From assembly GCF_900184685.1 (NCBI RefSeq), contig NZ_FXXL01000007.1, forward strand, positions 1 through 64,000: a stretch of 64,000 bases of DNA. The letters are read 5' to 3'. Source of the stretch: Butyricimonas sp. Marseille-P3923 (GTDB lineage Bacteria > Bacteroidota > Bacteroidia > Bacteroidales > Marinifilaceae). The notes below the pieces were generated by a model that was not told the DNA's origin, did not search any database, and saw only the letters and a list, made by a program, of their open reading frames with translations. Made by a program: the position numbers and the translations under genes. Positions 1 through 64,000 of this stretch are shown in pieces. How positions within the stretch are numbered: the stretch's first letter is position 1; each line of letters starts with the position of its first letter.

Positions 1-222
<222 letters not shown>

Positions 223-273
223 GGCGGGTTAGATGATACGTTTAACGTTCCGTGCCATTGTCAAGATGACAAT

Positions 274-482
274 GGCAATTGAAAATTGAAAGTCGAGAAT
301 TGAAAATGATGAAATGTCACCATTTTTGAAGAACCGACGTTAGATTTTCGATGCGTGTAAAAATGATGAACTTTAAAAGATATTGTCACTGTGGCGGGAG
401 CGCCACGATGGAGTGACGGAAGCTTGGAGATAGTGATGATTGGGAATAATTTTCAATTTTCAATTTTCAACTTTCAATTTTA
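274..482. repeat. 23S-5S spacer with inverted family-A repeats
   Basis: The spacer of about 260 nt holds a copy of the AT-rich family-A repeat at 274-306 (TTGAAAATTGAAAGT type) and an inverted copy at 449-482, so the two can pair. Between them lies a hairpin with arms GTGGCG (391-396) and CGCCAC (401-406), extended by GTCAC/GTGAC at 385-389 and 412-416. No tRNA is present. A role in rRNA processing is possible but not shown. Confidence 0.6.
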
Positions 483-487
483 TTAAA

Positions 488-597
488 CGGTGTCTATAGC
501 GACGGTGATCCACCTCTTCCCATCCCGAACAGAGAAGTTAAGCCCGTTAGCGCCGATGGTACTGCCGAGAGGTGGGAGAGTAGGTCGATGCCAGATT
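488..597 (+). rRNA. 5S ribosomal RNA
   Basis: About 110 nt with the 5S hallmarks: a GTGTCTATAGCGACGGTG start, the CCCATCCCGAACAGAGAAGT core (loop B/C region), and GGTGGGAGAGTAGGTCG near the 3' end. It lies about 265 nt after the 23S end and just before a terminator, the expected order in an rRNA operon. Confidence 0.95.
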
Positions 598-604
598 TAG
601 AGAA

Positions 605-633
605 GGGCGATTCAAACGAGTCGCTCTTTTTTT
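605..633 (+). terminator. Rho-independent terminator of rRNA operon
   Basis: Stem GCGATTC (607-613) pairs with GAGTCGC (618-624) around an AAAC loop and is followed by a T run. It sits directly after 5S rRNA. Confidence 0.85.
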
Positions 634-651
634 ATGGTGTAAATGGTATTC

Positions 652-700
652 CATTTTCGATTTTTTCAATTTTCAATTGTAAATTCTACATTCTCAATTT
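652..700. repeat. Family-A AT-rich intergenic repeat
   Basis: Tandem TTTTCAATTTTCAATTG-like units, the same family as the 23S-5S spacer copies and the copy at 5955-5990. It fills the gap between the rRNA terminator and ftsY. Confidence 0.5.
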
Positions 701-739
701 ATTTTTCTACCTTAGTGCTCTGAATCAATTTATGTGAAA

Positions 740-1690
740 ATGGCATTATTCGGTTTATTTAATAAGAACAAGAAAGAGAGCCTTGATAAAGGGTTAGAGA
801 AAACGAAAGAAAGTGTATTCAAGAAGCTATCCAGGGTAATTGTCGGAAAATCAAAGGTTGATGACGAAGTACTGGATAATTTGGAAGAGGTGTTAATTTC
901 CTCTGACGTGGGGGTGGATACTACTCTTCGTGTAATAGAGAGAATAGAAAAAAGAGTACAGCGCGACAAGTATATCGGCACGGATGAGTTGAATCGGGTG
1001 TTGAAAGAAGAAATAGTCGATTTATTGAAAGAAAATAATTCGACAGATTATGATTCTTTGAGTTTACCCGAGGGACACGGACCATACGTGATCATGGTAG
1101 TTGGTGTGAATGGCGTCGGGAAAACGACGACAATAGGAAAGTTGGCTCATAAGTTTAAAGAAGCCGGAAAATCGGTTGTGTTGGGAGCTGCAGATACTTT
1201 TAGAGCCGCGGCGGTCGATCAACTGGTGATTTGGGCGGAACGAGTAGGAGTGCCTATCGTGAAACAGGGAATGGGTGCAGACCCTGCATCTGTGGCATTT
1301 GATACGTTAAGTAAGGCCAAGGCAGAGAATGCTGATGTCGTGTTGATTGATACGGCCGGAAGACTCCATAATAAAATTAATTTGATGAACGAATTGACCA
1401 AGATCAAGAAAGTGATGCAGAAGGTTATTCCTGATGCACCTCATGAAATATTACTTGTTCTTGATGGTTCTACCGGACAAAATGCCTACGAGCAGGCGAA
1501 GCAGTTTACTCTGGCAACGGAGGTGAACGCTTTAGCGATTACCAAATTGGACGGTACTGCAAAAGGTGGAGTGGTGATAGGTATTTCGGATCAATTCAAG
1601 ATTCCGGTGAAATATATAGGTATTGGAGAAAAGATAGACGATTTGCAGGTGTTCAACCGGGAAGAATTCGTGGATTCTCTATTTAATTGA
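740..1690 (+). CDS. ftsY: Signal recognition particle receptor FtsY
   Basis: SRP receptor GTPase that docks ribosome-nascent-chain-SRP complexes at the inner membrane for co-translational insertion. The 316-residue chain has the NG architecture: a helical N domain (about residues 20-100), the G1 loop GVNGVGKTT near residue 122, DTAGR (G3), and TKLDGTAKGG near the C terminus. The long acidic A domain of E. coli FtsY is absent, which is usual in this phylum. An in-frame GTG lies 6 nt upstream, but the ATG at 740 gives the family-typical MALFGLFN start. It lies after the rRNA terminator and is probably transcribed on its own. Confidence 0.96.
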   Translation: MALFGLFNKNKKESLDKGLEKTKESVFKKLSRVIVGKSKVDDEVLDNLEEVLISSDVGVDTTLRVIERIEKRVQRDKYIGTDELNRVLKEEIVDLLKENNSTDYDSLSLPEGHGPYVIMVVGVNGVGKTTTIGKLAHKFKEAGKSVVLGAADTFRAAAVDQLVIWAERVGVPIVKQGMGADPASVAFDTLSKAKAENADVVLIDTAGRLHNKINLMNELTKIKKVMQKVIPDAPHEILLVLDGSTGQNAYEQAKQFTLATEVNALAITKLDGTAKGGVVIGISDQFKIPVKYIGIGEKIDDLQVFNREEFVDSLFN

Positions 1691-1834
1691 GTCTGTAAGG
1701 TTCATAAAGTTATAACGTCCATAAGTCAATGGACACTGCGGGCGCTTTGTTTACGGCAGCTTATGTTACCGATAAATATTGTCCGAAGGACACTTGTGAC
1801 TTTACGGACCTTATAGACTTTACGGACTATTTTA
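1691..1834. repeat. Family-C dispersed repeat, copy 1
   Basis: About 145 nt with CATAAAGT-like units on the left (GTTCATAAAGTT, GTCCATAAGTC) and their complements on the right (GACTTTACGGACC, ATAGACTTTACGG). The arms enclose a core beginning ATGGAC, continuing GCGGGCGCTTTGT and containing the mini-hairpin GTCCGAAGGAC. The core closely matches copy 2 (16284-16440). The element ends 2 nt before the phosphatase start codon and creates a spurious in-frame extension of that gene. Confidence 0.75.
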
Positions 1835-1836
1835 CT

Positions 1837-2310
1837 ATGAAGAAAAAAATATTATTTATTTGCTTGGGAAATATATGTCGCTCTCCCAGTGCGGAGGCGA
1901 TTATGAAGCATTACGTGGCGAAACGGGGACAGGAGGATCAATTTTATATTGATTCGGCCGGGATTAGCGGTTATCATTCGGGTGATCCGGCAGATGAACG
2001 GATGCAGGCACATGCTATCCGCCGGGGATACGAGTTGACCAGTTTATCCCGAAAGTTTTATCCTGATGCGGATTTTGAGAATTTTGATATGATTATCGGA
2101 ATGGATGACCAGAACGTGCGGGATTTGCGACGTATGGCAACTACGGAAGAAGAGAGAGGAAAGATTTATAAAATGACGGATTTCTGTCGGCGTTTCTCTT
2201 ACCGGGATAGTGTACCGGATCCTTATTATGGTGGGGCTGCGGGGTTTGAATTGGTATTGGATTTACTGGAAGATGCCGTGGAGGGATTATTGGAACAGTT
2301 GAAAGATTGA
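1837..2310 (+). CDS. Low-molecular-weight protein-tyrosine phosphatase
   Basis: Cytoplasmic cysteine-dependent phosphatase of the LMW-PTP family, 157 residues, the usual family size. The P-loop CLGNICRS (C-x5-R) lies near residue 9, and the general-acid loop DPYYGG is close to the C terminus. The open frame extends 36 codons further upstream, but that stretch is the family-C repeat, so the ATG at 1837, giving a typical MKKKILFICLGN start, is chosen. Arsenate reductase is a possible alternative activity for this fold, but the DPYY loop favours a phosphatase. No substrate can be inferred from the neighbours. Confidence 0.9.
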   Translation: MKKKILFICLGNICRSPSAEAIMKHYVAKRGQEDQFYIDSAGISGYHSGDPADERMQAHAIRRGYELTSLSRKFYPDADFENFDMIIGMDDQNVRDLRRMATTEEERGKIYKMTDFCRRFSYRDSVPDPYYGGAAGFELVLDLLEDAVEGLLEQLKD

Positions 2311-2362
2311 AAAGGAGATAAAAGAGGTATTGGGGAATATCAAGATAATTTTTTAAAACGGA

Positions 2363-3958
2363 ATGATGAAGAAAATGAAAATGTTGGTGTTCTTACTTCT
2401 CTTCGTACTGCCGGAAATAAGTATGGCACAGCGGGAGAAATATCCTTTAGATTGGTTTTTGCGGGATGTAGAGCAAGACAGTATGTTCGGTACGGGGGTA
2501 CACCGTATTTACAAAGAGTTGTTATCGGGTAAGAAGCCTGTACCTTTGATTGTCGCGGTGATAGATTCGGGTTTTGACACGACAGCCCAAATGTTGGCTC
2601 CCGTGTTATGGCGTAATCCCGGGGAGATTCCCGGAAACGGGAAAGATGACGATCGTAACGGGTACGCGGATGATATCCACGGTTGGAATTTTATGGGTAC
2701 GCGGGATGGAAAATCCTTATCACGCGGTGTGCCCGAAGAATTGCGGACATATAGCTGGTTGCTGAAGACTTATAGAGGGAATATGAAAAAGATGTCCCCG
2801 GAAGAGAGGGATTTATTCGTGACGTTGCATAAAACCTACGGAATCAGAGAGGTCGAGTACGAACGAAAGAGTATCGAGGCTCAAGAGGAGTTGAAGGAGA
2901 TTAAACAGATAAAGAAACAAGCTTGGTTTAAACAGGCTTATAAGGAGCATTTGGCTAAAAAGGCGGCGGAGCCGGTGTTGACGGAGGAAGAAAGGTTTGA
3001 ATTGTTTAGAGCCGGAAAGTTACCTCGGACAGAACCGGATACGGTAGAAAAGATTCTTTCTAAAGAGAAACAACTCTTGCATAACATAAAGAATGCCGAG
3101 GAGTTATTCACGATAGCTTTTGATATTCGTAAAGAGATCGGGGACGATCCGTATAATATTAATGACCGGAAGTACGGTAATCCTTATTTTCCTCTCGCTT
3201 CGAGCAGTAAGCATGGTACTCATGTCGCTTCTACTATCGGTGGGGTAACGGAACCCGAATCGGGAGTGTACGGTATTGCCCAAGGGGTACGGATTATGTT
3301 GTTGCAAGTCGTACCGCCGGGAGGCGACGAGGAGGATAAGGATATTGCTTTAGCTATACGGTATGCCGTGGATAACGGGGCTAAGGTGATAAACATGAGT
3401 TTCGGGAAATACACGGCTCTCGGTAAAACACAGAAGTGGATAGAAGAGGCTATGGATTATGCCGCCGCCCATGATGTTTTGATTGTTCGTGCTGCCGGGA
3501 ATAATGGCAGGAATACGGATCAAGTGAATGTTTACCCCTTGCGTCCCTCAAAGCCGGAAACACAGGCTTGTTATATATGTGTCGGTGCGCATGGCTCTAA
3601 CTTAAGGGCAGAGGATGCAAATAATAAGTTCGTGAGTTTTTCCAATTACGGGAAAAAGACTGTTGATTTGTTCGCACCCGGACATAGTATATATAGTCAA
3701 GTTCCTTATGGAAAATATAGTCAAGAGTCGGGAACAAGTATGGCATCCCCGGTATGCGCGGGAGTGGCGGCTCTTATTCGGATGTATTACCCTCGTCTGA
3801 CCGCGGCACAGGTGAAAGAGGTGCTAATGAAAACGGTGACGCCTAGTGATCAAGTTTGCAAGTTCGGCAAGCAGTCGATAAAATTCAGCGATATGAGTAT
3901 TAGCGGAGGGATGTTGAACGGGTATAAGGCAATGAAATTGGCAGAAGAGATAAAATAA
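2363..3958 (+). CDS. Exported subtilisin-like serine protease (S8) with long insert
   Basis: 531 residues with an N-terminal signal peptide ending near MAQ (residue 23), so it acts in the periplasm or outside the cell. The catalytic triad is visible: Asp68 in VIDSGFD, His284 in HGTHVAS and Ser459 in GTSMASP, with the oxyanion Asn380 in AAGNNG. The Asp and His are about 216 residues apart, whereas in classical subtilisins they are about 30 apart. The extra segment (about 105-275) is lysine/glutamate rich and predicted helical. No C-terminal sorting domain is seen. It ends at a terminator shared with the convergent purC. The physiological substrate is unknown. Confidence 0.9.
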   Translation: MMKKMKMLVFLLLFVLPEISMAQREKYPLDWFLRDVEQDSMFGTGVHRIYKELLSGKKPVPLIVAVIDSGFDTTAQMLAPVLWRNPGEIPGNGKDDDRNGYADDIHGWNFMGTRDGKSLSRGVPEELRTYSWLLKTYRGNMKKMSPEERDLFVTLHKTYGIREVEYERKSIEAQEELKEIKQIKKQAWFKQAYKEHLAKKAAEPVLTEEERFELFRAGKLPRTEPDTVEKILSKEKQLLHNIKNAEELFTIAFDIRKEIGDDPYNINDRKYGNPYFPLASSSKHGTHVASTIGGVTEPESGVYGIAQGVRIMLLQVVPPGGDEEDKDIALAIRYAVDNGAKVINMSFGKYTALGKTQKWIEEAMDYAAAHDVLIVRAAGNNGRNTDQVNVYPLRPSKPETQACYICVGAHGSNLRAEDANNKFVSFSNYGKKTVDLFAPGHSIYSQVPYGKYSQESGTSMASPVCAGVAALIRMYYPRLTAAQVKEVLMKTVTPSDQVCKFGKQSIKFSDMSISGGMLNGYKAMKLAEEIK

Positions 3959-3986
3959 ATAAACCCGCCGGAAGGCGGGTTTATTT
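3956..3986. terminator. Bidirectional terminator between S8 protease gene and purC
   Basis: The perfect stem ATAAACCCGCC / GGCGGGTTTAT around GGAA, with A- and T-rich flanks, serves both convergent genes. Confidence 0.85.
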
Positions 3987-3987
3987 A

Positions 3988-4938
3988 TTATTTTAGCAGT
4001 GTTGCCAAGCAGTCGTTCACGTTCTTTTCGATACGCGCAAGAACGTTGTTGTTCTCAGCCTTCTCGAATTTTGTTCCGGTGATATGCTCGTACAATTCGA
4101 TGTAACGTTCGGTAATGTTGTTTACAACCTCGGGTGTCATTTCGGGTACTTGCTGTCCTGCTTTCCCTTGGAAACCGTTATCCATTAACCATTCGCGTAC
4201 AAATTCTTTGGATAACTGGCGTTGTTTTTCACCTTTGGCAAGGCGTTCCTCGTAGCCGTCAGCATAGAAATAACGGGAAGAGTCGGGCGTATGTATTTCG
4301 TCGATCAAGTAAATCTTTCCGTCTTTTTTACCGAATTCGTATTTGGTATCAACCAGTATCAATCCCATTTTCGCAGCAATTTCCGTACCTCTTTGGAATA
4401 GGGCAATCGTGTATTTTTCGATGGCCTCGTAGTCTTCTTTACTAACTAAGCCGGAAGCGATGATTTCTTCTTTTGAAATATTCTCGTCGTGTCCTTCCAT
4501 AGCTTTCGTGGTAGGAGTGACAAGCGGGGTGGGAAACTTCTGGTTCTCTACCATACCCTCGGGTAAAGGCAGCCCGCAAAGCGTTCTGTTTCCTGCTTTG
4601 TATTCTCTCCATGCACTTCCTGCCAAATAACCGCGGATAACCATTTCCACCTTGAAAGGTTCACATTTGTGACCGACGGTTACCATCGGATCGGGGGTTG
4701 CAATTTTCCAGTTCGGCACGATGTCAGCCGTTGCGTCCAGAAATTTTGCAGCAATTTGATTTAAGATTTGTCCCTTGTAAGGTATTCCTTTCGGGAGTAC
4801 CACGTCGAAAGCGGAAATTCTGTCGGATACCAGCATAACGAGGTATTCGTCGTTGATGTTATACACGTCGCGTACTTTACCGACGTATTCATCTTTCTGT
4901 TTCGGAAATTTGAAATTTGTTTTTACAATCGCTTCCAT
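3988..4938 (-). CDS. purC: Phosphoribosylaminoimidazole-succinocarboxamide synthase
   Basis: SAICAR synthase of de novo purine synthesis: ligates aspartate to CAIR with ATP. The 316-residue chain is the longer form common in Bacteroidetes. Recognised from the start region [20 protein letters not shown], the SAWREY segment, the VDTKYEFGK motif and the [10 protein letters not shown] motif that binds nucleotide and substrate. It lies 20 nt downstream of phoH on the same strand and is probably cotranscribed with it. Confidence 0.96.
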
Positions 4939-4958
4939 GTTATTTGCTTTAAGATCCG

Positions 4959-5906
4959 TTATTTAGTTTTTTCTTCGTTATTATACGCGTTGACAATATC
5001 CTTTACCAGCCGATGGCGCACGATATCATTATTATCAAACTCAACGAAGGCGATCCCTCTGATGCCTTGCAGTAATTTAAACGCATGTATGAGTCCCGAA
5101 TCACCGCGTTTGGGTAAGTCTATCTGGCTCATGTCGCCGGTGATAACAAACTTCGCGTTAATACCCATGCGGGTAAGGAACATTTTCAATTGATTTTTGG
5201 TCGTGTTCTGTGCCTCGTCGAGGATGACGAACGCATCGTTCAAGGTGCGTCCTCTCATGTATGCCAACGGGGCGATTTGGATAATTTCCGTTTCCAGATA
5301 TTCCGTAAGTTTCTTGGGAGGAATCATGTCGGAAAGGGCATCGTACAAGGGTTGCAGGTACGGGTCTACTTTCTCTTTCATGTCACCCGGTAAGAATCCC
5401 AGACTTTCCCCCGCTTCCACGGCAGGACGGCTGAGTATGATGCGTTTTACCTCTTTGTTTCGCAGGGCTTTGACCGCTAGGGCTATTGCCGTGTAGGTTT
5501 TTCCCGATCCGGCGGGTCCCGTGGCGAAAAGTAAATCATTCATTTTCGCCAGATCGACTAATTTACGTTGGTTGGGGGTTCTGGCCCGTATGGTTTTCCC
5601 GTTATTCCCGAAGACGATAATCGACGCCGGGTCTTCGGGATCTTCCACGATATCGTCCTCGAGGATGATCCTTTTGAGGTTTGCTATCGTGAGCATATTG
5701 TATTTATTATAATGTTCCAGAAGGGCATTAATTTTGGCAACGAGCACGTCAATATCATTCTCTTCGCCTTGAATTATGATTTCATCTCCGCGGGCGGTGA
5801 GCTTCAATTTCGGGAAAAATTCTTTTAACGTGATGAATTTTGCGTTGTTAATGCCGTAAAAGTCAATAGGATCAATGTTTCCAATACTAATTCTTTTCTC
5901 TATCAT
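4959..5906 (-). CDS. PhoH-family ATPase
   Basis: Cytoplasmic PhoH-like P-loop ATPase, 315 residues. A short N-terminal KH-like region precedes the ATPase core. The Walker A is [11 protein letters not shown] near residue 133 and the Walker B region is [22 protein letters not shown] is the family's downstream motif. Members are linked to RNA metabolism and stress, but the exact reaction is unclear. It is the first gene of a likely phoH-purC operon and is divergent from mazG across about 100 nt that hold the mazG promoter and a family-A repeat. Confidence 0.92.
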
Positions 5907-5926
5907 GAAACTTAAAATAAATAGCT

Positions 5927-5934
5927 TATTTTTG
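5927..5934 (+). promoter_or_regulatory. -7 promoter box for mazG
   Basis: TATTTTTG matches the Bacteroidetes -7 consensus TAnnTTTG, 75 nt before the mazG ATG. No clear -33 TTTG is visible. Confidence 0.5.
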
Positions 5935-5954
5935 CAGGTGCAAAGTAGGGAAAA

Positions 5955-5990
5955 CTATTGAAAATTGAAAGTTGAGAATTGAAATTTTTT
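5955..5990. repeat. Family-A AT-rich intergenic repeat
   Basis: TTGAAAATTGAAAGT followed by GAGAATTGAAATT, nearly identical to the copy at 274-306 in the rRNA spacer. It lies in the 5' leader of mazG. Confidence 0.6.
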
Positions 5991-6009
5991 CATTAACGTA
6001 GAGTTAGTC

Positions 6010-6807
6010 ATGGAGAAGGATTTTAGCAAGCAAAAAGAGGCTTTCGCCGAGTTACTGGATATCATGTATACCTTGCGGGAGAAATGTCCTTGGGATCATA
6101 AACAGACGTTGGAGTCGTTGCGGACGCTGACCGTGGAGGAAGTGTATGAGTTAGGTGACGCGATCGTGAAAGGGGATATGCAGGAGGTGAAAAAGGAGTT
6201 GGGGGATTTAATCATGCATATTGCTTTTTATGCTTTGATAGGGGAGGAGAGGGGAGAGTTTGACATAACCGGGGTGTTGGAGGAAATTTGTGAGAAGTTA
6301 CGTTACCGGCACCCTCATATCTATGGCGAGGTGAAAGTGGAGAACGCGGATGATGTTACCCGCAATTGGGAACAGTTGAAATTGAAAGAAAAAGGACGGC
6401 ATCATAAGGTGTTGGAAGGAGTACCGGATGCACTTCCGGCATTGGTGAAGGCTTATCGAATACAAGATAAGGTGAGAGGCGTGGGGTTCGATTGGCATCA
6501 AAAAGAAGACGTGTGGCTTAAAGTACGGGAGGAACTCGGGGAGTTGGAAGTAGAGGTCGCGAAGGCTGACCAAGAACACATGGAGGAGGAATTCGGGGAT
6601 TTCTTGTTCGCGATGATTAATGCCGGACGTTTGTACGGGATTAATCCCGAAGATGCTTTGGAAAAAGCGAACCGGAAGTTTATTCGTCGTTTCTCTTACG
6701 TGGAAGAACAGGCAAATGCTGCCGGAAAGAAGCTGAATGATATGACATTGGAGGAAATGGACGTGTATTGGAATGAAGCGAAAAGACAAGAAGCGGTTAG
6801 AAATTAA
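6010..6807 (+). CDS. mazG: Nucleoside triphosphate pyrophosphohydrolase MazG
   Basis: All-alpha NTP pyrophosphohydrolase that hydrolyses (d)NTPs to monophosphates and pyrophosphate, proposed to clean the nucleotide pool. The 265-residue chain has the two-repeat MazG layout. The first domain holds CPWDHKQT, the EEVYEL metal-binding helix and KKELGDLIMH; the second holds KVREELGELEVEV and EEEFGDFLFA, each giving the ExxE plus ExxD metal ligands. The length matches E. coli MazG. It is a single gene divergent from phoH. Confidence 0.95.
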   Translation: MEKDFSKQKEAFAELLDIMYTLREKCPWDHKQTLESLRTLTVEEVYELGDAIVKGDMQEVKKELGDLIMHIAFYALIGEERGEFDITGVLEEICEKLRYRHPHIYGEVKVENADDVTRNWEQLKLKEKGRHHKVLEGVPDALPALVKAYRIQDKVRGVGFDWHQKEDVWLKVREELGELEVEVAKADQEHMEEEFGDFLFAMINAGRLYGINPEDALEKANRKFIRRFSYVEEQANAAGKKLNDMTLEEMDVYWNEAKRQEAVRN

Positions 6808-6811
6808 TTAA

Positions 6812-6958
6812 TTCACGATTTATGAATTACGATTTACGATTAAAAAAAAGCATGGTTCGGTGGGGAGCATTTAATCTGGAATCGGAAATCATGAAATCTT
6901 TGAATGAGTATCGGCTTCGTGTGGCTGGAATCTAAAATTTAAAATCTAAAATTAATAA
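6812..6958. repeat. Family-B intergenic repeat
   Basis: ATTTATGAATTACGATTTACGATT at the left, and GGAATCTAAAATTTAAAATC-type units at the right, flank about 90 nt of unassigned sequence. The same GGAATCTAAAATCATG wording recurs ahead of menA. Confidence 0.55.
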
Positions 6959-6959
6959 G

Positions 6960-7310
6960 GTGGATTTAACGGGTAAGTGGAAATACAAGGAGGATTACGG
7001 TTACGGTGTGGCCGAGGGAGAATTATTCTTGAAACAGGAAGGAGATGAGCTGTCCGGTAGGATTATTTTTACGGACAAATTGAATGATGATGAAGCGTAT
7101 ATGCTTCAAGAGTTTTTGATCGGGTCGTTGGAGGGGCATAAGGTAAAGCTGGATGCCGAGGAATTTGATATTATTCATTCCGAACACGAGATCGATTACG
7201 AGTTGGACAGTTGGTTCGGGGTACTCGTGGATGATGATACAATTGTCGGTCTGAGCAAGGACGGACAGGGTATCGAGGGTAAATTTACGTTCGCGCGAGA
7301 GAAGAATTAG
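6960..7310 (+). CDS. Small acidic beta-rich protein, function unknown
   Basis: 116 residues with a GTG start; no in-frame ATG start exists near the N terminus. No signal peptide. The chain is acidic and alternates short beta-type segments (TGKWKYKEDYGYG, GELFLKQEGDELSGRIIF, GLSKDGQGIEGKFTF), which resembles small lipocalin-like or calycin-like sheets; that is only an impression. It is followed closely by a terminator and preceded by a family-B repeat, so it looks monocistronic. No conserved catalytic motif was recognised. Confidence 0.7.
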   Translation: MDLTGKWKYKEDYGYGVAEGELFLKQEGDELSGRIIFTDKLNDDEAYMLQEFLIGSLEGHKVKLDAEEFDIIHSEHEIDYELDSWFGVLVDDDTIVGLSKDGQGIEGKFTFAREKN

Positions 7311-7335
7311 ATGTTAAAAAAACAATAAATTGGAA

Positions 7336-7363
7336 AAGCTGACAAAAGTCAGCTTTTTTTTTT
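7336..7363 (+). terminator. Rho-independent terminator
   Basis: AAGCTGAC (7336-7343), loop AAAA, GTCAGCTT (7348-7355), then a run of T. It ends the upstream small gene and shows that the open frame extending the next gene back to 7330 is not its real start. Confidence 0.9.
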
Positions 7364-7416
7364 GTTCGATATTCTATATTGCAGAAGAATCTAATAACCT
7401 AACTAATAATATACTT

Positions 7417-10400
7417 ATGTCGAAAATTAATTCGCATCCAATTCTGGATGTACCGAAGCGGGATAAAGTGGTTTTCACTTTTAACGGAAAAAAAATAGAG
7501 GGAGAAAGTGGTTATACTATCGCGGCTGCGTTGCATCAAGCGGGTTATCCCGTGCATAGCCATAGCATTGACGGGCGCGGACGTTCGTTAGCTTGTGGTA
7601 TCGGTAAATGCGGTGCTTGTGAAATGCTGGTAGACGGCAAGGTGCGGCGTATTTGCGTGACGAAGGTGGATGGGGTGAAAGAGGTGAGGGAGCTTGCACA
7701 GGGGGAAATGCCCGAACGTTGTGACGCGCACGGGCAGGATACCCGGAAAATACTTCGCACCACGGTCGTTATCGTTGGTGCCGGTCCGGCGGGCTTAGCC
7801 GTGCGGGAAGAGTTCAATAAATACGGTGTGGATAACATCGTGATCGATAATAACGACAAGATCGGGGGACAGTTTAATATGCAGACGCACCAGTTTTTCT
7901 TTTTCGAGAAAGAGAAGCGGTTTGGCGGCATGCGCGGTTTCGATATAGCCAAAACTTTGGCGGGGGAGAGTATGGAGGGTATATATTTGAATTCCACGGT
8001 ATGGGATGTGCTGGAGGGAAAGCGGATTGCCGTGAAGAATCTGGACACGGATACCGTCTTTTTCGTGGATGCCGACTATCTGGTGGTTGCCACGGGTGCG
8101 GTTCCGTTTATGCCCGCTTTCGAGAATGACGACCTTCCGGGTGTGTACACGGCAGCGGTGGTTCAGAAAATGATGAACAATGAATTGACGTTGTTGGGTA
8201 AGAACGTGTTGACCGTGGGAGCCGGTAATATCGGGTATCTGACTTCTTACCAGTTGATGCAGGCGGGTGCCCACGTGAAGGCGATCATTGAGGCGATGCC
8301 GAAAGAGGGTGGATTCCCCGTGCAGGCGAACCGGGTACGTCGTTTGGCTATCCCGATCATGACTTCGCACATGTTGTTGAAGGCTATTCCGAATGAAGAT
8401 CATACCGGAATCAAGGGTGCGGTTATTGCCGAGTGCGAGAATTTTAAAGCGGTACCGGGTACGGAAAAGATACTGGAAGGTATTGATGTGATTAATATAT
8501 GCACGGGATTGATTCCTGACAATCAATTGTTGACGAAAGGGCGTGCCGTGTTTGGCGAACGTTGTTACGCGGCGGGGGATGCCGTGCGTATCGGCGAGGG
8601 AACGAGTGCCGTGTTACGCGGGAAACAGGCTGCCGCGGAGATCATGTTGGATATGGGTACCCGGGTGAGTTATGATGATTATTTGGTCTTGTCCAAAGAA
8701 TATATCGACTCGCAACAACATCCGGTCCGGATACTGGAGGCTCCCCGTCTGCCGGACGCGGAGCGTATGAAGAAGAGAGGTTTCGTGCAAATGGATTGCC
8801 TGTACGGTTTTGCTTGTAATCCTTGTTCATTCGCGTGTCCGCACGGGGCAATCACGAAGAGTTCTACTTCAACGGTTCCGCACGTGGATTACGATAAGTG
8901 TATCGGTTGTATGGAATGTGTTTACCAGTGTCCGGGTTTGGCCATATTCGGTTACGACTTGCGGAAAGACAGTTTGTTCCTGCCGATCGAGTACGAGGTA
9001 AAAGAAAAAGAAACGGTTTATCTCGTGAACAATTACGGGGAGAAGTTGGGAGAAGGTATCGTCGAGAAAGTGTTGCATAAACCGAACAAGACGAATATCG
9101 CGCGGGTGAAAGCGTTGGATATTCACGGTGAAGAGCTGGTGAAAGTAAGAGGTTTCGTGGTGAAAGAGAATTACCCGGAATGTCTGGAATTGGAGCCTTT
9201 GCTGAAAGACGAGAAGGGTGCTACTTTTATTTGCCATTGTGACGATGTGATGTTGGACGACGTAATGCAGATCGTGGGCGATCGTACCTTTATTTCTATC
9301 GACGAGATCAAGCACACGACTCGTTTGGGGATGGGACCGTGCCGCGGCAAACGTTGTATCCCTCGTTTGAAAACGGCTTTGAGGGCAAAAGGAATCGAAG
9401 TCGTGGGAGATGCCACACCGAGAGCCCCGTTGTCGAATCAATTGAACCTTGGTGAATTATACCCGCCGAAGCGAGGGGAAGAATACCGGGTTGCCAATCG
9501 TTCCGATTTCAAGAAAGTTGAAGTGGGTGCTTTGATTGCCGGAGGGGGGATCGCGGGTAGCGCTTTGTTCCGTTATATGGCAGAGGCGGGGGTGAATCCC
9601 GTGCTCGTGAACGCGGACAGGGGGTCCTCGTGGAGAAACATCGGCGGAGGCCGGACGGCATTCTCGTTGCCGGAGCTGGCAGAAATTGCAGAGCATAATC
9701 ACGCGATATTTAAGGAGTTGCAAGGACTTTCCAATATTGACTACAAGACAACACGATATATTAATCTGGCACATGACGAGGCTACCTTCAACGCTTTGGA
9801 TGCCAGCCGTGCTTGGTCGGATGCCTATATGGTCGAACCGAAGAATTTCCAGAAAGAAATTTCTCCTTATTTTGACACGAAATCCAAACGTTATCTCGGG
9901 GCTTTGATCACGAATGATTGTTGGCAGGCGACGCCGGGTAAGGTGGTCGATTTGATTCGCAACATGGGTATCCACGCCGGAGGTCGTGTAGCGGAGGATT
10001 GCAAGGTGCTCGAAGTGATGAAAGAGGGATCGACATACTGTATTCTGGTGCTGACGCATGATAAGAAATACGTGGAATTTCGCACGGATGTATTCGTGAA
10101 CGCCTTGGGTGCGGGAGCGGGGAAGATATGCGAGGGATTGGGTATGCACGCCGGATTGTATCCCGTGCGCCACCAAGCGTTTATTACCCGCCGTCTGCCG
10201 ATGTTGGGCAAGAACGGCGATAGTTTGGATATGTTGATTGACCGTCAGGAGTACAAGGGATTCTCTGCCGTGTACGGGCAACAATTGGTACACACGGGAC
10301 AAATTATCGGATGTGCTTCCCCGCGGGTGGATGCCTTGCGGACGGACAAGAATCTGATCTTAAACACGAAGGAGTTTATAGAGATTATCAGTGAGTTCTT

Positions 10401-10647
10401 CGTGGACTGGATGCCTAAGTTGGCGGGTGTGAGTATACAAGCCACGTGGTCCGGTTATTACACGGAACCCCGTTATATCATTGATCCCGAATTGGGATTG
10501 TTCGTTGGAATGAGAGGACATGGGTTCATGCTGTCGCAATATCTTGCCAAGATGTATGTCGATAAGTTAATGGGACGCCCGGTACCGGAATATTTTGACA
10601 AGTTGAAACTGAATGGTCCGGGATTATCGGAGAAAGCATTTAAATAA
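7417..10647 (+). CDS. Multidomain flavin/iron-sulfur dehydrogenase (HcnABC-like fusion)
   Basis: A 1076-residue cytoplasmic redox enzyme combining modules usually encoded separately. In order: a [2Fe-2S] domain with Cys60, Cys65, Cys68 and Cys80 (HcnA-like); an FAD/NAD(P)-type domain with GAGPAG near residue 120 (HcnB-like); a two-cluster ferredoxin insert (CNPCSFACP from Cys467, then CIGCMECVYQCP); a BFD-type [2Fe-2S] segment (CHC near 605, then CRGKRC); and a D-amino-acid-oxidase-fold FAD domain with GGGIAGSA near 708 (HcnC-like). Homologous complexes oxidise glycine to cyanide (HcnABC), opines or hydroxyproline; the substrate here cannot be read from sequence. The start at 7417 follows the terminator. 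Confidence 0.85.
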   Translation: MSKINSHPILDVPKRDKVVFTFNGKKIEGESGYTIAAALHQAGYPVHSHSIDGRGRSLACGIGKCGACEMLVDGKVRRICVTKVDGVKEVRELAQGEMPERCDAHGQDTRKILRTTVVIVGAGPAGLAVREEFNKYGVDNIVIDNNDKIGGQFNMQTHQFFFFEKEKRFGGMRGFDIAKTLAGESMEGIYLNSTVWDVLEGKRIAVKNLDTDTVFFVDADYLVVATGAVPFMPAFENDDLPGVYTAAVVQKMMNNELTLLGKNVLTVGAGNIGYLTSYQLMQAGAHVKAIIEAMPKEGGFPVQANRVRRLAIPIMTSHMLLKAIPNEDHTGIKGAVIAECENFKAVPGTEKILEGIDVINICTGLIPDNQLLTKGRAVFGERCYAAGDAVRIGEGTSAVLRGKQAAAEIMLDMGTRVSYDDYLVLSKEYIDSQQHPVRILEAPRLPDAERMKKRGFVQMDCLYGFACNPCSFACPHGAITKSSTSTVPHVDYDKCIGCMECVYQCPGLAIFGYDLRKDSLFLPIEYEVKEKETVYLVNNYGEKLGEGIVEKVLHKPNKTNIARVKALDIHGEELVKVRGFVVKENYPECLELEPLLKDEKGATFICHCDDVMLDDVMQIVGDRTFISIDEIKHTTRLGMGPCRGKRCIPRLKTALRAKGIEVVGDATPRAPLSNQLNLGELYPPKRGEEYRVANRSDFKKVEVGALIAGGGIAGSALFRYMAEAGVNPVLVNADRGSSWRNIGGGRTAFSLPELAEIAEHNHAIFKELQGLSNIDYKTTRYINLAHDEATFNALDASRAWSDAYMVEPKNFQKEISPYFDTKSKRYLGALITNDCWQATPGKVVDLIRNMGIHAGGRVAEDCKVLEVMKEGSTYCILVLTHDKKYVEFRTDVFVNALGAGAGKICEGLGMHAGLYPVRHQAFITRRLPMLGKNGDSLDMLIDRQEYKGFSAVYGQQLVHTGQIIGCASPRVDALRTDKNLILNTKEFIEIISEFFVDWMPKLAGVSIQATWSGYYTEPRYIIDPELGLFVGMRGHGFMLSQYLAKMYVDKLMGRPVPEYFDKLKLNGPGLSEKAFK

Positions 10648-10662
10648 GGATGAGGGTGACAC

Positions 10663-10688
10663 CACCTCCTCTATAAACAGAGGAGGTG
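10663..10688. terminator. GC-rich hairpin between two convergent genes
   Basis: Perfect 10-bp stem CACCTCCTCT / AGAGGAGGTG with a 6-nt loop, between the convergent flavoenzyme and efflux genes. It lacks a T run, so termination is an inference. Confidence 0.5.
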
Positions 10689-10772
10689 CTGGAATACAGT
10701 CTAAAACGCTAGAAAAGTAACTTGCAACTTGCCGCAGGCAAATGCAACCTGCAACTTTGCTGAAGGCAAATT

Positions 10773-12053
10773 TCATGGTCTGGTATGTGTCAAGTAGTTG
10801 GATAGCTTTGTTTGGTAGTCGGCACAGGCGGACGTGTAGTTGTTGCAACTTTCCGTGTACAGTGTTTCTGCGGTTAGTAAGTCACTTAACGAGGATGCTC
10901 CGGCATTGAAATGTTGTTTGTTCAATCGCAGGTTCTCGGTCGAGGATGCGATGGATTTGCGTGCCAGTTCGATTTGTGCGTAGGCTTCCGTGAGTTCGCT
11001 CCACAATTGTTCGATCTCTACGGCGAGTAATTCTTCTGCGTTTTTACGATCATTCTCTGCCTGTTCTTTTTTTATGCGGGCTTTTTTTATCACGTGCGAG
11101 CCGCCCCACCATGAAGAGATCGGGACGGATACGCTGGCGAAAGCGAGTTCCGTGTTCACGTCTTTTTTCATGATGTTGTAATAGATGTGTCCCACGCCGA
11201 CGCCTACCTTCGGAAGATGTTTGCTTCGTTCCATCCGGACTTGATACCCTTGGGCATCCACGTTCTTCTGTGCCAACAGGTATTCGATCCTTTGTTGTAC
11301 GGCATCTTGGGGGGTGATATAATAATTAAGGGGTGATTCAGGTTGGGTAAATTCACTCGTGGCGATATCAAATGACGTGAAATCAGCCCCGATATATTGT
11401 GCCAATACCATTTTGGTGACACGCAGCCCATTTTCAACTTTTAGGCGTTGGCTGGCTATTTCCTGTTGCCGGAGTTCAACCCGTAACAAATCATTACGGG
11501 TAGTGAGTCCGGTTTTTACGGCCAATTCTACTTGACGGTAAATCTCCGCCAGCAATTTGTCTACCACGTCAAGCGTGGAATGATGATTGTTTAACGTGGC
11601 AATCAGCCAGTAGTATTCGGTGGTTTTTTGTTTCACTTCATTTTCGGTCAAGCGATGTTGCAAAACACGGACTTCTTCGCCCAGTTTTGCCAGCTTGTTG
11701 CCGTTGATGATCTGTAATCCGGCAAAAACGGGTTGTACGGCAGTGGCTGTCGCGAATGCCCCTTTTTTTATGAAAGACAGGGGAATTTCCGCCAGACCGA
11801 ACAGATCGAGATCGGCTTGTAATAATTTCTCGCTGCCTTGAAATACCATACCCGAGGCCGATACTTGCGGGAAGTAAAAGGTGAAAGCCTCTTTACGGGT
11901 TTGGCGAGCCATTTCAACTTCCAACAAGCTGTTCTTGATGCTATTGTTCTTTTCTAGGGCTGCCGCCAGACATTCTTCCAGCGTATACACCTGTCCACGT
12001 GTGATGAAAGGCAGGAATACTATACAAAACAGGAAAAGGTAAATATGTTTCAT
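10773..12053 (-). CDS. TolC-family outer-membrane efflux protein
   Basis: Outer-membrane channel of a tripartite pump. It is 426 residues with a signal peptide (cleavage near ITRGQ) and the two-repeat OEP pattern: YTLEECLAAALEKN at the N terminus, ELRQQEI in the first half, and the second-half helix around LRLNKQHFNAGASSLSDLLTAE. It is the last gene of the operon adaptor-permease-channel and overlaps the permease stop by 4 nt (ATGA), indicating translational coupling. Substrate unknown. Confidence 0.93.
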   Translation of the reverse strand: MKHIYLFLFCIVFLPFITRGQVYTLEECLAAALEKNNSIKNSLLEVEMARQTRKEAFTFYFPQVSASGMVFQGSEKLLQADLDLFGLAEIPLSFIKKGAFATATAVQPVFAGLQIINGNKLAKLGEEVRVLQHRLTENEVKQKTTEYYWLIATLNNHHSTLDVVDKLLAEIYRQVELAVKTGLTTRNDLLRVELRQQEIASQRLKVENGLRVTKMVLAQYIGADFTSFDIATSEFTQPESPLNYYITPQDAVQQRIEYLLAQKNVDAQGYQVRMERSKHLPKVGVGVGHIYYNIMKKDVNTELAFASVSVPISSWWGGSHVIKKARIKKEQAENDRKNAEELLAVEIEQLWSELTEAYAQIELARKSIASSTENLRLNKQHFNAGASSLSDLLTAETLYTESCNNYTSACADYQTKLSNYLTHTRP

Positions 12054-15000
12054 GATTTCAATCGTTTATCGTTTTTTGAATAGAGTTTCCAATATACCAC
12101 GGGGAGAATCGTGATTACCAGCAGCAGCGAACCGATACCCCCGGCAAAGATCGTGACACCGACAGGCGTCCAGAACGTACTGTTGCTGAAGATCATCGGG
12201 ATAACTCCCACGGCTGTCGTTGCCGTTGTCAAGAAAATGGGAACCATACGGCGTTTGCCCGCGTCGTAAGCGGCTTCCCGTGCTGTTTCCCGGTGATTTA
12301 CGCGGCGGTCGTCCGCGTGCTGGTACATGAGTATGACATTTCGCACGATCATTCCCAGCAGGGTGATGAAACCGAACACGGAAGTGATACTAATCGTCTT
12401 CCCGGCAATCCATAGTCCTATCATGGCGCCGAACAGGCATAACGACATGGCGAGCATGGCAACGGCGGTAATCCCGAATTTCCTGAAGCTGGTTAGAATA
12501 AAGAAGAATATAATGACCATCGCTATCCCCAGACCGGACATGATGGGCGGGAGTGTTTCCATGTCGTATTCGTATTCCCCGCCAACTTCCGGGGACAGGC
12601 CTGCCGGGAATTGCCCCTGCAATTCCCCGTCAATCATCTTGTTTATTTTGGACAGGGTCTCCAGTGTGTTTTCTCCCCTGCGTAAATCGGCTATCACGGA
12701 AAGACAGCGCATCCCGTTGCGGTGGACGATTTTACTCTCGTGCCACGCGGGTTTTACATCTGCGATTTGCCGCACGGGAACGGAGGTTGGGGAGGTCGTT
12801 GCCGGGAGATAAAGATCCTTGATGTTTTGTGCCGTCAAGCTGTCTTTGCGGGCATTTTTCATGATGACCGGGAGGGCGTAATCTCCTTCCCAAACGGAAC
12901 CGACTGGAATTCCGGTGGTTGCTATCGACAAGTTGAGAGCCATCGCGGTACGGGTAAGCCCGAGTTGTGATGCGGCAACCGGATCGAGTGTGATTTCCAT
13001 TACCGGACGGGGTACGTCGTAGTTCGTGTAGATGCGAGCCAATTCCGGCATGAGGCGCATGCGGGACATCAACAGGTCGGCAGCACGATGCAGAGAGTCG
13101 ATATTTTCCCCTTGGAACCGGAATTCCAGTTCCGGAACCAGTTGGAAATCCAGTTGTTTGAATTTCACGTGGGCATCGGGGAATAGATCGGCATACCGGT
13201 TCGTGTATTTATCCAAAATATCTTCGGTATCTTCAATGGAAGTCGTGTTCACGATGAATTGAGCGTAGTTTTTTGCCGGCATCTGCGGCGCATATGACGT
13301 TTGGAAACGCGGGGAGGAGCAACCGATAAAAGAGGTGATGGAAGTAACCCGCCCGTCTTCTTTCAATAGAGCGTAGACCGAGTCTGCCACCTGTTCCGTG
13401 CGGGACAAAGGAGTACCTTCAGCCAGATAGATCTCCACGGCAAACTGATCCCGATCGGCAACGGGAAACATACGATATTGCAGTAGGGGAACGATCATTA
13501 TTGCAACAAGGACAGAGGCGATTCCCGAACCGATAGTCAACCACGGGTGACGGAATGTCCATCCCAGAATACGTTCATAAAGTCTCTGTACATGATCCGT
13601 GAGTCTTTTCTTGTCGGTTTTGATGTATCTTTTCCGGATAATCCACGTGTTTAATAACGGAATGATCGTCACGGCAAGCACGAGTGAAACCATAAGATTA
13701 ATCGTGATTGTCCAAGGGAAATAGGTGACAAAGTCCCCTATCTGACCGGTCAGCGTGAATAGTATGGGGAAGAATATAGCACAGATACATGCCGTGGCTA
13801 ACAGCATCGGCAGGAAATACCGGTTGGCACTCGTGATAGCGGCGTACCAGCGTGAATATCCTTTATTGAGGTAGTCCAGATAACCGTCGATGATGACAAT
13901 GGAGTCGTCAACAATCATTCCCAGCACCACGATAAGTGCGGCGAGAGTCACCGTGTTGAGTGGTATGCCGCACAAATACATGATTCCCACGGAAATAAAA
14001 GTTGCAAAGGGTATTGTAATTGCGGCGACGAGCGCGGAACGGAATGGAAATAGAATCATCATCACGAGAATAATGATAATCATGGCAATGATCAACTCGT
14101 GCAGGAACGAGGAGACGGAGTCCCCGACCACTTTTGCCTGATCGGCGATACGGCTGATGGACACGTCGGCGGGCAGCACGTGTTCCCGGTAATCATCAAG
14201 TACTTTGTCCACGTTTCTGCCGTATTCCACGATATCATACCCGCTGCGCATTTCGAGGGATAGAATGACACAGGGATGTCCGTTGTTTTTGATGTAACTT
14301 TCCGACATATCGTATTCCCGCGTGACACGGGCAATATCTTTTATCCGTACCACGTTGTTGCGCAGGTCAGAATAGATAATCTGGTTTGCTGTCTCTTCTT
14401 CGCTACACAAGGCGGGAGAGATGTGCAAAGGTATATTTATTTCCTCGTTTTCAACAGAACCGCCGCTTGTCGTGAAGCCTTGCGAAAACAGGATGCCCGA
14501 TAATAACTTTTCGTTGATACCGTACACTGCCATACGTTCCTGATCCGTGTAAATGGTGATCTGTTCTTTTATGGCACCGTATGAACGGATATTTGAAACG
14601 GATTCTACCTGCCGTAGCCGGTCACCCAGTTCGTCTGTATAGATTTGTAATTCTCGGTAAGAGCGTTTGTCGGATTCGACAGCGATCAGCAGGGCGGAAG
14701 TATCCCCGAAATCGTCGTTGGCAATGACAGCCACTACTCCCGAGGGCAATTGCGACTTGAACAGGGAGAGTCCGTGTTTGATTTTAGACCAGACTTCGTC
14801 TTTGTTATTCACGTTGTCGTTCAGTTCTACCATGATGTAGCACATCCCGTGTTGGGACGTGGAGATCGTTTTAGCCCGTTTTACTTCTTTGTAAGTGAAT
14901 AGAAAACGTTCCAGCGGTTTGGTCAATTGTTCTTCCACCTCATTGACGGATGCACCCGGGTATACCCCGACCACGACGCCCTGCCGGACGGTAAATTCCG

Positions 15001-15124
15001 GAAATTCCTGTTTAGGCATCCGGTTGATCCCGAGGATTCCGAAAATAAACATGAGGATAACGATCAGCATGGAGATCCGGTAATTCACCATGGTCCAATG
15101 AACAAAATTAAATTTCTTTTTCAT
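12050..15124 (-). CDS. RND-family efflux permease
   Basis: Inner-membrane proton-driven transporter of the AcrB/HAE class, 1024 residues. TM1 lies near residue 15 (LIVILMFIFGILGI); a large periplasmic loop follows, then a central TM cluster containing the region GMIVDDSIVIIDGY, whose Asp-Asp pair corresponds to the proton-relay acids of TM4. A second loop and a C-terminal TM cluster (GMIVRNVILMYQH) complete the two-fold repeat. It is coupled at both ends: it starts at the adaptor stop and ends in the channel start. The HAE rather than heavy-metal class is favoured, but the substrate is unknown. Confidence 0.95.
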   Translation of the reverse strand: MKKKFNFVHWTMVNYRISMLIVILMFIFGILGINRMPKQEFPEFTVRQGVVVGVYPGASVNEVEEQLTKPLERFLFTYKEVKRAKTISTSQHGMCYIMVELNDNVNNKDEVWSKIKHGLSLFKSQLPSGVVAVIANDDFGDTSALLIAVESDKRSYRELQIYTDELGDRLRQVESVSNIRSYGAIKEQITIYTDQERMAVYGINEKLLSGILFSQGFTTSGGSVENEEINIPLHISPALCSEEETANQIIYSDLRNNVVRIKDIARVTREYDMSESYIKNNGHPCVILSLEMRSGYDIVEYGRNVDKVLDDYREHVLPADVSISRIADQAKVVGDSVSSFLHELIIAMIIIILVMMILFPFRSALVAAITIPFATFISVGIMYLCGIPLNTVTLAALIVVLGMIVDDSIVIIDGYLDYLNKGYSRWYAAITSANRYFLPMLLATACICAIFFPILFTLTGQIGDFVTYFPWTITINLMVSLVLAVTIIPLLNTWIIRKRYIKTDKKRLTDHVQRLYERILGWTFRHPWLTIGSGIASVLVAIMIVPLLQYRMFPVADRDQFAVEIYLAEGTPLSRTEQVADSVYALLKEDGRVTSITSFIGCSSPRFQTSYAPQMPAKNYAQFIVNTTSIEDTEDILDKYTNRYADLFPDAHVKFKQLDFQLVPELEFRFQGENIDSLHRAADLLMSRMRLMPELARIYTNYDVPRPVMEITLDPVAASQLGLTRTAMALNLSIATTGIPVGSVWEGDYALPVIMKNARKDSLTAQNIKDLYLPATTSPTSVPVRQIADVKPAWHESKIVHRNGMRCLSVIADLRRGENTLETLSKINKMIDGELQGQFPAGLSPEVGGEYEYDMETLPPIMSGLGIAMVIIFFFILTSFRKFGITAVAMLAMSLCLFGAMIGLWIAGKTISITSVFGFITLLGMIVRNVILMYQHADDRRVNHRETAREAAYDAGKRRMVPIFLTTATTAVGVIPMIFSNSTFWTPVGVTIFAGGIGSLLLVITILPVVYWKLYSKNDKRLKS

Positions 15125-16155
15125 TAGAATATGATTTTATTGCCTTCACTTATTTTTTGATATCCCTCGGTAATCACGCGTTCTCCCGGTGTCAGCCCTT
15201 TGGTGATCGCTATACGGTTGCCCGCGGTTGCCGCGGTTGTCACCGGTGCGCGGAAGGCAGTGCTGTCGGCTGCGACTTTCCACACGAACAGTTGTCCTCG
15301 GGCATCCCGTTGCACGGCTGTCAACGGGAGTGTTATTCGGGTATCGCTACCCGGCGTCACGGTGACGGAGCATACCATGCCCGGTAATAGTTCTTTGTCC
15401 GGATTCGCGAGTACGACACGGGCATCATAGGTGCGTGTCACGGGATTAGCCACGACTCCTTTTTCCAAGTTGCCGCCCTCGTATATCCGGTTATTTAATG
15501 CTGCCACCCGTATACAGGAATGGCAGGCGGGAGTCAAGTTCGATATTTCCATTTCGGATACGGTAAATTTGGCTTTCACTTGGTTGATTTGCACCAGCGT
15601 CAAGACAGGTTGTCCGGGGATTGCGGTTTCTCCCGCTGATAAGTTTTTTTTCCCGACTACCCCGTCAAAAGGTGCGTAAATCATGCAATCGTCATAGTTC
15701 TTGCGGGCGATGTTGTACGTCGATCGAGCCTGTTGTAGTTTGGTGTTTATCTCTACCATCTTTATTTCTGGAAGGCTCTCCCCGTCGTACATTTGTTTTA
15801 AACGGGAATGCGCGTCTTTGGCTTGCTCCAGCGTGGCGGAAGCTGCATCCAGAAGATCGCGGGCGGAAGCGTCGTCCAGTTGTGCCAGAAGTTGCCCTTT
15901 GCGCACGGGTTCTCCTTCCCGTACATGTATCTTTTCTATTTTTCCGGCTATCCCGAAACTGATAGCGGCACCGGCTTCCTCTTCTATCACGCCCACGTAA
16001 GAGCGTTGCACGATATTTTCGGAACGGGTAACGATTTCTGTCGTTACTTTTTTAGGGGTTACACTTGTAGGGGCTTTTCGTGTTGAACAGCCCGTGAAAA
16101 CGATGATAATGACAAGCAGGTAGCATCGTGAGGTTCGTCTGATGAGTTGTTTCAT
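15124..16155 (-). CDS. RND efflux periplasmic adaptor lipoprotein
   Basis: Membrane-fusion protein linking the permease to the outer-membrane channel, 343 residues. The ATG at 16155 gives MKQLIRRTSR, a hydrophobic stretch and the lipobox-like VFTGCS, so it is probably a lipoprotein; an upstream in-frame start at 16182 would add 9 residues. The lipoyl/barrel-sandwich halves (EEEAGAAISFGIAGKIEKI and YAPFDGVVGKKNLSAGE) flank an alpha-hairpin, followed by beta-barrel and membrane-proximal regions. It is the first gene of the pump operon and is divergent from an AraC-type regulator across about 400 nt. Confidence 0.93.
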   Translation of the reverse strand: MKQLIRRTSRCYLLVIIIVFTGCSTRKAPTSVTPKKVTTEIVTRSENIVQRSYVGVIEEEAGAAISFGIAGKIEKIHVREGEPVRKGQLLAQLDDASARDLLDAASATLEQAKDAHSRLKQMYDGESLPEIKMVEINTKLQQARSTYNIARKNYDDCMIYAPFDGVVGKKNLSAGETAIPGQPVLTLVQINQVKAKFTVSEMEISNLTPACHSCIRVAALNNRIYEGGNLEKGVVANPVTRTYDARVVLANPDKELLPGMVCSVTVTPGSDTRITLPLTAVQRDARGQLFVWKVAADSTAFRAPVTTAATAGNRIAITKGLTPGERVITEGYQKISEGNKIIF

Positions 16156-16283
16156 GATTTTTTCGTTTAATTTCCGGTACAAAAATCTTCTTTTACTTTC
16201 GCATTATAAAGGTCGTTTTTATGTCTTGATTGGTCTATTTGTCTTTTTGTCAGTGCGAATGCGTCAAAACGCTTTTCGCCCTT

Positions 16284-16440
16284 TTAGTCAAAAGTTTATA
16301 AAGTCTATAAAGTCTATAAAGTTCATAAGGTTTATGGACCCTAGCGGGCGCTTTGTCCACGGCAGCATGGCTGCCGGTAAACCTTGTCCGAAGGACGCCC
16401 GTTACTTTATGAACTTTATAAACTTTAGGAGCTGAAAGCT
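16284..16440. repeat. Family-C dispersed repeat, copy 2, in the divergent efflux/AraC region
   Basis: The left arm has three TATAAAGT-type units in a row and the right arm their complements (ACTTTATGAACTTTATAAACTTT). The core starts ATGGACC, continues GCGGGCGCTTTGT and contains GTCCGAAGGAC as in copy 1 (1691-1834); an extra hairpin GGCAGC/GCTGCC is present here. With short flanks it fills most of the 396-nt gap between the efflux operon and the regulator, apart from the regulator's promoter. No operator for the regulator was recognised. Confidence 0.75.
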
Positions 16441-16527
16441 CAACTTTATGAACCGGGCAAAAAGCGTTTTGATGCGTTTGCCGTGGTATTTTTGTCGGGT
16501 TTGTTCCGGTTCTTTGAATAAATCTGT

Positions 16528-16535
16528 TATTTTTG
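16528..16535 (+). promoter_or_regulatory. -7 promoter box of the AraC-type regulator gene
   Basis: TATTTTTG fits TAnnTTTG, 17 nt before the ATG. An upstream TTTG at 16500-16503 is a possible -33 element, at a somewhat long spacing. Confidence 0.5.
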
Positions 16536-16551
16536 TCAGAAAAAGAATTGA

Positions 16552-17466
16552 ATGATGGAACAAGAGCGTTTTGGCAGTTTCTCTTTGGAGAAATTGTTCG
16601 CGATGAATGATTTGAGTCAAGTGGGAGCCGTGTATAACCGGGAGTGTTTTATTATTTCCTGCGACCCGGGGAAGGAAATCGAGCTGTTCAAATACCCGTG
16701 TAAAATCAATGCCTTTATTCTGGTCATTTGTTCGGAGGGGGAAATATCATTGACGTGTAATTTGAATTCCTGCGAGATCAAAAAGAATACCTTGTTCTTC
16801 TGTCATTCCGGCGCTATCATTCAATTGAAATCATATACAGCCTGCCAGTTGCAAGTTATTATTCTCGAGGAGGAGTTCTTGAAAAACCTGAACATCGACG
16901 TGAAACGGATTCTTCCATACTACCCGTACATGCAGGAAATGGTTTTAATAGATCTACCTCAAGACGAAAGTACGTTTATAAAAGATTTGCTGGATAAGGC
17001 TGCCTTGGAGATCGTTCATTCATCCGCCAAGCCTTATTATCACGATATGGTGAAGGCACTTATTCATTCGCTCGCCTATAAAATATTGAATATCTTTATA
17101 GATTTTTTCTTGGCTCAATTGTCCGCCAACCGGATGAGTCTGAATCACGGGGAGGAATATTTCAAGATGTTTATCTCTTTGCTTATGCAGCATTACAAGT
17201 CCGAGCGTTCCGTCGGTTTCTACGCCTCCAAATTGAACTTGACCCCCAAGTACTTGACGACGTTGATCAAGAAAGTCAGCGGTCGTTCGGCTGCTGACTG
17301 GATTGACGAGTACGTGGTGTTGGAGGCTAAGGCTTTGCTTAAATATTCGGATATGAGCGTCCAACAGATCGCTTATTACTTGAACTTTTCGGATCAATCG
17401 TTTTTCGGGAAGTATTTTAAAAAGCAGGCGGGAGTGTCGCCGACCGTGTATAAAATGCAGAAATAA
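16552..17466 (+). CDS. AraC-family transcriptional regulator
   Basis: 304 residues. The N-terminal half is a cupin-like sensor region (about 30-150) with no recognisable ligand motif. The C-terminal 100 residues form the two-helix-turn-helix AraC domain: the first HTH is around FYASKLNLTPKYLTTLIKK, the second around SVQQIAYYLNFSDQSFFGKYFKK, ending with GVSPTVYK. It is divergent from the RND efflux operon and is the obvious candidate regulator of it. Start choice between adjacent ATG codons (16552 or 16555) does not change the interpretation. Confidence 0.92.
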   Translation: MMEQERFGSFSLEKLFAMNDLSQVGAVYNRECFIISCDPGKEIELFKYPCKINAFILVICSEGEISLTCNLNSCEIKKNTLFFCHSGAIIQLKSYTACQLQVIILEEEFLKNLNIDVKRILPYYPYMQEMVLIDLPQDESTFIKDLLDKAALEIVHSSAKPYYHDMVKALIHSLAYKILNIFIDFFLAQLSANRMSLNHGEEYFKMFISLLMQHYKSERSVGFYASKLNLTPKYLTTLIKKVSGRSAADWIDEYVVLEAKALLKYSDMSVQQIAYYLNFSDQSFFGKYFKKQAGVSPTVYKMQK

Positions 17467-17489
17467 TATTTATTTAGCGATATTCTCCT

Positions 17490-17497
17490 TATCTTTG
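17490..17497 (+). promoter_or_regulatory. -7 promoter box of the cvfB-like gene
   Basis: TATCTTTG matches TAnnTTTG exactly and lies 18 nt before the start codon. Confidence 0.6.
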
Positions 17498-17514
17498 CAG
17501 CAAAATTACAGAAT

Positions 17515-18351
17515 ATGATAAAGTTAGGAGAATATAATATATTGCGAGTCGTGAAGACGGTTGATTTCGGGGTGTATCTGGATGGTGGAGATTACTGGGG
17601 CGAGATTTTATTACCGAAAGAAACAGCCCCCGCCGAGTGCAAGGAGGGGGACGAGTTGAAGGTATTTATTTACTTTGATTCGGAAGATCGGGTGATTGCC
17701 ACGATGACGGAGCCTAAAGCCGTCGTGGGGGATTTTGCCTTGATGAAAGTCGTGGGGACCAGCCGTGTGGGTGCTTTTCTCGACTGGGGATTACGCAAGG
17801 ATTTATTGGTGCCGTTCCGTGAACAACGGGAAGAAATGCAAATGGGAAGAGAGTATCTGGTCTACGTGTACGTGGATAAGACGACGGATCGTATCGTGGC
17901 TTCGACACGATTGAACCGGTTTCTGGATAAAACTCCGGCAGATTATAAACCCGGCGAGGAAGTGCAGTTGATCATTGCCCGCCGAACGGATTTAGGATAT
18001 AACGTGATCGTGAACGGAAGCCATGAAGCTGTTATTTACCGGAACGAGATATTCCAACCCTTGTCTATCGGACAACACGTGACGGGATATATCAAGCAAG
18101 TTCGGGAAGACGGTAAGATCGACTGTATATTGCAGAAAAATGACGGGCACGAGCAGGTCGATCGTTTGTCAGCGATAATCTTGAAGAAACTGGAAGAGAA
18201 TGGCGGAGTACTTCAAGTGTCCGATAAAAGCGATCCGGCGGAGATTTATCAACTTTTCGGTTGTAGCAAGAAAAATTACAAGAAAGCCGTCGGGGGATTG
18301 TTCAAGCAACATAAAGTGATGATCGGGGAGAAGGAACTGAAACTAAAATAA
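17515..18351 (+). CDS. S1-domain RNA-binding protein, CvfB/YitL-like
   Basis: 278 residues with the CvfB layout: tandem S1-type OB folds (about 1-60, VVKTVDFGVYLDGG; 65-130, GTSRVGAFLDWGL; 140-210, RRTDLGYNVIVNG) and a C-terminal winged-helix-like segment (about 220-278) with the DPAEIYQLFGCSKKNYKKAVG motif. Proteins of this family bind RNA and affect virulence gene expression in Firmicutes; the role in Bacteroidetes is unclear. It is preceded by its own -7 box and followed by menA after a family-B repeat. Confidence 0.85.
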   Translation: MIKLGEYNILRVVKTVDFGVYLDGGDYWGEILLPKETAPAECKEGDELKVFIYFDSEDRVIATMTEPKAVVGDFALMKVVGTSRVGAFLDWGLRKDLLVPFREQREEMQMGREYLVYVYVDKTTDRIVASTRLNRFLDKTPADYKPGEEVQLIIARRTDLGYNVIVNGSHEAVIYRNEIFQPLSIGQHVTGYIKQVREDGKIDCILQKNDGHEQVDRLSAIILKKLEENGGVLQVSDKSDPAEIYQLFGCSKKNYKKAVGGLFKQHKVMIGEKELKLK

Positions 18352-18352
18352 T

Positions 18353-18409
18353 TTATGAATTACGATTTATGATTTACGATTAAAAGTGTTTTTTGTGGAA
18401 TCTAAAATC
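18353..18409. repeat. Family-B intergenic repeat before menA
   Basis: TTTATGAATTACGATTTATG followed by GATTTACGATT and GGAATCTAAAATC, abutting the menA ATG. Closely related to the copy at 6812-6958. Confidence 0.6.
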
Positions 18410-19315
18410 ATGTTTAAGGTTCGGGCGTATATTACAAGTTTTCGGTTGAGAACATTGCCGCTATCCTTGTCCGGCGTGCTGTTGGGATCGTTGTTGGCGG
18501 CGAGTGACGGGTACTTTAAGACAAGTACTTTCGCGTGGGTGATGTTGACTGCTACCGCTTTGCAAATACTGTCAAATTTAGCAAATGAAGTCGGGGACTT
18601 GAGCAAGGGGACGGATAACGAGCATCGTCTGGGGCCTATCCGAAGTGCGCAAAGCGGAGCTTTAAGCGGGAGAGAGATGATTCGGGCAATGATTGTTGTC
18701 GGGGGAATAGCCGTGATTACCGGGAGTTTATTGATTCACGAGGCATTTCGGGATTTACTGAATTGGAAGAGTATCAGTTTGTTTGTCGCCGGAGGTGCTT
18801 CTATCGTGGCGGCAATTAAATATACCGTTGGAGATAACGCGTACGGTTACAGGGGACTAGGTGATCTTTTCGTGTTTATCTTTTTCGGGTTGGTCAGCGT
18901 GATGGGAAGTTATTTTGCCATGGCGGGAGTCTTACCATGGATATACGTGTTTCCCGCTTCGGCTATCGGTTTACTATCTGCCGGAGTGTTGAATATGAAT
19001 AATATCCGGGATATCGAGAATGATTCAGCTTGTGGAAAACGTACTTTACCCGTGATACTTGGAGTGAAAAGAGCTAAAATGTATCACTACGTCTTGATTC
19101 TTGCAGCTGTAGCCTGTCTGTTTATTTACACGTTCCTGCATCCTGCCGGGTGGACGGCATACCTTTTTGTTATAGCCTTGCCCTTGTTAGGTATTCATTT
19201 GAAAAATGTGTACAGGGGGGAGGGGCGTGAGTTGGATTCACAGTTGAAATTTCTTTCTATTACCACTTTATTACTTACCTTGTTATTGGGATTCGGACAG
19301 ATTATTGGCAAATAA
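18410..19315 (+). CDS. menA: 1,4-dihydroxy-2-naphthoate polyprenyltransferase
   Basis: Integral membrane UbiA-type prenyltransferase that attaches the isoprenoid tail to DHNA in menaquinone synthesis. The 301-residue chain has 8-9 hydrophobic segments. The first Asp-rich motif region NLANEVGDLSKGTDNEHRLGP contains the polar signature of MenA, and the second is NMNNIRDIENDSACGKRTLP. An in-frame GTG at 18386 would translate the family-B repeat, so the ATG at 18410 is preferred. No other men genes are in the window. Confidence 0.93.
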   Translation: MFKVRAYITSFRLRTLPLSLSGVLLGSLLAASDGYFKTSTFAWVMLTATALQILSNLANEVGDLSKGTDNEHRLGPIRSAQSGALSGREMIRAMIVVGGIAVITGSLLIHEAFRDLLNWKSISLFVAGGASIVAAIKYTVGDNAYGYRGLGDLFVFIFFGLVSVMGSYFAMAGVLPWIYVFPASAIGLLSAGVLNMNNIRDIENDSACGKRTLPVILGVKRAKMYHYVLILAAVACLFIYTFLHPAGWTAYLFVIALPLLGIHLKNVYRGEGRELDSQLKFLSITTLLLTLLLGFGQIIGK

Positions 19316-19318
19316 TAA

Positions 19319-19352
19319 AGAAAAAAGCTAACCAATTCGGTTAGCTTTTTTC
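19319..19352. terminator. Bidirectional terminator between menA and DUF3127 gene
   Basis: AAAAAAGCTAACC / GGTTAGCTTTTTT around AATTC, with A and T runs on both sides. Confidence 0.9.
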
Positions 19353-19727
19353 TTAGAACGGCAGATCGTCCGCTTCCGGCATGGGAGGGATGTCCTCTAC
19401 CCGGTATTCGGGAACCGGAGCTCCTGCTGCTGCTTGTTCCTGTATTTTTTCTATTCTCCAACCTTCGAGGTTTGTGAAATAGGAAACTTGTCCGTTGTTT
19501 TCCCATTTTCTACCGCGCAGGTTGAAATACACTTTAATATTTTCTTCCAACTGGATGTTTTCCAGTAAATCGCATCTGTCTTGGATTAGTTGAACTTTCA
19601 CGAAGTCGTTCCATTGCGGATTTTTCTCGTTTTCAACTTCTATCACGAATTCTCTCTTCTGGAAACGATCGCTGATCTTTTGGGTGGCTTCTTTGTAAAT
19701 TAGTTTACCGGTAACTTCGTAATTCAT
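19353..19727 (-). CDS. DUF3127 (OB-fold-like) small protein
   Basis: 124 residues from the ATG at 19727. The chain fits DUF3127, a Bacteroidetes-rich family: VTGKLIYKE start, KREFVIEVENEKNPQWNDFVKVQL, then VYFNLRGRKWENNGQVSYFTNLEGWRIEKI. The predicted fold is a single-strand-binding-like OB barrel; the acidic tail PPMPEADDLPF recalls the C-terminal tip of SSB proteins. Binding to single-stranded DNA is inferred, not shown. The longer frame up to 19754 runs through a terminator hairpin and is rejected. Confidence 0.85.
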   Translation of the reverse strand: MNYEVTGKLIYKEATQKISDRFQKREFVIEVENEKNPQWNDFVKVQLIQDRCDLLENIQLEENIKVYFNLRGRKWENNGQVSYFTNLEGWRIEKIQEQAAAGAPVPEYRVEDIPPMPEADDLPF

Positions 19728-19743
19728 TTTTATTTTGATTAAG

Positions 19744-19771
19744 AACAAGCCCAAGAAACCTTGGGCTTGTT
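19744..19771 (-). terminator. Terminator-like hairpin after the FKBP pair
   Basis: The 11-bp stem AACAAGCCCAA / TTGGGCTTGTT lies 26 nt after the stop of the exported FKBP gene. The T tract on the minus strand is short, so efficiency is uncertain. Confidence 0.6.
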
Positions 19772-19797
19772 AGCTGTTTATATATCAAATAGATAAA

Positions 19798-20499
19798 TTA
19801 TTTTTGTGCGTTCGGGTCTACGATCTCAAGTAGTTCAACCTCGAAAATCAACGTTTCATTCGGTCCGATACCGCTTCTGGTGCCTTGAGGTCCGTAAGCC
19901 AAGTTTGACGGGATGTAAAGTGTCCATTTTGATCCCACGGGCATCAATTGTAATGCTTCCGTCCAACCTTTGATCACGCGGTTCAAGGGGAATTCAGCGG
20001 GTTCGCCTCTGTCATACGAGGAATCGAATTGGGTTCCGTCAAGTAAGGTTCCTTTATAATGTACTTTCACCACGCTGGTATCAGCAGGCATGGGTCCTGT
20101 ACCTTCTTTCTCGATCTTGTATTGCAAACCGCTTTCGGTAGTTTTTACACCACTTTTTTTAGCGTTTTCTTCCAAGAATTTTTCTCCCTCTTTCAATGTT
20201 TTTTCCGCTTTAGCCATCATCGCTTTTTGAGCGTATTTATTCAAGAACATGCGGATTTCCATGTCATTGGGAATATCTTTCTTTTGAAGAGCGGCATTCA
20301 TCCCGGCAATAACGGCATTCATATCCAAATCTTCCATACCGCTTTGTGTCATATTTTTCCCGTAGAAGCATCCCATGTAGAAACTAGCCGTGTCTTTTTC
20401 GGTTTTCATGGAAACACTGGTTTGGGTATTGGAATTGCAGCAGCTGGATAAGCCTAAAGTGGCTATTGCCAAAGTAAAAAATAAATTTTTTGCGTTCAT
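19798..20499 (-). CDS. FKBP-type peptidyl-prolyl isomerase, lipoprotein
   Basis: 233 residues. The N terminus MNAKNLFFTLAIATLG followed by LSSCC is a lipoprotein signal, so it acts in the periplasm. A helical dimerisation region (about 35-120), as in FkpA/Mip, is followed by the FKBP core: VKVHYKGTLLDGTQFDSSYD, a proline-binding aromatic set, GWTEALQLMPVGSKW, and IPSNLAYGPQGTRSGIGPNETLIFEVELL. It lies 18 nt after a paralogous FKBP gene on the same strand. Confidence 0.94.
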   Translation of the reverse strand: MNAKNLFFTLAIATLGLSSCCNSNTQTSVSMKTEKDTASFYMGCFYGKNMTQSGMEDLDMNAVIAGMNAALQKKDIPNDMEIRMFLNKYAQKAMMAKAEKTLKEGEKFLEENAKKSGVKTTESGLQYKIEKEGTGPMPADTSVVKVHYKGTLLDGTQFDSSYDRGEPAEFPLNRVIKGWTEALQLMPVGSKWTLYIPSNLAYGPQGTRSGIGPNETLIFEVELLEIVDPNAQK

Positions 20500-20517
20500 A
20501 GTTTTTCGTGAATTAAA

Positions 20518-21120
20518 TTATACTATATCTAATAATTCTATATCAAAAATCAACGTTTCGTTCGGTCCGATAGCCTGTCCGGCTCCATGAGCACCGTAAG
20601 CCAAATCGGAGGGAATGAATAATTGCCATTTTGAACCCACGGGCATCAGTTGCAATGCCTCTACCCAACCGGGAATCACCCCGTTCACGGGAAATTCGGC
20701 AGGCTCTCCGCGGCGATATGAAGAGTCGAACACGGCACCGTTAATCAGGCGTCCCTCGTAATGACATTTCACGGTATCGCTTGCTTTCGGGGTAGCTCCT
20801 TTACCCTCGGAGATTACCTTGTATTGTAACCCGCTAGGCAGGGTGATTACACCACTTTGTCCTTTATTGTCGTTCAAGAATTTTTCTCCGGCTTCTTTAG
20901 CGGCTTTACCTCTGTCGTCTTGTAACTTGGTAAAGAATTCTTGTAAGATGTTATTTGCTTCTTCCGGTTTGATTTCCGGCATTTGACCGGCGTAAACTGT
21001 TTTCAGCGCGTCGAGAAGGGCTTCCGGATTGATGGTGTTGACTCCTGATGAAAGGAGGTTGCTAGCGAAACTTAGTCCTAAACAGTAACTCACTTTGTCT
21101 AACTCTTCAGTATATTTCAT
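20518..21120 (-). CDS. FKBP-type peptidyl-prolyl isomerase without signal peptide
   Basis: 200 residues with the same architecture as the downstream paralogue: helical N region with KVSYCLGLSFASNLLSSG, then the FKBP core VKCHYEGRLINGAVFDSSYR, GWVEALQLMPVGSKW and AIGPNETLIFDIELLDIV. No signal peptide or lipobox is present, so it appears cytoplasmic, unlike its neighbour. The pair probably arose by tandem duplication and forms an operon driven by the promoter at 21164-21194. Confidence 0.93.
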   Translation of the reverse strand: MKYTEELDKVSYCLGLSFASNLLSSGVNTINPEALLDALKTVYAGQMPEIKPEEANNILQEFFTKLQDDRGKAAKEAGEKFLNDNKGQSGVITLPSGLQYKVISEGKGATPKASDTVKCHYEGRLINGAVFDSSYRRGEPAEFPVNGVIPGWVEALQLMPVGSKWQLFIPSDLAYGAHGAGQAIGPNETLIFDIELLDIV

Positions 21121-21163
21121 TGAAAGGTTTAATTAATAAATAAATATTTTGTTCATTAAGATG

Positions 21164-21194
21164 CAAATGTAAGAACATTGAGCGAAATCTCAAA
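21164..21194 (-). promoter_or_regulatory. Promoter of the FKBP pair (-33/-7)
   Basis: On the minus strand TTTG (21194-21191) and TACATTTG (21171-21164) are separated by 19 nt, an excellent match to the Bacteroidetes TTTG-N19-TAnnTTTG promoter. The -33 box overlaps the stop codon region of lolD. Confidence 0.75.
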
Positions 21195-21837
21195 TCATAC
21201 CGTCATTTAATTTTATTTGCCTGTCCGACATGGTCGCGAGTTCCGTGTCATGCGTGACGATGACGAAGGTTTGCCCGAGTTCTTCACGCAGGGTAAAAAA
21301 GAGTTGGTGCAACTCGCTTTTCGTGCGGGTATCGAGATTACCCGAGGGTTCGTCGGCAAGTATCACGCGGGGATGGTTGACGAGGGCACGTGCCACGGAC
21401 ACCCGTTGTTGTTCCCCGCCGGACAGTTGATTGGGCTTGTGTGCCGTACGGTCACCCAGTCCAAGCATTTTCAGTAATTCCAGTGCTTGTTTCTCGGCTT
21501 CCTTTTTGCCTGTTCCCTTTATCCATGCCGGGATACATACATTTTCAAGAGCGGTGAATTCCGGTAATAAATGGTGAAATTGGAACACGAACCCGATGTT
21601 ACTGTTGCGGAACACGGATAGTTTGTTCGGGGCGAGGCGAGCCACGTTGACGGAATCGTAAAGGATTTCTCCCTCGTCCGGGCTGTCAAGTGTACCTAGA
21701 ATATGCAACAATGTACTTTTACCGGCACCGCTTGCCCCGACAATCGTGACAATCTCTTTTTCTTTTATCGAGAGATTGATACCTTTCAGTACTTTTAGTT
21801 CCCCGTAACTTTTGACTATATTTTTAATCTCTATCAT
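21190..21837 (-). CDS. lolD: LolD-like ABC transporter ATPase
   Basis: ATPase of the LolCDE/MacB-type class, which moves lipoproteins or acts mechanically at the inner membrane. The 215-residue chain has the Walker [16 protein letters not shown], signature [15 protein letters not shown], Walker [13 protein letters not shown] and H-loop VTHD. The short 215-residue form with the EPSGNLD variant is typical of LolD. No permease (LolC/E) gene is adjacent, which is common in Bacteroidetes. The symbol rests on family resemblance. Confidence 0.85.
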
Positions 21838-21845
21838 GTTTCCAT

Positions 21846-21945
21846 TTTAATTTTTGATTTATGATTTCAGATTACATGATTCCTTCCCGCCAATCAACGT
21901 TTTTTTAATCGCGAATCGTGAATCGTAAGTCATAAATTTTGCGGG
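21846..21945. repeat. Family-B repeat between lolD and tex
   Basis: GATTTATGATTTCAGATTAC at the left faces AATCGTGAATCGTAAGTCAT at the right, so the element can fold on itself; about 40 nt lie between the arms. It sits in the divergent gap between lolD and tex. Confidence 0.6.
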
Positions 21946-22002
21946 TAAAGATAGTGATTAAAATAAAGTGTGCGTATATTAGCCGTCTAAAATAAATGAC
22001 GT

Positions 22003-24144
22003 ATGGAGTATTACATGGATCCGATAGCTTTCGTGACCCGGAAGAGTGGTTTCGAGAGTAGATTTGTAAGAAATTTGTTAGGATTATTGGACGAAGGAGC
22101 CACGATTCCTTTTATATCCCGGTACCGGAAAGAGATGACCGGAAGTATGGATGAGGTACAGGTCGGACAGGTGCGGGAGATGTACGAGCAGTTCAAAGAA
22201 CTGGAAAAACGGAAGAAAACGGTACTGGAGAGTATCGAACAACAAGATAAATTAATCCCGGAACTGAAAGGGCAAATCGAGAATTGTACTGAACTTCGGG
22301 TATTGGAAGATATTTATTTGCCTTATAAGCCGAAAAAGCAGACCCGCGCGTCGAAGGCGAAAGCGAAGGGCTTGGAGCCGTTGGCGGATATTTTGACACG
22401 TCAGGAACACGGGGACGTGTGGACAAAAGCAGCCCGTTTCGTGAAAGGCGACGTGGCGAGCGAGGAGGATGCTTTACAAGGGGCAAGAGATATTATTGCC
22501 GAACGGGTGAGCGAGAACGAGCGTGCCCGTAACACGATTCGCCGTTTTTTTGACCGGGTTGCGGTCGTGGAAGCGAAAGTGGTGAAGGGCAAAGAGGTGG
22601 AGGGCGAGAAGTTTGCCGATTATTTTGATTATTCCGAACCGTTGCGGCGTGTACCCTCGCATCGTATGCTGGCAATACGCCGGGGTGAGGCGGAAGGAGT
22701 GTTAAAGGTAAGCGTCGGGATTCCGGAAGACGAGGCCTTGGAGTCGTTGGAGCGGATTTTCGTGAAAGCCCGTAATGATAGTGCCGGACAAGTGGCTATG
22801 GCAGTGAAAGACGGTTACAAGCGTTTATTGCTGTCGGCGATAGAAACGGAATATTTGCAGTCGGGTAAACAAAAGGCGGACGAGGAGGCTATAAAAGTGT
22901 TTGCCGAGAATCTGCGGCAATTGCTTTTAGCTCCGCCGTTGGGCAACAAACGGGTGTTGGGTATTGATCCCGGGTTCCGCACGGGATGCAAGGTGGTCTG
23001 TTTGGATGAAACAGGTAATCTGGTGCATAACGAAACGATATTCCCGCATCCGCCCCAGAACGAGGTGAAACAAGCCGCCAACAAGATCTCGAATCTGGTG
23101 AATTCTTACCGGATAGAGGCTATCGCGATCGGGAACGGAACGGCGGGACGGGAAACGGAGCGTTTCATACAAAATCTGCGTTATGATCGGGAGATACAAG
23201 TCTTCGTGGTCAGCGAGAGCGGGGCGTCTATTTATTCCGCCTCGAAGATTGCCCGGGATGAATTTCCGCAATATGACGTGACGGTACGGGGTGCCGTGTC
23301 TATCGGGCGTCGGTTAATGGACCCGCTTGCCGAGTTGGTAAAGATCGACCCCAAGTCTATCGGGGTGGGACAATACCAGCATGATGTCGATCAGACGAAA
23401 TTGAAGGGGAGTCTTGACCGGGTGGTGGAGTCCTGCGTGAACCGTGTCGGGGTAAATGTCAATACGGCAAGCAAATATTTGTTGACGTACGTTTCGGGCT
23501 TGGGACCGACGTTGGCCGAAAACGTGGTTGCTTATATCAAGGAAAACGGTGCGTTCAAGAGTCGTAACGAGTTGAAGAAGGTGAAGCGAATGGGGGAGAA
23601 GGCTTTCGAGCAATGTGCCGGGTTCTTGCGGATAGAGGGAGCGGCGAACCCGTTGGATAACTCGTCCGTGCATCCGGAGTCCTATGCCGTGGTGGAACGT
23701 ATGGCGAAAGATTTAGGGTTACCGTTGACCTCGTTGATCGGTAACGAGGAGGCTTGCAATAAAATAGACTTGTCCCGTTACGTGGACGACAGGATCGGGT
23801 TGCCTACCTTGAAGGATATCATAGATGAATTGAAAAAGCCGGGGCGTGACCCTCGTTCCGTGGCGAAAGTATTCAGCTTTGCCGAGAATATTCACACGAT
23901 TGATGATTTGGAATTGGGAATGGTGGTTCCGGGTATCGTGACCAACCTGACGAATTTCGGGGCATTCGTGGATATAGGCGTGAAGCAGGACGGGTTGGTG
24001 CATATCTCGGAGATCGCGGATAAATATATTTCTAACCCGGCGGATGTGCTCTCGTTGAATCAGCACGTGACGGTGAAAATTACGCAAGTGGATAAAGCCC
24101 GGAAACGGATAGGTTTGTCAATGAAGCAATGCCCGCGTGATTAA
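22003..24144 (+). CDS. tex: RNA-binding transcriptional accessory protein Tex
   Basis: 713-residue Tex protein: N-terminal helical region (FISRYRKEMTGSMDEVQV), YqgF/RuvC-like fold with GIDPGFRTGCKV near residue 326, helix-hairpin-helix repeats (VGLGPTLAENVVAYIKENGAF region) and a C-terminal S1 domain (GMVVPGIVTNLTNFGAFVDIG). Tex is a conserved nucleic-acid-binding protein related to eukaryotic Spt6; its exact role is unsettled. An ATG 12 nt downstream is an alternative start. It is a single gene followed by a structured intergenic region. Confidence 0.95.
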   Translation: MEYYMDPIAFVTRKSGFESRFVRNLLGLLDEGATIPFISRYRKEMTGSMDEVQVGQVREMYEQFKELEKRKKTVLESIEQQDKLIPELKGQIENCTELRVLEDIYLPYKPKKQTRASKAKAKGLEPLADILTRQEHGDVWTKAARFVKGDVASEEDALQGARDIIAERVSENERARNTIRRFFDRVAVVEAKVVKGKEVEGEKFADYFDYSEPLRRVPSHRMLAIRRGEAEGVLKVSVGIPEDEALESLERIFVKARNDSAGQVAMAVKDGYKRLLLSAIETEYLQSGKQKADEEAIKVFAENLRQLLLAPPLGNKRVLGIDPGFRTGCKVVCLDETGNLVHNETIFPHPPQNEVKQAANKISNLVNSYRIEAIAIGNGTAGRETERFIQNLRYDREIQVFVVSESGASIYSASKIARDEFPQYDVTVRGAVSIGRRLMDPLAELVKIDPKSIGVGQYQHDVDQTKLKGSLDRVVESCVNRVGVNVNTASKYLLTYVSGLGPTLAENVVAYIKENGAFKSRNELKKVKRMGEKAFEQCAGFLRIEGAANPLDNSSVHPESYAVVERMAKDLGLPLTSLIGNEEACNKIDLSRYVDDRIGLPTLKDIIDELKKPGRDPRSVAKVFSFAENIHTIDDLELGMVVPGIVTNLTNFGAFVDIGVKQDGLVHISEIADKYISNPADVLSLNQHVTVKITQVDKARKRIGLSMKQCPRD

Positions 24145-24454
24145 CCGTGCTGCACGGGGATGAGCAAGGGAATATCATCCCCTGTGCTAACTTTAAACTA
24201 TGTTATGGGGTGAAAATACATTATCTTTTACCCGCCGAATCACCTGGGTAAAGGGTTGTTGACATGTACCCGGGGTACTTAATTCCTGTTAAAACGTGGG
24301 CTAAGTGTGGGCGAACAGTAGGCGAATATCAGGCGATGCCGCCTAAAACCCGCCTAAAACTCACTCAAAGCTCGTGTATGGGGGTAGATTTGGGGTACCG
24401 AACTTTTTTCTTTTCCTTTCGTTTCAATGCTATATAGATTTAAGATAAAGCATT
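24145..24454. other. 310-nt intergenic region with several inverted repeats
   Basis: No coding frame was recognised. A strong hairpin at 24152-24187 pairs GCACGGGGATGA with TCATCCCC-T-GTGC right after tex; it lacks a T run. Further on, GTACCCGGGGTAC near 24256-24268 is an imperfect palindrome, and 24310-24360 carries three GGCGA units followed by two CGCCTAAAAC units that can pair with them. It could be a terminator plus a small RNA or leader of the next gene; none of this is established. Confidence 0.45.
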
Positions 24455-24697
24455 ATGGAAAAGAATGAAAATAAGAAAGGTGCTTCCGGGAAAGAAGAGG
24501 TAGATGTAAAAAGACATTTGACCCCGGAGGATGATGAGAAATTACAGGAAGCGTATGTCGACGCTTTGGGTGAGATATTGGAAAACGATGATGACGACGC
24601 ACGGGATAATCTGGCAAATTACATGGACGAAATCCAGGAGGAATCCGAAGCGTTGGGAACGGAGCCGGAGGATGATTTGGAGAAGAAAAAGAAATAA
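24455..24697 (+). CDS. Small highly acidic protein, function unknown
   Basis: 80 residues, starting MEKNENKKG; charged throughout (acidic middle NDDDDARD, lysine tail), with no cysteine, no signal peptide and no hydrophobic core strong enough for a clear fold. The central part (residues 25-65) is predicted helical. It lies alone between tex and the first ECF sigma gene. It is kept because its start, codon use and length look genuine, but it could be dispensable. Confidence 0.55.
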   Translation: MEKNENKKGASGKEEVDVKRHLTPEDDEKLQEAYVDALGEILENDDDDARDNLANYMDEIQEESEALGTEPEDDLEKKKK

Positions 24698-24779
24698 GAA
24701 TTACGGGTGTTATACTCTCGGTAATGATCGGGAGGATGCTTTTTTTTAAGTTTCCCTTCAAAAAGATAGAATTATGTAT

Positions 24780-24787
24780 TATTTTTG
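24780..24787 (+). promoter_or_regulatory. -7 promoter box of ECF sigma gene 1
   Basis: TATTTTTG matches TAnnTTTG, 29 nt before the ATG, consistent with basal housekeeping-sigma transcription of the locus 1 regulator. Confidence 0.5.
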
Positions 24788-24816
24788 TACGGACTGATTC
24801 GGAATAAGTTGTTGGT

Positions 24817-25380
24817 ATGTGTAATGTTGACGGTGAATTTATTCGGCAAATTAATGTGAAGCAAGTTTCGGCTTACCGGGAGTTGTTTAAACGATTCTAC
24901 AGCTACATGGTGTTGTACGCGATGCGTCGAGTACAACAGAGGGAGGTTGCTGAAGATATCGTGCAGGAGGTTTTTATCGCTATATGGGAGGGGAGTAAGG
25001 TGTTTAATTCCTATCGTGGATTTCGGGCGTATTTGTATGATTTAGTAAATAACAAGTGTTTGGATTATTTGAAACACAAAGCAGTGGAGGAGCGGTATGT
25101 TGTTTACATGATGGAGAATCAACAAGAGGGGGAAGATGGTGAGTTTGGCTTGATGAGGGAGGAAATTTACCGGGAGTTGTATATTGCTGTTAGTGAGTTG
25201 CCTGAACGTTGTCGGGAGGTGTTCGAGTTGCATTTAAAAGGCAAAAAGAATGACGAGATTGCTGAGTTGTTGTCATTGTCTGTTCAAACCGTGAAAGCGC
25301 ATAAAAGAAATGCGGTATGTTTTTTGAAGGAGCGTTTAGGGAATGTGTTTTTCTGGGTTCTGTTATTTAAGTTGATTTAA
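24817..25380 (+). CDS. ECF RNA polymerase sigma factor (locus 1)
   Basis: 187-residue FecI-like sigma-70 family factor. Region 2 lies around residues 20-85 (AEDIVQEVFIAIWE is the -10 recognition/core-binding helix), and region 4 around 125-180 with the HTH LPERCREVFELHLKGKKNDEIAELLSLSVQTVKAH. It is the first gene of a locus that continues with FecR, SusC and SusD, the standard Bacteroidetes arrangement in which the outer-membrane receptor signals through FecR to this sigma. Confidence 0.93.
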   Translation: MCNVDGEFIRQINVKQVSAYRELFKRFYSYMVLYAMRRVQQREVAEDIVQEVFIAIWEGSKVFNSYRGFRAYLYDLVNNKCLDYLKHKAVEERYVVYMMENQQEGEDGEFGLMREEIYRELYIAVSELPERCREVFELHLKGKKNDEIAELLSLSVQTVKAHKRNAVCFLKERLGNVFFWVLLFKLI

Positions 25381-25455
25381 TTTTTTTGTTTTTTTTCTTG
25401 CTTGAAATCAATTGGTTGATGTTTTTCCGGTAAAAAAGTGATTTTTCTTTTACCT

Positions 25456-25485
25456 CTTTTGGGTACTCTTGTCGTATAGGGAGTA
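25456..25485 (+). promoter_or_regulatory. Candidate shared regulatory motif ahead of fecR 1
   Basis: CTTTT (25456-25460), 14 nt, TATAGGGAGTA (25475-25485), then the fecR ATG 15 nt later. The same two blocks at the same spacing occur ahead of fecR 2 (44320-44349). A promoter read by the cognate ECF sigma is one reading; the role is inferred. Confidence 0.45.
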
Positions 25486-25500
25486 AAAAAAAGATGTATA

Positions 25501-26667
25501 ATGAATGTGTATAATGAAAATATTGTTCGATTGATCCGTCTTTACTTGGCAGGTTCGATTTCGGATGAGGAGAAGGCCGTGTTGGAATCGTGGGTGGAGG
25601 AACGGGAAGAAAATCGGTGTTTTTTCAAGGAGATGTTGCGGGATAATCGTTTTGCTTCGGAATTTCCGGAATTTCGTGATATTGATATGGAAAAAGGGTG
25701 GAGTTGTTTCTTGAATCGGACTCAAGCGAGAAAACCTAAGTTGTTTACACGTGTATTGAAGTACGTGGCGGCGGTAGTTATACCGGTTGCGATCGGTTTG
25801 GCGGTTTGGCTGGCGGGTAAAGATGTTACTTTGGATCCACAGCAGATTGGCGGGGTGATTTATCCCGGGATGAATAAGGCGACGTTGATTCTTTCCGATG
25901 GAGTGAAAGTGTCTTTGGGCAAGCTCGAAGAAAGTGAGATAAGGTTGGAAGAGGGGAGAAGGGTACGCAGGACGGATGGTGGTTTGGTGTACGAGGACGG
26001 CGGGAACGGGAAAAAAATTGAGTTGAAGTATAATACCTTGCAAATTCCCAAGGGCGGGGAGTTTCATTTAACTTTATCCGACGGGACCCGGGTTACGTTA
26101 AATTCAGCCACGGATTTGAGATACCCGGTGATATTTGACGAGAATGAACGTCGGGTTTTTCTTTCCGGGGAGGCTTATTTTGAGGTGGCAACGGATTCTA
26201 CCCGCCCGTTTTACGTGATGACGGACGAGGTGCAGGTGCAAGTGTACGGGACTTCGTTTAACGTGAATACACGGCGACCGGAAGGGATTCAAACGGTTTT
26301 GGAAAGTGGAAAAGTCGGGATAAAGGCTATCCGTTCCGGGAATGAATGTGTTTTGAAGCCGGGAGAGCTTGCTTGTTTTGATCCGAAAGACGGTTCGATG
26401 GCGATTCGACAGGTGGATCCCCGGCAGTATTTGGCTTGGGTGAAAGGTGTTTTTGCTTTCGAGGATGAAACTTTGGAGAATATCATGACTACTCTTTCTT
26501 TGTGGTATGACGTGGAAGTATTCTATCAGACGGAATCCGTGAAGCAATTGCATTTTTCCGGGTATTTGGGAAGGTATAAAGAGATACAAAATATTTTTGA
26601 TGTTATAACCGAGGCTACTGGTGTGTTGTTCTCGGTGAAGGGGCGTACAATAGTGATTTCACGATAA
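25501..26667 (+). CDS. FecR-family anti-sigma/signal transducer (locus 1)
   Basis: 388-residue inner-membrane protein. The cytoplasmic N part (about 1-80) would bind the sigma factor; one TM segment follows (YVAAVVIPVAIGLAVWLAG, near residue 90); the periplasmic FecR domain holds IPKGGEFHLTLSDGTRVTLNSATD and GEAYFEVATD; and a C-terminal DUF4974-type STN-like region holds FSGYLGRYKEIQNIFDVI. It would receive the signal from the STN domain of the downstream SusC. It lies 120 nt after the sigma gene. Confidence 0.93.
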   Translation: MNVYNENIVRLIRLYLAGSISDEEKAVLESWVEEREENRCFFKEMLRDNRFASEFPEFRDIDMEKGWSCFLNRTQARKPKLFTRVLKYVAAVVIPVAIGLAVWLAGKDVTLDPQQIGGVIYPGMNKATLILSDGVKVSLGKLEESEIRLEEGRRVRRTDGGLVYEDGGNGKKIELKYNTLQIPKGGEFHLTLSDGTRVTLNSATDLRYPVIFDENERRVFLSGEAYFEVATDSTRPFYVMTDEVQVQVYGTSFNVNTRRPEGIQTVLESGKVGIKAIRSGNECVLKPGELACFDPKDGSMAIRQVDPRQYLAWVKGVFAFEDETLENIMTTLSLWYDVEVFYQTESVKQLHFSGYLGRYKEIQNIFDVITEATGVLFSVKGRTIVISR

Positions 26668-26673
26668 TAGAAA

Positions 26674-26700
26674 ACGGAAGGCGTTGGAAGCACCTCCCGT
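26674..26700 (+). promoter_or_regulatory. Hairpin in the leader of susC 1
   Basis: ACGGAAGGCG and CACCTCCCGT pair at 8 of 10 positions around the 7-nt loop TTGGAAG, 73 nt before the susC ATG. A hairpin with the loop GTGGAAG occupies the same place in locus 2 (45548-45575). Confidence 0.5.
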
Positions 26701-26772
26701 GTGTTTTAATCATCATTGAGCTTTATTGGCGTGAAGCTTATTGATAATTGTTAATTATTCAACTACAAATGT

Positions 26773-29700
26773 ATGCAAAAAAATGGAAATTGTCCGCCAT
26801 TCTTACGGGGATGTGGACACAAATTTTGGAAAATTATGAGAGTGTTTCTCGTTTTAATGATTGGATTTACATTTTCTCTTTCGGCAAGTAGTTTTGCCCA
26901 ACAGGAGAGAGTGAGTTTGGACATGAAAAATGTAACGGTGAAAATGTTGTTTGATGAGATTCAACGACAGACGGATTTACATTTTCTCTTTAACACGGAG
27001 CAGACAAACCAATTGGGGAAGTTATCAATCAAGGTGGAGAGTGAAACCGTGGAGAATGTGTTGAAGCGAATTTTTGAAGGGACGGATTTGGTCTACAATT
27101 TCAGGGGGAATATTATCGTGGTGAAGCGTGAGGTGAAAGTCGCGGATGATGAACAAAAGAAAAGTATCCGTATCGTGGGTAGGGTAACGGACGAGAAGAA
27201 ACTTCCTCTTCCGGGTGTGACGGTGCTGGTGAAGGGTTTGACGCTCGGAACGGTGACGAACGTGGAGGGACGGTATGTCTTGAATTTGCCGGCGATGGAA
27301 AAGTTTACCTTGTTGTTTTCTTTCGTGGGAATGGAGAATCGTGAAGTCGCTTACACGGGTAAGGATACGATTAACGTGGTGATGAAGGAATCGGAGGTAA
27401 CCTTGGATGAGGTGGTTGTCGTGAGTACGGGGTATCAGACGATTGACAAGCGGAAACTGACAAGTGCCGTGACTTCGATCAAGGCGGAGGATATTATCGT
27501 GCCGGGATTGAATAGTATCGACCAGATGTTGGAAGGGCATGTGCCGGGAATGATTTTTATGCAGAATTCGGGACAAGTGGGTGCTGTTCCACGTTTGAGA
27601 ATCCGGGGGACTTCTACTATTTTAGGGAATCAGGAACCTGTTTGGGTGGTAGACGGAATTATTCAACAGGATCCGGTGGATATTGATCCCTCGCAGCTTA
27701 ATGATTTGGATTTCGTGAATTTGTTGGGTAATGCGATTTCCGGATTGAACCCGGAGGATATTGAGCAGATAGATGTTTTGAAAGATGCTTCGGCTACCGC
27801 TATTTACGGTGCTCGTGCGGCAAACGGTGTTATCGTGATCACGACTAAAAAGGGTAAGGAGGGTCCCCCGACGATTAATTATTCGGTAGCGGGAACTTTT
27901 ACGCGTCGTCCGCATTACGGGGATAAAAGTGTGAATATGATGAATTCGAAGGAGAGAATCGCTTTGTCGAGGGAATTGGTAGAGAAAGGAATTGTATATA
28001 ACACGGTTGACTCGTGGGTCGGATACGAGGGGGCTTTACGTGATTATTGGAATGACAAGATTGATTTCAATCAGTTCCAAAAAGAGGTAGGCAGATACGA
28101 GTCGATGAACACGGATTGGTTGGATTTGCTGTTGCAGAATTCTTGGTCTCATAGGCATACTTTGGGTATTTCCGGGGGATCGTCTTCGTTAAAATATTAC
28201 GCTTCTTTGGGATATAATGATAGCCAAGGAACGACGAAAGGGGAAGGAATGAAGAATTACACGACAAGTGTGAATCTGACGGCTAATTTGAATAACGTGA
28301 CTTTGCGTTTTGGTATGAATGGAAATGTGTCCGATCGCTCTTATACTCCTTCCGAGGTAAATGTGTTGGGATATGCATATAACACGAGCCGGGCTCTTCC
28401 CGCTTTTAATGAAGATGGAAGTTTGTGGTTTTATAAACGTAGAGGTTATTCTAATGATTGGTGTCCATATAGTATTATTAATGAGATGAATAATAGCTCT
28501 TATGATGTGGATTCCAAGAGTATGAGTGTGAACGCTACTGTTGATTGGCGTATGATTGAGCCTTTGAAATTAGGTTTGACATTCTCGTATTCCACTTCTT
28601 CGACGGATGTGGATACTTGGTATGGTCAGGAGTCTTTTTACGTGAGAAAGTTAAGACAGACGGATAGTTTACTTAAAGATCCCGATAAAGACGAGGATCA
28701 GGTGAACGAGTGTCCGGTGGGAGGAGAGTTGAAGAAAGAAAATTCCGACAGTGAGTCTTGGACTTTGCGTGCCCAGTTGGATTTCAATAAGTATTTGGAT
28801 ACAGAGAGGAATCATCAGATTGTGGCTACAGTCGGTGCGGAGGCTTCTTCCAGTCATTACACGAGTGCGCGTAAAACGTATAGGGGATATACTCCGGAGC
28901 GAGGTCTGTTGGTAGCGGAGATAGATTTGGCTTATTATCAAGCGTTCCGTAGATGGAGTCAAACGAGTGAGGCTAGAGGTGTGTTTTCTGATTCCAAAAC
29001 GAATTTGGTTTCCGGTTACGCATCATTGTCATACGATTACAAAGGGCTGTATATGTTTAACGCGAATATGCGTTTTGATACGTCTAATAAATTCGGTACG
29101 AAGGCGAATGATAAAATTACTCCTATATGGTCTGTATCCGGACGTTGGAATATTAAGAATGATTTGTTCGAGGATGTAAATTGGTTGGGAAGTTTATCTT
29201 TACGTGCTTCTTTTGGTTATCAAGGAAATATGTTAGAGTCCGAAAGTTCGAAGTTGGTTATACGCAAGGGAGATATGAATTCTACTTTGGGTGAATACGC
29301 TTCTTTTGTTGAGACGTTCCCGAATCCCTCGTTGAAATGGGAAAAAACGGCTTCTACCAATGTGCAGTTGGATTTTGATTTATTTAAAGGAAGATTATCT
29401 GCCAGTGTAAGTTATTATTATAAGAAGACGAATGACACATTCTTGACGAAAACAATTTCACGTGTTAACGGGCGAGAAGATTACGTGCTGAACAAGGGAA
29501 CCTTGGAAAATAAGGGATTCGAGTTCTCGTTGAGAGTTATTCCCGTGAACACGCTTTCCGCGGAGAATCCTAATGGTTTCCGGTGGATTTTTGATCCTCA
29601 GTTGGGGCAGGTATTGAATCAGTTGACGAAAGGACGGAAGGTGAAAGATAAATCCATGCATGACCGGTATACTTATGAAGATTACTTGAACGGTAGTGCC

Positions 29701-30480
29701 CAAATCGTGGGACGTCCCTTGAATACTTTCTATTCGTACAAGTTTAAAGGGTTGGATCCGACTGACGGGTGTCCGATGTTTTATGATGTAGACCAGTATG
29801 ATTATGACGAGGAGGGAAATGTTGTGTTGGATAGGGGGGCTTTGTACGATGCAATGGATCGTGATGATGTGTTTACCACCGTGTTAGAACATTCCGGTAC
29901 TCGTGTGCCCGTTATTCAGGGTGGATTGACCAATAGTTTTACTTATCGTCGATTTACTTTATCGTTTAATCTGGCTTATAGTTTGGGTTCTAAAGTTCGT
30001 TTGTTAAAGATGTACCCGGATTTGGAAACTACTTACGGAACGATAGCTCCCCAGCCAACAGCGAACGCGAGGAAAGAGTTTATAAATCGTTGGAGATATC
30101 CCGGTGATGAACGCAAAACGACGATTCCGGGTATCGTTTCCGGTGCAAGGTTTGGACAGACGATGGGAATGTGGTGCGTGGAAAAACCTTATAATTTCGG
30201 GAAGAACCTGTGGAATATGTGGGATAATTCCAATATTCGGGTGGTTAGCGGTGATTATCTCAAGTTGCAATCTTTGTCATTACGTTATAATGTACCGGAG
30301 GCTTTCGCGAGGAAAATGTATATGAAGTCGGCGTATATCGGTTTCTCTTGCACGAACTTATTTATGATTTGTGACAAGAAGTTAAAGGGACAGGATCCAG
30401 CTGTTCAATCGGGTTCTGCCCCGTCGATTAATATGTCGCTTTGTCCGACTTTTTCAATGAATTTAAATGTAACGTTTTAA
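26773..30480 (+). CDS. SusC/RagA-type TonB-dependent receptor with STN domain (locus 1)
   Basis: 1235-residue outer-membrane transporter. Signal sequence to about residue 43 (SASSFAQ); STN domain about 50-110 (signalling to FecR); carboxypeptidase-regulatory-like beta domain about 130-215 (GRVTDEKKLPLPGVTVLVKG); plug about 215-345 with DEVVVVSTGYQ and DVLKDASATAIYGARAANGVIVITT; then the 22-strand barrel to the C-terminal NLNVTF. It imports large substrates, with SusD as the lid, using TonB energy. The ATG at 26773 shares its context with the locus 2 SusC gene. Confidence 0.95.
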   Translation: MQKNGNCPPFLRGCGHKFWKIMRVFLVLMIGFTFSLSASSFAQQERVSLDMKNVTVKMLFDEIQRQTDLHFLFNTEQTNQLGKLSIKVESETVENVLKRIFEGTDLVYNFRGNIIVVKREVKVADDEQKKSIRIVGRVTDEKKLPLPGVTVLVKGLTLGTVTNVEGRYVLNLPAMEKFTLLFSFVGMENREVAYTGKDTINVVMKESEVTLDEVVVVSTGYQTIDKRKLTSAVTSIKAEDIIVPGLNSIDQMLEGHVPGMIFMQNSGQVGAVPRLRIRGTSTILGNQEPVWVVDGIIQQDPVDIDPSQLNDLDFVNLLGNAISGLNPEDIEQIDVLKDASATAIYGARAANGVIVITTKKGKEGPPTINYSVAGTFTRRPHYGDKSVNMMNSKERIALSRELVEKGIVYNTVDSWVGYEGALRDYWNDKIDFNQFQKEVGRYESMNTDWLDLLLQNSWSHRHTLGISGGSSSLKYYASLGYNDSQGTTKGEGMKNYTTSVNLTANLNNVTLRFGMNGNVSDRSYTPSEVNVLGYAYNTSRALPAFNEDGSLWFYKRRGYSNDWCPYSIINEMNNSSYDVDSKSMSVNATVDWRMIEPLKLGLTFSYSTSSTDVDTWYGQESFYVRKLRQTDSLLKDPDKDEDQVNECPVGGELKKENSDSESWTLRAQLDFNKYLDTERNHQIVATVGAEASSSHYTSARKTYRGYTPERGLLVAEIDLAYYQAFRRWSQTSEARGVFSDSKTNLVSGYASLSYDYKGLYMFNANMRFDTSNKFGTKANDKITPIWSVSGRWNIKNDLFEDVNWLGSLSLRASFGYQGNMLESESSKLVIRKGDMNSTLGEYASFVETFPNPSLKWEKTASTNVQLDFDLFKGRLSASVSYYYKKTNDTFLTKTISRVNGREDYVLNKGTLENKGFEFSLRVIPVNTLSAENPNGFRWIFDPQLGQVLNQLTKGRKVKDKSMHDRYTYEDYLNGSAQIVGRPLNTFYSYKFKGLDPTDGCPMFYDVDQYDYDEEGNVVLDRGALYDAMDRDDVFTTVLEHSGTRVPVIQGGLTNSFTYRRFTLSFNLAYSLGSKVRLLKMYPDLETTYGTIAPQPTANARKEFINRWRYPGDERKTTIPGIVSGARFGQTMGMWCVEKPYNFGKNLWNMWDNSNIRVVSGDYLKLQSLSLRYNVPEAFARKMYMKSAYIGFSCTNLFMICDKKLKGQDPAVQSGSAPSINMSLCPTFSMNLNVTF

Positions 30481-30490
30481 ATTGTAGCGT

Positions 30491-31984
30491 ATGAAAAAGA
30501 TAATAAATATATTTGGTATTCTGTGGAGTGTACTGTTAGTGGCTTGTGGGGATTTTTTAGAAGAGTATCCTAGAGATTTGCAATATGTAAATTCAATTTC
30601 GGATTTAAGCGAGTTGCTGGTAGGAGATGGTTACATGATCTCTCGAGAAACAGGTCAATACGAAGATGAAGGTGAAACAACGATAGCTTCGTGGATTCAC
30701 TTGATGGATGATGATGTGCAGTTATCATCTAGACCAAGTTATTTGGGAAGTATGGGGAATGCGCTTTATCTGGGGTATTACGAGTGGTTGAAGTTACCGA
30801 GTACGAGTGAAAATGGAACTGTTGAGAATGACGAAGTGTGGAGTGGGTTGTACGAGCATATAGCTTCTTTGAACGTGATATTGGATGAGGTGGAAGCCTT
30901 TCAGGATGCCGGTGCGGACTACCATCGGGTTAAGGGGGAAGCCTTGTTTTTGAGAGCTACTTACTATTTCTGGTTGGTGAATTTGTATGCCAAACCTTAT
31001 GTGGCGGGGAGTGCCGCCACGGATTTGGGTGTTCCTATTAAAGTGAGCGCAGAGGTGGAAGACAAAGATTTTGTCCGTGATCCGGTGGCAGAGGTTTATG
31101 GTTTGATGGTGGAGGATTTATCAGAGGCTATCTCGAATTTAAAAGGTGTCGTGCAACCTTCGGTTTATCGGGCTAATGAATCGGCGGCTAGAGCTTTGTT
31201 GAGCAGGGTGTATCTTTACATGGGAGAATGGGAAAAGTGTGATAAACAATGCGATACCATTATGCAGGCAGCTTATCGTTTACAGGACTTGAATGTATTG
31301 GCATCGGGTTCCAGCATGCTTTCTTCCAAATCTCCGGAGACGATTTTTTCCATGGGAGAATATCGTTTAAATGCTATGGTGGGATGGAATTCGAAGCCGA
31401 CGTATGCGATGTCTGCCGATTTGGAAGATGCTTTTTCTAATCAAGCAAATGATTTGCGTTATCAATTTGGGATTGAGATTAATTCCTACGGGAATTACCC
31501 TTTGAAATTTAAAAAATGGTCGGATGGAGGAGTGTCTGATTGTAACTTGGTGCGGTACGCGGAGGTTTGTTTGAATAAGGCTGAGGCGTTAGCGATGTTG
31601 GATGATGATAAGGGTGCGAGAGAGGTTATGCATTCTTTTCTAGCAACTCGTTATCGCACTGGTGGTGTGCCGGATATTGCAACAAAAACGGGGAAAGATT
31701 TGGTGAATTTCATCCGGAATGAGCGTCGTTTGGAATTGTGTTTCGAGGGACATCGTTGGTTCGATTTGCGTCGTTATTCAGTGAGTCCCAAATACCCGGA
31801 AACAAAGCCGATAAGACATGAGGTACGCGTTAAGGATTCTGGTATAGCGTATGGATATTATGAACTGGAAGCCTATCCTAACGGTGGGTGGGTTTTGCCA
31901 ATCCCTACGTATGAATTACAGTTTACGGATGGTAATATGGTAAATAATGAAAGACCTGCTCCCGTGTATGTGGAATATGAATAG
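30491..31984 (+). CDS. SusD/RagB-family lipoprotein (locus 1)
   Basis: 497-residue surface lipoprotein (signal, then LLVACGD lipobox) that caps the SusC barrel and binds substrate. SusD signatures are GEALFLRATYYFWLVNLYAKPY (tetratricopeptide-like helices), ARALLSRVYLYMGEW, and the C-terminal FIRNERRLELCFEGHRWFDLRRY block. It follows susC by 10 nt. The substrate cannot be predicted from the sequence; the neighbouring proteases suggest peptides. Confidence 0.94.
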   Translation: MKKIINIFGILWSVLLVACGDFLEEYPRDLQYVNSISDLSELLVGDGYMISRETGQYEDEGETTIASWIHLMDDDVQLSSRPSYLGSMGNALYLGYYEWLKLPSTSENGTVENDEVWSGLYEHIASLNVILDEVEAFQDAGADYHRVKGEALFLRATYYFWLVNLYAKPYVAGSAATDLGVPIKVSAEVEDKDFVRDPVAEVYGLMVEDLSEAISNLKGVVQPSVYRANESAARALLSRVYLYMGEWEKCDKQCDTIMQAAYRLQDLNVLASGSSMLSSKSPETIFSMGEYRLNAMVGWNSKPTYAMSADLEDAFSNQANDLRYQFGIEINSYGNYPLKFKKWSDGGVSDCNLVRYAEVCLNKAEALAMLDDDKGAREVMHSFLATRYRTGGVPDIATKTGKDLVNFIRNERRLELCFEGHRWFDLRRYSVSPKYPETKPIRHEVRVKDSGIAYGYYELEAYPNGGWVLPIPTYELQFTDGNMVNNERPAPVYVEYE

Positions 31985-32002
31985 TAATCGAAAAAGTGAT
32001 TG

Positions 32003-32935
32003 ATGATGAAAAATTTAATTGGAATATTATTGTTGTCATTGTTTGCTTTGGCAAGTTGTCATGATGATGAAAATAGTACGTTATCTCCGTCAAACGTGGA
32101 TGTGGATTGGTACGTGATAAAGGATAATCCCAATGATGAATTGGATCATTTGATTTATGAAATTTATAGTAAATACCAAATGCCTGTTTATTATAATGAC
32201 ACGATCGGAAAGGAGTATAGAGGCTTGGATGCGAACGGGGATTCGATTATTTATTATAAGACCATGATGTTAGGTTACTCTATAGAGGAAGATGTGACCA
32301 GTTTGAAATACACTCTTTCGAAACAGCGTCAAGATATACTGGAGGGTGTGAAGTTTTTGGAAGAGTATGTTATTCCTTTCCAGCAAGCAGGTATGAAACC
32401 TAGATGCTTTTTGCTTGTGGAAGACATGATACTTAGTGATGAGCCGGTAGATCTTTATTATGGAATGTCGGGAGCGGCAATCTCTCGTATCGCGGAATTA
32501 AAGGATATGACACGGGAAGATAAAGAAGCTTTTGGTTTGAGAGTTCGGGGGTCTGAATGGGCGCATGCTTTAGTGAATAGTTATCCGGAGCAGTTGGAAG
32601 ATTTTTATAGGCTTTCGGATAATTTTAATTTGAATGGAGAGTTAAAAGCTATGCACCGTCAAGATATTCGAAATTCTTTATGGGGTGCGACATTTGCTTG
32701 GAAATCTAAAGAAGAATATGGTTTTTTAAGTTCTACTCCTTCTTCATATTGGGGGGAAGCTTATGTCTGCCCGACAGAATCTGCGGATGTACTTGATTTT
32801 GTTATGGAGGTGTTGAAAGATGATGAGGTAAACTTTCAAAAGACTCATGCCGAGCATTCAATCATATTGAGTAAATATGAGTATATGAAAAAGTTGGTCG
32901 CTTCGGTTAAAGAGGATTTGGCTGCGAGAAAGTGA
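32003..32935 (+). CDS. Lipoprotein resembling Bacteroidetes putative zinc metallopeptidases, degenerate motif
   Basis: 310 residues with lipoprotein signal LFALASCHDD. The layout resembles the SusD-associated putative zinc-binding metallopeptidase family: an early YQMPVYYND segment, a central helix FLEEYVIPFQ followed by the PRCFLLVEDM strand, then the position where HExxH is expected. Here the sequence reads SEWAH, so the first histidine is replaced by serine and the second is kept. It may bind rather than cleave substrate. The assignment is by pattern and moderately sure. The upstream TTG at 32000 is not needed, since ATG codons follow at 32003 and 32006. It overlaps the next gene by 4 nt if that gene starts at its GTG. 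Confidence 0.6.
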   Translation: MMKNLIGILLLSLFALASCHDDENSTLSPSNVDVDWYVIKDNPNDELDHLIYEIYSKYQMPVYYNDTIGKEYRGLDANGDSIIYYKTMMLGYSIEEDVTSLKYTLSKQRQDILEGVKFLEEYVIPFQQAGMKPRCFLLVEDMILSDEPVDLYYGMSGAAISRIAELKDMTREDKEAFGLRVRGSEWAHALVNSYPEQLEDFYRLSDNFNLNGELKAMHRQDIRNSLWGATFAWKSKEEYGFLSSTPSSYWGEAYVCPTESADVLDFVMEVLKDDEVNFQKTHAEHSIILSKYEYMKKLVASVKEDLAARK

Positions 32936-34053
32936 ATAAAAAAATGAAAGTACTTGTTTTATTCGTGTTATTGACCGGAATGATGGGGTGTTCCTCTCAA
33001 GAAGGAAAATCGTTCCGGTTAAAAGTAAATGTTACTGACGTGGATACGGGACAGGTTACTCTGGCTGTTACCGGGGAGAACTCGAGAGTGCTGTATTCGG
33101 GAAAATTGGTAGACGGGCAATATGCTTTTGAAGGGATTCTTCAGGAGCCCGGGTTATATCGTTTGAAAATCAACGAACGGCAAGCAGATCTGTTTTTAGA
33201 TGGGAATGAGATGAGTATAACCGTTTCTTCGCAGCAGGGAATTCGTGGTGATAGTTTAAGAGGCTCGAGAGCCAACGAGGTAAGAAAAGCGTGTTTGGCG
33301 ACATTTAATGACCTTTACGATAAGGTGGTAGAAGAGAATGCCTCCGGGTTAAGTATTTTTCAGGCTTCCACGAGGAACGATCAGGTGTTGCTCGATAGTT
33401 TGATGTCTGAGAGGTTGTGGTTTGATGATTTACGTTTTTCTATTGCTCGTGATTTGGTGAAAAAGTATTCCGATAACGTGTATGCCGCTTATTTAGCCAG
33501 CGAAGAAATGAAGTCGCATTACGAGTGGGGAAAAGAGATGTATGATTTGCTGTCGCCGGAAATACAGCAGTTGAGTATCGGGAAAACTTTAAAAGACAAG
33601 TTGGAAAGAGTTTCCGTGAGTGCTATCGGTCAAGATTTCCCGGATTATCTTTTGGAGAATGAAGCGGGTGATACAATTCGACTGGATTCTTTGAAAGGAT
33701 ACATTACGGTTATTGATTGTTGGGCATCGTGGTGTGGACCTTGCCGGAGTGAGATGAAAAGTTTGCGGCGATTGTATAAAGATTTCGCTCATATGGGGTT
33801 GCGTGTCGTGAGTATTTCCATGGATGATTCCAGAGAGAAATGGTTGAAAGCCTGTCAGGAAGAACAGCTCCCGTGGAAGAGTTACCGGAATCCGCGTGGC
33901 TATAAAAAAGATGGTATCCGTACAGATTTGGGAATTGAGGGGATACCTTATTTAGTGGTTCTGGACAGAGAGGGTAAGTTTGCGGCTAAAGAATTGCATC
34001 GAAACGTGTTGCGTAAGAAAGTGCAAGAGTTGTTGAATGCTGAATCTGAATAG
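32932..34053 (+). CDS. TlpA-type thioredoxin lipoprotein with DUF4369-like N domain (locus 1)
   Basis: 373 residues. The lipoprotein signal ends at TGMMGCSS. The N-terminal half (about 25-200) resembles the DUF4369 beta domain plus helices common in Bacteroidetes TlpA-like proteins. The thioredoxin fold begins near residue 235, with active site WCGPC (Cys268, Cys271) in WASWCGPCRSEM and cis-Pro in GIEGIPYLVV. It is probably a periplasmic or surface disulfide reductase. The GTG start at 32932 overlaps the preceding stop; an ATG at 32944 is equally possible. Confidence 0.9.
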   Translation: MNKKMKVLVLFVLLTGMMGCSSQEGKSFRLKVNVTDVDTGQVTLAVTGENSRVLYSGKLVDGQYAFEGILQEPGLYRLKINERQADLFLDGNEMSITVSSQQGIRGDSLRGSRANEVRKACLATFNDLYDKVVEENASGLSIFQASTRNDQVLLDSLMSERLWFDDLRFSIARDLVKKYSDNVYAAYLASEEMKSHYEWGKEMYDLLSPEIQQLSIGKTLKDKLERVSVSAIGQDFPDYLLENEAGDTIRLDSLKGYITVIDCWASWCGPCRSEMKSLRRLYKDFAHMGLRVVSISMDDSREKWLKACQEEQLPWKSYRNPRGYKKDGIRTDLGIEGIPYLVVLDREGKFAAKELHRNVLRKKVQELLNAESE

Positions 34054-34135
34054 AAGCGATGATTGTTTATAGCGTCTTGAAATATGGAAGTTTGTATTTT
34101 ATGTAATCATAATGTTTAATTTTAAATTATTAAAA

Positions 34136-36796
34136 ATGAGAAAATTGTCTTCATTTTTATTGTTGTTGGCTTTGCTTGTGCTTGCAACCGGAGAGAGTTA
34201 TGCAGGGGAATTGTTCAAAAAGAAGAAGAAAAAAGCGTCAACCGAAGAGGTGAAAGAGCCTGTTAAGAGGAAAAGTAAGTACGAAAAGTTGATGGAAAGT
34301 CCGGGAATCGTTACCGCGAAAGGTGATTTCTTGACCATTCATAAAATAGATCAGAAGATTTATTTGGAATACCCGTTGAAGTACATGGGGCGTGATATAT
34401 TAGTAGGAGGAACATTGTCTGCCACCTCTGAACCATTGTTGCTTAACGTGGGGTATAAATACAATGAGCCTGTTCTTTATCGCGTGGTGAAGAAAGATTC
34501 GTCTATCGTGTTCAACAAGCCTAATTTGGCTGCCACGATGGGAGAGGATAAAGAGTGGGTGAAGAAAGCCATGGAGAAAAGTTATATCGATATTCCGGCA
34601 AAATCGTTCTCCGTTCACTCGTATAATGCGGATAGTTCTGCCGTGGTGATTGAAGTGACTTCATTTATAAAAGATAGTAAGGAGCTTGCCCCGAAAGTTA
34701 GTGGCGGATTGCTCACTTCTTCTCCGGTTTCAAGTAAATTTACTTTTGAAGGCGTGAAAGCGTTTGAAGATAACGCATCGTTGGAAGTGGCTCAACCCGT
34801 GGAGGCTCAATATATGACGTTGTTCGGGGCTATACCTTTAGGACAAGTGTCGACTCGTTCCGTGATTACTTTTCTTTTGTTGCCGGATTCTAAAATGAGA
34901 CCTCGTGTACAGGATTCCCGAGTCGGAATTTTTTACTCGTTGAACTCGGCGAGTGCGAGAATGCAGTTCCCTATCCGGAAGATATCCCAAGAAAAGGACG
35001 GTTTCGATACTTATGTTTTGGCTAATCGTTGGAGGGTAGAACCGAAAGACATGGAAGCGTGGAAGCGCGGAGAGCTTGTAGAACCCGTGAAACCGATCGT
35101 GTGGTACGTGGATGACGCATTCCCGGACGAGTGGAGAGGTCCGATTAAAGCGGCTGTTTTGAATTGGAATAAAGCTTTCGAGAAGATCGGCTTCAAGAAC
35201 GTGATGGTGGCAAAGGATTTCCCGAAGGATGACCCGAATTTTGATCCCGATAACTTGAAATATTCTTGTATCCGTTATTGCCCCAACGCGGAGGCAAATG
35301 CCATGGGACCCTCTTGGGTGGACCCGACTACCGGGGAGATTATTAACGCTTCGGTGATTGTTTACAATAATGTTGTTCAGTTGATTAATAACTGGCGTTT
35401 CGTTCAGACGGCGCAAGTAGATCCTCGTGTGCGTGCCGTTAAGATGCCGAAAGATGTTTTTGATGAATCGCTCACGTATGTTATCACGCATGAGATAGGT
35501 CATACCTTGGGTATGTTGCATAACATGTCTGCTTCGGCTTCCGTTCCGGTGGATTCGTTGCGTTCCGCCTCTTTCACTCAAAAATACGGGACAACTCCTT
35601 CTATCATGGACTACGCTCGTTTCAATTATGTAGCGCAACCGGGAGATAAAGGGGTGAAATTGACACCTCCCGATCTTGGCGTGTATGATTATTACGTGAT
35701 TAAATGGTTGTATTCTCCTGTGCCGGAAGCCAAGGATATGTGGGAGGAATCTAAAATCGCCGAGAAATGGATTGATGAGAAAGCCGGAGACCCTTGCTAT
35801 CGTTACGGGCGTCAACAATTGGTTTTCCGTATAGACCCGAGCGCGTTGGAGGAAGATTTAGGTGATGATCCCGTAAAGGCAGGAACCTACGGGATAAAGA
35901 ACTTGAAGTATATCTTGAACCACTTGAACGAGTGGATTTCAGATGACCCGGATTTCTCTCACCGGATGCAACTTTATTCTGGAATTCAAGAGCAATACAC
36001 GCGTTACTTGTTGAACGCGTTGTATCAGGTTGGAGGTGTTTACTTGTCGCAAGTGAAAGACGGAACAGCCGGTGAAGCCGTGAAATCGGTAGCACGTGCG
36101 AAACAAAAAGAAGCGTTGGCATGGGTGTTGAAAGAGTTGAGAAATAGCTCGTGGATCGATCGTCCGGAATTGATTAATAAAACAAAGTTAGCCGTGTACC
36201 CGTCTGCAAAGATCATTGCTGCCGTGAGCAAGGTGATTGAAAGCAAAAGGGCGATGGTTCTTCTCTCTTCTCATGTTTCACAAGATAAGAATCTTTACAC
36301 GATTGGCGATTATTACGATGATTTGTATGCCGGTGTTTTCGCTCCGACTATACAAGGAAAGAAATTGAATCAAGAGGAAAAATTGTTGCAGAAGAATATT
36401 TTTAATAGAATGGGTGTTACCTGCACTGACTATATTAAGAATACGCGGGCAATTAAAAGTTTAAATCCTTCTTTAGAGGAGATTATGGCATACAATTTAT
36501 TCTCCAAAAGTTTCATGGATGAGATGTATCGTCATTTACAGGAAATGGAACAAGAGAGTGGAGTGGGAACTGTAGCTAGGAAATTGTTACCTGTTCAGTT
36601 CGGGCAGGCTGCCAGTCCTTTCCAGGAAGAGGTGGAAATAGGTATGATTGATGAAACTTTCGGTTACAATCAAGCGATGTTGAAGCGGGTAGTTACTTTA
36701 TTGAAGAGTAAAGTGGGGGCTGCTAATCGCGATGATAGAGTACACTATGAAAGTTTGATATCTATGGCGGAGGCTGTTAAGCAAGTTAGTAAATAG
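34136..36796 (+). CDS. Exported zinc-dependent metalloprotease, DUF5117/DUF5118 type
   Basis: 886 residues from the ATG at 34136 (MRKLSSF), with a signal peptide (LLLALLVLATGESYAG); an in-frame ATG at 34112 would lengthen it by 8. The zinc motif HEIGHTLGMLH (HExxHxxGxxH, from about residue 452), with the following Met-turn region (SIMDYARFNYVAQPGD), marks a metzincin-like protease. Flanking parts fit the DUF5118 (N-terminal) and DUF5117 (middle) regions. It is last in locus 1, before a strong terminator. It is likely to process protein substrate at the cell surface or in the periplasm. Confidence 0.9.
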   Translation: MRKLSSFLLLLALLVLATGESYAGELFKKKKKKASTEEVKEPVKRKSKYEKLMESPGIVTAKGDFLTIHKIDQKIYLEYPLKYMGRDILVGGTLSATSEPLLLNVGYKYNEPVLYRVVKKDSSIVFNKPNLAATMGEDKEWVKKAMEKSYIDIPAKSFSVHSYNADSSAVVIEVTSFIKDSKELAPKVSGGLLTSSPVSSKFTFEGVKAFEDNASLEVAQPVEAQYMTLFGAIPLGQVSTRSVITFLLLPDSKMRPRVQDSRVGIFYSLNSASARMQFPIRKISQEKDGFDTYVLANRWRVEPKDMEAWKRGELVEPVKPIVWYVDDAFPDEWRGPIKAAVLNWNKAFEKIGFKNVMVAKDFPKDDPNFDPDNLKYSCIRYCPNAEANAMGPSWVDPTTGEIINASVIVYNNVVQLINNWRFVQTAQVDPRVRAVKMPKDVFDESLTYVITHEIGHTLGMLHNMSASASVPVDSLRSASFTQKYGTTPSIMDYARFNYVAQPGDKGVKLTPPDLGVYDYYVIKWLYSPVPEAKDMWEESKIAEKWIDEKAGDPCYRYGRQQLVFRIDPSALEEDLGDDPVKAGTYGIKNLKYILNHLNEWISDDPDFSHRMQLYSGIQEQYTRYLLNALYQVGGVYLSQVKDGTAGEAVKSVARAKQKEALAWVLKELRNSSWIDRPELINKTKLAVYPSAKIIAAVSKVIESKRAMVLLSSHVSQDKNLYTIGDYYDDLYAGVFAPTIQGKKLNQEEKLLQKNIFNRMGVTCTDYIKNTRAIKSLNPSLEEIMAYNLFSKSFMDEMYRHLQEMEQESGVGTVARKLLPVQFGQAASPFQEEVEIGMIDETFGYNQAMLKRVVTLLKSKVGAANRDDRVHYESLISMAEAVKQVSK

Positions 36797-36812
36797 TTTT
36801 AATCATGGAAAC

Positions 36813-36848
36813 AAAAAGGCTGTTCAAAATAAAATGAACAGCCTTTTT
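36813..36848. terminator. Bidirectional terminator after locus 1
   Basis: Perfect 14-bp stem AAAAAGGCTGTTCA / TGAACAGCCTTTTT with an 8-nt loop, between convergent genes. Confidence 0.9.
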
Positions 36849-36866
36849 TAGCTATTGGGAAAACAT

Positions 36867-38729
36867 TTACGATTCAATTTCGCTCAATTCCAGCCAGCGC
36901 ATTTCTTTTTCGTCAAGAATATCAATAATTTCGGCGATGCGTTGGGAGGATTTGACCAGTTCATCCGCACCTAGCGTACCGGAATTTAAAGCATCTTCCA
37001 GTTTGGATTTCTCGGCGTTCAGGTTTTCCATATCGGTTTCCAGTTGTTGCATTTCTTGCCTTTCCTTGAAGGTCAGTTTACGTACTTTTTCTTTCTCCCG
37101 GACGGGCTTGGGGGCGGCGGGGATTTTCTTTTCGGCTTGTTTGCGAAGGAGTTCTTCTTTTTTGTTTTTATATTGGGTATAATTCCCGGGGAAGTCTTTC
37201 ACGACACCGTCACCCTCGAAAGCGAATACTCGGTCAACCACTTTGTCGGTAAAGAATCGGTCGTGCGACACGATGATCAGGCAGCCTTGGAATGATTGCA
37301 AATATTCTTCCAACACGTTCAAGGTCATGATGTCGAGGTCGTTGGTAGGCTCGTCCAGAATCAAGAAGTTCGGGTTACTCATAAGCACGGTCAAAAGGTA
37401 TAACCGCCTGCGTTCACCCCCGCTGAGCTTGGCAACGAGTGAATATTGCAGTTTGTCCGGGAATAGGAAATATTCGAGGAATTGGGAGGCTGACATGATG
37501 CGTCCGTTGCCGAGGTCAATTTTCTCGGATATGTTTTTGACGATGTCAATAGGGCGATCGTCTTCTTTGAAGGTAATACCCGCTTGTTTGTAATACCCGT
37601 AGACCACGGTTTCCCCGATCTCGATGGTTCCGCTGTCCGGTTCTATCTGGCGGGTTATGATGTCGAGGAACGTGGATTTCCCGACGCCGTTTCTACCGAT
37701 AATACCGATTTTTTCGCCCCGCACGAATTTGTACGTGAAATCTTTCAGTACGCTCAGGTTCCCGTAGCTTTTATTGACGTGTTCCAGTTCCAGAATTTTC
37801 TTGCCTAGCCGTTGCCCCTTGATGTCCAGTTCCAATTGTTGTTCGGAGATGTTCTGCGAGGCGACTTCTTTGATTTTATAGAAATTGTCGATTCTGTATT
37901 TTGCCTTGTGGCTTCTTGCTTGCGGCATACGGCGCATCCATTCCTGTTCGGTGCGCAGAAGGTTCTTGGCTTTGTCGATTGATGCATTGCGGGCTTCAAT
38001 GCGTTCTTCTCTTTTTTCGAGGTAGTACGAGTAGTTGCCGTCATACGAGAAGATACCGAAATCATCAATCTCGACAATTTTGTCACACACTCTATCCAGA
38101 AAATAACGGTCGTGCGTTACCATGAGAAGGGTGGCTTTGGTCTTATCCAGATAGTCTTCCAACCATTCAGTCATCTCCACGTCCAGATGGTTGGTAGGCT
38201 CGTCCAGAATCAAGAAGTCCGGGTTGCTTATCAGTACTTTTGCCAGACCGACTCTTTTCTTTTGTCCGCCGGAAAGTTCCTTGATGCGTTGGGTGTATTT
38301 GTCAACTTTTAATTCCGATAATATTTGTTTGATCTGGGAGTCATAATCCCATGCCTGTAAAGCATCCATTTGTGGAATTAATTCTTCCAGTGTTGACGTG
38401 TCGTTATCTTTTACAGCTTGTTCGTATGCTTTGATCAGTTTTAGCGTGGGATTTTCCGTGTTGAAAACTTCCTCGAAAACATAATTCTCGGGATTTAATT
38501 CGGGATCTTGCTCCAAGAATCCGAGTGAAACATCATTTCTAAAAATAACCGTACCCGTGTCCGGGGTTTCCTGACCGAAGATGATGCGTAACAAGGTGGA
38601 TTTACCCATACCGTTTTTAGCGATTAGGGCAACTTTTTGATTTTGGGCAATACTAAACGTTATATTTTCAAATAATAGATGTTCTCCGAAACGTTTACTC
38701 AGACTATCAACTTGTAAAAAACTAACCAT
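36867..38729 (-). CDS. ABC-F family ATPase (Uup-like)
   Basis: 620-residue soluble protein with two ABC cassettes and no membrane segments. First cassette: Walker A GMGKSTLL and signature LSGGQKKRVGL; second: GRNGVGKSTFL and LSGGERRRLYL; a linker of about 80 residues joins them, and a coiled-coil tail (TFKERQEMQQLETDMENL onward) closes the chain. That tail points to the Uup-type class of ABC-F proteins, which act on the ribosome or DNA. Resistance-type ABC-F proteins usually lack such a tail, so a housekeeping role is preferred. Confidence 0.92.
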   Translation of the reverse strand: MVSFLQVDSLSKRFGEHLLFENITFSIAQNQKVALIAKNGMGKSTLLRIIFGQETPDTGTVIFRNDVSLGFLEQDPELNPENYVFEEVFNTENPTLKLIKAYEQAVKDNDTSTLEELIPQMDALQAWDYDSQIKQILSELKVDKYTQRIKELSGGQKKRVGLAKVLISNPDFLILDEPTNHLDVEMTEWLEDYLDKTKATLLMVTHDRYFLDRVCDKIVEIDDFGIFSYDGNYSYYLEKREERIEARNASIDKAKNLLRTEQEWMRRMPQARSHKAKYRIDNFYKIKEVASQNISEQQLELDIKGQRLGKKILELEHVNKSYGNLSVLKDFTYKFVRGEKIGIIGRNGVGKSTFLDIITRQIEPDSGTIEIGETVVYGYYKQAGITFKEDDRPIDIVKNISEKIDLGNGRIMSASQFLEYFLFPDKLQYSLVAKLSGGERRRLYLLTVLMSNPNFLILDEPTNDLDIMTLNVLEEYLQSFQGCLIIVSHDRFFTDKVVDRVFAFEGDGVVKDFPGNYTQYKNKKEELLRKQAEKKIPAAPKPVREKEKVRKLTFKERQEMQQLETDMENLNAEKSKLEDALNSGTLGADELVKSSQRIAEIIDILDEKEMRWLELSEIES

Positions 38730-38732
38730 GAA

Positions 38733-38775
38733 TTAATTTTAGATTTAATGATTTTAGATTTAAGATTGAAAATGA
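38733..38775. repeat. Family-B repeat between ABC-F and alkD-like genes
   Basis: AATTTTAGATTTAATGATTT followed by TAGATTTAAGATTGAAAATG. A short copy without an obvious partner arm. Confidence 0.5.
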
Positions 38776-38780
38776 GATTG

Positions 38781-39497
38781 TCATTTGTATTCCCCTAGGA
38801 GAAAGGCTTTGCGCTTGGGGTCTTCAAAGCGTTCGATGGCGTAGCGCAACATGGTGCGGGGCATCCTCTTGTAGCGGGGGATAAGGTAATCCGTCAATAG
38901 TTGTTCGTTTTCCTTGCCTGTTTCCCGTAATATCCACCCGACCGCCTTGTGAATGAGATCGTGAGAATGGTGTTGGAGAATGTCGGCGATAGCCAGTGCG
39001 TCTTTGAATTCACCGTGTTTCACGAAGTGCATGCATGATATCATGGCAATGCGTTGTTTCCAGAGGTGGTCGGTGTGCGCCCAATCGTACAGGAGCTGTT
39101 TGTCTTTGTTGTGCAGCCAGTGTCCCAATATTTTGTAACAACTCAAATCAACGAGGTCCCAGTTGTTGATGGCATCGATTTGGCTTAAATAGAAGTCGAC
39201 GCACGCTTTTCTGGATGCATCGTCTTTATGTTTCGCGTAATAATAAGTCAATATCAGGAGAGCTGCCAAACGATACTCGTGCACGGGGGAGGCCAGTAGT
39301 TCCCGGAGTGTATCGTGATCGGTATCCATGTATTTTTTCGCCACGATGCGGACGTTGGGCACAACAACCCCGATAAATTGATCGCCTTCCCCGTATTGCC
39401 CTTTTCCCGTTTTGAAGAAACGAGGCAGGAAAGCTGCTTTCTCTTTATCCCGGTATTTATTTATTTCATTTATAATTTCTTCCGTGGTATTTCTCAT
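38781..39497 (-). CDS. DNA alkylation repair protein, AlkD-like
   Basis: 238 residues of HEAT-like helical repeats, the AlkD/AlkC fold that excises cationic alkylated bases. Recognisable parts are FLPRFFKTGKGQYGEGDQFIGVVVPNVR near the start and the catalytic-region motif WDLVDLSCYKILGHWL, where the Asp and Trp belong to the AlkD active site, plus the C-terminal RTMLRYAIERF helix. It lies downstream of a family-B repeat and has its own divergent gap with parA. Confidence 0.88.
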   Translation of the reverse strand: MRNTTEEIINEINKYRDKEKAAFLPRFFKTGKGQYGEGDQFIGVVVPNVRIVAKKYMDTDHDTLRELLASPVHEYRLAALLILTYYYAKHKDDASRKACVDFYLSQIDAINNWDLVDLSCYKILGHWLHNKDKQLLYDWAHTDHLWKQRIAMISCMHFVKHGEFKDALAIADILQHHSHDLIHKAVGWILRETGKENEQLLTDYLIPRYKRMPRTMLRYAIERFEDPKRKAFLLGEYK

Positions 39498-39641
39498 TTT
39501 CCCTCTTCGTCTTTAATTCTCGGGGTAAAGGTAATTAATGTTAGTAAAAAAGCGCCCGTTGTTATTAAAAAAATGACGAAAAAAGGGGTGTGTATTCTTT
39601 TTAATTGTATTTTTACCACATAATCGTAAAAAGTGAATTTT

Positions 39642-40412
39642 ATGTCCAAAATAATAGCTATCGCGAATCAAAAAGGAGGGGTGGGAAAGACAACGACGTC
39701 TGTGAATCTGGCAGCTAGTTTGGCTGTCTTGGAGCAGAAAGTTTTGTTGGTAGATGCAGACCCTCAAGGAAACGCGACAACGGGTGTTGGGTATGATTTG
39801 AAAGAACTGAAGGCGACCATTTACGAGTGTCTGGTTGACGGGTTGGACCCGAAGGAAGCCGTTCTAAAAACAGATATCGAGAATTTATTTTTATTACCGT
39901 CAAATATTGATTTGGTCGGAGCCGAGTTGGAGATGCTGAATTTTGACGAGAAAGAGAGCGTTATGGCGAAGATGCTTGCCGGGATAAAAGAGCAGTATGA
40001 TTATATATTAATAGACTGTTCTCCTTCCTTGGGGTTGTTGACTGTCAATTCTTTAGCGGCGGCTAATTCCGTGATGATTCCGGTGCAATGTCAATATTTC
40101 GCGTTGGAAGGGTTGGGTAAATTGTTGAACACGATCAAGATTATCCAGAAACGTTTGAACACGGCTTTGGAAATCGAGGGATTCGTGCTGACCATGTATG
40201 ACGGTCGCGTGCGCTTGTCCAATCAAGTGGTGGCAGAGGTAAGAAAGCATTTTGAAGATATGGTGTTCGAGACCTTGATTCAACAGAACGTGAAGCTTGC
40301 CGAGGCCCCGAGTTACGGGCAGCCTGTTATTCTGTACGATGCAGAATGCCGCGGGTCGGTAAATTACCTGAGTTTGGCAAACGAGTTACTGGAAAAGAAT
40401 AAAAAAAACTAA
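39642..40412 (+). CDS. parA: Chromosome partitioning ATPase ParA/Soj
   Basis: 256-residue Walker-type ParA ATPase for chromosome segregation. The deviant Walker A KGGVGKTTTS contains the signature lysine; the A' motif is LVDADPQGNAT; the Walker B is DYILIDCSPSLGLLT. The ATG at 39642 (MSKIIAIANQ) is preferred over an in-frame GTG 9 nt upstream. ParB follows after a family-B repeat. The lack of an N-terminal HTH domain matches chromosomal Soj. Confidence 0.96.
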   Translation: MSKIIAIANQKGGVGKTTTSVNLAASLAVLEQKVLLVDADPQGNATTGVGYDLKELKATIYECLVDGLDPKEAVLKTDIENLFLLPSNIDLVGAELEMLNFDEKESVMAKMLAGIKEQYDYILIDCSPSLGLLTVNSLAAANSVMIPVQCQYFALEGLGKLLNTIKIIQKRLNTALEIEGFVLTMYDGRVRLSNQVVAEVRKHFEDMVFETLIQQNVKLAEAPSYGQPVILYDAECRGSVNYLSLANELLEKNKKN

Positions 40413-40420
40413 GAGATTGA

Positions 40421-40488
40421 TGATTTATGATTTGCGATTTATGATTGAAAATGCGAGCTAATGAATGAATCATAAATCATAAATCTAA
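40421..40488. repeat. Family-B inverted repeat between parA and parB
   Basis: The left arm TGATTTATGATTTGCGATTT with ATGATT pairs with the right arm AATCATAAATCATAAATC over about 19 nt, around a GC-containing loop. It is the clearest self-complementary copy of family B in the window. No parS-like palindrome was found here. Confidence 0.65.
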
Positions 40489-40501
40489 AATTATAAAGGT
40501 T

Positions 40502-41392
40502 ATGGCGAAAAAGAGTGCATTAGGTAAGGGATTGGGTGCGTTGTTGCAGGATGCTGCCGAGGAGTCTAAGCCGAGGGGCGGTTCTTCTGCTTTACAGGAA
40601 GAGTTGAGACTGTGTGATATCCGTCCGAACCCGAACCAGCCGAGAACTATTTTTGATGAAGAGGCTTTACAGGAGCTTGCCGCTTCTATAAAGGCTATCG
40701 GCATCGTGCAACCGATCACCGTGAGAGAGGTCGAGGAAGGGAAATATGAAATTGTTGCCGGAGAACGTCGTTTCCGGGCTTCCAAATTAGCGGGGTTGGA
40801 AACTATCCCCGCGTATATCCGGAAAGTGGAGGAAGAGTCGATGTTGGAATTGGCGTTGATAGAGAATATCCAACGCGAGGACTTGAACGCTATCGAGATC
40901 GCTATTTCATACCAGCGTTTGATTGACGAGTGCAATTTGACTCAGGACGCTTTGAGCGAGCGCGTGGGTAAAAAGAGAACCACGATTTCCAATTACTTGC
41001 GTTTGTTGAGACTTCCTGCCCCGATACAGTTAGCTATTAAAGATCGGAAGATCAGCATGGGACATGCCCGAGCCATTATTAATATCGAGGACCCGGAAAC
41101 GCAAAATATGATTTTCGAGCAAATCCTGAAATATGATTTTTCTGTCCGGAAGGTGGAAGAGATTGTGCGGGAACTGATGCAACCGGAGGAAGCGAAAGAG
41201 AAAAAGGTTGAACGGAAGCGTGAACCGATAGGCGACTATATGGCGTTGCAATCCCATTTGGCACGTTATTTTGACACGAAAGTGGATTTGAAACGTAATG
41301 AGAAAGGGCGGGGAAAAATAGTTATATCTTTTAAGTCCGACAGCGAACTGGAACGTATCGTGGAGTTACTGGATAAGATGGATAAGAAATAG
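40502..41392 (+). CDS. parB: Chromosome partitioning protein ParB/Spo0J
   Basis: 296-residue ParB CTPase/DNA-binding protein. N-terminal ParB domain with the C motif GERRFRASKLAG and the RPNPNQPRTIFDE region; central HTH (TQDALSERVGKKRTTISNYLRLLRLP); and a C-terminal dimerisation part. It would bind parS and spread with parA. It is followed 9 nt later by a DUF5683 gene, then a muramidase-type gene, a gene order common in Bacteroidales. Confidence 0.96.
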   Translation: MAKKSALGKGLGALLQDAAEESKPRGGSSALQEELRLCDIRPNPNQPRTIFDEEALQELAASIKAIGIVQPITVREVEEGKYEIVAGERRFRASKLAGLETIPAYIRKVEEESMLELALIENIQREDLNAIEIAISYQRLIDECNLTQDALSERVGKKRTTISNYLRLLRLPAPIQLAIKDRKISMGHARAIINIEDPETQNMIFEQILKYDFSVRKVEEIVRELMQPEEAKEKKVERKREPIGDYMALQSHLARYFDTKVDLKRNEKGRGKIVISFKSDSELERIVELLDKMDKK

Positions 41393-41400
41393 AATTTGTA

Positions 41401-42114
41401 GTGAGAAGGATTTTAAAGAACATAGTTTTGATCATCCCGGTTTTGCTGATTGGTACGGGAATAAAAGCGTCGGAGTATTATCGCGTGGAGTTGCCTGCTA
41501 CTTCGCGAGATACGATTATTCAGACGGATTCTTTATCATTCGAGGGAACGGAGATTTTAAAATCCTCGTTGAAGGAAGATAAGAAGCCACATTCTCCCAA
41601 GAAGGCAACCATTATGGCAATGATACTCCCGGGTTCGGCTCAGGTGTATAACGGTCAGTGGTGGAAAGTGCCAATCTTGTACGGGGGGATTGGGGCTACT
41701 GTTTACGGTTTGTCGTGGAACATGAAGTATTTTAAAAAGTACCGGAATGCTTTCGTGGACTACACGGATTACTTGAATGCTTTGGAGAAAGATCCTGAAA
41801 CACCCTATCCGGCGAACGCCAGTTGGGATAAATTAATGAGGCCCGGTAGCACGGCAGAGGCATTTAATTCCAGTCAGCGGAAGCGTTTGCAGGAACAATT
41901 GAAAACGAAGAAAGATAATTATAAACGAAATCGGGATTTGCTATATATCGTTTCGGGAGGTATATATTTGATTCAGATTATTGATGCGACGGTATTCGCG
42001 CATTTCTATGATTTCGAGGTAAATGATGATATATCTTTTAATGTCCGACCTTCTACCGGATTCTCGCCTGTCAGCGGGGGTACCGTGGGATTAACACTAA
42101 CATTTAATTTTTAA
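41401..42114 (+). CDS. DUF5683-domain exported protein
   Basis: 237 residues, GTG start 9 nt after parB. It has a signal peptide (LIIPVLLIGTGIKA), then KKATIMAMILPGSAQVYNGQWWKVPILYGGIGATVYGLSWN, the DUF5683 hallmark with a likely membrane hairpin, and a C-terminal beta segment ending GGTVGLTLTFNF typical of an outer-membrane or surface protein. It is a Bacteroidetes-specific family of unknown function, here coupled with chromosome partition and cell-wall genes. Confidence 0.85.
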   Translation: MRRILKNIVLIIPVLLIGTGIKASEYYRVELPATSRDTIIQTDSLSFEGTEILKSSLKEDKKPHSPKKATIMAMILPGSAQVYNGQWWKVPILYGGIGATVYGLSWNMKYFKKYRNAFVDYTDYLNALEKDPETPYPANASWDKLMRPGSTAEAFNSSQRKRLQEQLKTKKDNYKRNRDLLYIVSGGIYLIQIIDATVFAHFYDFEVNDDISFNVRPSTGFSPVSGGTVGLTLTFNF

Positions 42115-42124
42115 AGGAAAAAAC

Positions 42125-43705
42125 ATGCGTTGTTTATTTTTGTGGGTATGTGCTATTTTATGTTGTAACACGGTATTTGGTGAAAGTGATCGCGATTCAT
42201 TGAAAGTGCGTCTTGAACCGCCGTCACGATTGAAATTATCGGCTCCTGTTCTACTCGTGGATTCTATCCCGGGAGCGTTTATCGAACGATTGGATGATTT
42301 GTATGGTAAATGGTATGTGACGCGGTTGGAGGAAGGTAATTACGTGGATTCCGTTTACCTTATGGGGTACGAGAGCGGTCCGGCTGTTCCCGATTCGGTT
42401 TACTTGAACCGGTTGGATGCTTTGAATTCCGCGATTAAGTTGTCATATAATGATATCGTGCGTAATTATATAGAACTTTATACCGTGAGGCGTAGGGCTC
42501 AAGTGGGTGCCATGCTAGGTTTGAGTTCTTATTATTTTCCTATTTTCGAGGAAGTTTTGGATCGGGAGGGGTTACCTCAAGAATTGAAATATTTGCCCGT
42601 GATAGAGAGTGCCTTGAACCCGAGGGCTTTTTCAAGGGCAGGGGCTTGCGGACTATGGCAATTCATGTACGGGACTGGAAAGATGTACAAGTTGGAAATC
42701 AATTCTTTTATTGACGAGCGTCGTGACCCGGTGAAGTCGACCGAGGCGGCTGTTTGTTTTTTGAAAGATTTGTACAAGATATACGAGGACTGGATTCTGG
42801 TAATTGCTGCTTACAATTGCGGACCGGGCAACGTGAATAAGGCTATCCGTCGTTCCGGTAGCAAGAAGAATTACTGGGATATTTATTTTCACTTGCCTAG
42901 GGAAACTCGCGGATACGTGCCGGCTTTTATAGCGGCGATGTACACGTTTAATTATCACGAGGAGCATAATATATTCCCTCTGGAGAACGAGTTGCCGACC
43001 ATGTGTGACACGATAATGATTTCTGACGCCTTGCATTTTGAGCAAATGGCAAAGTTGATGGATGTTTCCGTGGAGCAGATTCGGGATTTGAATCCACAAT
43101 ACCGTTCGGATATTGTACCTGCCGGATTCGGGAAAAGTTATAGTTTGCGGATGCCTTATAATCACGTGGCGAATTTTATCGACAAACAGGATACGATTTT
43201 TGCTTATAACCGTAATTCTTATTTTAATGACAGTGACCGTACTGCCGACCCGAAGAGCCGTTTCAAGAAATACGCTCACGCTCATGCAGCCCCGAGTAAT
43301 AAAGCCAAACTGATATACACGGTGAAAAGCGGGGATGTTATCGGGAAGATAGCCGAGAGATTCAACGTGAGGTTGTCTGATTTGAAGTATTGGAACGGGA
43401 TGACAAAAGACCGTATTAATATAGGACAAAAATTGACGGTTTACGTGCCTAAAGATAAAGTGGCACATTATCAGTCAAAGGTTAATACCCGGTACGCGGG
43501 GGTTGCCGCCAACTCGGAAGTGGAAACCCAATCGTTGGCTGAAGGTGAGTTCTTTTATTACACGATTCGACGGGGAGATAATTTGTGGAGTATAGCTAAA
43601 AAATACCCGGGTGTTTCCAACCGGGATATCATGAAATGGAACGGGCTTTCCGAGAAGATGGTGAAGAACTTGAAACCGGGACAGAAATTAAAGATAAAGA
43701 TATAA
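42125..43705 (+). CDS. MltD-like lytic transglycosylase with two LysM domains
   Basis: 526 residues with a signal peptide (cysteine-rich LWVCAILCCNTVFG), acting on peptidoglycan in the periplasm. The SLT-type catalytic region (about 140-290) has the Glu in VIESALNPRAFSRAGACGLWQFM, then YNCGPGNVNKAI. Two C-terminal LysM repeats follow: IYTVKSGDVIGKIAERF (about 400-442) and YYTIRRGDNLWSIAKKY (about 480-526). The length is similar to MltD. It probably forms part of the parA-parB-DUF5683 gene cluster. Confidence 0.92.
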   Translation: MRCLFLWVCAILCCNTVFGESDRDSLKVRLEPPSRLKLSAPVLLVDSIPGAFIERLDDLYGKWYVTRLEEGNYVDSVYLMGYESGPAVPDSVYLNRLDALNSAIKLSYNDIVRNYIELYTVRRRAQVGAMLGLSSYYFPIFEEVLDREGLPQELKYLPVIESALNPRAFSRAGACGLWQFMYGTGKMYKLEINSFIDERRDPVKSTEAAVCFLKDLYKIYEDWILVIAAYNCGPGNVNKAIRRSGSKKNYWDIYFHLPRETRGYVPAFIAAMYTFNYHEEHNIFPLENELPTMCDTIMISDALHFEQMAKLMDVSVEQIRDLNPQYRSDIVPAGFGKSYSLRMPYNHVANFIDKQDTIFAYNRNSYFNDSDRTADPKSRFKKYAHAHAAPSNKAKLIYTVKSGDVIGKIAERFNVRLSDLKYWNGMTKDRINIGQKLTVYVPKDKVAHYQSKVNTRYAGVAANSEVETQSLAEGEFFYYTIRRGDNLWSIAKKYPGVSNRDIMKWNGLSEKMVKNLKPGQKLKIKI

Positions 43706-43727
43706 TCGGACGAAAGTCTATAAAGTT

Positions 43728-44279
43728 GTGCTTGATGACTTACATATAAAACGAATCTCCAAGGGCGATCGTGTGGCATTTGGAGAGCTTCACGAGGGAT
43801 TATATCAGCGGATGTTTTATTACGTGTACAAGATGTTGCACGATAAAGAACAGTCCGAAGATATCATTCAGGAGGCTTTTGTTTTGTATTGGAATAACCG
43901 GAATAACTTTTATAATTTGTTAGCGGTAAAGACCTATTTATACACGGTTATCAAAAACAAAATATTGGCGTTTCTGCGCGATACAACCAATCGGAAACGT
44001 ATTCTTGAAAGTATCGAATGGGAGGAGAGCGTTACCGGGGATTATGTTTTAATTACTGCCGAAATCTGTGGACAGGTGCAACAAGCCGTTCGTGAACTTC
44101 CCGCTCAAACACGACGGGTTATCGAGTTAAGTATGCAGGATATGACTGTCGAAAAAATAGCCGAAGAGATGTGTGTTTCTCCTAATACGGTGAAGACTTT
44201 GAAAAAGGTTGGATACCAGACGTTGAGAGAGAGGTTGAAACATTTGAGGGCGTTGTTGCTTTTCTTGTCCGTGGGGTGA
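43728..44279 (+). CDS. ECF RNA polymerase sigma factor (locus 2)
   Basis: 183 residues. Region 2 includes SEDIIQEAFVLYWNNRNNFYN and region 4 ends with ELPAQTRRVIELSMQDMTVEKIAEEMCVSPNTVKTLKK. The start is GTG (MLDDLHIKRISKGDRVAF); no in-frame ATG fits. A half copy of the family-C unit GTCTATAAAGTTG lies immediately before it (43715-43727). It is the first gene of the second sigma-FecR-SusC-SusD locus. It differs clearly from the locus 1 sigma, so the loci probably have separate signals. Confidence 0.9.
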   Translation: MLDDLHIKRISKGDRVAFGELHEGLYQRMFYYVYKMLHDKEQSEDIIQEAFVLYWNNRNNFYNLLAVKTYLYTVIKNKILAFLRDTTNRKRILESIEWEESVTGDYVLITAEICGQVQQAVRELPAQTRRVIELSMQDMTVEKIAEEMCVSPNTVKTLKKVGYQTLRERLKHLRALLLFLSVG

Positions 44280-44319
44280 TTTTGTAAAAAAAACAAAAAA
44301 ATGCATTTCTATTCACCCG

Positions 44320-44349
44320 CTTTTCCGAGTTACGCAATTATAGGGTGTA
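44320..44349 (+). promoter_or_regulatory. Candidate shared regulatory motif ahead of fecR 2
   Basis: CTTTT (44320-44324), 14 nt, TATAGGGTGTA (44339-44349), then the fecR ATG 22 nt later. It matches the block order and spacing at 25456-25485. Confidence 0.45.
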
Positions 44350-44371
44350 GTTTACGGAAAAATGATATACT

Positions 44372-45541
44372 ATGAGTGATATAGAAAAAGAAATAGGTAT
44401 TGCGAATGTCGTGGTGAAGAAGCTGTTGGGAGGCGGGATGTTGGACGAGGAAGAGGGAAGGCGGTTGCGGGAGTGGTTGGAGGAATCCGAGGAACACGAG
44501 GAATTGTTCAGACAAGTGTCGGGCGGGAAGAAGAACGAGGAATTTCAGGATATCGTGCGTTTGTCTGACCGGAAAGAACAGTGGCGGCGTTTGGAGCGGC
44601 TTACGAGGGAGAGAAAATCTATCGGGAGGAGGACTTGGTTGGCATATGCAGCGGGAATGGTCTTGTTACTGGGGCTTGGTTGGTGGTTCGGGTTGCAACG
44701 GGCGGGCAAGGACGAAACAGTTGTACGGATGGCGGTCATAGAGCCGGGAAAGACACAGGCATTGTTGATTCTGAACGATGGGCAGAAGATTGCCTTGCGA
44801 GATAGGGATACTTCGGTTGCCACATCTGGTACGAGTATTAATATCCGGACGGGACAAGTGGCGTACGAGATGAAGAAAGAGATGCAGGATACTGTCATGG
44901 AGTACAACACGATAGTGGTGCCTCGCGGAGGTATTTATTCGTTGGTGTTGAGTGACGGGACGGAAGTATTTTTGAACTCCGATTCGGAGTTACGTTATCC
45001 AGTGAAATTTACAGGGAAAAATCGGGTGGTCGATTTGAAAGGAGAGGCTTTTTTTGAAGTGACTCCCGACTCGTTGCACCCGTTTGTCGTGCAGGCGGGA
45101 GAGATGCGGACCCGTGTTCTTGGGACTTCGTTTAATATCATGGCTTATACCGATGAGCCTACAATACAGACTACTTTGTTTACCGGGCGGGTAGAGGTGT
45201 CCGTGGAACAAACTTCATTGAAGGAAGTATTGGCACCGGGGATGCAAGCTAATTGGGAAGTGGGGGCTGATGATATTTCGGTGAAAAAGGTAAGCATGGA
45301 TATACAATCGCTTTGGCGGGATGGCATTATCATGTTGGATGATGATGATTTGGAGAGTGTGATGCGTATGTTGGCACGTTGGTACAACGTGACTTACGAG
45401 TGGCGGGGCGACCGGAACGTGAAACATACCTTTACCGGGAAAATTAATCGTAACGAGGATTTGGGAAGCGTGTTAAGTACATTGACATTGTTGGGAGGTC
45501 CCCGTTTCGAGATTAAAGAAACGACAGTGTATATATACTAA
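44372..45541 (+). CDS. FecR-family anti-sigma/signal transducer (locus 2)
   Basis: 389 residues: acidic cytoplasmic N part (EEEGRRLREWLEESEEHEEL), a TM helix (LAYAAGMVLLLGLGWWFG, near residue 95), periplasmic FecR domain (VPRGGIYSLVLSDGTEVFLNSDSE, GEAFFEVTPD), and a C-terminal STN-like region (FTGKINRNEDLGSVLSTLTL). It would relay signals from the STN domain of the downstream SusC to the locus 2 sigma. It is separated from susC by a hairpin-containing leader. Confidence 0.93.
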   Translation: MSDIEKEIGIANVVVKKLLGGGMLDEEEGRRLREWLEESEEHEELFRQVSGGKKNEEFQDIVRLSDRKEQWRRLERLTRERKSIGRRTWLAYAAGMVLLLGLGWWFGLQRAGKDETVVRMAVIEPGKTQALLILNDGQKIALRDRDTSVATSGTSINIRTGQVAYEMKKEMQDTVMEYNTIVVPRGGIYSLVLSDGTEVFLNSDSELRYPVKFTGKNRVVDLKGEAFFEVTPDSLHPFVVQAGEMRTRVLGTSFNIMAYTDEPTIQTTLFTGRVEVSVEQTSLKEVLAPGMQANWEVGADDISVKKVSMDIQSLWRDGIIMLDDDDLESVMRMLARWYNVTYEWRGDRNVKHTFTGKINRNEDLGSVLSTLTLLGGPRFEIKETTVYIY

Positions 45542-45547
45542 AAAATA

Positions 45548-45575
45548 ACCGGTGGCATGTGGAAGATGCCCCGGT
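45548..45575 (+). promoter_or_regulatory. Hairpin in the leader of susC 2
   Basis: ACCGG-(T)-GGCAT pairs with ATGCC-CCGGT around the loop GTGGAAG, with one bulged T and otherwise perfect. It ends 54 nt before the susC start. The locus 1 leader has a comparable hairpin with the loop TTGGAAG (26674-26700). Confidence 0.55.
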
Positions 45576-45628
45576 CATTCAACCTCTTGGAAAACCAAGA
45601 AATTATTAATTTAATGTTTTACAAATCT

Positions 45629-48600
45629 ATGCAAAAAAATCGTGAAATGAAACATCCGAAGATGTTTTCTGCTTCGTGTAGGCGATTATCTGTGATAGGA
45701 ATCAGTCTTCTGGTCTGGATGATGCTTACTTCGCCCTTGGTATTCGGGCAGCAGAATGGTAAATTAATCTCGTTGAAATTGGACAAGGTAACTGTTCTTG
45801 ATGCGATTAAGGAAATCAATCGTTTGAGTGGAAATTCGGTCAGTTACAAGCGGGAAGAACTTGAAAAGGAAGTTCGACAAGTGTCCTTGGAGCTAAAGGA
45901 CGTTCAGATTATTAAAGCCGTGGAAGCCGTGTTGCAAGGAACTCGTTTGGTTGCTATTGCACAAGGGGAAATAATTTTAATTGTTCCGCGGAAGGATGAT
46001 GTGGGATTGAAATCATTGCGAGTGAAGGGATTCGTGTATGAGCAGAACAAAGACGTGTTACCGGGTGTGACGGTGAAAGTGGCAGGGATTCCCTTGGGTA
46101 CTTCGACGAATACGATGGGGTGGTTCGCTATTGATCTGCCGATACAGGAAGGCAAGCTGGAATTTTCTTTCGTGGGATACAAAAAGAAAGTAGTGAATTT
46201 TACAGCAACGACGGATACCTTACGGGTAGTGATGGAGGAAGATTTTCAACAGGTGGATGAAGTGGTTGTAACAGGTATATTCAACAAACCCAAAGAGAGT
46301 TTCACGGGAGCGGTGACGGCAATCACGAAGGAGGATTTGAAAACAAATTTTTCTCGAAATTTGATTCAAACGTTGGCGAATATTGATGCCAGTTTGTTGA
46401 TCGTTCAGAACAATAATATGGGGTCAGACCCGAACACGTTACCTGAAATACAGTTGCGGGGAGCATCTACTATGCTTGATCTTTCGGATTTGGAATCTCA
46501 GACCCGGCATCCGGAATATAATCAACCGTTGTTTATTATGGATGGGTTTGAGGTGGATCTAGAACGTGTAATGGACTTGAATCAGAATGATATCGAGAAT
46601 ATTACAATTTTGAAGGATGCAAGCGCCACTTCCTTGTATGGTTCCCGGGGAGCTAACGGGGTGATTGTCATCACGACAACCCTGGCAACTGCGGGGGCTC
46701 TTACCGTGTCGTATGAGGGACGATTGAATTTGCAAATCCCGGATCTCAGTACTTACGATAACTTGATGACTGCTTCCGAGAAATTTGAGATGGAAAAGAT
46801 ATATGGGGTATGGGATAACTTGGAATCTTACTTGCCAAACGGGCAAACATACCAAGAGGCATACGACGAGATTGAAGCTGCTATAGCTGCCGGCCGGAAT
46901 TACGATTGGTTGAAAGTGCCTACTCGCACGGGGGTGGGACAATATCATTCTTTGCGTTTTATGGGAAATCAAGAAAACTGGAATTACATGTTGAGTTTGT
47001 CGTATGAGGATGTAAAAGGGGTAATGAAAGAATCGGAACGTAAGAATTTTAACGGAACGATGCAATTGGGGTACCGTAAAGATAAATGGAATATACGCCA
47101 AAGTCTTAGTGTCGGTTTTAATAGAAATCAAGATTCTCCTTACGGAAAGTTTAGTAATTATGTACAAATGAATAGATACTGGGAACCGTATGACGAGAGC
47201 GGGAAACCGGTGGACTATTTCTATCATCCGTCTTCTTCTTACGGGCCTATCGATAATCCATTGTATGATCATGCGGTGGGGGTATGGAATAAAACGAAAT
47301 ACATGAATTTGCGCAGCAATACGGCGATTGATTTTACGATTAATCAAAATTTGAAGGCACAGGCGACATTCGGCTTGAATTTTAAAAATACAAGATATGA
47401 CGGTTTTACGCCACCGGAACATAAGAATTTTGAATACGTGACAGAGGTTGAACGGAAAGGGTCTTACGGGAGACGTGAGGGGGAAGAAACCATGTGGCAA
47501 ATGCGTTTAATGTTGAATTATAATAACATTTTTTCGGAGAAACATATGGTAACCTTGGGAATTAACGGGGAATTGAGTGAGACGATTTCCGATGACGTTA
47601 ATTGGGTTGCCACCGGATTCATATCTTCTAATGTCAGTCATCCCGGAATGTCGATGTCTTACCCGAGTTCGGGAGGGACAAACGGTAGTGAAAGTACTGT
47701 ACGTCGGGCTTCCTTGATTGCTACGGCTAACTATTATTATGACCAACGTTATTTCGTGGATTTTTCTATCAATTATAATGGAGGTTCTTCTTATGGCAAG
47801 AATAGTCGTTTCCAATATTTCTATTCCGTGGGAGCGGGATGGATGGTGAATAATGAAATGTTCGTGAAAGAGCATTTGCCGTTTATCAACGAGATGCGTT
47901 TCCGTTACTCTTTTGGGGTTACGGGGAATATGTTTGCAAGCCCGGAGGTATCCATGGAGGTATTCAAAAGAAATTCGTCCAATGTTTATTTGGGGGGAAT
48001 CGCTTGGACGTTAGGGCAGTTTGCCAATCCGGATTTGGAGCAGCAGAATACTTACCAGCATAATGTTGGTTTGGACTTGAAGTTATTTAACAGTCGTGTA
48101 ACCGGTTCGTTGAATTATTATAATTATTTGACCAATAATACATTGACGGAGATGGGACTACCGATATCACATGGTTTTGAACGTATCATGGGGAATGTCG
48201 GAAAAATACGGAATGAAGGATGGGATGGAAACGTGGATGTGCTGCTATACCGGAATACTGAAAAAAAAGTTAGCTGGAGATTATTTACCTCTTTCTCCAA
48301 GCGGAAAAATACTGTAGTGAAATTGTCTGAAGGATATAAGAAACGGATAGAGGGCTATAATAAAGGAATGAGTAATAGTACGGATATTTTGAAATACCGG
48401 GAAGGTTATTCTTTGGATGCTATTTACGGATTGCGGACGGTAGGTGTTGATCCGACTTCGGGGCAGCGTGTGTTTTTAAAGGCGGATGGGGTTACTACCA
48501 CCTTGGAACAGGATTCTGATGATTTGGTTTATTTGGGAAATCTTCAACCTAAATTGAACGGAACTTTCGGTACCTCATTCTACTATGGAGGGTTTAGCAT

Positions 48601-49009
48601 GACAATTGGTTTTGGTATGAAATGGGGAGGGAAAGCAGTAAATTTCACGGAATTAGCGAAAGGTGAGAATGCGACTACGACGTTTAATATGGATCGTCGG
48701 ATGATGAAACACAGTTGGCAACAGGTGGGCGATCAAGCGCGTTATAAAAATAAGCACGGTGATTATGCCGGATTAAGTACGTTCACGTGTGATGCTTTCG
48801 TATGTAAAGATAATGTGTTCAGTTGTAACAATATCAATCTTTCCTATTCTTTCTCGCAAAATTGGTTCAAGAGAGCTACTGGATTGGAAAGTTTATCTAT
48901 TTCGGCTTCTTTATCGGATATTTTTTATTTTTCCACGATCGAGCGAGAGAGAGGAACGGCTTATCCGTTCTCGGTTAATCCGAATTTCTCGATTTCATGT
49001 ACATTTTAA
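45629..49009 (+). CDS. SusC/RagA-type TonB-dependent receptor with STN domain (locus 2)
   Basis: 1126 residues from ATG 45629. Signal (about 1-40, LTSPLVFGQQ), STN domain (about 45-110, VTVLDAIKEINRLSG), carboxypeptidase-regulatory-like domain (VKGFVYEQNKDVLPGVTVKVAG, near 130), plug (VDEVVVTGIFNKPKESFTG; ILKDASATSLYGSRGANGVIVITT near 330), and the barrel to FSISCTF. Upstream in-frame ATGs (45557, 45614) exist, but ATG 45629 lies in the context ACAAATCTATGCAAAAAAAT, which is almost identical to that of susC 1. It imports its substrate together with SusD 2 and TonB energy. Confidence 0.94.
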   Translation: MQKNREMKHPKMFSASCRRLSVIGISLLVWMMLTSPLVFGQQNGKLISLKLDKVTVLDAIKEINRLSGNSVSYKREELEKEVRQVSLELKDVQIIKAVEAVLQGTRLVAIAQGEIILIVPRKDDVGLKSLRVKGFVYEQNKDVLPGVTVKVAGIPLGTSTNTMGWFAIDLPIQEGKLEFSFVGYKKKVVNFTATTDTLRVVMEEDFQQVDEVVVTGIFNKPKESFTGAVTAITKEDLKTNFSRNLIQTLANIDASLLIVQNNNMGSDPNTLPEIQLRGASTMLDLSDLESQTRHPEYNQPLFIMDGFEVDLERVMDLNQNDIENITILKDASATSLYGSRGANGVIVITTTLATAGALTVSYEGRLNLQIPDLSTYDNLMTASEKFEMEKIYGVWDNLESYLPNGQTYQEAYDEIEAAIAAGRNYDWLKVPTRTGVGQYHSLRFMGNQENWNYMLSLSYEDVKGVMKESERKNFNGTMQLGYRKDKWNIRQSLSVGFNRNQDSPYGKFSNYVQMNRYWEPYDESGKPVDYFYHPSSSYGPIDNPLYDHAVGVWNKTKYMNLRSNTAIDFTINQNLKAQATFGLNFKNTRYDGFTPPEHKNFEYVTEVERKGSYGRREGEETMWQMRLMLNYNNIFSEKHMVTLGINGELSETISDDVNWVATGFISSNVSHPGMSMSYPSSGGTNGSESTVRRASLIATANYYYDQRYFVDFSINYNGGSSYGKNSRFQYFYSVGAGWMVNNEMFVKEHLPFINEMRFRYSFGVTGNMFASPEVSMEVFKRNSSNVYLGGIAWTLGQFANPDLEQQNTYQHNVGLDLKLFNSRVTGSLNYYNYLTNNTLTEMGLPISHGFERIMGNVGKIRNEGWDGNVDVLLYRNTEKKVSWRLFTSFSKRKNTVVKLSEGYKKRIEGYNKGMSNSTDILKYREGYSLDAIYGLRTVGVDPTSGQRVFLKADGVTTTLEQDSDDLVYLGNLQPKLNGTFGTSFYYGGFSMTIGFGMKWGGKAVNFTELAKGENATTTFNMDRRMMKHSWQQVGDQARYKNKHGDYAGLSTFTCDAFVCKDNVFSCNNINLSYSFSQNWFKRATGLESLSISASLSDIFYFSTIERERGTAYPFSVNPNFSISCTF

Positions 49010-49020
49010 AATTCAAACTT

Positions 49021-50493
49021 ATGATGAAAAAAGTTATATACACGGTAGGGTTGAGTATGATGCTGTGTGCTTGTACCGATTGGTTGACCGTGCAGCCGGA
49101 AGCATCGATGACTACAGAGACGTTGTTCCAAACGGATAACGGCGTGAAATACGGGTTGAACGGAGCATACATGCTCGCACAATATGTTTATGGACCTTCG
49201 GGATCTTTGGGGGGAACAAGTATCGTGGAAAATATGGCTAATACTTATCTTTATACGATAAATTCGGACGGGGAGAAATGGGCAAATCATATTTATGAGG
49301 ATACAGATTCTCAAAAGGACGTTAATGCAAGTACTTTTTTACAATCTTATAACATTATTGCTAATTTGAATTCCTTGCTTAATGAAATGGTTGCTCATCA
49401 AGGTAAGATTACGCCCGAGTGTTATGCTATTGTACGGGGGGAAGCTTTTGCTTTGCGTGCTTGTTGTCATTTCGATTTGCTGCGAGTGTATGGACCCGTG
49501 CCTTCTAAAGTGGATGCGGGAAAGAGGTATTTACCCTACGTGCGGGTGAATGATCCGGAGAATTACGAGTATCATACTTTTGACCAATTTATAGAATATG
49601 TGCAGGCAGATTTAGATAGTGCAGAGTTTTTGCTGGGGAAATACGATCCGGTGTTAACTACTAATATTTCTTATACAGAATCGACTTCGTACGAGTGGTC
49701 CTATCGTAAGAGTCGTATAAATTACTATGGCGTGTTGGGATTGCAGGCTCGCGTGGCTTTATGGAACGGAGAAGAAGAGAAAGCCGTGCGTTACGCAAGG
49801 TTGGTGAAGGATGCTAAGGATTCGGAAGAGTCGTGGGCACAATTACAATTCAAATTAACTACTCCGGATGATGATGTGAATAGTTTTTACACGACTGATT
49901 TGTCGCATTATTCGGAGCATATCTGCGGGGTGAAGTGTGATCAATTCGATTTTAGTACTTCATTATGGGCTCCAAGAAGATTAGCTGCAACTAATGACGT
50001 GAGTTATAGAGAACTGTTGTATGGTGAAAATTATGCAGATGATTTGCGTTACCAGCATTTTTGGAAAACGGGAAGCGGAACATGGTATGCCCCAGATGGA
50101 AGTATACTGGAACAATATAAGGTGATTTCTATTACTATTAATAAATTCAGCCAATTTTTAGCGAATTCCACGAACAATTGCAAGGATAATTTTCCGATTA
50201 TGCGTTTACCTGAAATCTATTTCATTATGATGGAGTGTGGGCCTTTGGATGAGGCGAATGTTCTGTACGAGGAATATTGTTCTGCACGTAATATAGAGTA
50301 TGTCCCTTTAACCGATGCGGATCGCCAAGAGCGTGTTATGTTAGAGAGTATCAGGGAATACGTGGCTGAAGGACAAAATTTCTTTACGTATAAACGGAAT
50401 AACGTGAGACGTATGTTTGGGGCAACGTCGGATTGTTCGGAGGATCAATATATCGTGCCGATTCCGGAAGCTGAAAGTTTGAATGTAAAATAA
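49021..50493 (+). CDS. SusD/RagB-family lipoprotein (locus 2)
   Basis: 490 residues from the ATG at 49021 (MMKKVIYT), with lipobox MLCACTDW. SusD-type features are VRGEAFALRACCHFDLLRVYGPVP, the YYGVLGLQARVALWNGEEEKAVRYA helix, and the C-terminal ESIREYVAEGQNFFTYKRNN block, which is shorter than in locus 1 SusD. A start at 48997 would overlap the susC stop and displace the signal peptide, so it is rejected. It forms the lid of SusC 2. Confidence 0.92.
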   Translation: MMKKVIYTVGLSMMLCACTDWLTVQPEASMTTETLFQTDNGVKYGLNGAYMLAQYVYGPSGSLGGTSIVENMANTYLYTINSDGEKWANHIYEDTDSQKDVNASTFLQSYNIIANLNSLLNEMVAHQGKITPECYAIVRGEAFALRACCHFDLLRVYGPVPSKVDAGKRYLPYVRVNDPENYEYHTFDQFIEYVQADLDSAEFLLGKYDPVLTTNISYTESTSYEWSYRKSRINYYGVLGLQARVALWNGEEEKAVRYARLVKDAKDSEESWAQLQFKLTTPDDDVNSFYTTDLSHYSEHICGVKCDQFDFSTSLWAPRRLAATNDVSYRELLYGENYADDLRYQHFWKTGSGTWYAPDGSILEQYKVISITINKFSQFLANSTNNCKDNFPIMRLPEIYFIMMECGPLDEANVLYEEYCSARNIEYVPLTDADRQERVMLESIREYVAEGQNFFTYKRNNVRRMFGATSDCSEDQYIVPIPEAESLNVK

Positions 50494-50500
50494 TGAAGTT

Positions 50501-51058
50501 ATGAAAAAGATATTAATGATGATATGGGGTGCCTGTTTATGGGGTGCCTGTGAAAAAGCGGAAGTTCCTTCCACGTATAACGGACCTGATGGCATTCATT
50601 TTTATTATGATCAAGCAGGACCTTTCGATGCGGATCCTTATCCGAATTCTGATAAAACAGGGTATTTATCCCTTTCTCAAGAGACGGATACTCTTTGGTA
50701 CAAGATTGACGTCATGGGAAATGTGAGTGGAAAAGAACGGAAATTTGCCCTAAAACAAAGTGTCTTGTCTTCGATAGATAGTTCTTCTTATTACACGGGG
50801 ATAGCGACGGTAGCTGTTCCGGGTGTGAATTATGTAGCTTTTGATGATCCCCGGATGGAGGAATATTACGTGATACCGCCTCATACTTCAAGTATATTGG
50901 TGCCGGTGATACTATTGCGTGATCCGGATGTTGATTTCGGATCTTCTTGGTCCAAAACATTTTGCTTGCATTTTGAGATCGTGCCGAATGATGAAGTGAA
51001 GATTTTGGATTCGAGATTTTATAGAGGAAAGGCTAAGTTTACTCAATGGAGTTGGTGA
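50501..51058 (+). CDS. DUF4843-type lipoprotein (locus 2)
   Basis: 185-residue lipoprotein (MKKILMMIWGACLWGACEKA). The pattern GIHFYYDQ near the start, DTLWYKIDVMGNVSGKERKFAL in the middle and YVIPPHTSSILVPVILLRDPDV fits DUF4843, a beta-rich family that follows SusD genes and is thought to assist at the surface. It starts 7 nt after the susD stop. Function is inferred from position only. Confidence 0.82.
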   Translation: MKKILMMIWGACLWGACEKAEVPSTYNGPDGIHFYYDQAGPFDADPYPNSDKTGYLSLSQETDTLWYKIDVMGNVSGKERKFALKQSVLSSIDSSSYYTGIATVAVPGVNYVAFDDPRMEEYYVIPPHTSSILVPVILLRDPDVDFGSSWSKTFCLHFEIVPNDEVKILDSRFYRGKAKFTQWSW

Positions 51059-51061
51059 CGG

Positions 51062-51085
51062 GAGGGTGTGTTTTAACACACCCTC
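51062..51085 (+). terminator. Terminator-like hairpin after the DUF4843 gene
   Basis: Perfect 9-bp stem GAGGGTGTG / CACACCCTC with loop TTTTAA, but no T run. It may separate the SusC-SusD-DUF4843 unit from the thioredoxin genes or reduce read-through. Confidence 0.5.
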
Positions 51086-51236
51086 TGGTTCATAAAGTCC
51101 ATAAAGTTGAGCCTTTGGTTCTTAAAGTTTATAAGGTCAATTGATAGAATATTAAGTATTTACAAAAAACAGAAGACCTTTTGACCTTACGGACGTTATG
51201 GACTTTACAGACCGGAGGTGCGTTTTGCCACACCTC
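51086..51236. repeat. Family-C dispersed repeat, copy 3 (no core)
   Basis: The left side has GGTTCATAAAGTCCATAAAG and AAAGTTTATAAGGTC; the right side has GACCTTACGGACGTTATGGA and CTTTACAGACC. The GCGGGCGCTTTGT core of copies 1 and 2 is missing; an AT-rich stretch replaces it. A second hairpin GAGGTG/CACCTC lies at the right end. Confidence 0.65.
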
Positions 51237-51324
51237 TTTATCACCAGAGAAATAAATCAGGTATTTTAAATTGTTAAATATATTGGCGGGTGTAATCTCG
51301 CTTGATATTAATTTGTATTTAGTT

Positions 51325-52413
51325 ATGAAAAAGATAGTATTGTTGTTTGTAGCCGTGTGTCTTATGTTGTCTTTGTCGGCTCAGACAAATTTTCAGAATT
51401 TGGTATTAGACAAAGCTTTGGATAAAGCTAAAGGAGAGGGGAAGATGGTGTTCGTGGATTGTTACACTTCTTGGTGTGGTCCTTGTAAGATGATGGCGGA
51501 GGAAATATTACCCTTGAAGGAAGTGGGCGAGTACATGAACGAAAAGTTCGTGTGCGTGAAATATGATATGGAGAAAGGGGAAGGCCCGGAAATCGCAAAA
51601 AAATATGGAGTGAGTTCTTACCCGACATTTTTGTTATTGAACACGGACGGGAGTTTGAAAGATCGGGTCGTGGGTGCCTCTTTTGCTGGCGAGGAGTTCG
51701 TTTATAAAATGAAGTTAGCCATAGGGGATATTTCAACGGTACGGATGGATTCTTTGTATGCTGCCGGAAATCGGATGAGTAGGTTTATCCTCTCGTATTT
51801 GAAAGCGTTGCAAGCAACCCAACAGTATGATAAGGCACGAGTGATTTCAACAGAGTTGATCAAATCGTTGAATGATAAACAGAAGGCGTATGCCACCTAT
51901 TGGTTCCTTTACGAGGACATCAATATTTCGCCGTTAGGTTCCGAGAACGTGGATTATCTCTTGGAGCACGCCGCTAATTTTCGAGAAGGTGTGGGAAAAG
52001 AGATCGTGAACGTGAAGCTCGCTTCTCTTTTTGAGGTACAATTGGAGGATATGCTTAGAGGAAGAAACAAGCGGGTCACCTTGTATGACGTGGAAACAAT
52101 CGAAAAACGATTACGAGCATGTCAAATGACGGACAGGAAAGATTTAGTCGATTACATTGTTTTGGTGAAAGCGATGTTGACCAAGAATGCTGATGAAGCC
52201 TTTGCCGTGTGCACGAGATTATTTCCCGAGATGGCGGAGGATAAGTTGAGTTATCTCTATTTTAACCCGATATTGACTTTGAAAGGAAAATGGAGCGAGG
52301 AACAAAAAGCGGAATTGATTAAAATGTCAATGGTATTGTCTAAAAAAGTGAAAAATCCAGTGTTAAGTGATGGTTTTGTCAATTTTGCGAACTCAATAAT
52401 TCCCAATCTCTAA
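51325..52413 (+). CDS. Exported thioredoxin-like protein (locus 2, first of three)
   Basis: 362 residues from the ATG at 51325 with a signal peptide (LFVAVCLMLSLSAQ). The thioredoxin fold is near the N terminus: CYTSWCGPCKMMAEEI with Cys51 and Cys54, and GVSSYPTFLLL carrying the cis-Pro. The remaining 220 residues are helical, with TPR-like spacing (YDKARVISTELIKSL). This is the DsbD-c/thioredoxin_7-like arrangement with a helical tail. It probably reduces disulfides in the envelope. The longer frame from 51271 would bury the signal peptide. Confidence 0.87.
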   Translation: MKKIVLLFVAVCLMLSLSAQTNFQNLVLDKALDKAKGEGKMVFVDCYTSWCGPCKMMAEEILPLKEVGEYMNEKFVCVKYDMEKGEGPEIAKKYGVSSYPTFLLLNTDGSLKDRVVGASFAGEEFVYKMKLAIGDISTVRMDSLYAAGNRMSRFILSYLKALQATQQYDKARVISTELIKSLNDKQKAYATYWFLYEDINISPLGSENVDYLLEHAANFREGVGKEIVNVKLASLFEVQLEDMLRGRNKRVTLYDVETIEKRLRACQMTDRKDLVDYIVLVKAMLTKNADEAFAVCTRLFPEMAEDKLSYLYFNPILTLKGKWSEEQKAELIKMSMVLSKKVKNPVLSDGFVNFANSIIPNL

Positions 52414-52428
52414 AATGAAGAAACTGAT

Positions 52429-52932
52429 ATGAGAAGATTATTCTTGATAATTTGTCTTTTGTTACCTCTTTTGGGTAGGGCAGATGAGGAATCGAAAGTG
52501 AAAACATTGAAAAAAGGGGATAGCTGTCCGAGGTTCGTTTTTAAAGATACGAAAGGACATGAGATGTCGTTGGAACAATTCAAGGGAAAATACGTGGTGC
52601 TTGACATCTGGGCATCGTGGTGTCACCCGTGCAAGCGAGAATTTCCGAGTTTGAAGAAGTTGGAAGAAAAATACAAGGGTAAAAATATTGTATTCGTGGG
52701 ACTCTCTTGTGATCAATCGGAATGGAGATGGAAGAATGAACTTGGTTTCCAGCGGGATATGGTGATGTATCAATGGTGGATTATGCGTGATGATTTTACG
52801 CGAGCGTTTCAAATTGCGGCGATCCCCCGTTTGATATTGCTGGATAAAAAAGGTCGTGTATTGCATTTGGCTTTACCGAAACCTTCAGATGAGAAGTTCG
52901 AGAAAATTTTGAATGAATTAAAAGAATTGTAA
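52429..52932 (+). CDS. TlpA-family thioredoxin, single domain (locus 2, second)
   Basis: 167 residues: a signal peptide (LIICLLLPLLGRA) and a compact TlpA/ResA fold with active site WCHPC (Cys65, Cys68) in DIWASWCHPCKREFPSL; His between the cysteines differs from the WCGPC of its neighbours, and DsbA proteins have a similar CxHC arrangement. The cis-Pro motif is AAIPRLILLD. It starts 15 nt after the preceding gene and ends 1 nt before the next, so the three form one unit. Confidence 0.9.
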   Translation: MRRLFLIICLLLPLLGRADEESKVKTLKKGDSCPRFVFKDTKGHEMSLEQFKGKYVVLDIWASWCHPCKREFPSLKKLEEKYKGKNIVFVGLSCDQSEWRWKNELGFQRDMVMYQWWIMRDDFTRAFQIAAIPRLILLDKKGRVLHLALPKPSDEKFEKILNELKEL

Positions 52933-52933
52933 T

Positions 52934-54094
52934 ATGGTAGTTTTTCGTTACGTGAAACTATGGGTGCTATTATACGTGTTGACGTGGGGATGTGGTTCAT
53001 CATCCCGGGATGGTGAATTTACGTTGACCGTGACGATGGCGAAGGTGGAACCTCAGAGTAAAATCTTCTTGTTCTACAAGGATGTCAGTGATAATTTGCG
53101 GATGGATTCGGCTATTTATGTGAATGGACGATTTACGTTAAAGGGAGTAACACCTCTTCCCCAAAGGGCTTTGATGCGTTTGTCACGAGGGAATCAAGGT
53201 GCCCCCGTTTTTTTTGAAGATGCTGTTTATTTCACGGATGATGCGATTTTCTTGTTCCTCGAAGAAGGGGAGATTAAGGTATCGGTCCATGATGTATTGC
53301 GGGGGGCAAAGTTGGAAGGAACTCCTTTAAATAAAGATTTTCAGGTTTACACGGATAGCGTGCGTTTTTACAGGGATTGGTTGGACGGGTATCGGGAAAG
53401 GTTCGGAAAGGCCTATCGAGAGAGGAACAACGAGTCATTGGATAGCTTGAGTAAAGAGAATGCTGTTATGCGGGCGAAAAAGGTGAAAGCGGAAAGGAGG
53501 TATTTTGATACTCATCTTGGTTCTATCGTTGCTTTGGATTGGTTGGCGAGGACGTATAATATAGCTCGCGAGAAGTCAAAGATTGTCCCGTTATTCGAGA
53601 AGCTGGAGGAGCAAGTGAAGAGTTCTTTGCCGGGACAAAAGTACAAGGCATTGTTGGACTCGGTACCATCTGTTGAATTGGGGAATATGGCACCGGACTT
53701 TGTGGTGGAAAATTCAAAAGGAGAGAGAATAACGTTGAGTTCTTACCGGGGAAAATATGTGTTATTGGATTTTTGGGCATCGTGGTGTGGGCCTTGTCGG
53801 GCAGAAAACGTGAATGTATTGAAGGTGTATGATCGTTTCAAGGAGAAGGGATTCACGGTAGTAGGGTATTCTTTGGATTTTTCTCGAAAGTCATGGTTAA
53901 ATGCCGTGGAGAAAGACTCGTTGCCTTGGGAGCAGTTATCTGGTTTGGGTGATACAGAAATAGATGTGTCCAAATTGTACGGGGTAAGTGCTGTACCAAG
54001 TAATTTTCTAATAGATCCGGTTGGTAAAATTATAGCGATAGATTTGAGAGGTGAGGAGTTGGTAAAAAAGTTGGAGCAACTATTTTCTAATTGA
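52934..54094 (+). CDS. TlpA-type thioredoxin lipoprotein with DUF4369-like N domain (locus 2, third)
   Basis: 386 residues; lipoprotein signal with WGCGSS. The N half is beta-rich and DUF4369-like (GEFTLTVTMAKVEP, GRFTLKGVTPLPQRALMRL), then a helical linker, then the thioredoxin fold with WCGPC (Cys285, Cys288) and YGVSAVPSNFLIDP. The same layout is seen in the locus 1 thioredoxin gene. The ATG starts 1 nt after the previous stop. It is likely a substrate-facing disulfide reductase. Confidence 0.9.
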   Translation: MVVFRYVKLWVLLYVLTWGCGSSSRDGEFTLTVTMAKVEPQSKIFLFYKDVSDNLRMDSAIYVNGRFTLKGVTPLPQRALMRLSRGNQGAPVFFEDAVYFTDDAIFLFLEEGEIKVSVHDVLRGAKLEGTPLNKDFQVYTDSVRFYRDWLDGYRERFGKAYRERNNESLDSLSKENAVMRAKKVKAERRYFDTHLGSIVALDWLARTYNIAREKSKIVPLFEKLEEQVKSSLPGQKYKALLDSVPSVELGNMAPDFVVENSKGERITLSSYRGKYVLLDFWASWCGPCRAENVNVLKVYDRFKEKGFTVVGYSLDFSRKSWLNAVEKDSLPWEQLSGLGDTEIDVSKLYGVSAVPSNFLIDPVGKIIAIDLRGEELVKKLEQLFSN

Positions 54095-54104
54095 AAGTGT
54101 AATT

Positions 54105-55013
54105 ATGGAATTATATTGTAAGTTATCAAGTATTGTATTGAGTTGTATTCTAGTTGGAAGTATAAAATGCTTCGCCCAAAAAGGAGGTGATGTCGTTTAT
54201 CGTGACTATACTTGTCAGGAAGCAGCTTTGCTTGATTCATTGAAGCAGGAAAGAGTGTTACCTTTATTCAAAGGAATGAGGGCGTTACGGCAACAAGCAC
54301 AGGGGGTGAAGGAGAATACTCCGGTGAATATCATACCCCGGCGTGCGGGAAAATGGGTGATGACACCTGAGAATATAATCAAGGAAAGGAGGGCGAGTGT
54401 CTTGACTGTGAATAAATACCGGCGGAAAACGACTCGTCCGGAGAGCGTTATTGGGTGGGCAACAGCCGTCGTGTTGACAGCGGACGGTGTTTGCGTGACT
54501 AACTTTCACGTGTTTTGGGAATTACTCGATCCGGCAGCGAAATTGAACCCGGCGGATAGCGTGATATTCGTGGCGACAGAGGACGGTCGGGCTTACCCAA
54601 TCACGGAAATTCTCAGTTTTAACAAGGCGGCGGATATGGCTTTCTTCAAAATTGATACCCGGGGGGATGTGCTTACCTCGATGCCCTTGGGCGATGATCT
54701 TCCGGCGGGGGCGAACGTACATTTGTTGAGTAACCCGGAAGGTTACCCGTACGTGTACACGCACGGTAGGGTGTCACGGACAATCACGTTGAACCCAGGT
54801 GACATCTTTTCCCGCAGGATGGAAATGACGGCTGATTTCGCGAAAGGTTCAAGTGGCGGTCCGATCATGGATGACCGGGGAAATATGGTGTCGATGGTGT
54901 CGTGTATCCGTGCGATATACTTTTCCAATCAACCGCCTTATCATTTGCAAATGAACGTAAAGTTAACCGTTCCAGTGAGTGCGTTCAAGCGATTGTTGGT
55001 CAACGGGAATTAA
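54105..55013 (+). CDS. Exported trypsin-like serine protease (locus 2)
   Basis: 302 residues with a signal peptide (SIVLSCILVGSIKCFAQ). The chymotrypsin-fold triad is visible: His135 in VCVTNFHVFWE, Asp177 in FNKAADMAFFKID, and Ser250 in GSSGGPIMDDRGN. There is no PDZ domain after the protease part, unlike DegP/HtrA. It lies 10 nt after the third thioredoxin gene and so belongs to the locus 2 set. A role in cleaving imported or exported protein is inferred. Confidence 0.88.
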   Translation: MELYCKLSSIVLSCILVGSIKCFAQKGGDVVYRDYTCQEAALLDSLKQERVLPLFKGMRALRQQAQGVKENTPVNIIPRRAGKWVMTPENIIKERRASVLTVNKYRRKTTRPESVIGWATAVVLTADGVCVTNFHVFWELLDPAAKLNPADSVIFVATEDGRAYPITEILSFNKAADMAFFKIDTRGDVLTSMPLGDDLPAGANVHLLSNPEGYPYVYTHGRVSRTITLNPGDIFSRRMEMTADFAKGSSGGPIMDDRGNMVSMVSCIRAIYFSNQPPYHLQMNVKLTVPVSAFKRLLVNGN

Positions 55014-55088
55014 TGCATCGTGCTCGTGCATAAACTTTAAGCAGGAGATTATCCGTGCATGGGGTGGTTTCTCGTTTTTTGATAAATG

Positions 55089-55119
55089 AAACCTGCCGGG
55101 AGGCTTGTTTCTCGGGACA
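55089..55119 (+). repeat. Left inverted repeat flanking the LytTR gene
   Basis: AAACCTGCCGGGAGG, then CTTGTTTCTCGGGACA. It is nearly the reverse complement of 55589-55621 and lies in the leader of the LytTR gene, 15 nt before the ATG. Confidence 0.6.
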
Positions 55120-55134
55120 TAATATTTAATTATT

Positions 55135-55578
55135 ATGACTCAAGAACAGAATAATATAGAGATAGAAAATGACCTTCCGGCAGGTACAGCCGTCGTGGTA
55201 AGTGATCGTTATCGTAGAGATCGATTTTTCGTGTGGTACAATGACGCGTACCGGATTGTTTTGTGTTCCAATATCGCTTGGTTGCAAGCGGATCGTGATT
55301 ATTGTTACATTCATTTCAAGGACGGTGCTAAAATAATCGTAGTTCACCCGTTGAAAGAGGTGTTGGAGGTGCTTCCTTTTGAAGATTTTGCCCGTGTTCA
55401 CCGGAGTTATGCCGTTTGTTTGGACCTAGTGGACCGATTGGTCGGGAATACGATTTACATCGGCAAACAAGATTTCCCGGTGAGCCCCGCTTACAGGGAA
55501 GATTTACACTCCCGTTTCCGCTTTTTAGGAAAAGTGAAAGGATTGCATAAATCTAAACTCGTGAAAAATAATAAATAA
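55135..55578 (+). CDS. Stand-alone LytTR DNA-binding protein
   Basis: 147 residues with one LytTR domain at about 45-135: IAWLQADRDYCYIHFKDGAKIIVVHPLKEVLEVLP, then DFARVHRSYAVCLDLVDRL and the closing FPVSPAYREDL. No receiver domain and no membrane segment. It lies just downstream of the locus 2 protease gene. Proteins of this kind often autoregulate and act on neighbouring genes. It sits between two inverted repeats, one of which folds into a hairpin after its stop codon. Confidence 0.87.
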   Translation: MTQEQNNIEIENDLPAGTAVVVSDRYRRDRFFVWYNDAYRIVLCSNIAWLQADRDYCYIHFKDGAKIIVVHPLKEVLEVLPFEDFARVHRSYAVCLDLVDRLVGNTIYIGKQDFPVSPAYREDLHSRFRFLGKVKGLHKSKLVKNNK

Positions 55579-55588
55579 ACATGTATAA

Positions 55589-55621
55589 CCTGTCCCGAGA
55601 GGCAACCTCCCGGGCAGGTTT
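55589..55621 (+). repeat. Right inverted repeat and hairpin after the LytTR gene
   Basis: CCTG-(T)-CCCGAGAGG pairs with CCTCCCGGG-CAGG around CAA (one bulge, one mismatch); the A/T-rich flank could make it a terminator. The whole element is close to the reverse complement of the left repeat at 55089-55119. Confidence 0.6.
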
Positions 55622-55811
55622 AATATTATATATCGGTTGTTTTCACGTTTAATATTGACGATTTCATCTTTTTTCAATGGATTCTTTGGAATGCAATAGT
55701 CTGTTTCCGTCATTTGAATGCAATGCGGCTTGGCATCGATGTGCTTCGTACTACTTTTGCCGATGAAAAGAGGGAGAAGAGCTAGCGAGGATAAGGGAGA
55801 AATTAATGAAT

Positions 55812-56357
55812 CTACTTCCCGATATTGCGTTCTTCAGCGTTGAATTCCACGCCCACTTTTACGGTTTTTCGACTATCGGCGGAGTAGGGGATGAGGTATA
55901 CCCGGTCGTCTGTGAGCGATGAGGCGGTTATCTCGATGCCGTCCAGTTCCCGCAAGTCGAAATCCGTCTGCTGCAGCATGCGTGCCAGAAACGTCGGCGT
56001 ACCCGTGGCGAACCAGTAGTTCTGGAAGTCCATCACGCTCAACAGGCTGAACGGGTTGAAGACATCTGGCACGTTGCCACTGCTGAAATGATAGCCGTCG
56101 TAACGGCGTGCCAATTCCCCGACCATTTCTTTGGGAGTACCCCCGTAGTATTCCACCAGTTGATCGATTTCCGGTGCGAAATTCTCCTCTATCTCGGCAA
56201 GTGTCAACCCGCAGAGCGTGGCATAAGGTCGCATGAGGCTGATATCTGCAAGTTGGTTGAGATTGCAGAATATCCCCATCTGCGCGAACTTCGTCACTCC
56301 CGTGATAAAGATAAAACGCAACCACGGGTCGGCAGTTTTCAATACCGAGTAAAAGGC
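55812..56357 (-). pseudogene. AAA-ATPase-like/PD-(D/E)XK nuclease family remnant
   Basis: The frame encodes KTADPWLRFIFITGVTKFAQ, DISLMRPYATLCGLTLAEIE, ARRYDGYHFSSGNVPDVFNPFSLL and YWFATGTPTFLARML, the second half of the AAA-ATPase-like domain. It then jumps from SSLTDD to YLIPYSADSRKTVKVGVEF and NAEERNIG, the family's C-terminal end. The intact proteins are about 510-530 residues, so the N-terminal Walker part and roughly 200 internal residues are missing. Homology extends a few codons upstream of the TTG at 56342 (YAFYSVL) until a TAA. No intact start exists, so it is treated as a pseudogene. Confidence 0.85.
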
Positions 56358-56744
56358 ATAAATTTAGAATTTTGTTGATGGTTTGATTTTTACAGAAACA
56401 GTGTTCCTTAGATTGTGTGTTAATTATTTTAGAGCTTTGATGTAGAGAAGAGGAAGAATACGGGAAGAGAAGAGGGAGAGAACGGGCTACAACACCAGTA
56501 ATACTCCCGAATGACACCCGATTAACACCAGACACGTCCATTGCGGTAGAAGTTCTGGTGCAATCGAGTGGGGGACCGTAAGCACCATTTCTTCCTCTTT
56601 TTTTCTTTTGTTTTTCGTGAATGGTTGTTATCCTCGTTTTGAATATTTGAATTTGATTAAAATTTAGCTAAATAGTTGATGATTGGTTGTTTTTTTTTGT
56701 ATACCTTTGTGCAAAATTTTAGGGGATACTACATTAAAAACACA
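56358..56744. other. Intergenic region with promoter of the LruC-type gene
   Basis: 387 nt without a recognisable gene. The left part contains no motif I can name and probably includes decayed sequence from the adjacent remnant. The right end carries the promoter described separately. Confidence 0.5.
56683..56709 (+). promoter_or_regulatory. Promoter of the LruC-type gene
   Basis: TACCTTTG (56702-56709) matches the Bacteroidetes -7 box TAnnTTTG, with TTGG at 56683-56686 as a weak -33 element. It lies 36 nt before the chosen ATG (56745) and downstream of the spurious frame start at 56676. Confidence 0.65.
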
Positions 56745-58760
56745 ATGAATATAGGTGTATGTGAAAAATCGAAAATGCTTGTAATTGCCGCTGGGGTGGT
56801 AATTTTACTGGCGATGACAGGTTGTGAGAAAAAGGAAGTTTATGATCCGGACGAGCCTGATTATGACAATGTATTTGATTTCTCTACGCGGGTATCTTAC
56901 ACGTTAAATGTGAAGTACGATGTGCCGGAGAATTATAACGTTTATTTTGAAGTTTACACACGGGACCCGGAGCAGTTGGATGCTGACGGACAGGTGGTAA
57001 AGAGAGATATCGAACCTGTAGACGTTGGATTCACGGATGAAAATGGTAGATATAGCCATAAAATTGCGGTTCCTGCTACGGCAAAATACTTGTATATTTA
57101 CAGTCCTTATGCGGGAGTTCCCCGTGTATTGGTTGCTGAGATTACGAATGGAGTGTTATCTGAAGCAAGGTATCCCGATGAAGTGTCTGGTGCTAGATCT
57201 TTAATTGCCCGTGCGGGAGATGAAGGTTATAAAGATGCGGTTTACAATAAGACCGGTGGGTTAGAACGTTTAGGGTATTGGAAAAATACGAAAGGGACGT
57301 ACCTGTTGAATGGTGAAACCTATGATCTTTACGGGCGTCCGGATTATTTGAATAGCGAAAAAGGTGTTACGATTTCAAGCGATATTTTGAAAGTGATTAA
57401 TAGAGCCGTGCCTGAAGGTGGAGGTGTTAAGCCTGATTTAATCAAGAATGGGGACATTCATGTGACTGAAAAGGCGCATATAGATCTTTGTTTGGTGGAT
57501 GAAAATACGTCTGCAAACAGTACTTTAGCTTATTATTGTTACGAGACGGCAAATCCTCCTAAGAAAGTTGCGGATATAAAGGATATTGTAATTGCATTCC
57601 CCAATTCAAAAGTTCTGAAAAATCATGGTCATTATCCCAAAGGAAATAATGGAGCATTGGAAAGAGGTGAGGGAATTCGGTTGCATTATTGGAAAGACGG
57701 AAAAGATTTAGGAGATGAGTTCCCCGAGAATACTTCTATTGGTTGGGTTATATACAATAATGGCTACGAGTCAGGAATAAATGAAAAGGGGGGAATCAAT
57801 GTGTCAAAAAAACATTTTTATTCCACAAAAGTACTAAATAGCGATAAGAAAGAGCATGTAGCCTTATTTAAAAGTGGTGATAATGTATTGTTTGGTTTTG
57901 AAGATTGGACGAATGATTACGATTATAATGATGTCGTATTTTACGTGAAATCGGATCCAATAGAGGCGATCACCCCGGATATTCCCGAGGTGAAGCCAGA
58001 AGAGCCGGATGATAATGACATTGCTGCTAGTGTGACCTACCGTGGAATATTATCTTTTGAGGATGTTTGGCCTTATCAAGGTGATTTTGACATGAATGAT
58101 GTCGTGGTGAAATATGTTTCATCTGTGGGTTATAATCAAAAAAATGAAGTGGTTGAGACGAAAGATGTTTATACCATATTGTGGTCGGGTGCGGCTTATG
58201 ATAATAGTTTTGCTTATCAATTGGATGTAAGGCGTAGTGAGGTTGAGGTGACTATTTTATCTTCTTTGGGTGGAAATGGAGGTGCTTATGTCGATCCCGA
58301 GTTGGATAAGGCTACGATTCGTTTGGCTAATAAGGTGTCGGGATATGCAAATAATCTGGAGAAGGAAACATTTACTGTTGTGACCAAGTACACGGGGCGT
58401 AAAATATCTAAAGAAGATTTCATTTTGCCTCCTTATAATCCTTTTATCACAACGACTAGGGAAGATATAGAGGTGCACCTGACTAATATGCGTCCTACTG
58501 AAAAATTGAATACAGAAAATTTAGGATATGGGCATGACAGATCGGAACCGGATGCAAATCTTTATTATATTACTTACGATAAGAACGGGCAACAAATGCC
58601 GTTTGCTATAAATCTCGTTTTTGAAAATGATGAGGATATGGATTCTTTTGTGATTCCTGAAGAATCAGCCTTGATAAATATCAAGTATCCCGGTTTCTTG
58701 AATTGGGTAAAAACCAACGGTAAAGAAAATTCTGATTGGTATTTGAATCCGAAAGAATAA
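56745..58760 (+). CDS. LruC-domain lipoprotein (DUF4842-like)
   Basis: 671 residues from the ATG at 56745, with a lipoprotein signal (VVILLAMTGCEKK). The middle carries GFEDWTNDYDYNDVVFYV, a DUF4114-type calcium-site-like motif, and then FEDVWPYQGDFDMNDVVVKY and the LruC-type C region (WSGAAYDNSFAYQLDV). The paired D-Y-D-x-N-D motifs are typical of LruC/DUF4842 proteins, found in Bacteroidetes and some proteobacteria. It is probably a surface or adhesion-related lipoprotein. The start follows the promoter position. Confidence 0.87.
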   Translation: MNIGVCEKSKMLVIAAGVVILLAMTGCEKKEVYDPDEPDYDNVFDFSTRVSYTLNVKYDVPENYNVYFEVYTRDPEQLDADGQVVKRDIEPVDVGFTDENGRYSHKIAVPATAKYLYIYSPYAGVPRVLVAEITNGVLSEARYPDEVSGARSLIARAGDEGYKDAVYNKTGGLERLGYWKNTKGTYLLNGETYDLYGRPDYLNSEKGVTISSDILKVINRAVPEGGGVKPDLIKNGDIHVTEKAHIDLCLVDENTSANSTLAYYCYETANPPKKVADIKDIVIAFPNSKVLKNHGHYPKGNNGALERGEGIRLHYWKDGKDLGDEFPENTSIGWVIYNNGYESGINEKGGINVSKKHFYSTKVLNSDKKEHVALFKSGDNVLFGFEDWTNDYDYNDVVFYVKSDPIEAITPDIPEVKPEEPDDNDIAASVTYRGILSFEDVWPYQGDFDMNDVVVKYVSSVGYNQKNEVVETKDVYTILWSGAAYDNSFAYQLDVRRSEVEVTILSSLGGNGGAYVDPELDKATIRLANKVSGYANNLEKETFTVVTKYTGRKISKEDFILPPYNPFITTTREDIEVHLTNMRPTEKLNTENLGYGHDRSEPDANLYYITYDKNGQQMPFAINLVFENDEDMDSFVIPEESALINIKYPGFLNWVKTNGKENSDWYLNPKE

Positions 58761-58761
58761 A

Positions 58762-58799
58762 TGAACCCTAAAAGTTTTTTGTCTAACTTTTAGGGTTCA
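58762..58799 (+). terminator. Hairpin between the LruC-type gene and rlmD
   Basis: The 15-bp perfect stem TGAACCCTAAAAGTT / AACTTTTAGGGTTCA lies between convergent genes. There is no T run beyond it, but the position suits a shared terminator. Confidence 0.65.
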
Positions 58800-58827
58800 C
58801 TTCAAAGTGACACACTCTCTTTTTATC

Positions 58828-60231
58828 TTACCTGCGTTGCAAGAGAACGATATTTTCCACGTGATGTGTGTGAGGAAACATATCGACGGCTTGCACGGCC
58901 ATGACCCTGTAATCGCTATCCATGAGGTTCAAGTCACGGGCTTGCGTGGCGGAATTGCAACTCACGTACACGATGCGTTCCGGTGCGGCTTTTAGTATCG
59001 TGTCCACGACATCCTTGTGCATTCCGGCACGGGGAGGGTCGGTGATGATGACATCCGGGCGACCGTGACGGGCGATAAATTCTTCATTAAGCACGTCTTT
59101 CATGTCGCCGGCGTAGAAGGATGTATTATCAATACCGTTGAGGGCTGAGTTTATTTTCGCATCCTCGATGGCTTCCGGTACGTATTCGATACCGATAACT
59201 TTTTGTGCATCGCGGGCAATAAAATTGGCGATGGTTCCCGTACCCGTGTACAAGTCGTAAACGATTTCCTTTCCGGTAAGTCCGGCAAGTTCTCTCGTTT
59301 TCGCGTATAGGTTATAGGCCTGTTCCGAGTTGGTTTGGTAGAAAGACTTAGGACCTATCTTGAATTTCAAGTCTTCCATTTGTTCGAAGATATGATCTTG
59401 CCCATGGAAACACACGACTTCCTGATCCGTGATCGTGTCATTCATCTTTTCGTTGATGACGTACATCAACGAGGTGATTTCCGGGAATTGTTCCTCGAGA
59501 GCATGGAGCAGGGCTTCTCTTGTTTCCCGGTCTTCTCTGCCGAAAGTAACGATAACCATCACTTCTCCCGTGGAAGAGGTGCGGATAATCAATGTGCGCA
59601 GGAATCCCGCTTGTTCCCGGATGTCGTAGAAGTTCAGACTCCGTGCGAGGGCGTATTCCCGGATAAAGTTGCGGATAGCGTTTGAAGGTTCCGCTTGCAA
59701 GTAACATTTATCAATGTCTATGACTTTATCAAAGAGTCCCGGAACGTGGAAACCGACTGCCGGAGTACGGTTCAAGTCATTCCCCTCTGCTATTTCCTCA
59801 CGGGTGAGGAAGCGTTTGTTGCAGAACGTGAATTCCAGTTTATTCCGGTAATAGGTTGTTTGGGGCGAACCGATGATCGGGGCGATGTTTCGCAATTTTA
59901 CTTTACCGATTCTTTCCAAGTTGTCGATAACTTCCTGCTGTTTGAACTCGGTTTGCAGTTGGTATGGCAGGTTTTGCCATTTACAACCGCCGCACACGCC
60001 GAAGTGGGCACAAAAGGGTTCTGTCCGGATATCGGAATATTTCCGGAAGTTGACGATAAAGCCTTCCATGAAACTTTTACGTTTCCGGGTGACTTGCACG
60101 TCCACGATATCGCCGGGAACGGTGTTCGGTACGAACAGTACTTTTTCATCCACGTAAGCTATGGATTTTCCTTCTGCTGCTATTTTTTTTATTTCAACGT
60201 TTTCTAGTAAGGGCTTTTTACCGCGAGACAT
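58828..60231 (-). CDS. rlmD: 23S rRNA (uracil-5-)-methyltransferase, RlmD/RumA type
   Basis: 467-residue TrmA-family enzyme that methylates C5 of a uracil in 23S rRNA with SAM. N-terminal TRAM domain (KRKSFMEGFIVNF area near residue 50), [4Fe-4S] cysteines in FCAHFGVCGGCKW, SAM region YDLYTGTGTIANFIA, TDPPRAG, and the nucleophile region YVSCNSATQARDL. Assignment to RlmD (U1939) rather than RlmC is by overall resemblance; the RumA-type iron-sulfur cluster is present. A family-B repeat lies upstream. Confidence 0.9.
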   Translation of the reverse strand: MSRGKKPLLENVEIKKIAAEGKSIAYVDEKVLFVPNTVPGDIVDVQVTRKRKSFMEGFIVNFRKYSDIRTEPFCAHFGVCGGCKWQNLPYQLQTEFKQQEVIDNLERIGKVKLRNIAPIIGSPQTTYYRNKLEFTFCNKRFLTREEIAEGNDLNRTPAVGFHVPGLFDKVIDIDKCYLQAEPSNAIRNFIREYALARSLNFYDIREQAGFLRTLIIRTSSTGEVMVIVTFGREDRETREALLHALEEQFPEITSLMYVINEKMNDTITDQEVVCFHGQDHIFEQMEDLKFKIGPKSFYQTNSEQAYNLYAKTRELAGLTGKEIVYDLYTGTGTIANFIARDAQKVIGIEYVPEAIEDAKINSALNGIDNTSFYAGDMKDVLNEEFIARHGRPDVIITDPPRAGMHKDVVDTILKAAPERIVYVSCNSATQARDLNLMDSDYRVMAVQAVDMFPHTHHVENIVLLQRR

Positions 60232-60235
60232 AAAT

Positions 60236-60362
60236 TGATTTTAGATTTATGATTTTAGATTTACGATTTGGTCAATTTCTTGATTTATGATTTTGGATTT
60301 ATGATTCTTTTTTGAACGTGAATGTTTTTGTTTAATCATAAATCGTAATTCATAAATCTGAA
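60236..60362. repeat. Family-B repeat between rlmD and the sirtuin gene
   Basis: A long copy: TTTTAGATTTATGATTTTAG and CTTGATTTATGATTTTGGATTTATG at the left, facing AATCATAAATCGTAATTCAT at the right. The right arm runs into the last codons of the sirtuin gene, including its TGA stop at 60350-60352. Confidence 0.65.
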
Positions 60363-61045
60363 ATTGTTGCTAGTTTTTCTTTTAGGATTTTGACGCCTTC
60401 GGAGGCTCCTTTCTCGATGAATTCGATTTTGCTGGTTCTGACGCTTTCGGGGACTTTCGGATCGATCAATAAGATACGGCATCCGGCGGGCGCGTAATGC
60501 AACAGGCTTGCTGCGGGGTACACGGCTAGGGAAGTCCCTATGATGACCAGAATGTCAGCTTGACGGACGAGGTCGATGGCAGGTTCTATGTTGGGAACTG
60601 CCTCCCCGAACCAAACAATGTGGGGACGGAGGATAGAACCGTCGTCGGCTTTCGTGCCGAATTTCAATTCCCAACCGTCAAGGTCATAAATCAGGTTGGG
60701 ATTCCGGCTGCTTCTTACTTTCTTGAGTTCACCATGCAAGTGTAATACTTTGGTACTCCCGGCTCTTTCGTGCAAGTCGTCAATGTTTTGCGTTATGATT
60801 TGTACGTCATAGTCTTTTTCCAGATCGGCAAGCCCGTAATGTCCGTTATTCGGTTGCGCCTCGTAGAGTTGCTTCCGGCGTTCGTTATAGAAACGGTTTA
60901 CTAATTCCGGATCACGTTCCCATGCTTCAGGGGTACATACATCCATAACATTGTATTCTTCCCATAACCCGTCACTGTCCCTAAAAGTACGGATTCCGCT
61001 TTCGGCACTCATGCCTGCCCCGGTTAAAATGACTAACTTCTTCAT
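60350..61045 (-). CDS. cobB: NAD-dependent protein deacylase (sirtuin, class III-like)
   Basis: 231 residues from the ATG at 61045 (MKKLVIL). Sirtuin core: GAGMSAESGIRTFRDSDGLW, TQNIDDLHERAG and the catalytic His in LHLHGE. Y53-x-x-R56 in RFYNERRKQ matches the acyl-pocket pair of SIRT5-type desuccinylases/demalonylases. The four zinc cysteines (CxxC pairs) are absent: the stretch after HLHGE up to WFGEAVP has no cysteine. The final codons and stop lie in a family-B repeat. It removes acyl groups from lysines in the cytoplasm. Confidence 0.9.
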   Translation of the reverse strand: MKKLVILTGAGMSAESGIRTFRDSDGLWEEYNVMDVCTPEAWERDPELVNRFYNERRKQLYEAQPNNGHYGLADLEKDYDVQIITQNIDDLHERAGSTKVLHLHGELKKVRSSRNPNLIYDLDGWELKFGTKADDGSILRPHIVWFGEAVPNIEPAIDLVRQADILVIIGTSLAVYPAASLLHYAPAGCRILLIDPKVPESVRTSKIEFIEKGASEGVKILKEKLATISDL

Positions 61046-61142
61046 AATCAAATAGGATTTTATTTCTAAAATGCGTCAGCAAGTTAGCTAAAAAATCTTA
61101 CCGATGAAAGATGTTCCGTTATGATATTTCAAAACTTTGCCC

Positions 61143-61150
61143 TATTTTTG
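61143..61150 (+). promoter_or_regulatory. -7 promoter box of the NlpC/P60 gene
   Basis: TATTTTTG matches TAnnTTTG, 29 nt before the ATG at 61179. The longer frame starting at 61137 would begin upstream of this promoter. Confidence 0.55.
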
Positions 61151-61178
61151 CGGGATTGAAAATGGTTTTTGCATTATT

Positions 61179-61967
61179 ATGAGTTATGGAATAGCGGATT
61201 TAAGTATTACCCCCATGCGAAGGGAACGGTCGGAGCGAAGCGAGATGGTTTCCCAGATGCTGTTCGGTGAGGTATACGAGGTGTTGGAAACAGACGAGAA
61301 GTGGCTCTACATCCGCTTGTTGCATGACAATTGTGAAGGTTGGGTGGAGAAAAAGGTATTCAGGGAAGTGGACGAGGCTTACGTGCAAAACTATAGGGCT
61401 TCCGACCAGCTGATTATGGGGGAGGTTTTCAATTTGGTCATGAAGAAAGGAGATTGGGAAAACCGTCTGATTGTAGCCGGAAGCGTACTTCCTTTTTACG
61501 ATGCTTACACGAAAAGAATGTTTTTGGGGGATGAGGAGTATGTTGTGCTTGGGGGGCCGCGTGAAGTGGGCATCGAGAGTGTGCGGGATTTATTGATACA
61601 ATATGCTTTGATGTATTTTAACGCGCCTTACCTTTGGGGGGGGCGGACTCCAAAGGGAATTGACTGTTCCGGTTTCGTGCAAATGGTGTATCGGCTTGCC
61701 GGAATCACTATTCCCCGGGAAGCGGAAAAACAGGTAAACGAGGGACAGACTTTATCTTTTCTGGAAGAAGCTCAACCCGGTGATCTGGCATTCTTCGGGG
61801 ATACTTCCGGTTGTATTACACATGTCGGTATTCTATGGGAACAAGGAAGAATCATCCATGCTTCGGGACGGGTACGAATAGATAAAATTGATCACCATGG
61901 TATCTTTAACGAGGATATAAAAAGATACACGCATACATTGAAAGTGGTAAAGGAATTTATAAAGTAA
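61179..61967 (+). CDS. NlpC/P60 cysteine peptidase with SH3-like N domains
   Basis: 262 residues, no signal peptide (MSYGIADLSITPMRRERSE), so it may act in the cytoplasm on recycled wall peptides, as YkfC-like enzymes do. SH3-like regions lie at about 1-60 and 70-130; the NlpC/P60 domain follows, with Cys in KGIDCSGFVQMVY, the first His in CITHVGILWE and the likely third residue in DKIDHHGIF. The catalytic Cys lies near residue 167. The stop codon lies inside a terminator stem. Confidence 0.9.
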   Translation: MSYGIADLSITPMRRERSERSEMVSQMLFGEVYEVLETDEKWLYIRLLHDNCEGWVEKKVFREVDEAYVQNYRASDQLIMGEVFNLVMKKGDWENRLIVAGSVLPFYDAYTKRMFLGDEEYVVLGGPREVGIESVRDLLIQYALMYFNAPYLWGGRTPKGIDCSGFVQMVYRLAGITIPREAEKQVNEGQTLSFLEEAQPGDLAFFGDTSGCITHVGILWEQGRIIHASGRVRIDKIDHHGIFNEDIKRYTHTLKVVKEFIK

Positions 61968-61995
61968 TAGACGCCCTTAGGGCGTCTATTACTTT
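61961..61995. terminator. Bidirectional terminator between the NlpC/P60 gene and hcp
   Basis: Perfect 16-bp stem AAAGTAATAGACGCCC / GGGCGTCTATTACTTT with a 3-nt TTA loop. It contains the NlpC/P60 stop codon, and hcp ends 12 nt beyond. Confidence 0.85.
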
Positions 61996-62007
61996 ATAAA
62001 TTCTTTC

Positions 62008-63660
62008 TTAGTTCTCCAAGAAAAATTTCAAGTCATCGTCTGCCGTGGTTATACCGGCGATGCCGAATTTGTCGATCAGAACCTTTGCCACGTTCGGGGA
62101 AAGGAATCCCGGGAGAGTCGGTCCGAGGTGGATATTCTTCACGCCAAGATAAAGTAGCGCCAGAAGTACGATAACAGCTTTTTGCTCGTACCACGCGATG
62201 TTGTAAACGATAGGAAGCTGGTTAACGTCTTCCACGCCGAATATTTCTTTCAATTTGAGTGCGATAACGGCGAGCGAGTAACTGTCGTTACATTGTCCGG
62301 CGTCCAATACACGGGGTATCCCGTTGATATCTCCAAGGGGAAGTTTGTTATAACGGTACTTGGCACACCCGGCGGTAAGGATTACTGTATCTTTCGGGAG
62401 TTTTTGTGCGAACTCGGTATAGTATTCACGCCCCTTCATTCTACCGTCACATCCTGCCATAACAAAGAATTTGCGGATAGCACCTGATTTTACGGCTTCT
62501 ACAACCTTGTCAGCTAAAGCGAATACTTGGTTGTGGGCGAATCCGCCAATGATGCTGCCATTTTCGATTTCTTCCGGTGGCGGGCATTTCTTCGCGTGCT
62601 CTATGATCTCGCTGAAATCCTTGGGTTGTCCCGGTTTTCTCTCGATGTGTTTGAAGCCGGGGAATCCGGCTGAGCCGGTCGTGTATACCCGATCCTTGTA
62701 GTTGGCATCCGGATGCGGGGGAACGATACAGTTCGTGGTGAAAAGCATCGGACCGTTGAAGTGTTGGAATTCATATACCTGACGCCACCACGAGTTACCA
62801 TAGTTCCCGGCGAAATGTTTGTATTTCTTGAAGGCGGGATAATAGTGGGCGGGAAGCATCTCGCTGTGCGTGTACACGTCAACTCCTGTGCCTTCGGTTT
62901 GTTCCAGCAATTCGTATAAATCCCTCAAGTCATGTCCGCTAATCAATATGCCCGGGTTCTTTCTGACACCGATGTCCACTTTCGTGATTTCCGGGTTCCC
63001 GTACGTGTCCGTGTTTGCTTTGTCAAGTAATGCCATGGCGTCCACCCCGTTTTTACCGCATTCCAGAACCATCTGCACGAGTTGGTCTGCGGAGAGCGGA
63101 ATGGTCGTGGCAACCAATCCCCGGTCTATAAATTCGTATATGCCGGGATTCTCGTGACCGAGATTGTGAGCGTGCTCCGTGTAAGCTGCCATGCCTTTCA
63201 TGCCGTAGGTAAGCAATTCGCGTAAAGAACGGATGTCTTCGTTTTCAGTGGATAATACCCCGACGTTTCCGGCTTTTGCTTCCATTTCTTCCGGCGTGGA
63301 GGCTGTCCAGTGTGCACCTTCAAAAGTGATGTTTTCGATTTTTCCGCCTTTTGCGAGGAAGGTTTGTTTCAATTGCTCCCGCAATTCGAGTGCCGCTTTG
63401 ATCTTGTCGATGAAACGTTGCTTGTCGAAATTGGCGTTCGTGATTGTCATGAAAAGACCATCGAGCATGAAACGGTCGGCAGTGTGGTCCACGGCGTTTA
63501 AAGCTCGTAATTGTACCCGGTAATGGGCGATTCCTTTCAGTACAAATAACAGTAAATCCTGTAAATTAGCCACGTCGGGAGTTTTTCCGCATACGCCGCG
63601 TACGGTGCATCCCGTACCTTTCGCGGTTTCTTGGCATTGATAACAAAACATTTTTTCCAT
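62008..63660 (-). CDS. hcp: Hybrid cluster protein (hydroxylamine/NO reductase)
   Basis: 550 residues with the Hcp N-terminal cysteines ([23 protein letters not shown]) and the hybrid-cluster ligands spread through the rest of the protein (for example HTGL-type helices, [11 protein letters not shown] and [10 protein letters not shown] near the C terminus). It is a cytoplasmic anaerobic enzyme that reduces nitric oxide and hydroxylamine and counters nitrosative stress. No hcr-type partner is adjacent. The gene is divergent from a Crp/Fnr regulator with a palindrome between them. Confidence 0.96.
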
Positions 63661-63703
63661 AGTCTAGTGTGTTAAATGAATATTATTTTTCTCTTGTTTA
63701 TCG

Positions 63704-63711
63704 CGAATGTA
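63704..63711 (-). promoter_or_regulatory. Candidate -7 box of hcp
   Basis: On the minus strand TACATTCG resembles TAnnTTTG with one mismatch. It lies 21 nt downstream of the palindrome at 63732-63749. Confidence 0.4.
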
Positions 63712-63731
63712 AGGGTGCGAGGAAACAATAA

Positions 63732-63749
63732 TTGTAATATAAATTACAA
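63732..63749. promoter_or_regulatory. Palindromic operator between hcp and crp/fnr gene
   Basis: TTGTAATATAAATTACAA: perfect 7-bp half sites TTGTAAT and ATTACAA around ATAA. This is the size and symmetry of a Crp/Fnr-family site, 72 nt upstream of the hcp start and about 40-44 nt upstream of the transcription start expected from the candidate -7 box. Confidence 0.7.
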
Positions 63750-63872
63750 ACCGAGTTTAAATTTCAATAATTTGTACGGTGAATTCGTGTAAAGGTTAAA
63801 AAAGAGGACGGGTAAAAATGGAATGCTGGGGATAAAGTACTACATTCGCGAGAGTATCAAAAGTTTACAGGT

Positions 63873-64000
63873 ATGGCATTAGTTCGTTTTTTTGATTGTC
63901 CGCTATGTGTCGGTATCCCGGAGAATGAACGGGAACGCTTTTTAGAGGGGTTTGATTACACGGTCAAAAATTACGGTCGGGACGAGGTCGTGTTCCGGCA
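63873..64000 (+). CDS. Crp/Fnr-family transcriptional regulator (partial)
   Basis: The first 42 codons of a gene that runs off the window, starting MALVRFFDCPLC. The sequence PENERERFLEGFDYTVKNYGRDEVVF is the start of a cyclic-nucleotide-binding-type domain of Crp/Fnr proteins. An upstream TAA in frame fixes the start at 63873. Divergent placement from hcp suggests an HcpR-like role; DNA-binding helices lie outside the window. Confidence 0.8.
   Translation, partial: MALVRFFDCPLCVGIPENERERFLEGFDYTVKNYGRDEVVFR

Follow-up and report, generated by a model that had tools for sequence, protein, structure and literature searches.

Organisation of the Two Loci

The window analysed, a 64,000-nucleotide stretch of a genome of Butyricimonas, a butyrate-producing gut genus, carries two parallel loci on the forward strand, each opening with genes for an ECF sigma factor, a FecR-type anti-sigma factor, a SusC/RagA transporter and a SusD lipoprotein. 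A first-pass annotation had treated them as one span (24817–55578); the two parallel loci are indeed present, but they are separated by about 7 kb of unrelated genes (36867–43705), coding for an ABC-F-like ATPase, a DNA-alkylation-repair enzyme, a ParA-like ATPase and other ORFs.

Locus 1 (24817–36796) comprises the sigma factor gene (24817–25380; Pfam Sigma70_r2 and r4_2), the anti-sigma gene (25501–26667; FecR and FecR_C), the TonB-dependent transporter gene (26773–30480; STN, Plug and CarbopepD_reg_2) and the SusD/RagB gene (30491–31984; SusD-like_3 and SusD_RagB). These are followed by genes for a probable surface lipoprotein (32006–32935), a DUF4369-TlpA lipoprotein (32932–34053; AhpC-TSA/Thioredoxin_8, with a CGPC site) and a met-zincin protease of the DUF5118-DUF5117-DUF4953 type (34112–36796; PF16313, E-value 8.9e-96), whose HExxHxxGxxH motif is intact (HEIGHTLGMLH); the TlpA thioredoxin and the HExxHxxGxxH protease previously assigned to this locus were thus confirmed. 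A perfect 14-bp palindrome on the 3' side of the locus (36813–36848) is a possible bidirectional terminator. The organisation of locus 1 is kept in synteny in B. synergistica with 81–93% identity, the sigma factor being 88% identical to its syntenic copy.

In locus 2 (43728–55578), the sigma factor (43728–44279) and anti-sigma (44372–45541) genes, both recognised by Pfam, precede those of the transporter (45557–49009; Plug and CarbopepD_reg_2) and the SusD lipoprotein (48997–50493; SusD-like_3, E-value 1.2e-13). The sigma–FecR–SusC–SusD order proposed earlier therefore holds in both loci, whereas the STN domain, also proposed for both, is found by Pfam in locus 1 and scores weakly in locus 2 (21.2 bits versus a cut-off of 28.4). 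The Fec-type signalling set of sigma factor, FecR and STN-bearing receptor is complete in locus 1.

The next gene (50501–51058) had been annotated as DUF4843. Taken alone, its product does not match this family significantly (E-value 0.057, 13.4 bits versus a gathering score of 34.5), but its BLAST relatives fall in a cluster whose representative matches PF16132 (DUF4843) at 5.2e-27, and the assignment is retained on that basis. The 266-bp gap between this gene and the ATG of the first thioredoxin gene (51325) holds a palindromic element (51055–51260), recognised by its folding energy (-66.6 kcal/mol, z -5.6) and inverted repeats, with partial copies at other places in the genome. Beyond it lies a tail coding for three thioredoxin-fold proteins, namely a first one (51325–52413; Thioredoxin, E-value 6.2e-14), a TlpA-like one (52429–52932; Redoxin, 7.9e-21) and a DUF4369-TlpA protein (52934–54094; AhpC-TSA, 3.7e-23), and for a trypsin-like protease (54105–55013; Trypsin_2, 5.2e-17), in which the His, the Asp and the serine of GSSGGP were recognised by eye. 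The earlier description of this tail is thus borne out, each thioredoxin having a CxxC site; across the two loci the sites of the four thioredoxin-fold proteins are CGPC, CGPC, CHPC and CGPC. The locus ends with a gene for a LytTR DNA-binding protein (55135–55578; Pfam), which also lies 3' of the protease gene in B. synergistica (G022) and is absent there in the other four congeners read. The architecture of locus 2 recurs in all five other Butyricimonas genomes searched.

Comparison with Known SusCD Systems

The SusCD loci of gut Bacteroidota are usually taken as sugar-utilisation loci. Like the polysaccharide utilisation loci of Bacteroides, the loci described here combine a SusC–SusD pair, surface lipoproteins and local regulation; unlike them, both contain peptidases and thioredoxins and no carbohydrate-active enzyme by Pfam. 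As previously noted, no match to glycoside hydrolase, lyase or sulfatase Pfam families was detected among the proteins of either locus. A hit of the heparin-sulfate lyase HepC model (NCBIfam) to the first 53 residues of the 32006–32935 protein was rejected, since its 15.4 bits fall far short of the cut-off of 600.

In both loci a SusC TonB-dependent transporter gene adjoins a SusD lipoprotein gene, as expected for SusCD import, and both transporters match SusC and RagA structures alike. For the locus 1 transporter, the best matching solved structures were 8ypu/8ypt, for which our literature search returned no paper, followed by SusC and RagA chains. RagAB of Porphyromonas gingivalis, likewise a SusC/SusD pair, imports peptides and is a precedent for peptide import of this type (PMC11817032, as far as the available part of the text describes it). 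Thioredoxins and disulfides are not mentioned in that part of the RagAB text, whereas here thioredoxins, proteases, the sigma factor and FecR are encoded together.

A Family of SusD-Adjacent Inactive Zincins

The lipoprotein encoded at 32006–32935 has no Pfam match, even at an E-value of 1. Its paralogues form a family, designated L, with 46 members in this genome, every one encoded directly after SusD. A profile match to a Peptidase_Mx1 cluster (99%) indicates homology to this group (PF15890), and the AlphaFold model of the protein (pLDDT 85.6) has PDB entry 4l7a, a Peptidase_Mx1 structure, as its best match (Z 11.2, rmsd 4.3 over 201 residues), while Foldseek alone returned a best E-value of 0.086 and nothing at 0.001. 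Taken together, the profile and the model assign the lipoprotein a predicted zincin fold of the Peptidase_Mx1 type. The family shares with Peptidase_Mx1 both the fold and the place after SusD; unlike it, all 46 members have lost the HExxH zinc motif and therefore are not Mx1-type enzymes. Consequently, the "metallopeptidase-like" label given to the lipoprotein at first is correct for the predicted fold, but an active metallopeptidase was set aside. SusD-adjacent inactive zincins thus amount to a 46-member family in a single genome. Active and inactive zincins also occur in pairs; in 18 of the 21 two-gene arrays the second copy is inactive.

Genome-Wide Census of SusD Operons

A search for SusD genes gave 125 matches, one of which yielded no gene; in 7 of the remaining 124 cassettes no gene lay within 250 bp, which left 117 SusD operons. 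The two loci of the window are two of these 117, and the view of them as special was rejected; locus 2 satisfies the 250-bp rule only through an earlier TTG start at 51271 (gap of 213 bp, versus 266 bp from the ATG). Genes were called as longest ORFs, cluster families were judged from one or a few members, and three stretches (L056, L096 and L131) end at their last match, 2.7 to 3.5 kb short of the contig ends.

A thioredoxin-fold gene is present in 60 of the 117 operons and a peptidase in at least 37 (34 in the first count, plus M6, S9 and S41 enzymes from an added gene scan). Glycoside hydrolases were found in four operons among the genes scanned, which covered 40 of the 82 unannotated operon genes, mostly the longest, so that short sugar enzymes could be missed. 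A GldA-like ABC transporter is encoded in 11 sister operons, and 30 operons have neither a thioredoxin, nor a peptidase of the first count, nor ABC genes. One class of 17 operons carries two unannotated lipoproteins with no Pfam match.

Zincin and AhpC/TlpA genes cluster downstream of SusD in excess of chance. On the same strand as a SusD and no more than 5 kb downstream of it lie 26 of 45 zincin matches (3 upstream; mean of 2.5 for rotated positions) and 49 of 97 AhpC/TlpA matches (none upstream; rotated mean of 6.4). This enrichment reappears in three of four comparisons with two congeners, counted as lower bounds from the best 63 of 102, 61 of 131 and 12 of 18 SusD matches and the best 47 of 84, 73 of 120 and 23 of 34 AhpC matches in the relatives, and from 52 of the 54 zincins of G022, the two fragmentary ones being omitted. 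The zincin linkage in G038, also a lower bound, does not exceed chance expectation (4 of 20, versus a rotated mean of 1.0 and a maximum of 6), and in a distant relative (G006) the SusD–TlpA linkage is 0 of 23 among the matches listed.

The prevalence of peptidases over glycoside hydrolases (at least 37 operons versus 4) makes import of peptides or proteins, as originally proposed, the best-supported reading, with a substrate that we infer from gene content. Since four operons carry glycosidases (GH92, two alpha-L-fucosidases and an alpha-galactosidase, two of these operons also holding a zincin), the loci could instead feed on glycoproteins or mucin glycopeptides, the peptidases stripping the protein and the sugars being removed elsewhere. 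However, neither the window loci nor the other 113 operons contain a sugar enzyme among the genes scanned, and we regard this alternative as improbable.

The combination of sigma factor, FecR and STN domain represents the ferric-citrate type of regulation. Its presence here, together with the ABC transporters of the eleven sister operons, could point to uptake of iron carriers, heme or peptide antibiotics under FecIR control. Unlike Fec-type cell-surface signalling, with which they share the ECF sigma factor, FecR and the STN-bearing transporter, the loci occur in many parallel copies (126 FecR matches in the genome) and their gene content gives no sign of iron. More than 100 such loci, at least 37 of them with peptidases, are unlike iron uptake, and such a role is very unlikely.

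Thioredoxins and Peptidases

The first-pass annotation further proposed that exported disulfide reductases act together with the proteases. Across the 117 operons, thioredoxin and peptidase genes are distributed independently (odds ratio 0.79, P = 0.68), and a general link was rejected. Zincin operons tend to lack a thioredoxin, which is present in 7 of 21 of them versus 53 of 96 operons without a zincin (P = 0.09). Operons with other peptidases carry one in 10 of 16 cases, close to the base rate (60/117); by type, the counts are 4/4 for S8, 3/3 for M16, 1/1 each for trypsin and S41, 1/2 for TldD, 0/3 for Mx1 and 0/1 each for S9 and M6. Together, the S8, M16 and trypsin operons give 8/8 (P = 0.006), a grouping picked after inspection of the data.

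The trypsin link in relatives is stronger evidence than this grouping. In five genera, every one of the 16 loci inspected has the trypsin-like gene next to one for a thioredoxin-fold protein (16 of 17 matches, a second G014 copy being left out), although loci of one genus share descent. At L159–L161 the adjoining thioredoxin-fold protein lacks CxxC by a simple pattern, and another with CxxC follows in the row; of the 98 thioredoxin-fold members in this genome, 15 (or 19) have no such site by these patterns. In the comparison with relatives, suggested as a check of co-occurrence, neighbourhoods devoid of the thioredoxin and protease genes, which would have spoken against the proposal, were not found for the trypsin type. 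Locus 1 is syntenic in B. synergistica, but in three other congeners the nearest zincins (L168, L169 and L171) follow SusD without a TlpA gene. Because of the constant adjacency in the five genera, thioredoxin–protease coupling is supported for the trypsin type and not as a general rule, i.e., the proposal is half supported.

Alternatively, the thioredoxins might maintain the envelope proteins of the locus itself, by assembly and disulfide repair, rather than act on a substrate. The SusD proteins have about five cysteines each, 44 of the 60 thioredoxin operons lack a peptidase of the kinds counted, and among DUF4843-class operons the first lipoprotein carries slightly more cysteines where a thioredoxin is present (1.43 versus 0.88; 14 and 16 operons). 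However, SusD cysteine content is alike with and without a thioredoxin (4.85 versus 5.32, P = 0.45), and a role in SusD folding was set aside; L-family members do not differ either (2.33 versus 2.32), the unannotated class shows the opposite direction (2.0 with versus 3.1 without), and repair of own proteins fits poorly with the trypsin–thioredoxin adjacency in all 16 loci. Overall, we consider this explanation unlikely, though less so than the glycoprotein one.

Localisation and Proposed Mechanism

At least two acidic residues after the lipid cysteine, resembling the export signal described in the available part of PMC5080379, were found in 28 of 36 L-family, 16 of 18 PKD_2 and 15 of 22 DUF4843 lipoproteins versus 2 of 22 TlpA lipoproteins (P = 7e-9), with signal peptides and lipoboxes called by a simple pattern that includes some false sites. 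The signal is present in 58 of 92 SusD proteins, and in 3 of 13 and 2 of 11 members of the two unannotated lipoprotein families; it is thus not found in every scaffold. In locus 1, HDDEN follows the lipid cysteine of the inactive zincin and SSQEG that of the TlpA protein, which has an alternative ATG start at 32944. This distribution suggests a place on the surface for the capture lipoproteins of the classes represented in the two loci, but not for the TlpA lipoproteins; the option that disulfides are opened before import is therefore disfavoured.

We propose, with a probability of about 0.55, that both loci belong to a large family of self-regulated SusCD systems in Butyricimonas that import proteinaceous substrates, with periplasmic reduction and cleavage. 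SusD and the surface lipoproteins (the inactive zincin in locus 1, the DUF4843-type protein in locus 2) would bind a polypeptide, which SusC would import with TonB energy while signalling via STN to FecR and the sigma factor to switch the locus on. After import, thioredoxin-fold reductases in the periplasm would open disulfides, and the zincin or the trypsin-like protease would cut the chain. A 675-residue reading frame with the one DsbD_TM match above the cut-off could be an electron source. The gene content, its conservation, the intact zincin and CxxC sites and the signals suggestive of localisation are observed; the substrate, the signalling and the reduction of substrate disulfides are what we infer beyond them. 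Counting against this reading, the palindromic element parts the tail of locus 2 from its SusCD genes.

More tentatively, SusCD may serve in Butyricimonas as a protein-eating apparatus, with more than 100 FecIR-controlled loci, each adapted to one class of folded proteins that often carry disulfide bonds. Its interchangeable scaffolds might then be the inactive zincins, DUF4843–PKD pairs and others, and its interchangeable periplasmic tails, equally tentatively, the active–inactive zincin pairs, thioredoxin–protease sets and ABC transporters.

Among the open-access papers searched, none proved by title or abstract to deal with SusCD loci of Butyricimonas that carry thioredoxins or peptidases; no mention of DUF4843 was found in the papers from the same search. 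Inactive zincins as a third SusCD partner and the active–inactive zincin pairs are structural predictions open to direct test. If the redox step is real, it would give anaerobes a further means of unlocking dietary or host proteins held closed by disulfides. If many SusCD loci are devoted to protein, the number of such loci in a genome would be a misleading guide to sugar use, and the genes behind colonic protein breakdown would become testable.

Gene content and genome setting of the two loci

Both sigma–FecR–SusCD loci described in the first-pass annotation are present where it placed them, but as two gene sets with 7 kb of unrelated sequence in between rather than as one span. According to Pfam matches, locus 1 (24817–36796) encodes a sigma factor, FecR, SusC, SusD, TlpA, and a DUF4953 (PF16313) met-zincin, while locus 2 (43728–55578) encodes a sigma factor, FecR, SusC, SusD, three thioredoxin-fold proteins, and a Trypsin_2 protease. 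As proposed, sugar enzymes are absent: no carbohydrate-active Pfam family was matched in either locus. Of the STN domains assigned to both SusC proteins, that of locus 2 matched below threshold, and the name DUF4843 in locus 2 derives from the protein's relatives. The thioredoxin tail of locus 2 is preceded by a 266-bp gap containing a strong palindromic fold (z −5.6); this intergenic element (51055–51260) has partial copies at other loci of the genome and one weak match among relatives' loci. A LytTR regulator gene (55135–55578) closes locus 2, and a copy 87% identical to it lies elsewhere in the genome, within a different SusD stretch (L097).

Among named genomes, that of Butyricimonas synergistica comes closest (locus 1 zincin 92% identical). 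The genome under study (5.30 Mb) yielded 125 SusD, 126 FecR, 45 DUF4953, and 97 AhpC-TSA matches. Within 5 kb downstream of a same-strand SusD lie 26 of the 45 zincins (3 upstream; rotated mean 2.5) and 49 of the 97 AhpC-TSA genes (0 upstream; rotated mean 6.4). Linkage in relatives was assessed within 8 kb of SusD against 300 rotations, among the matches listed. In B. synergistica, AhpC-TSA (17/47) and zincins (21/52) both exceeded the highest rotation, as did AhpC-TSA in another congener, G038 (19/73); zincins of the latter (4/20) did not exceed the rotation maximum of 6, and no SusD-linked AhpC-TSA was found among 23 in a distant family member (G006).

Modular organisation of SusD operons

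The 117 SusD operons of the genome were classified by the first gene after SusD, with family names taken from representatives. The scaffold is the lipoprotein family of window gene 32006–32935 (L family) in 46 operons, DUF4843 or a similar protein, usually accompanied by PKD_2, in 30, two unannotated lipoproteins in 17, DUF4959 with an F5/8-type protein in 7, Peptidase_Mx1 with DUF4302 in 3, and other genes in 14. Representatives of the unannotated scaffold (e.g., L048:1798-2493 and L026:7154-7702) had no Pfam match; judged by eye, its first lipoprotein may resemble a fasciclin domain.

Tails include a thioredoxin-fold gene in 60 operons and a peptidase in 34 (zincin 21, S8 4, M16 3, TldD 2, Mx1 3, trypsin 1). 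Eleven (e.g., L074, L125, L126, and L128) carry an ABC-2 permease and a GldA-like ATPase, the latter matching below the family's cut-off; these tails avoid thioredoxin (1/11, P 0.004). An additional scan of 40 of the 82 unannotated operon genes brought in peptidase operons of the M6, S9, and S41 types, giving 37 in total, and revealed four glycosidase operons (GH92, two alpha-L-fucosidases, and one alpha-galactosidase); therefore, among the genes scanned, peptidase operons are about nine times commoner.

Inactive relatives of proteases

Gene 32006–32935 of locus 1 belongs to the 46-member L family, always first after SusD. Profile comparison linked this family, with 99% probability over 266 columns, to a three-member cluster, two members of which were scanned and are clear Mx1 (PF15890) metallopeptidases. 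The structure predicted from 34 members (pLDDT 85.6) aligned with the solved Mx1 protein 4l7a with Z 11.2 and rmsd 4.3 over 201 residues (next row Z 7.3); Foldseek alone also ranked 4l7a first, but with E 0.086. HExxH was found in none of the 46 members. Judging from the sequences and the model, we read this lipoprotein as a probable binding protein derived from a dead protease.

Tandem zincin arrays were collected from this genome, and 20 more from B. synergistica and G038 were chosen by spacing from the PF16313 list, some probably being mutual orthologues. In two-gene arrays HExxH is kept in the first copy in 21/21 cases and lost in the second in 18/21 (pairs L039, L112, L114, and L130 in this genome; L177–L181, L183, L185, L186, L189, L190, and L192–L195 in relatives). 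The motif is kept in all 14 single zincins of this genome's operons and lost in 1 of 18 genes of triple arrays. The two-gene arrays thus look like active–inactive protease pairs, an arrangement known from M16 peptidases.

Association of thioredoxins with proteases

Over the 117 operons, thioredoxin and peptidase genes showed no association (16 operons hold both; odds ratio 0.79, P 0.68). Thioredoxin occurs in 7 of the 21 zincin operons versus 53 of the remaining 96 (P 0.09), in all eight S8, M16, and trypsin operons (P 0.006, a grouping picked after the data were seen), and in 10 of 16 non-zincin peptidase operons pooled.

The trypsin gene provided an independent check of the coupling; of 56 genomes of the family, 12 contain it, with 17 matches overall. 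A thioredoxin-fold gene adjoins it on at least one side in 16/16 neighbourhoods read, from five genera, those within one genus being non-independent. In 15 of them the gene row also includes SusD; the exception (L172) begins at DUF4843 at a contig edge. The whole of locus 2, from sigma factor, FecR, SusC, and SusD through the DUF4843-type protein to thioredoxins and trypsin, recurs in all five other Butyricimonas genomes searched (L154–L158), with one thioredoxin fewer in L157 and one more in L154. B. synergistica keeps locus 1 in synteny (L009), whereas in three further congeners the nearest zincins (L168, L169, L171) follow SusD with an L-family protein, DUF4843-PKD, or another lipoprotein, without TlpA. 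The expected co-occurrence of SusCD, thioredoxin, and protease genes in relatives holds for the trypsin type and not beside these zincins. A second trypsin-like gene of the genome (G000:C6:59952-60836), 87% identical to that of the window, lies next to a thioredoxin-fold gene at the end of a SusD locus that also holds GH92 and phosphatase genes.

Thioredoxins could instead serve the system's own proteins. Cysteine counts make this less likely: SusD proteins average 4.85 cysteines with and 5.32 without a thioredoxin (P 0.45), and first lipoproteins of the L class 2.33 and 2.32. The corresponding means are 1.43 and 0.88 in the DUF4843 class and 2.0 and 3.1 in the unannotated class. Some of the 98 thioredoxin-fold members need not be reductases, since CxxC is missing from 15 or 19 of them, depending on which of two simple patterns is applied.

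Predicted localisation and proposed mechanism

Acidic stretches are described as surface export signals in Bacteroidetes (PMC5080379). With lipoboxes called by a simple pattern, the five residues following the lipid cysteine included at least two acidic ones in 28/36 L, 16/18 PKD_2, 15/22 DUF4843, and 58/92 SusD members versus 2/22 TlpA (first three versus TlpA, P 7e-9), and did so rarely in the two unannotated lipoproteins (3/13 and 2/11). A lipobox was present at all in 5/30 DUF4953 zincins and 4/33 proteins of thioredoxin-1 type. From these signals, L, PKD_2, and DUF4843 proteins look surface-exposed, and thioredoxins and proteases periplasmic; reduction would therefore come after import. 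The first-pass annotation had left open whether disulfides are opened before or after cleavage; the sequence signals disfavour reduction before import.

One DsbD_TM match over cut-off was found, in a 675-residue frame. A 653-aa protein with a C-terminal DsbD_N match (L040:4146-6107) lies inside a SusD-DUF4843-PKD-TlpA operon and may link the thioredoxins to a source of electrons.

Peptide import by SusCD has a precedent in RagAB (PMC11817032). For the substrate, signalling, and redox action of the loci, we infer a system in which SusCD would import peptides and the imported substrate would then be reduced in the periplasm. As far as the open literature searched shows, the scale of this system, the modularity of its tails, the use of a dead zincin as partner, and the conservation of the thioredoxin–trypsin set seem to be new.
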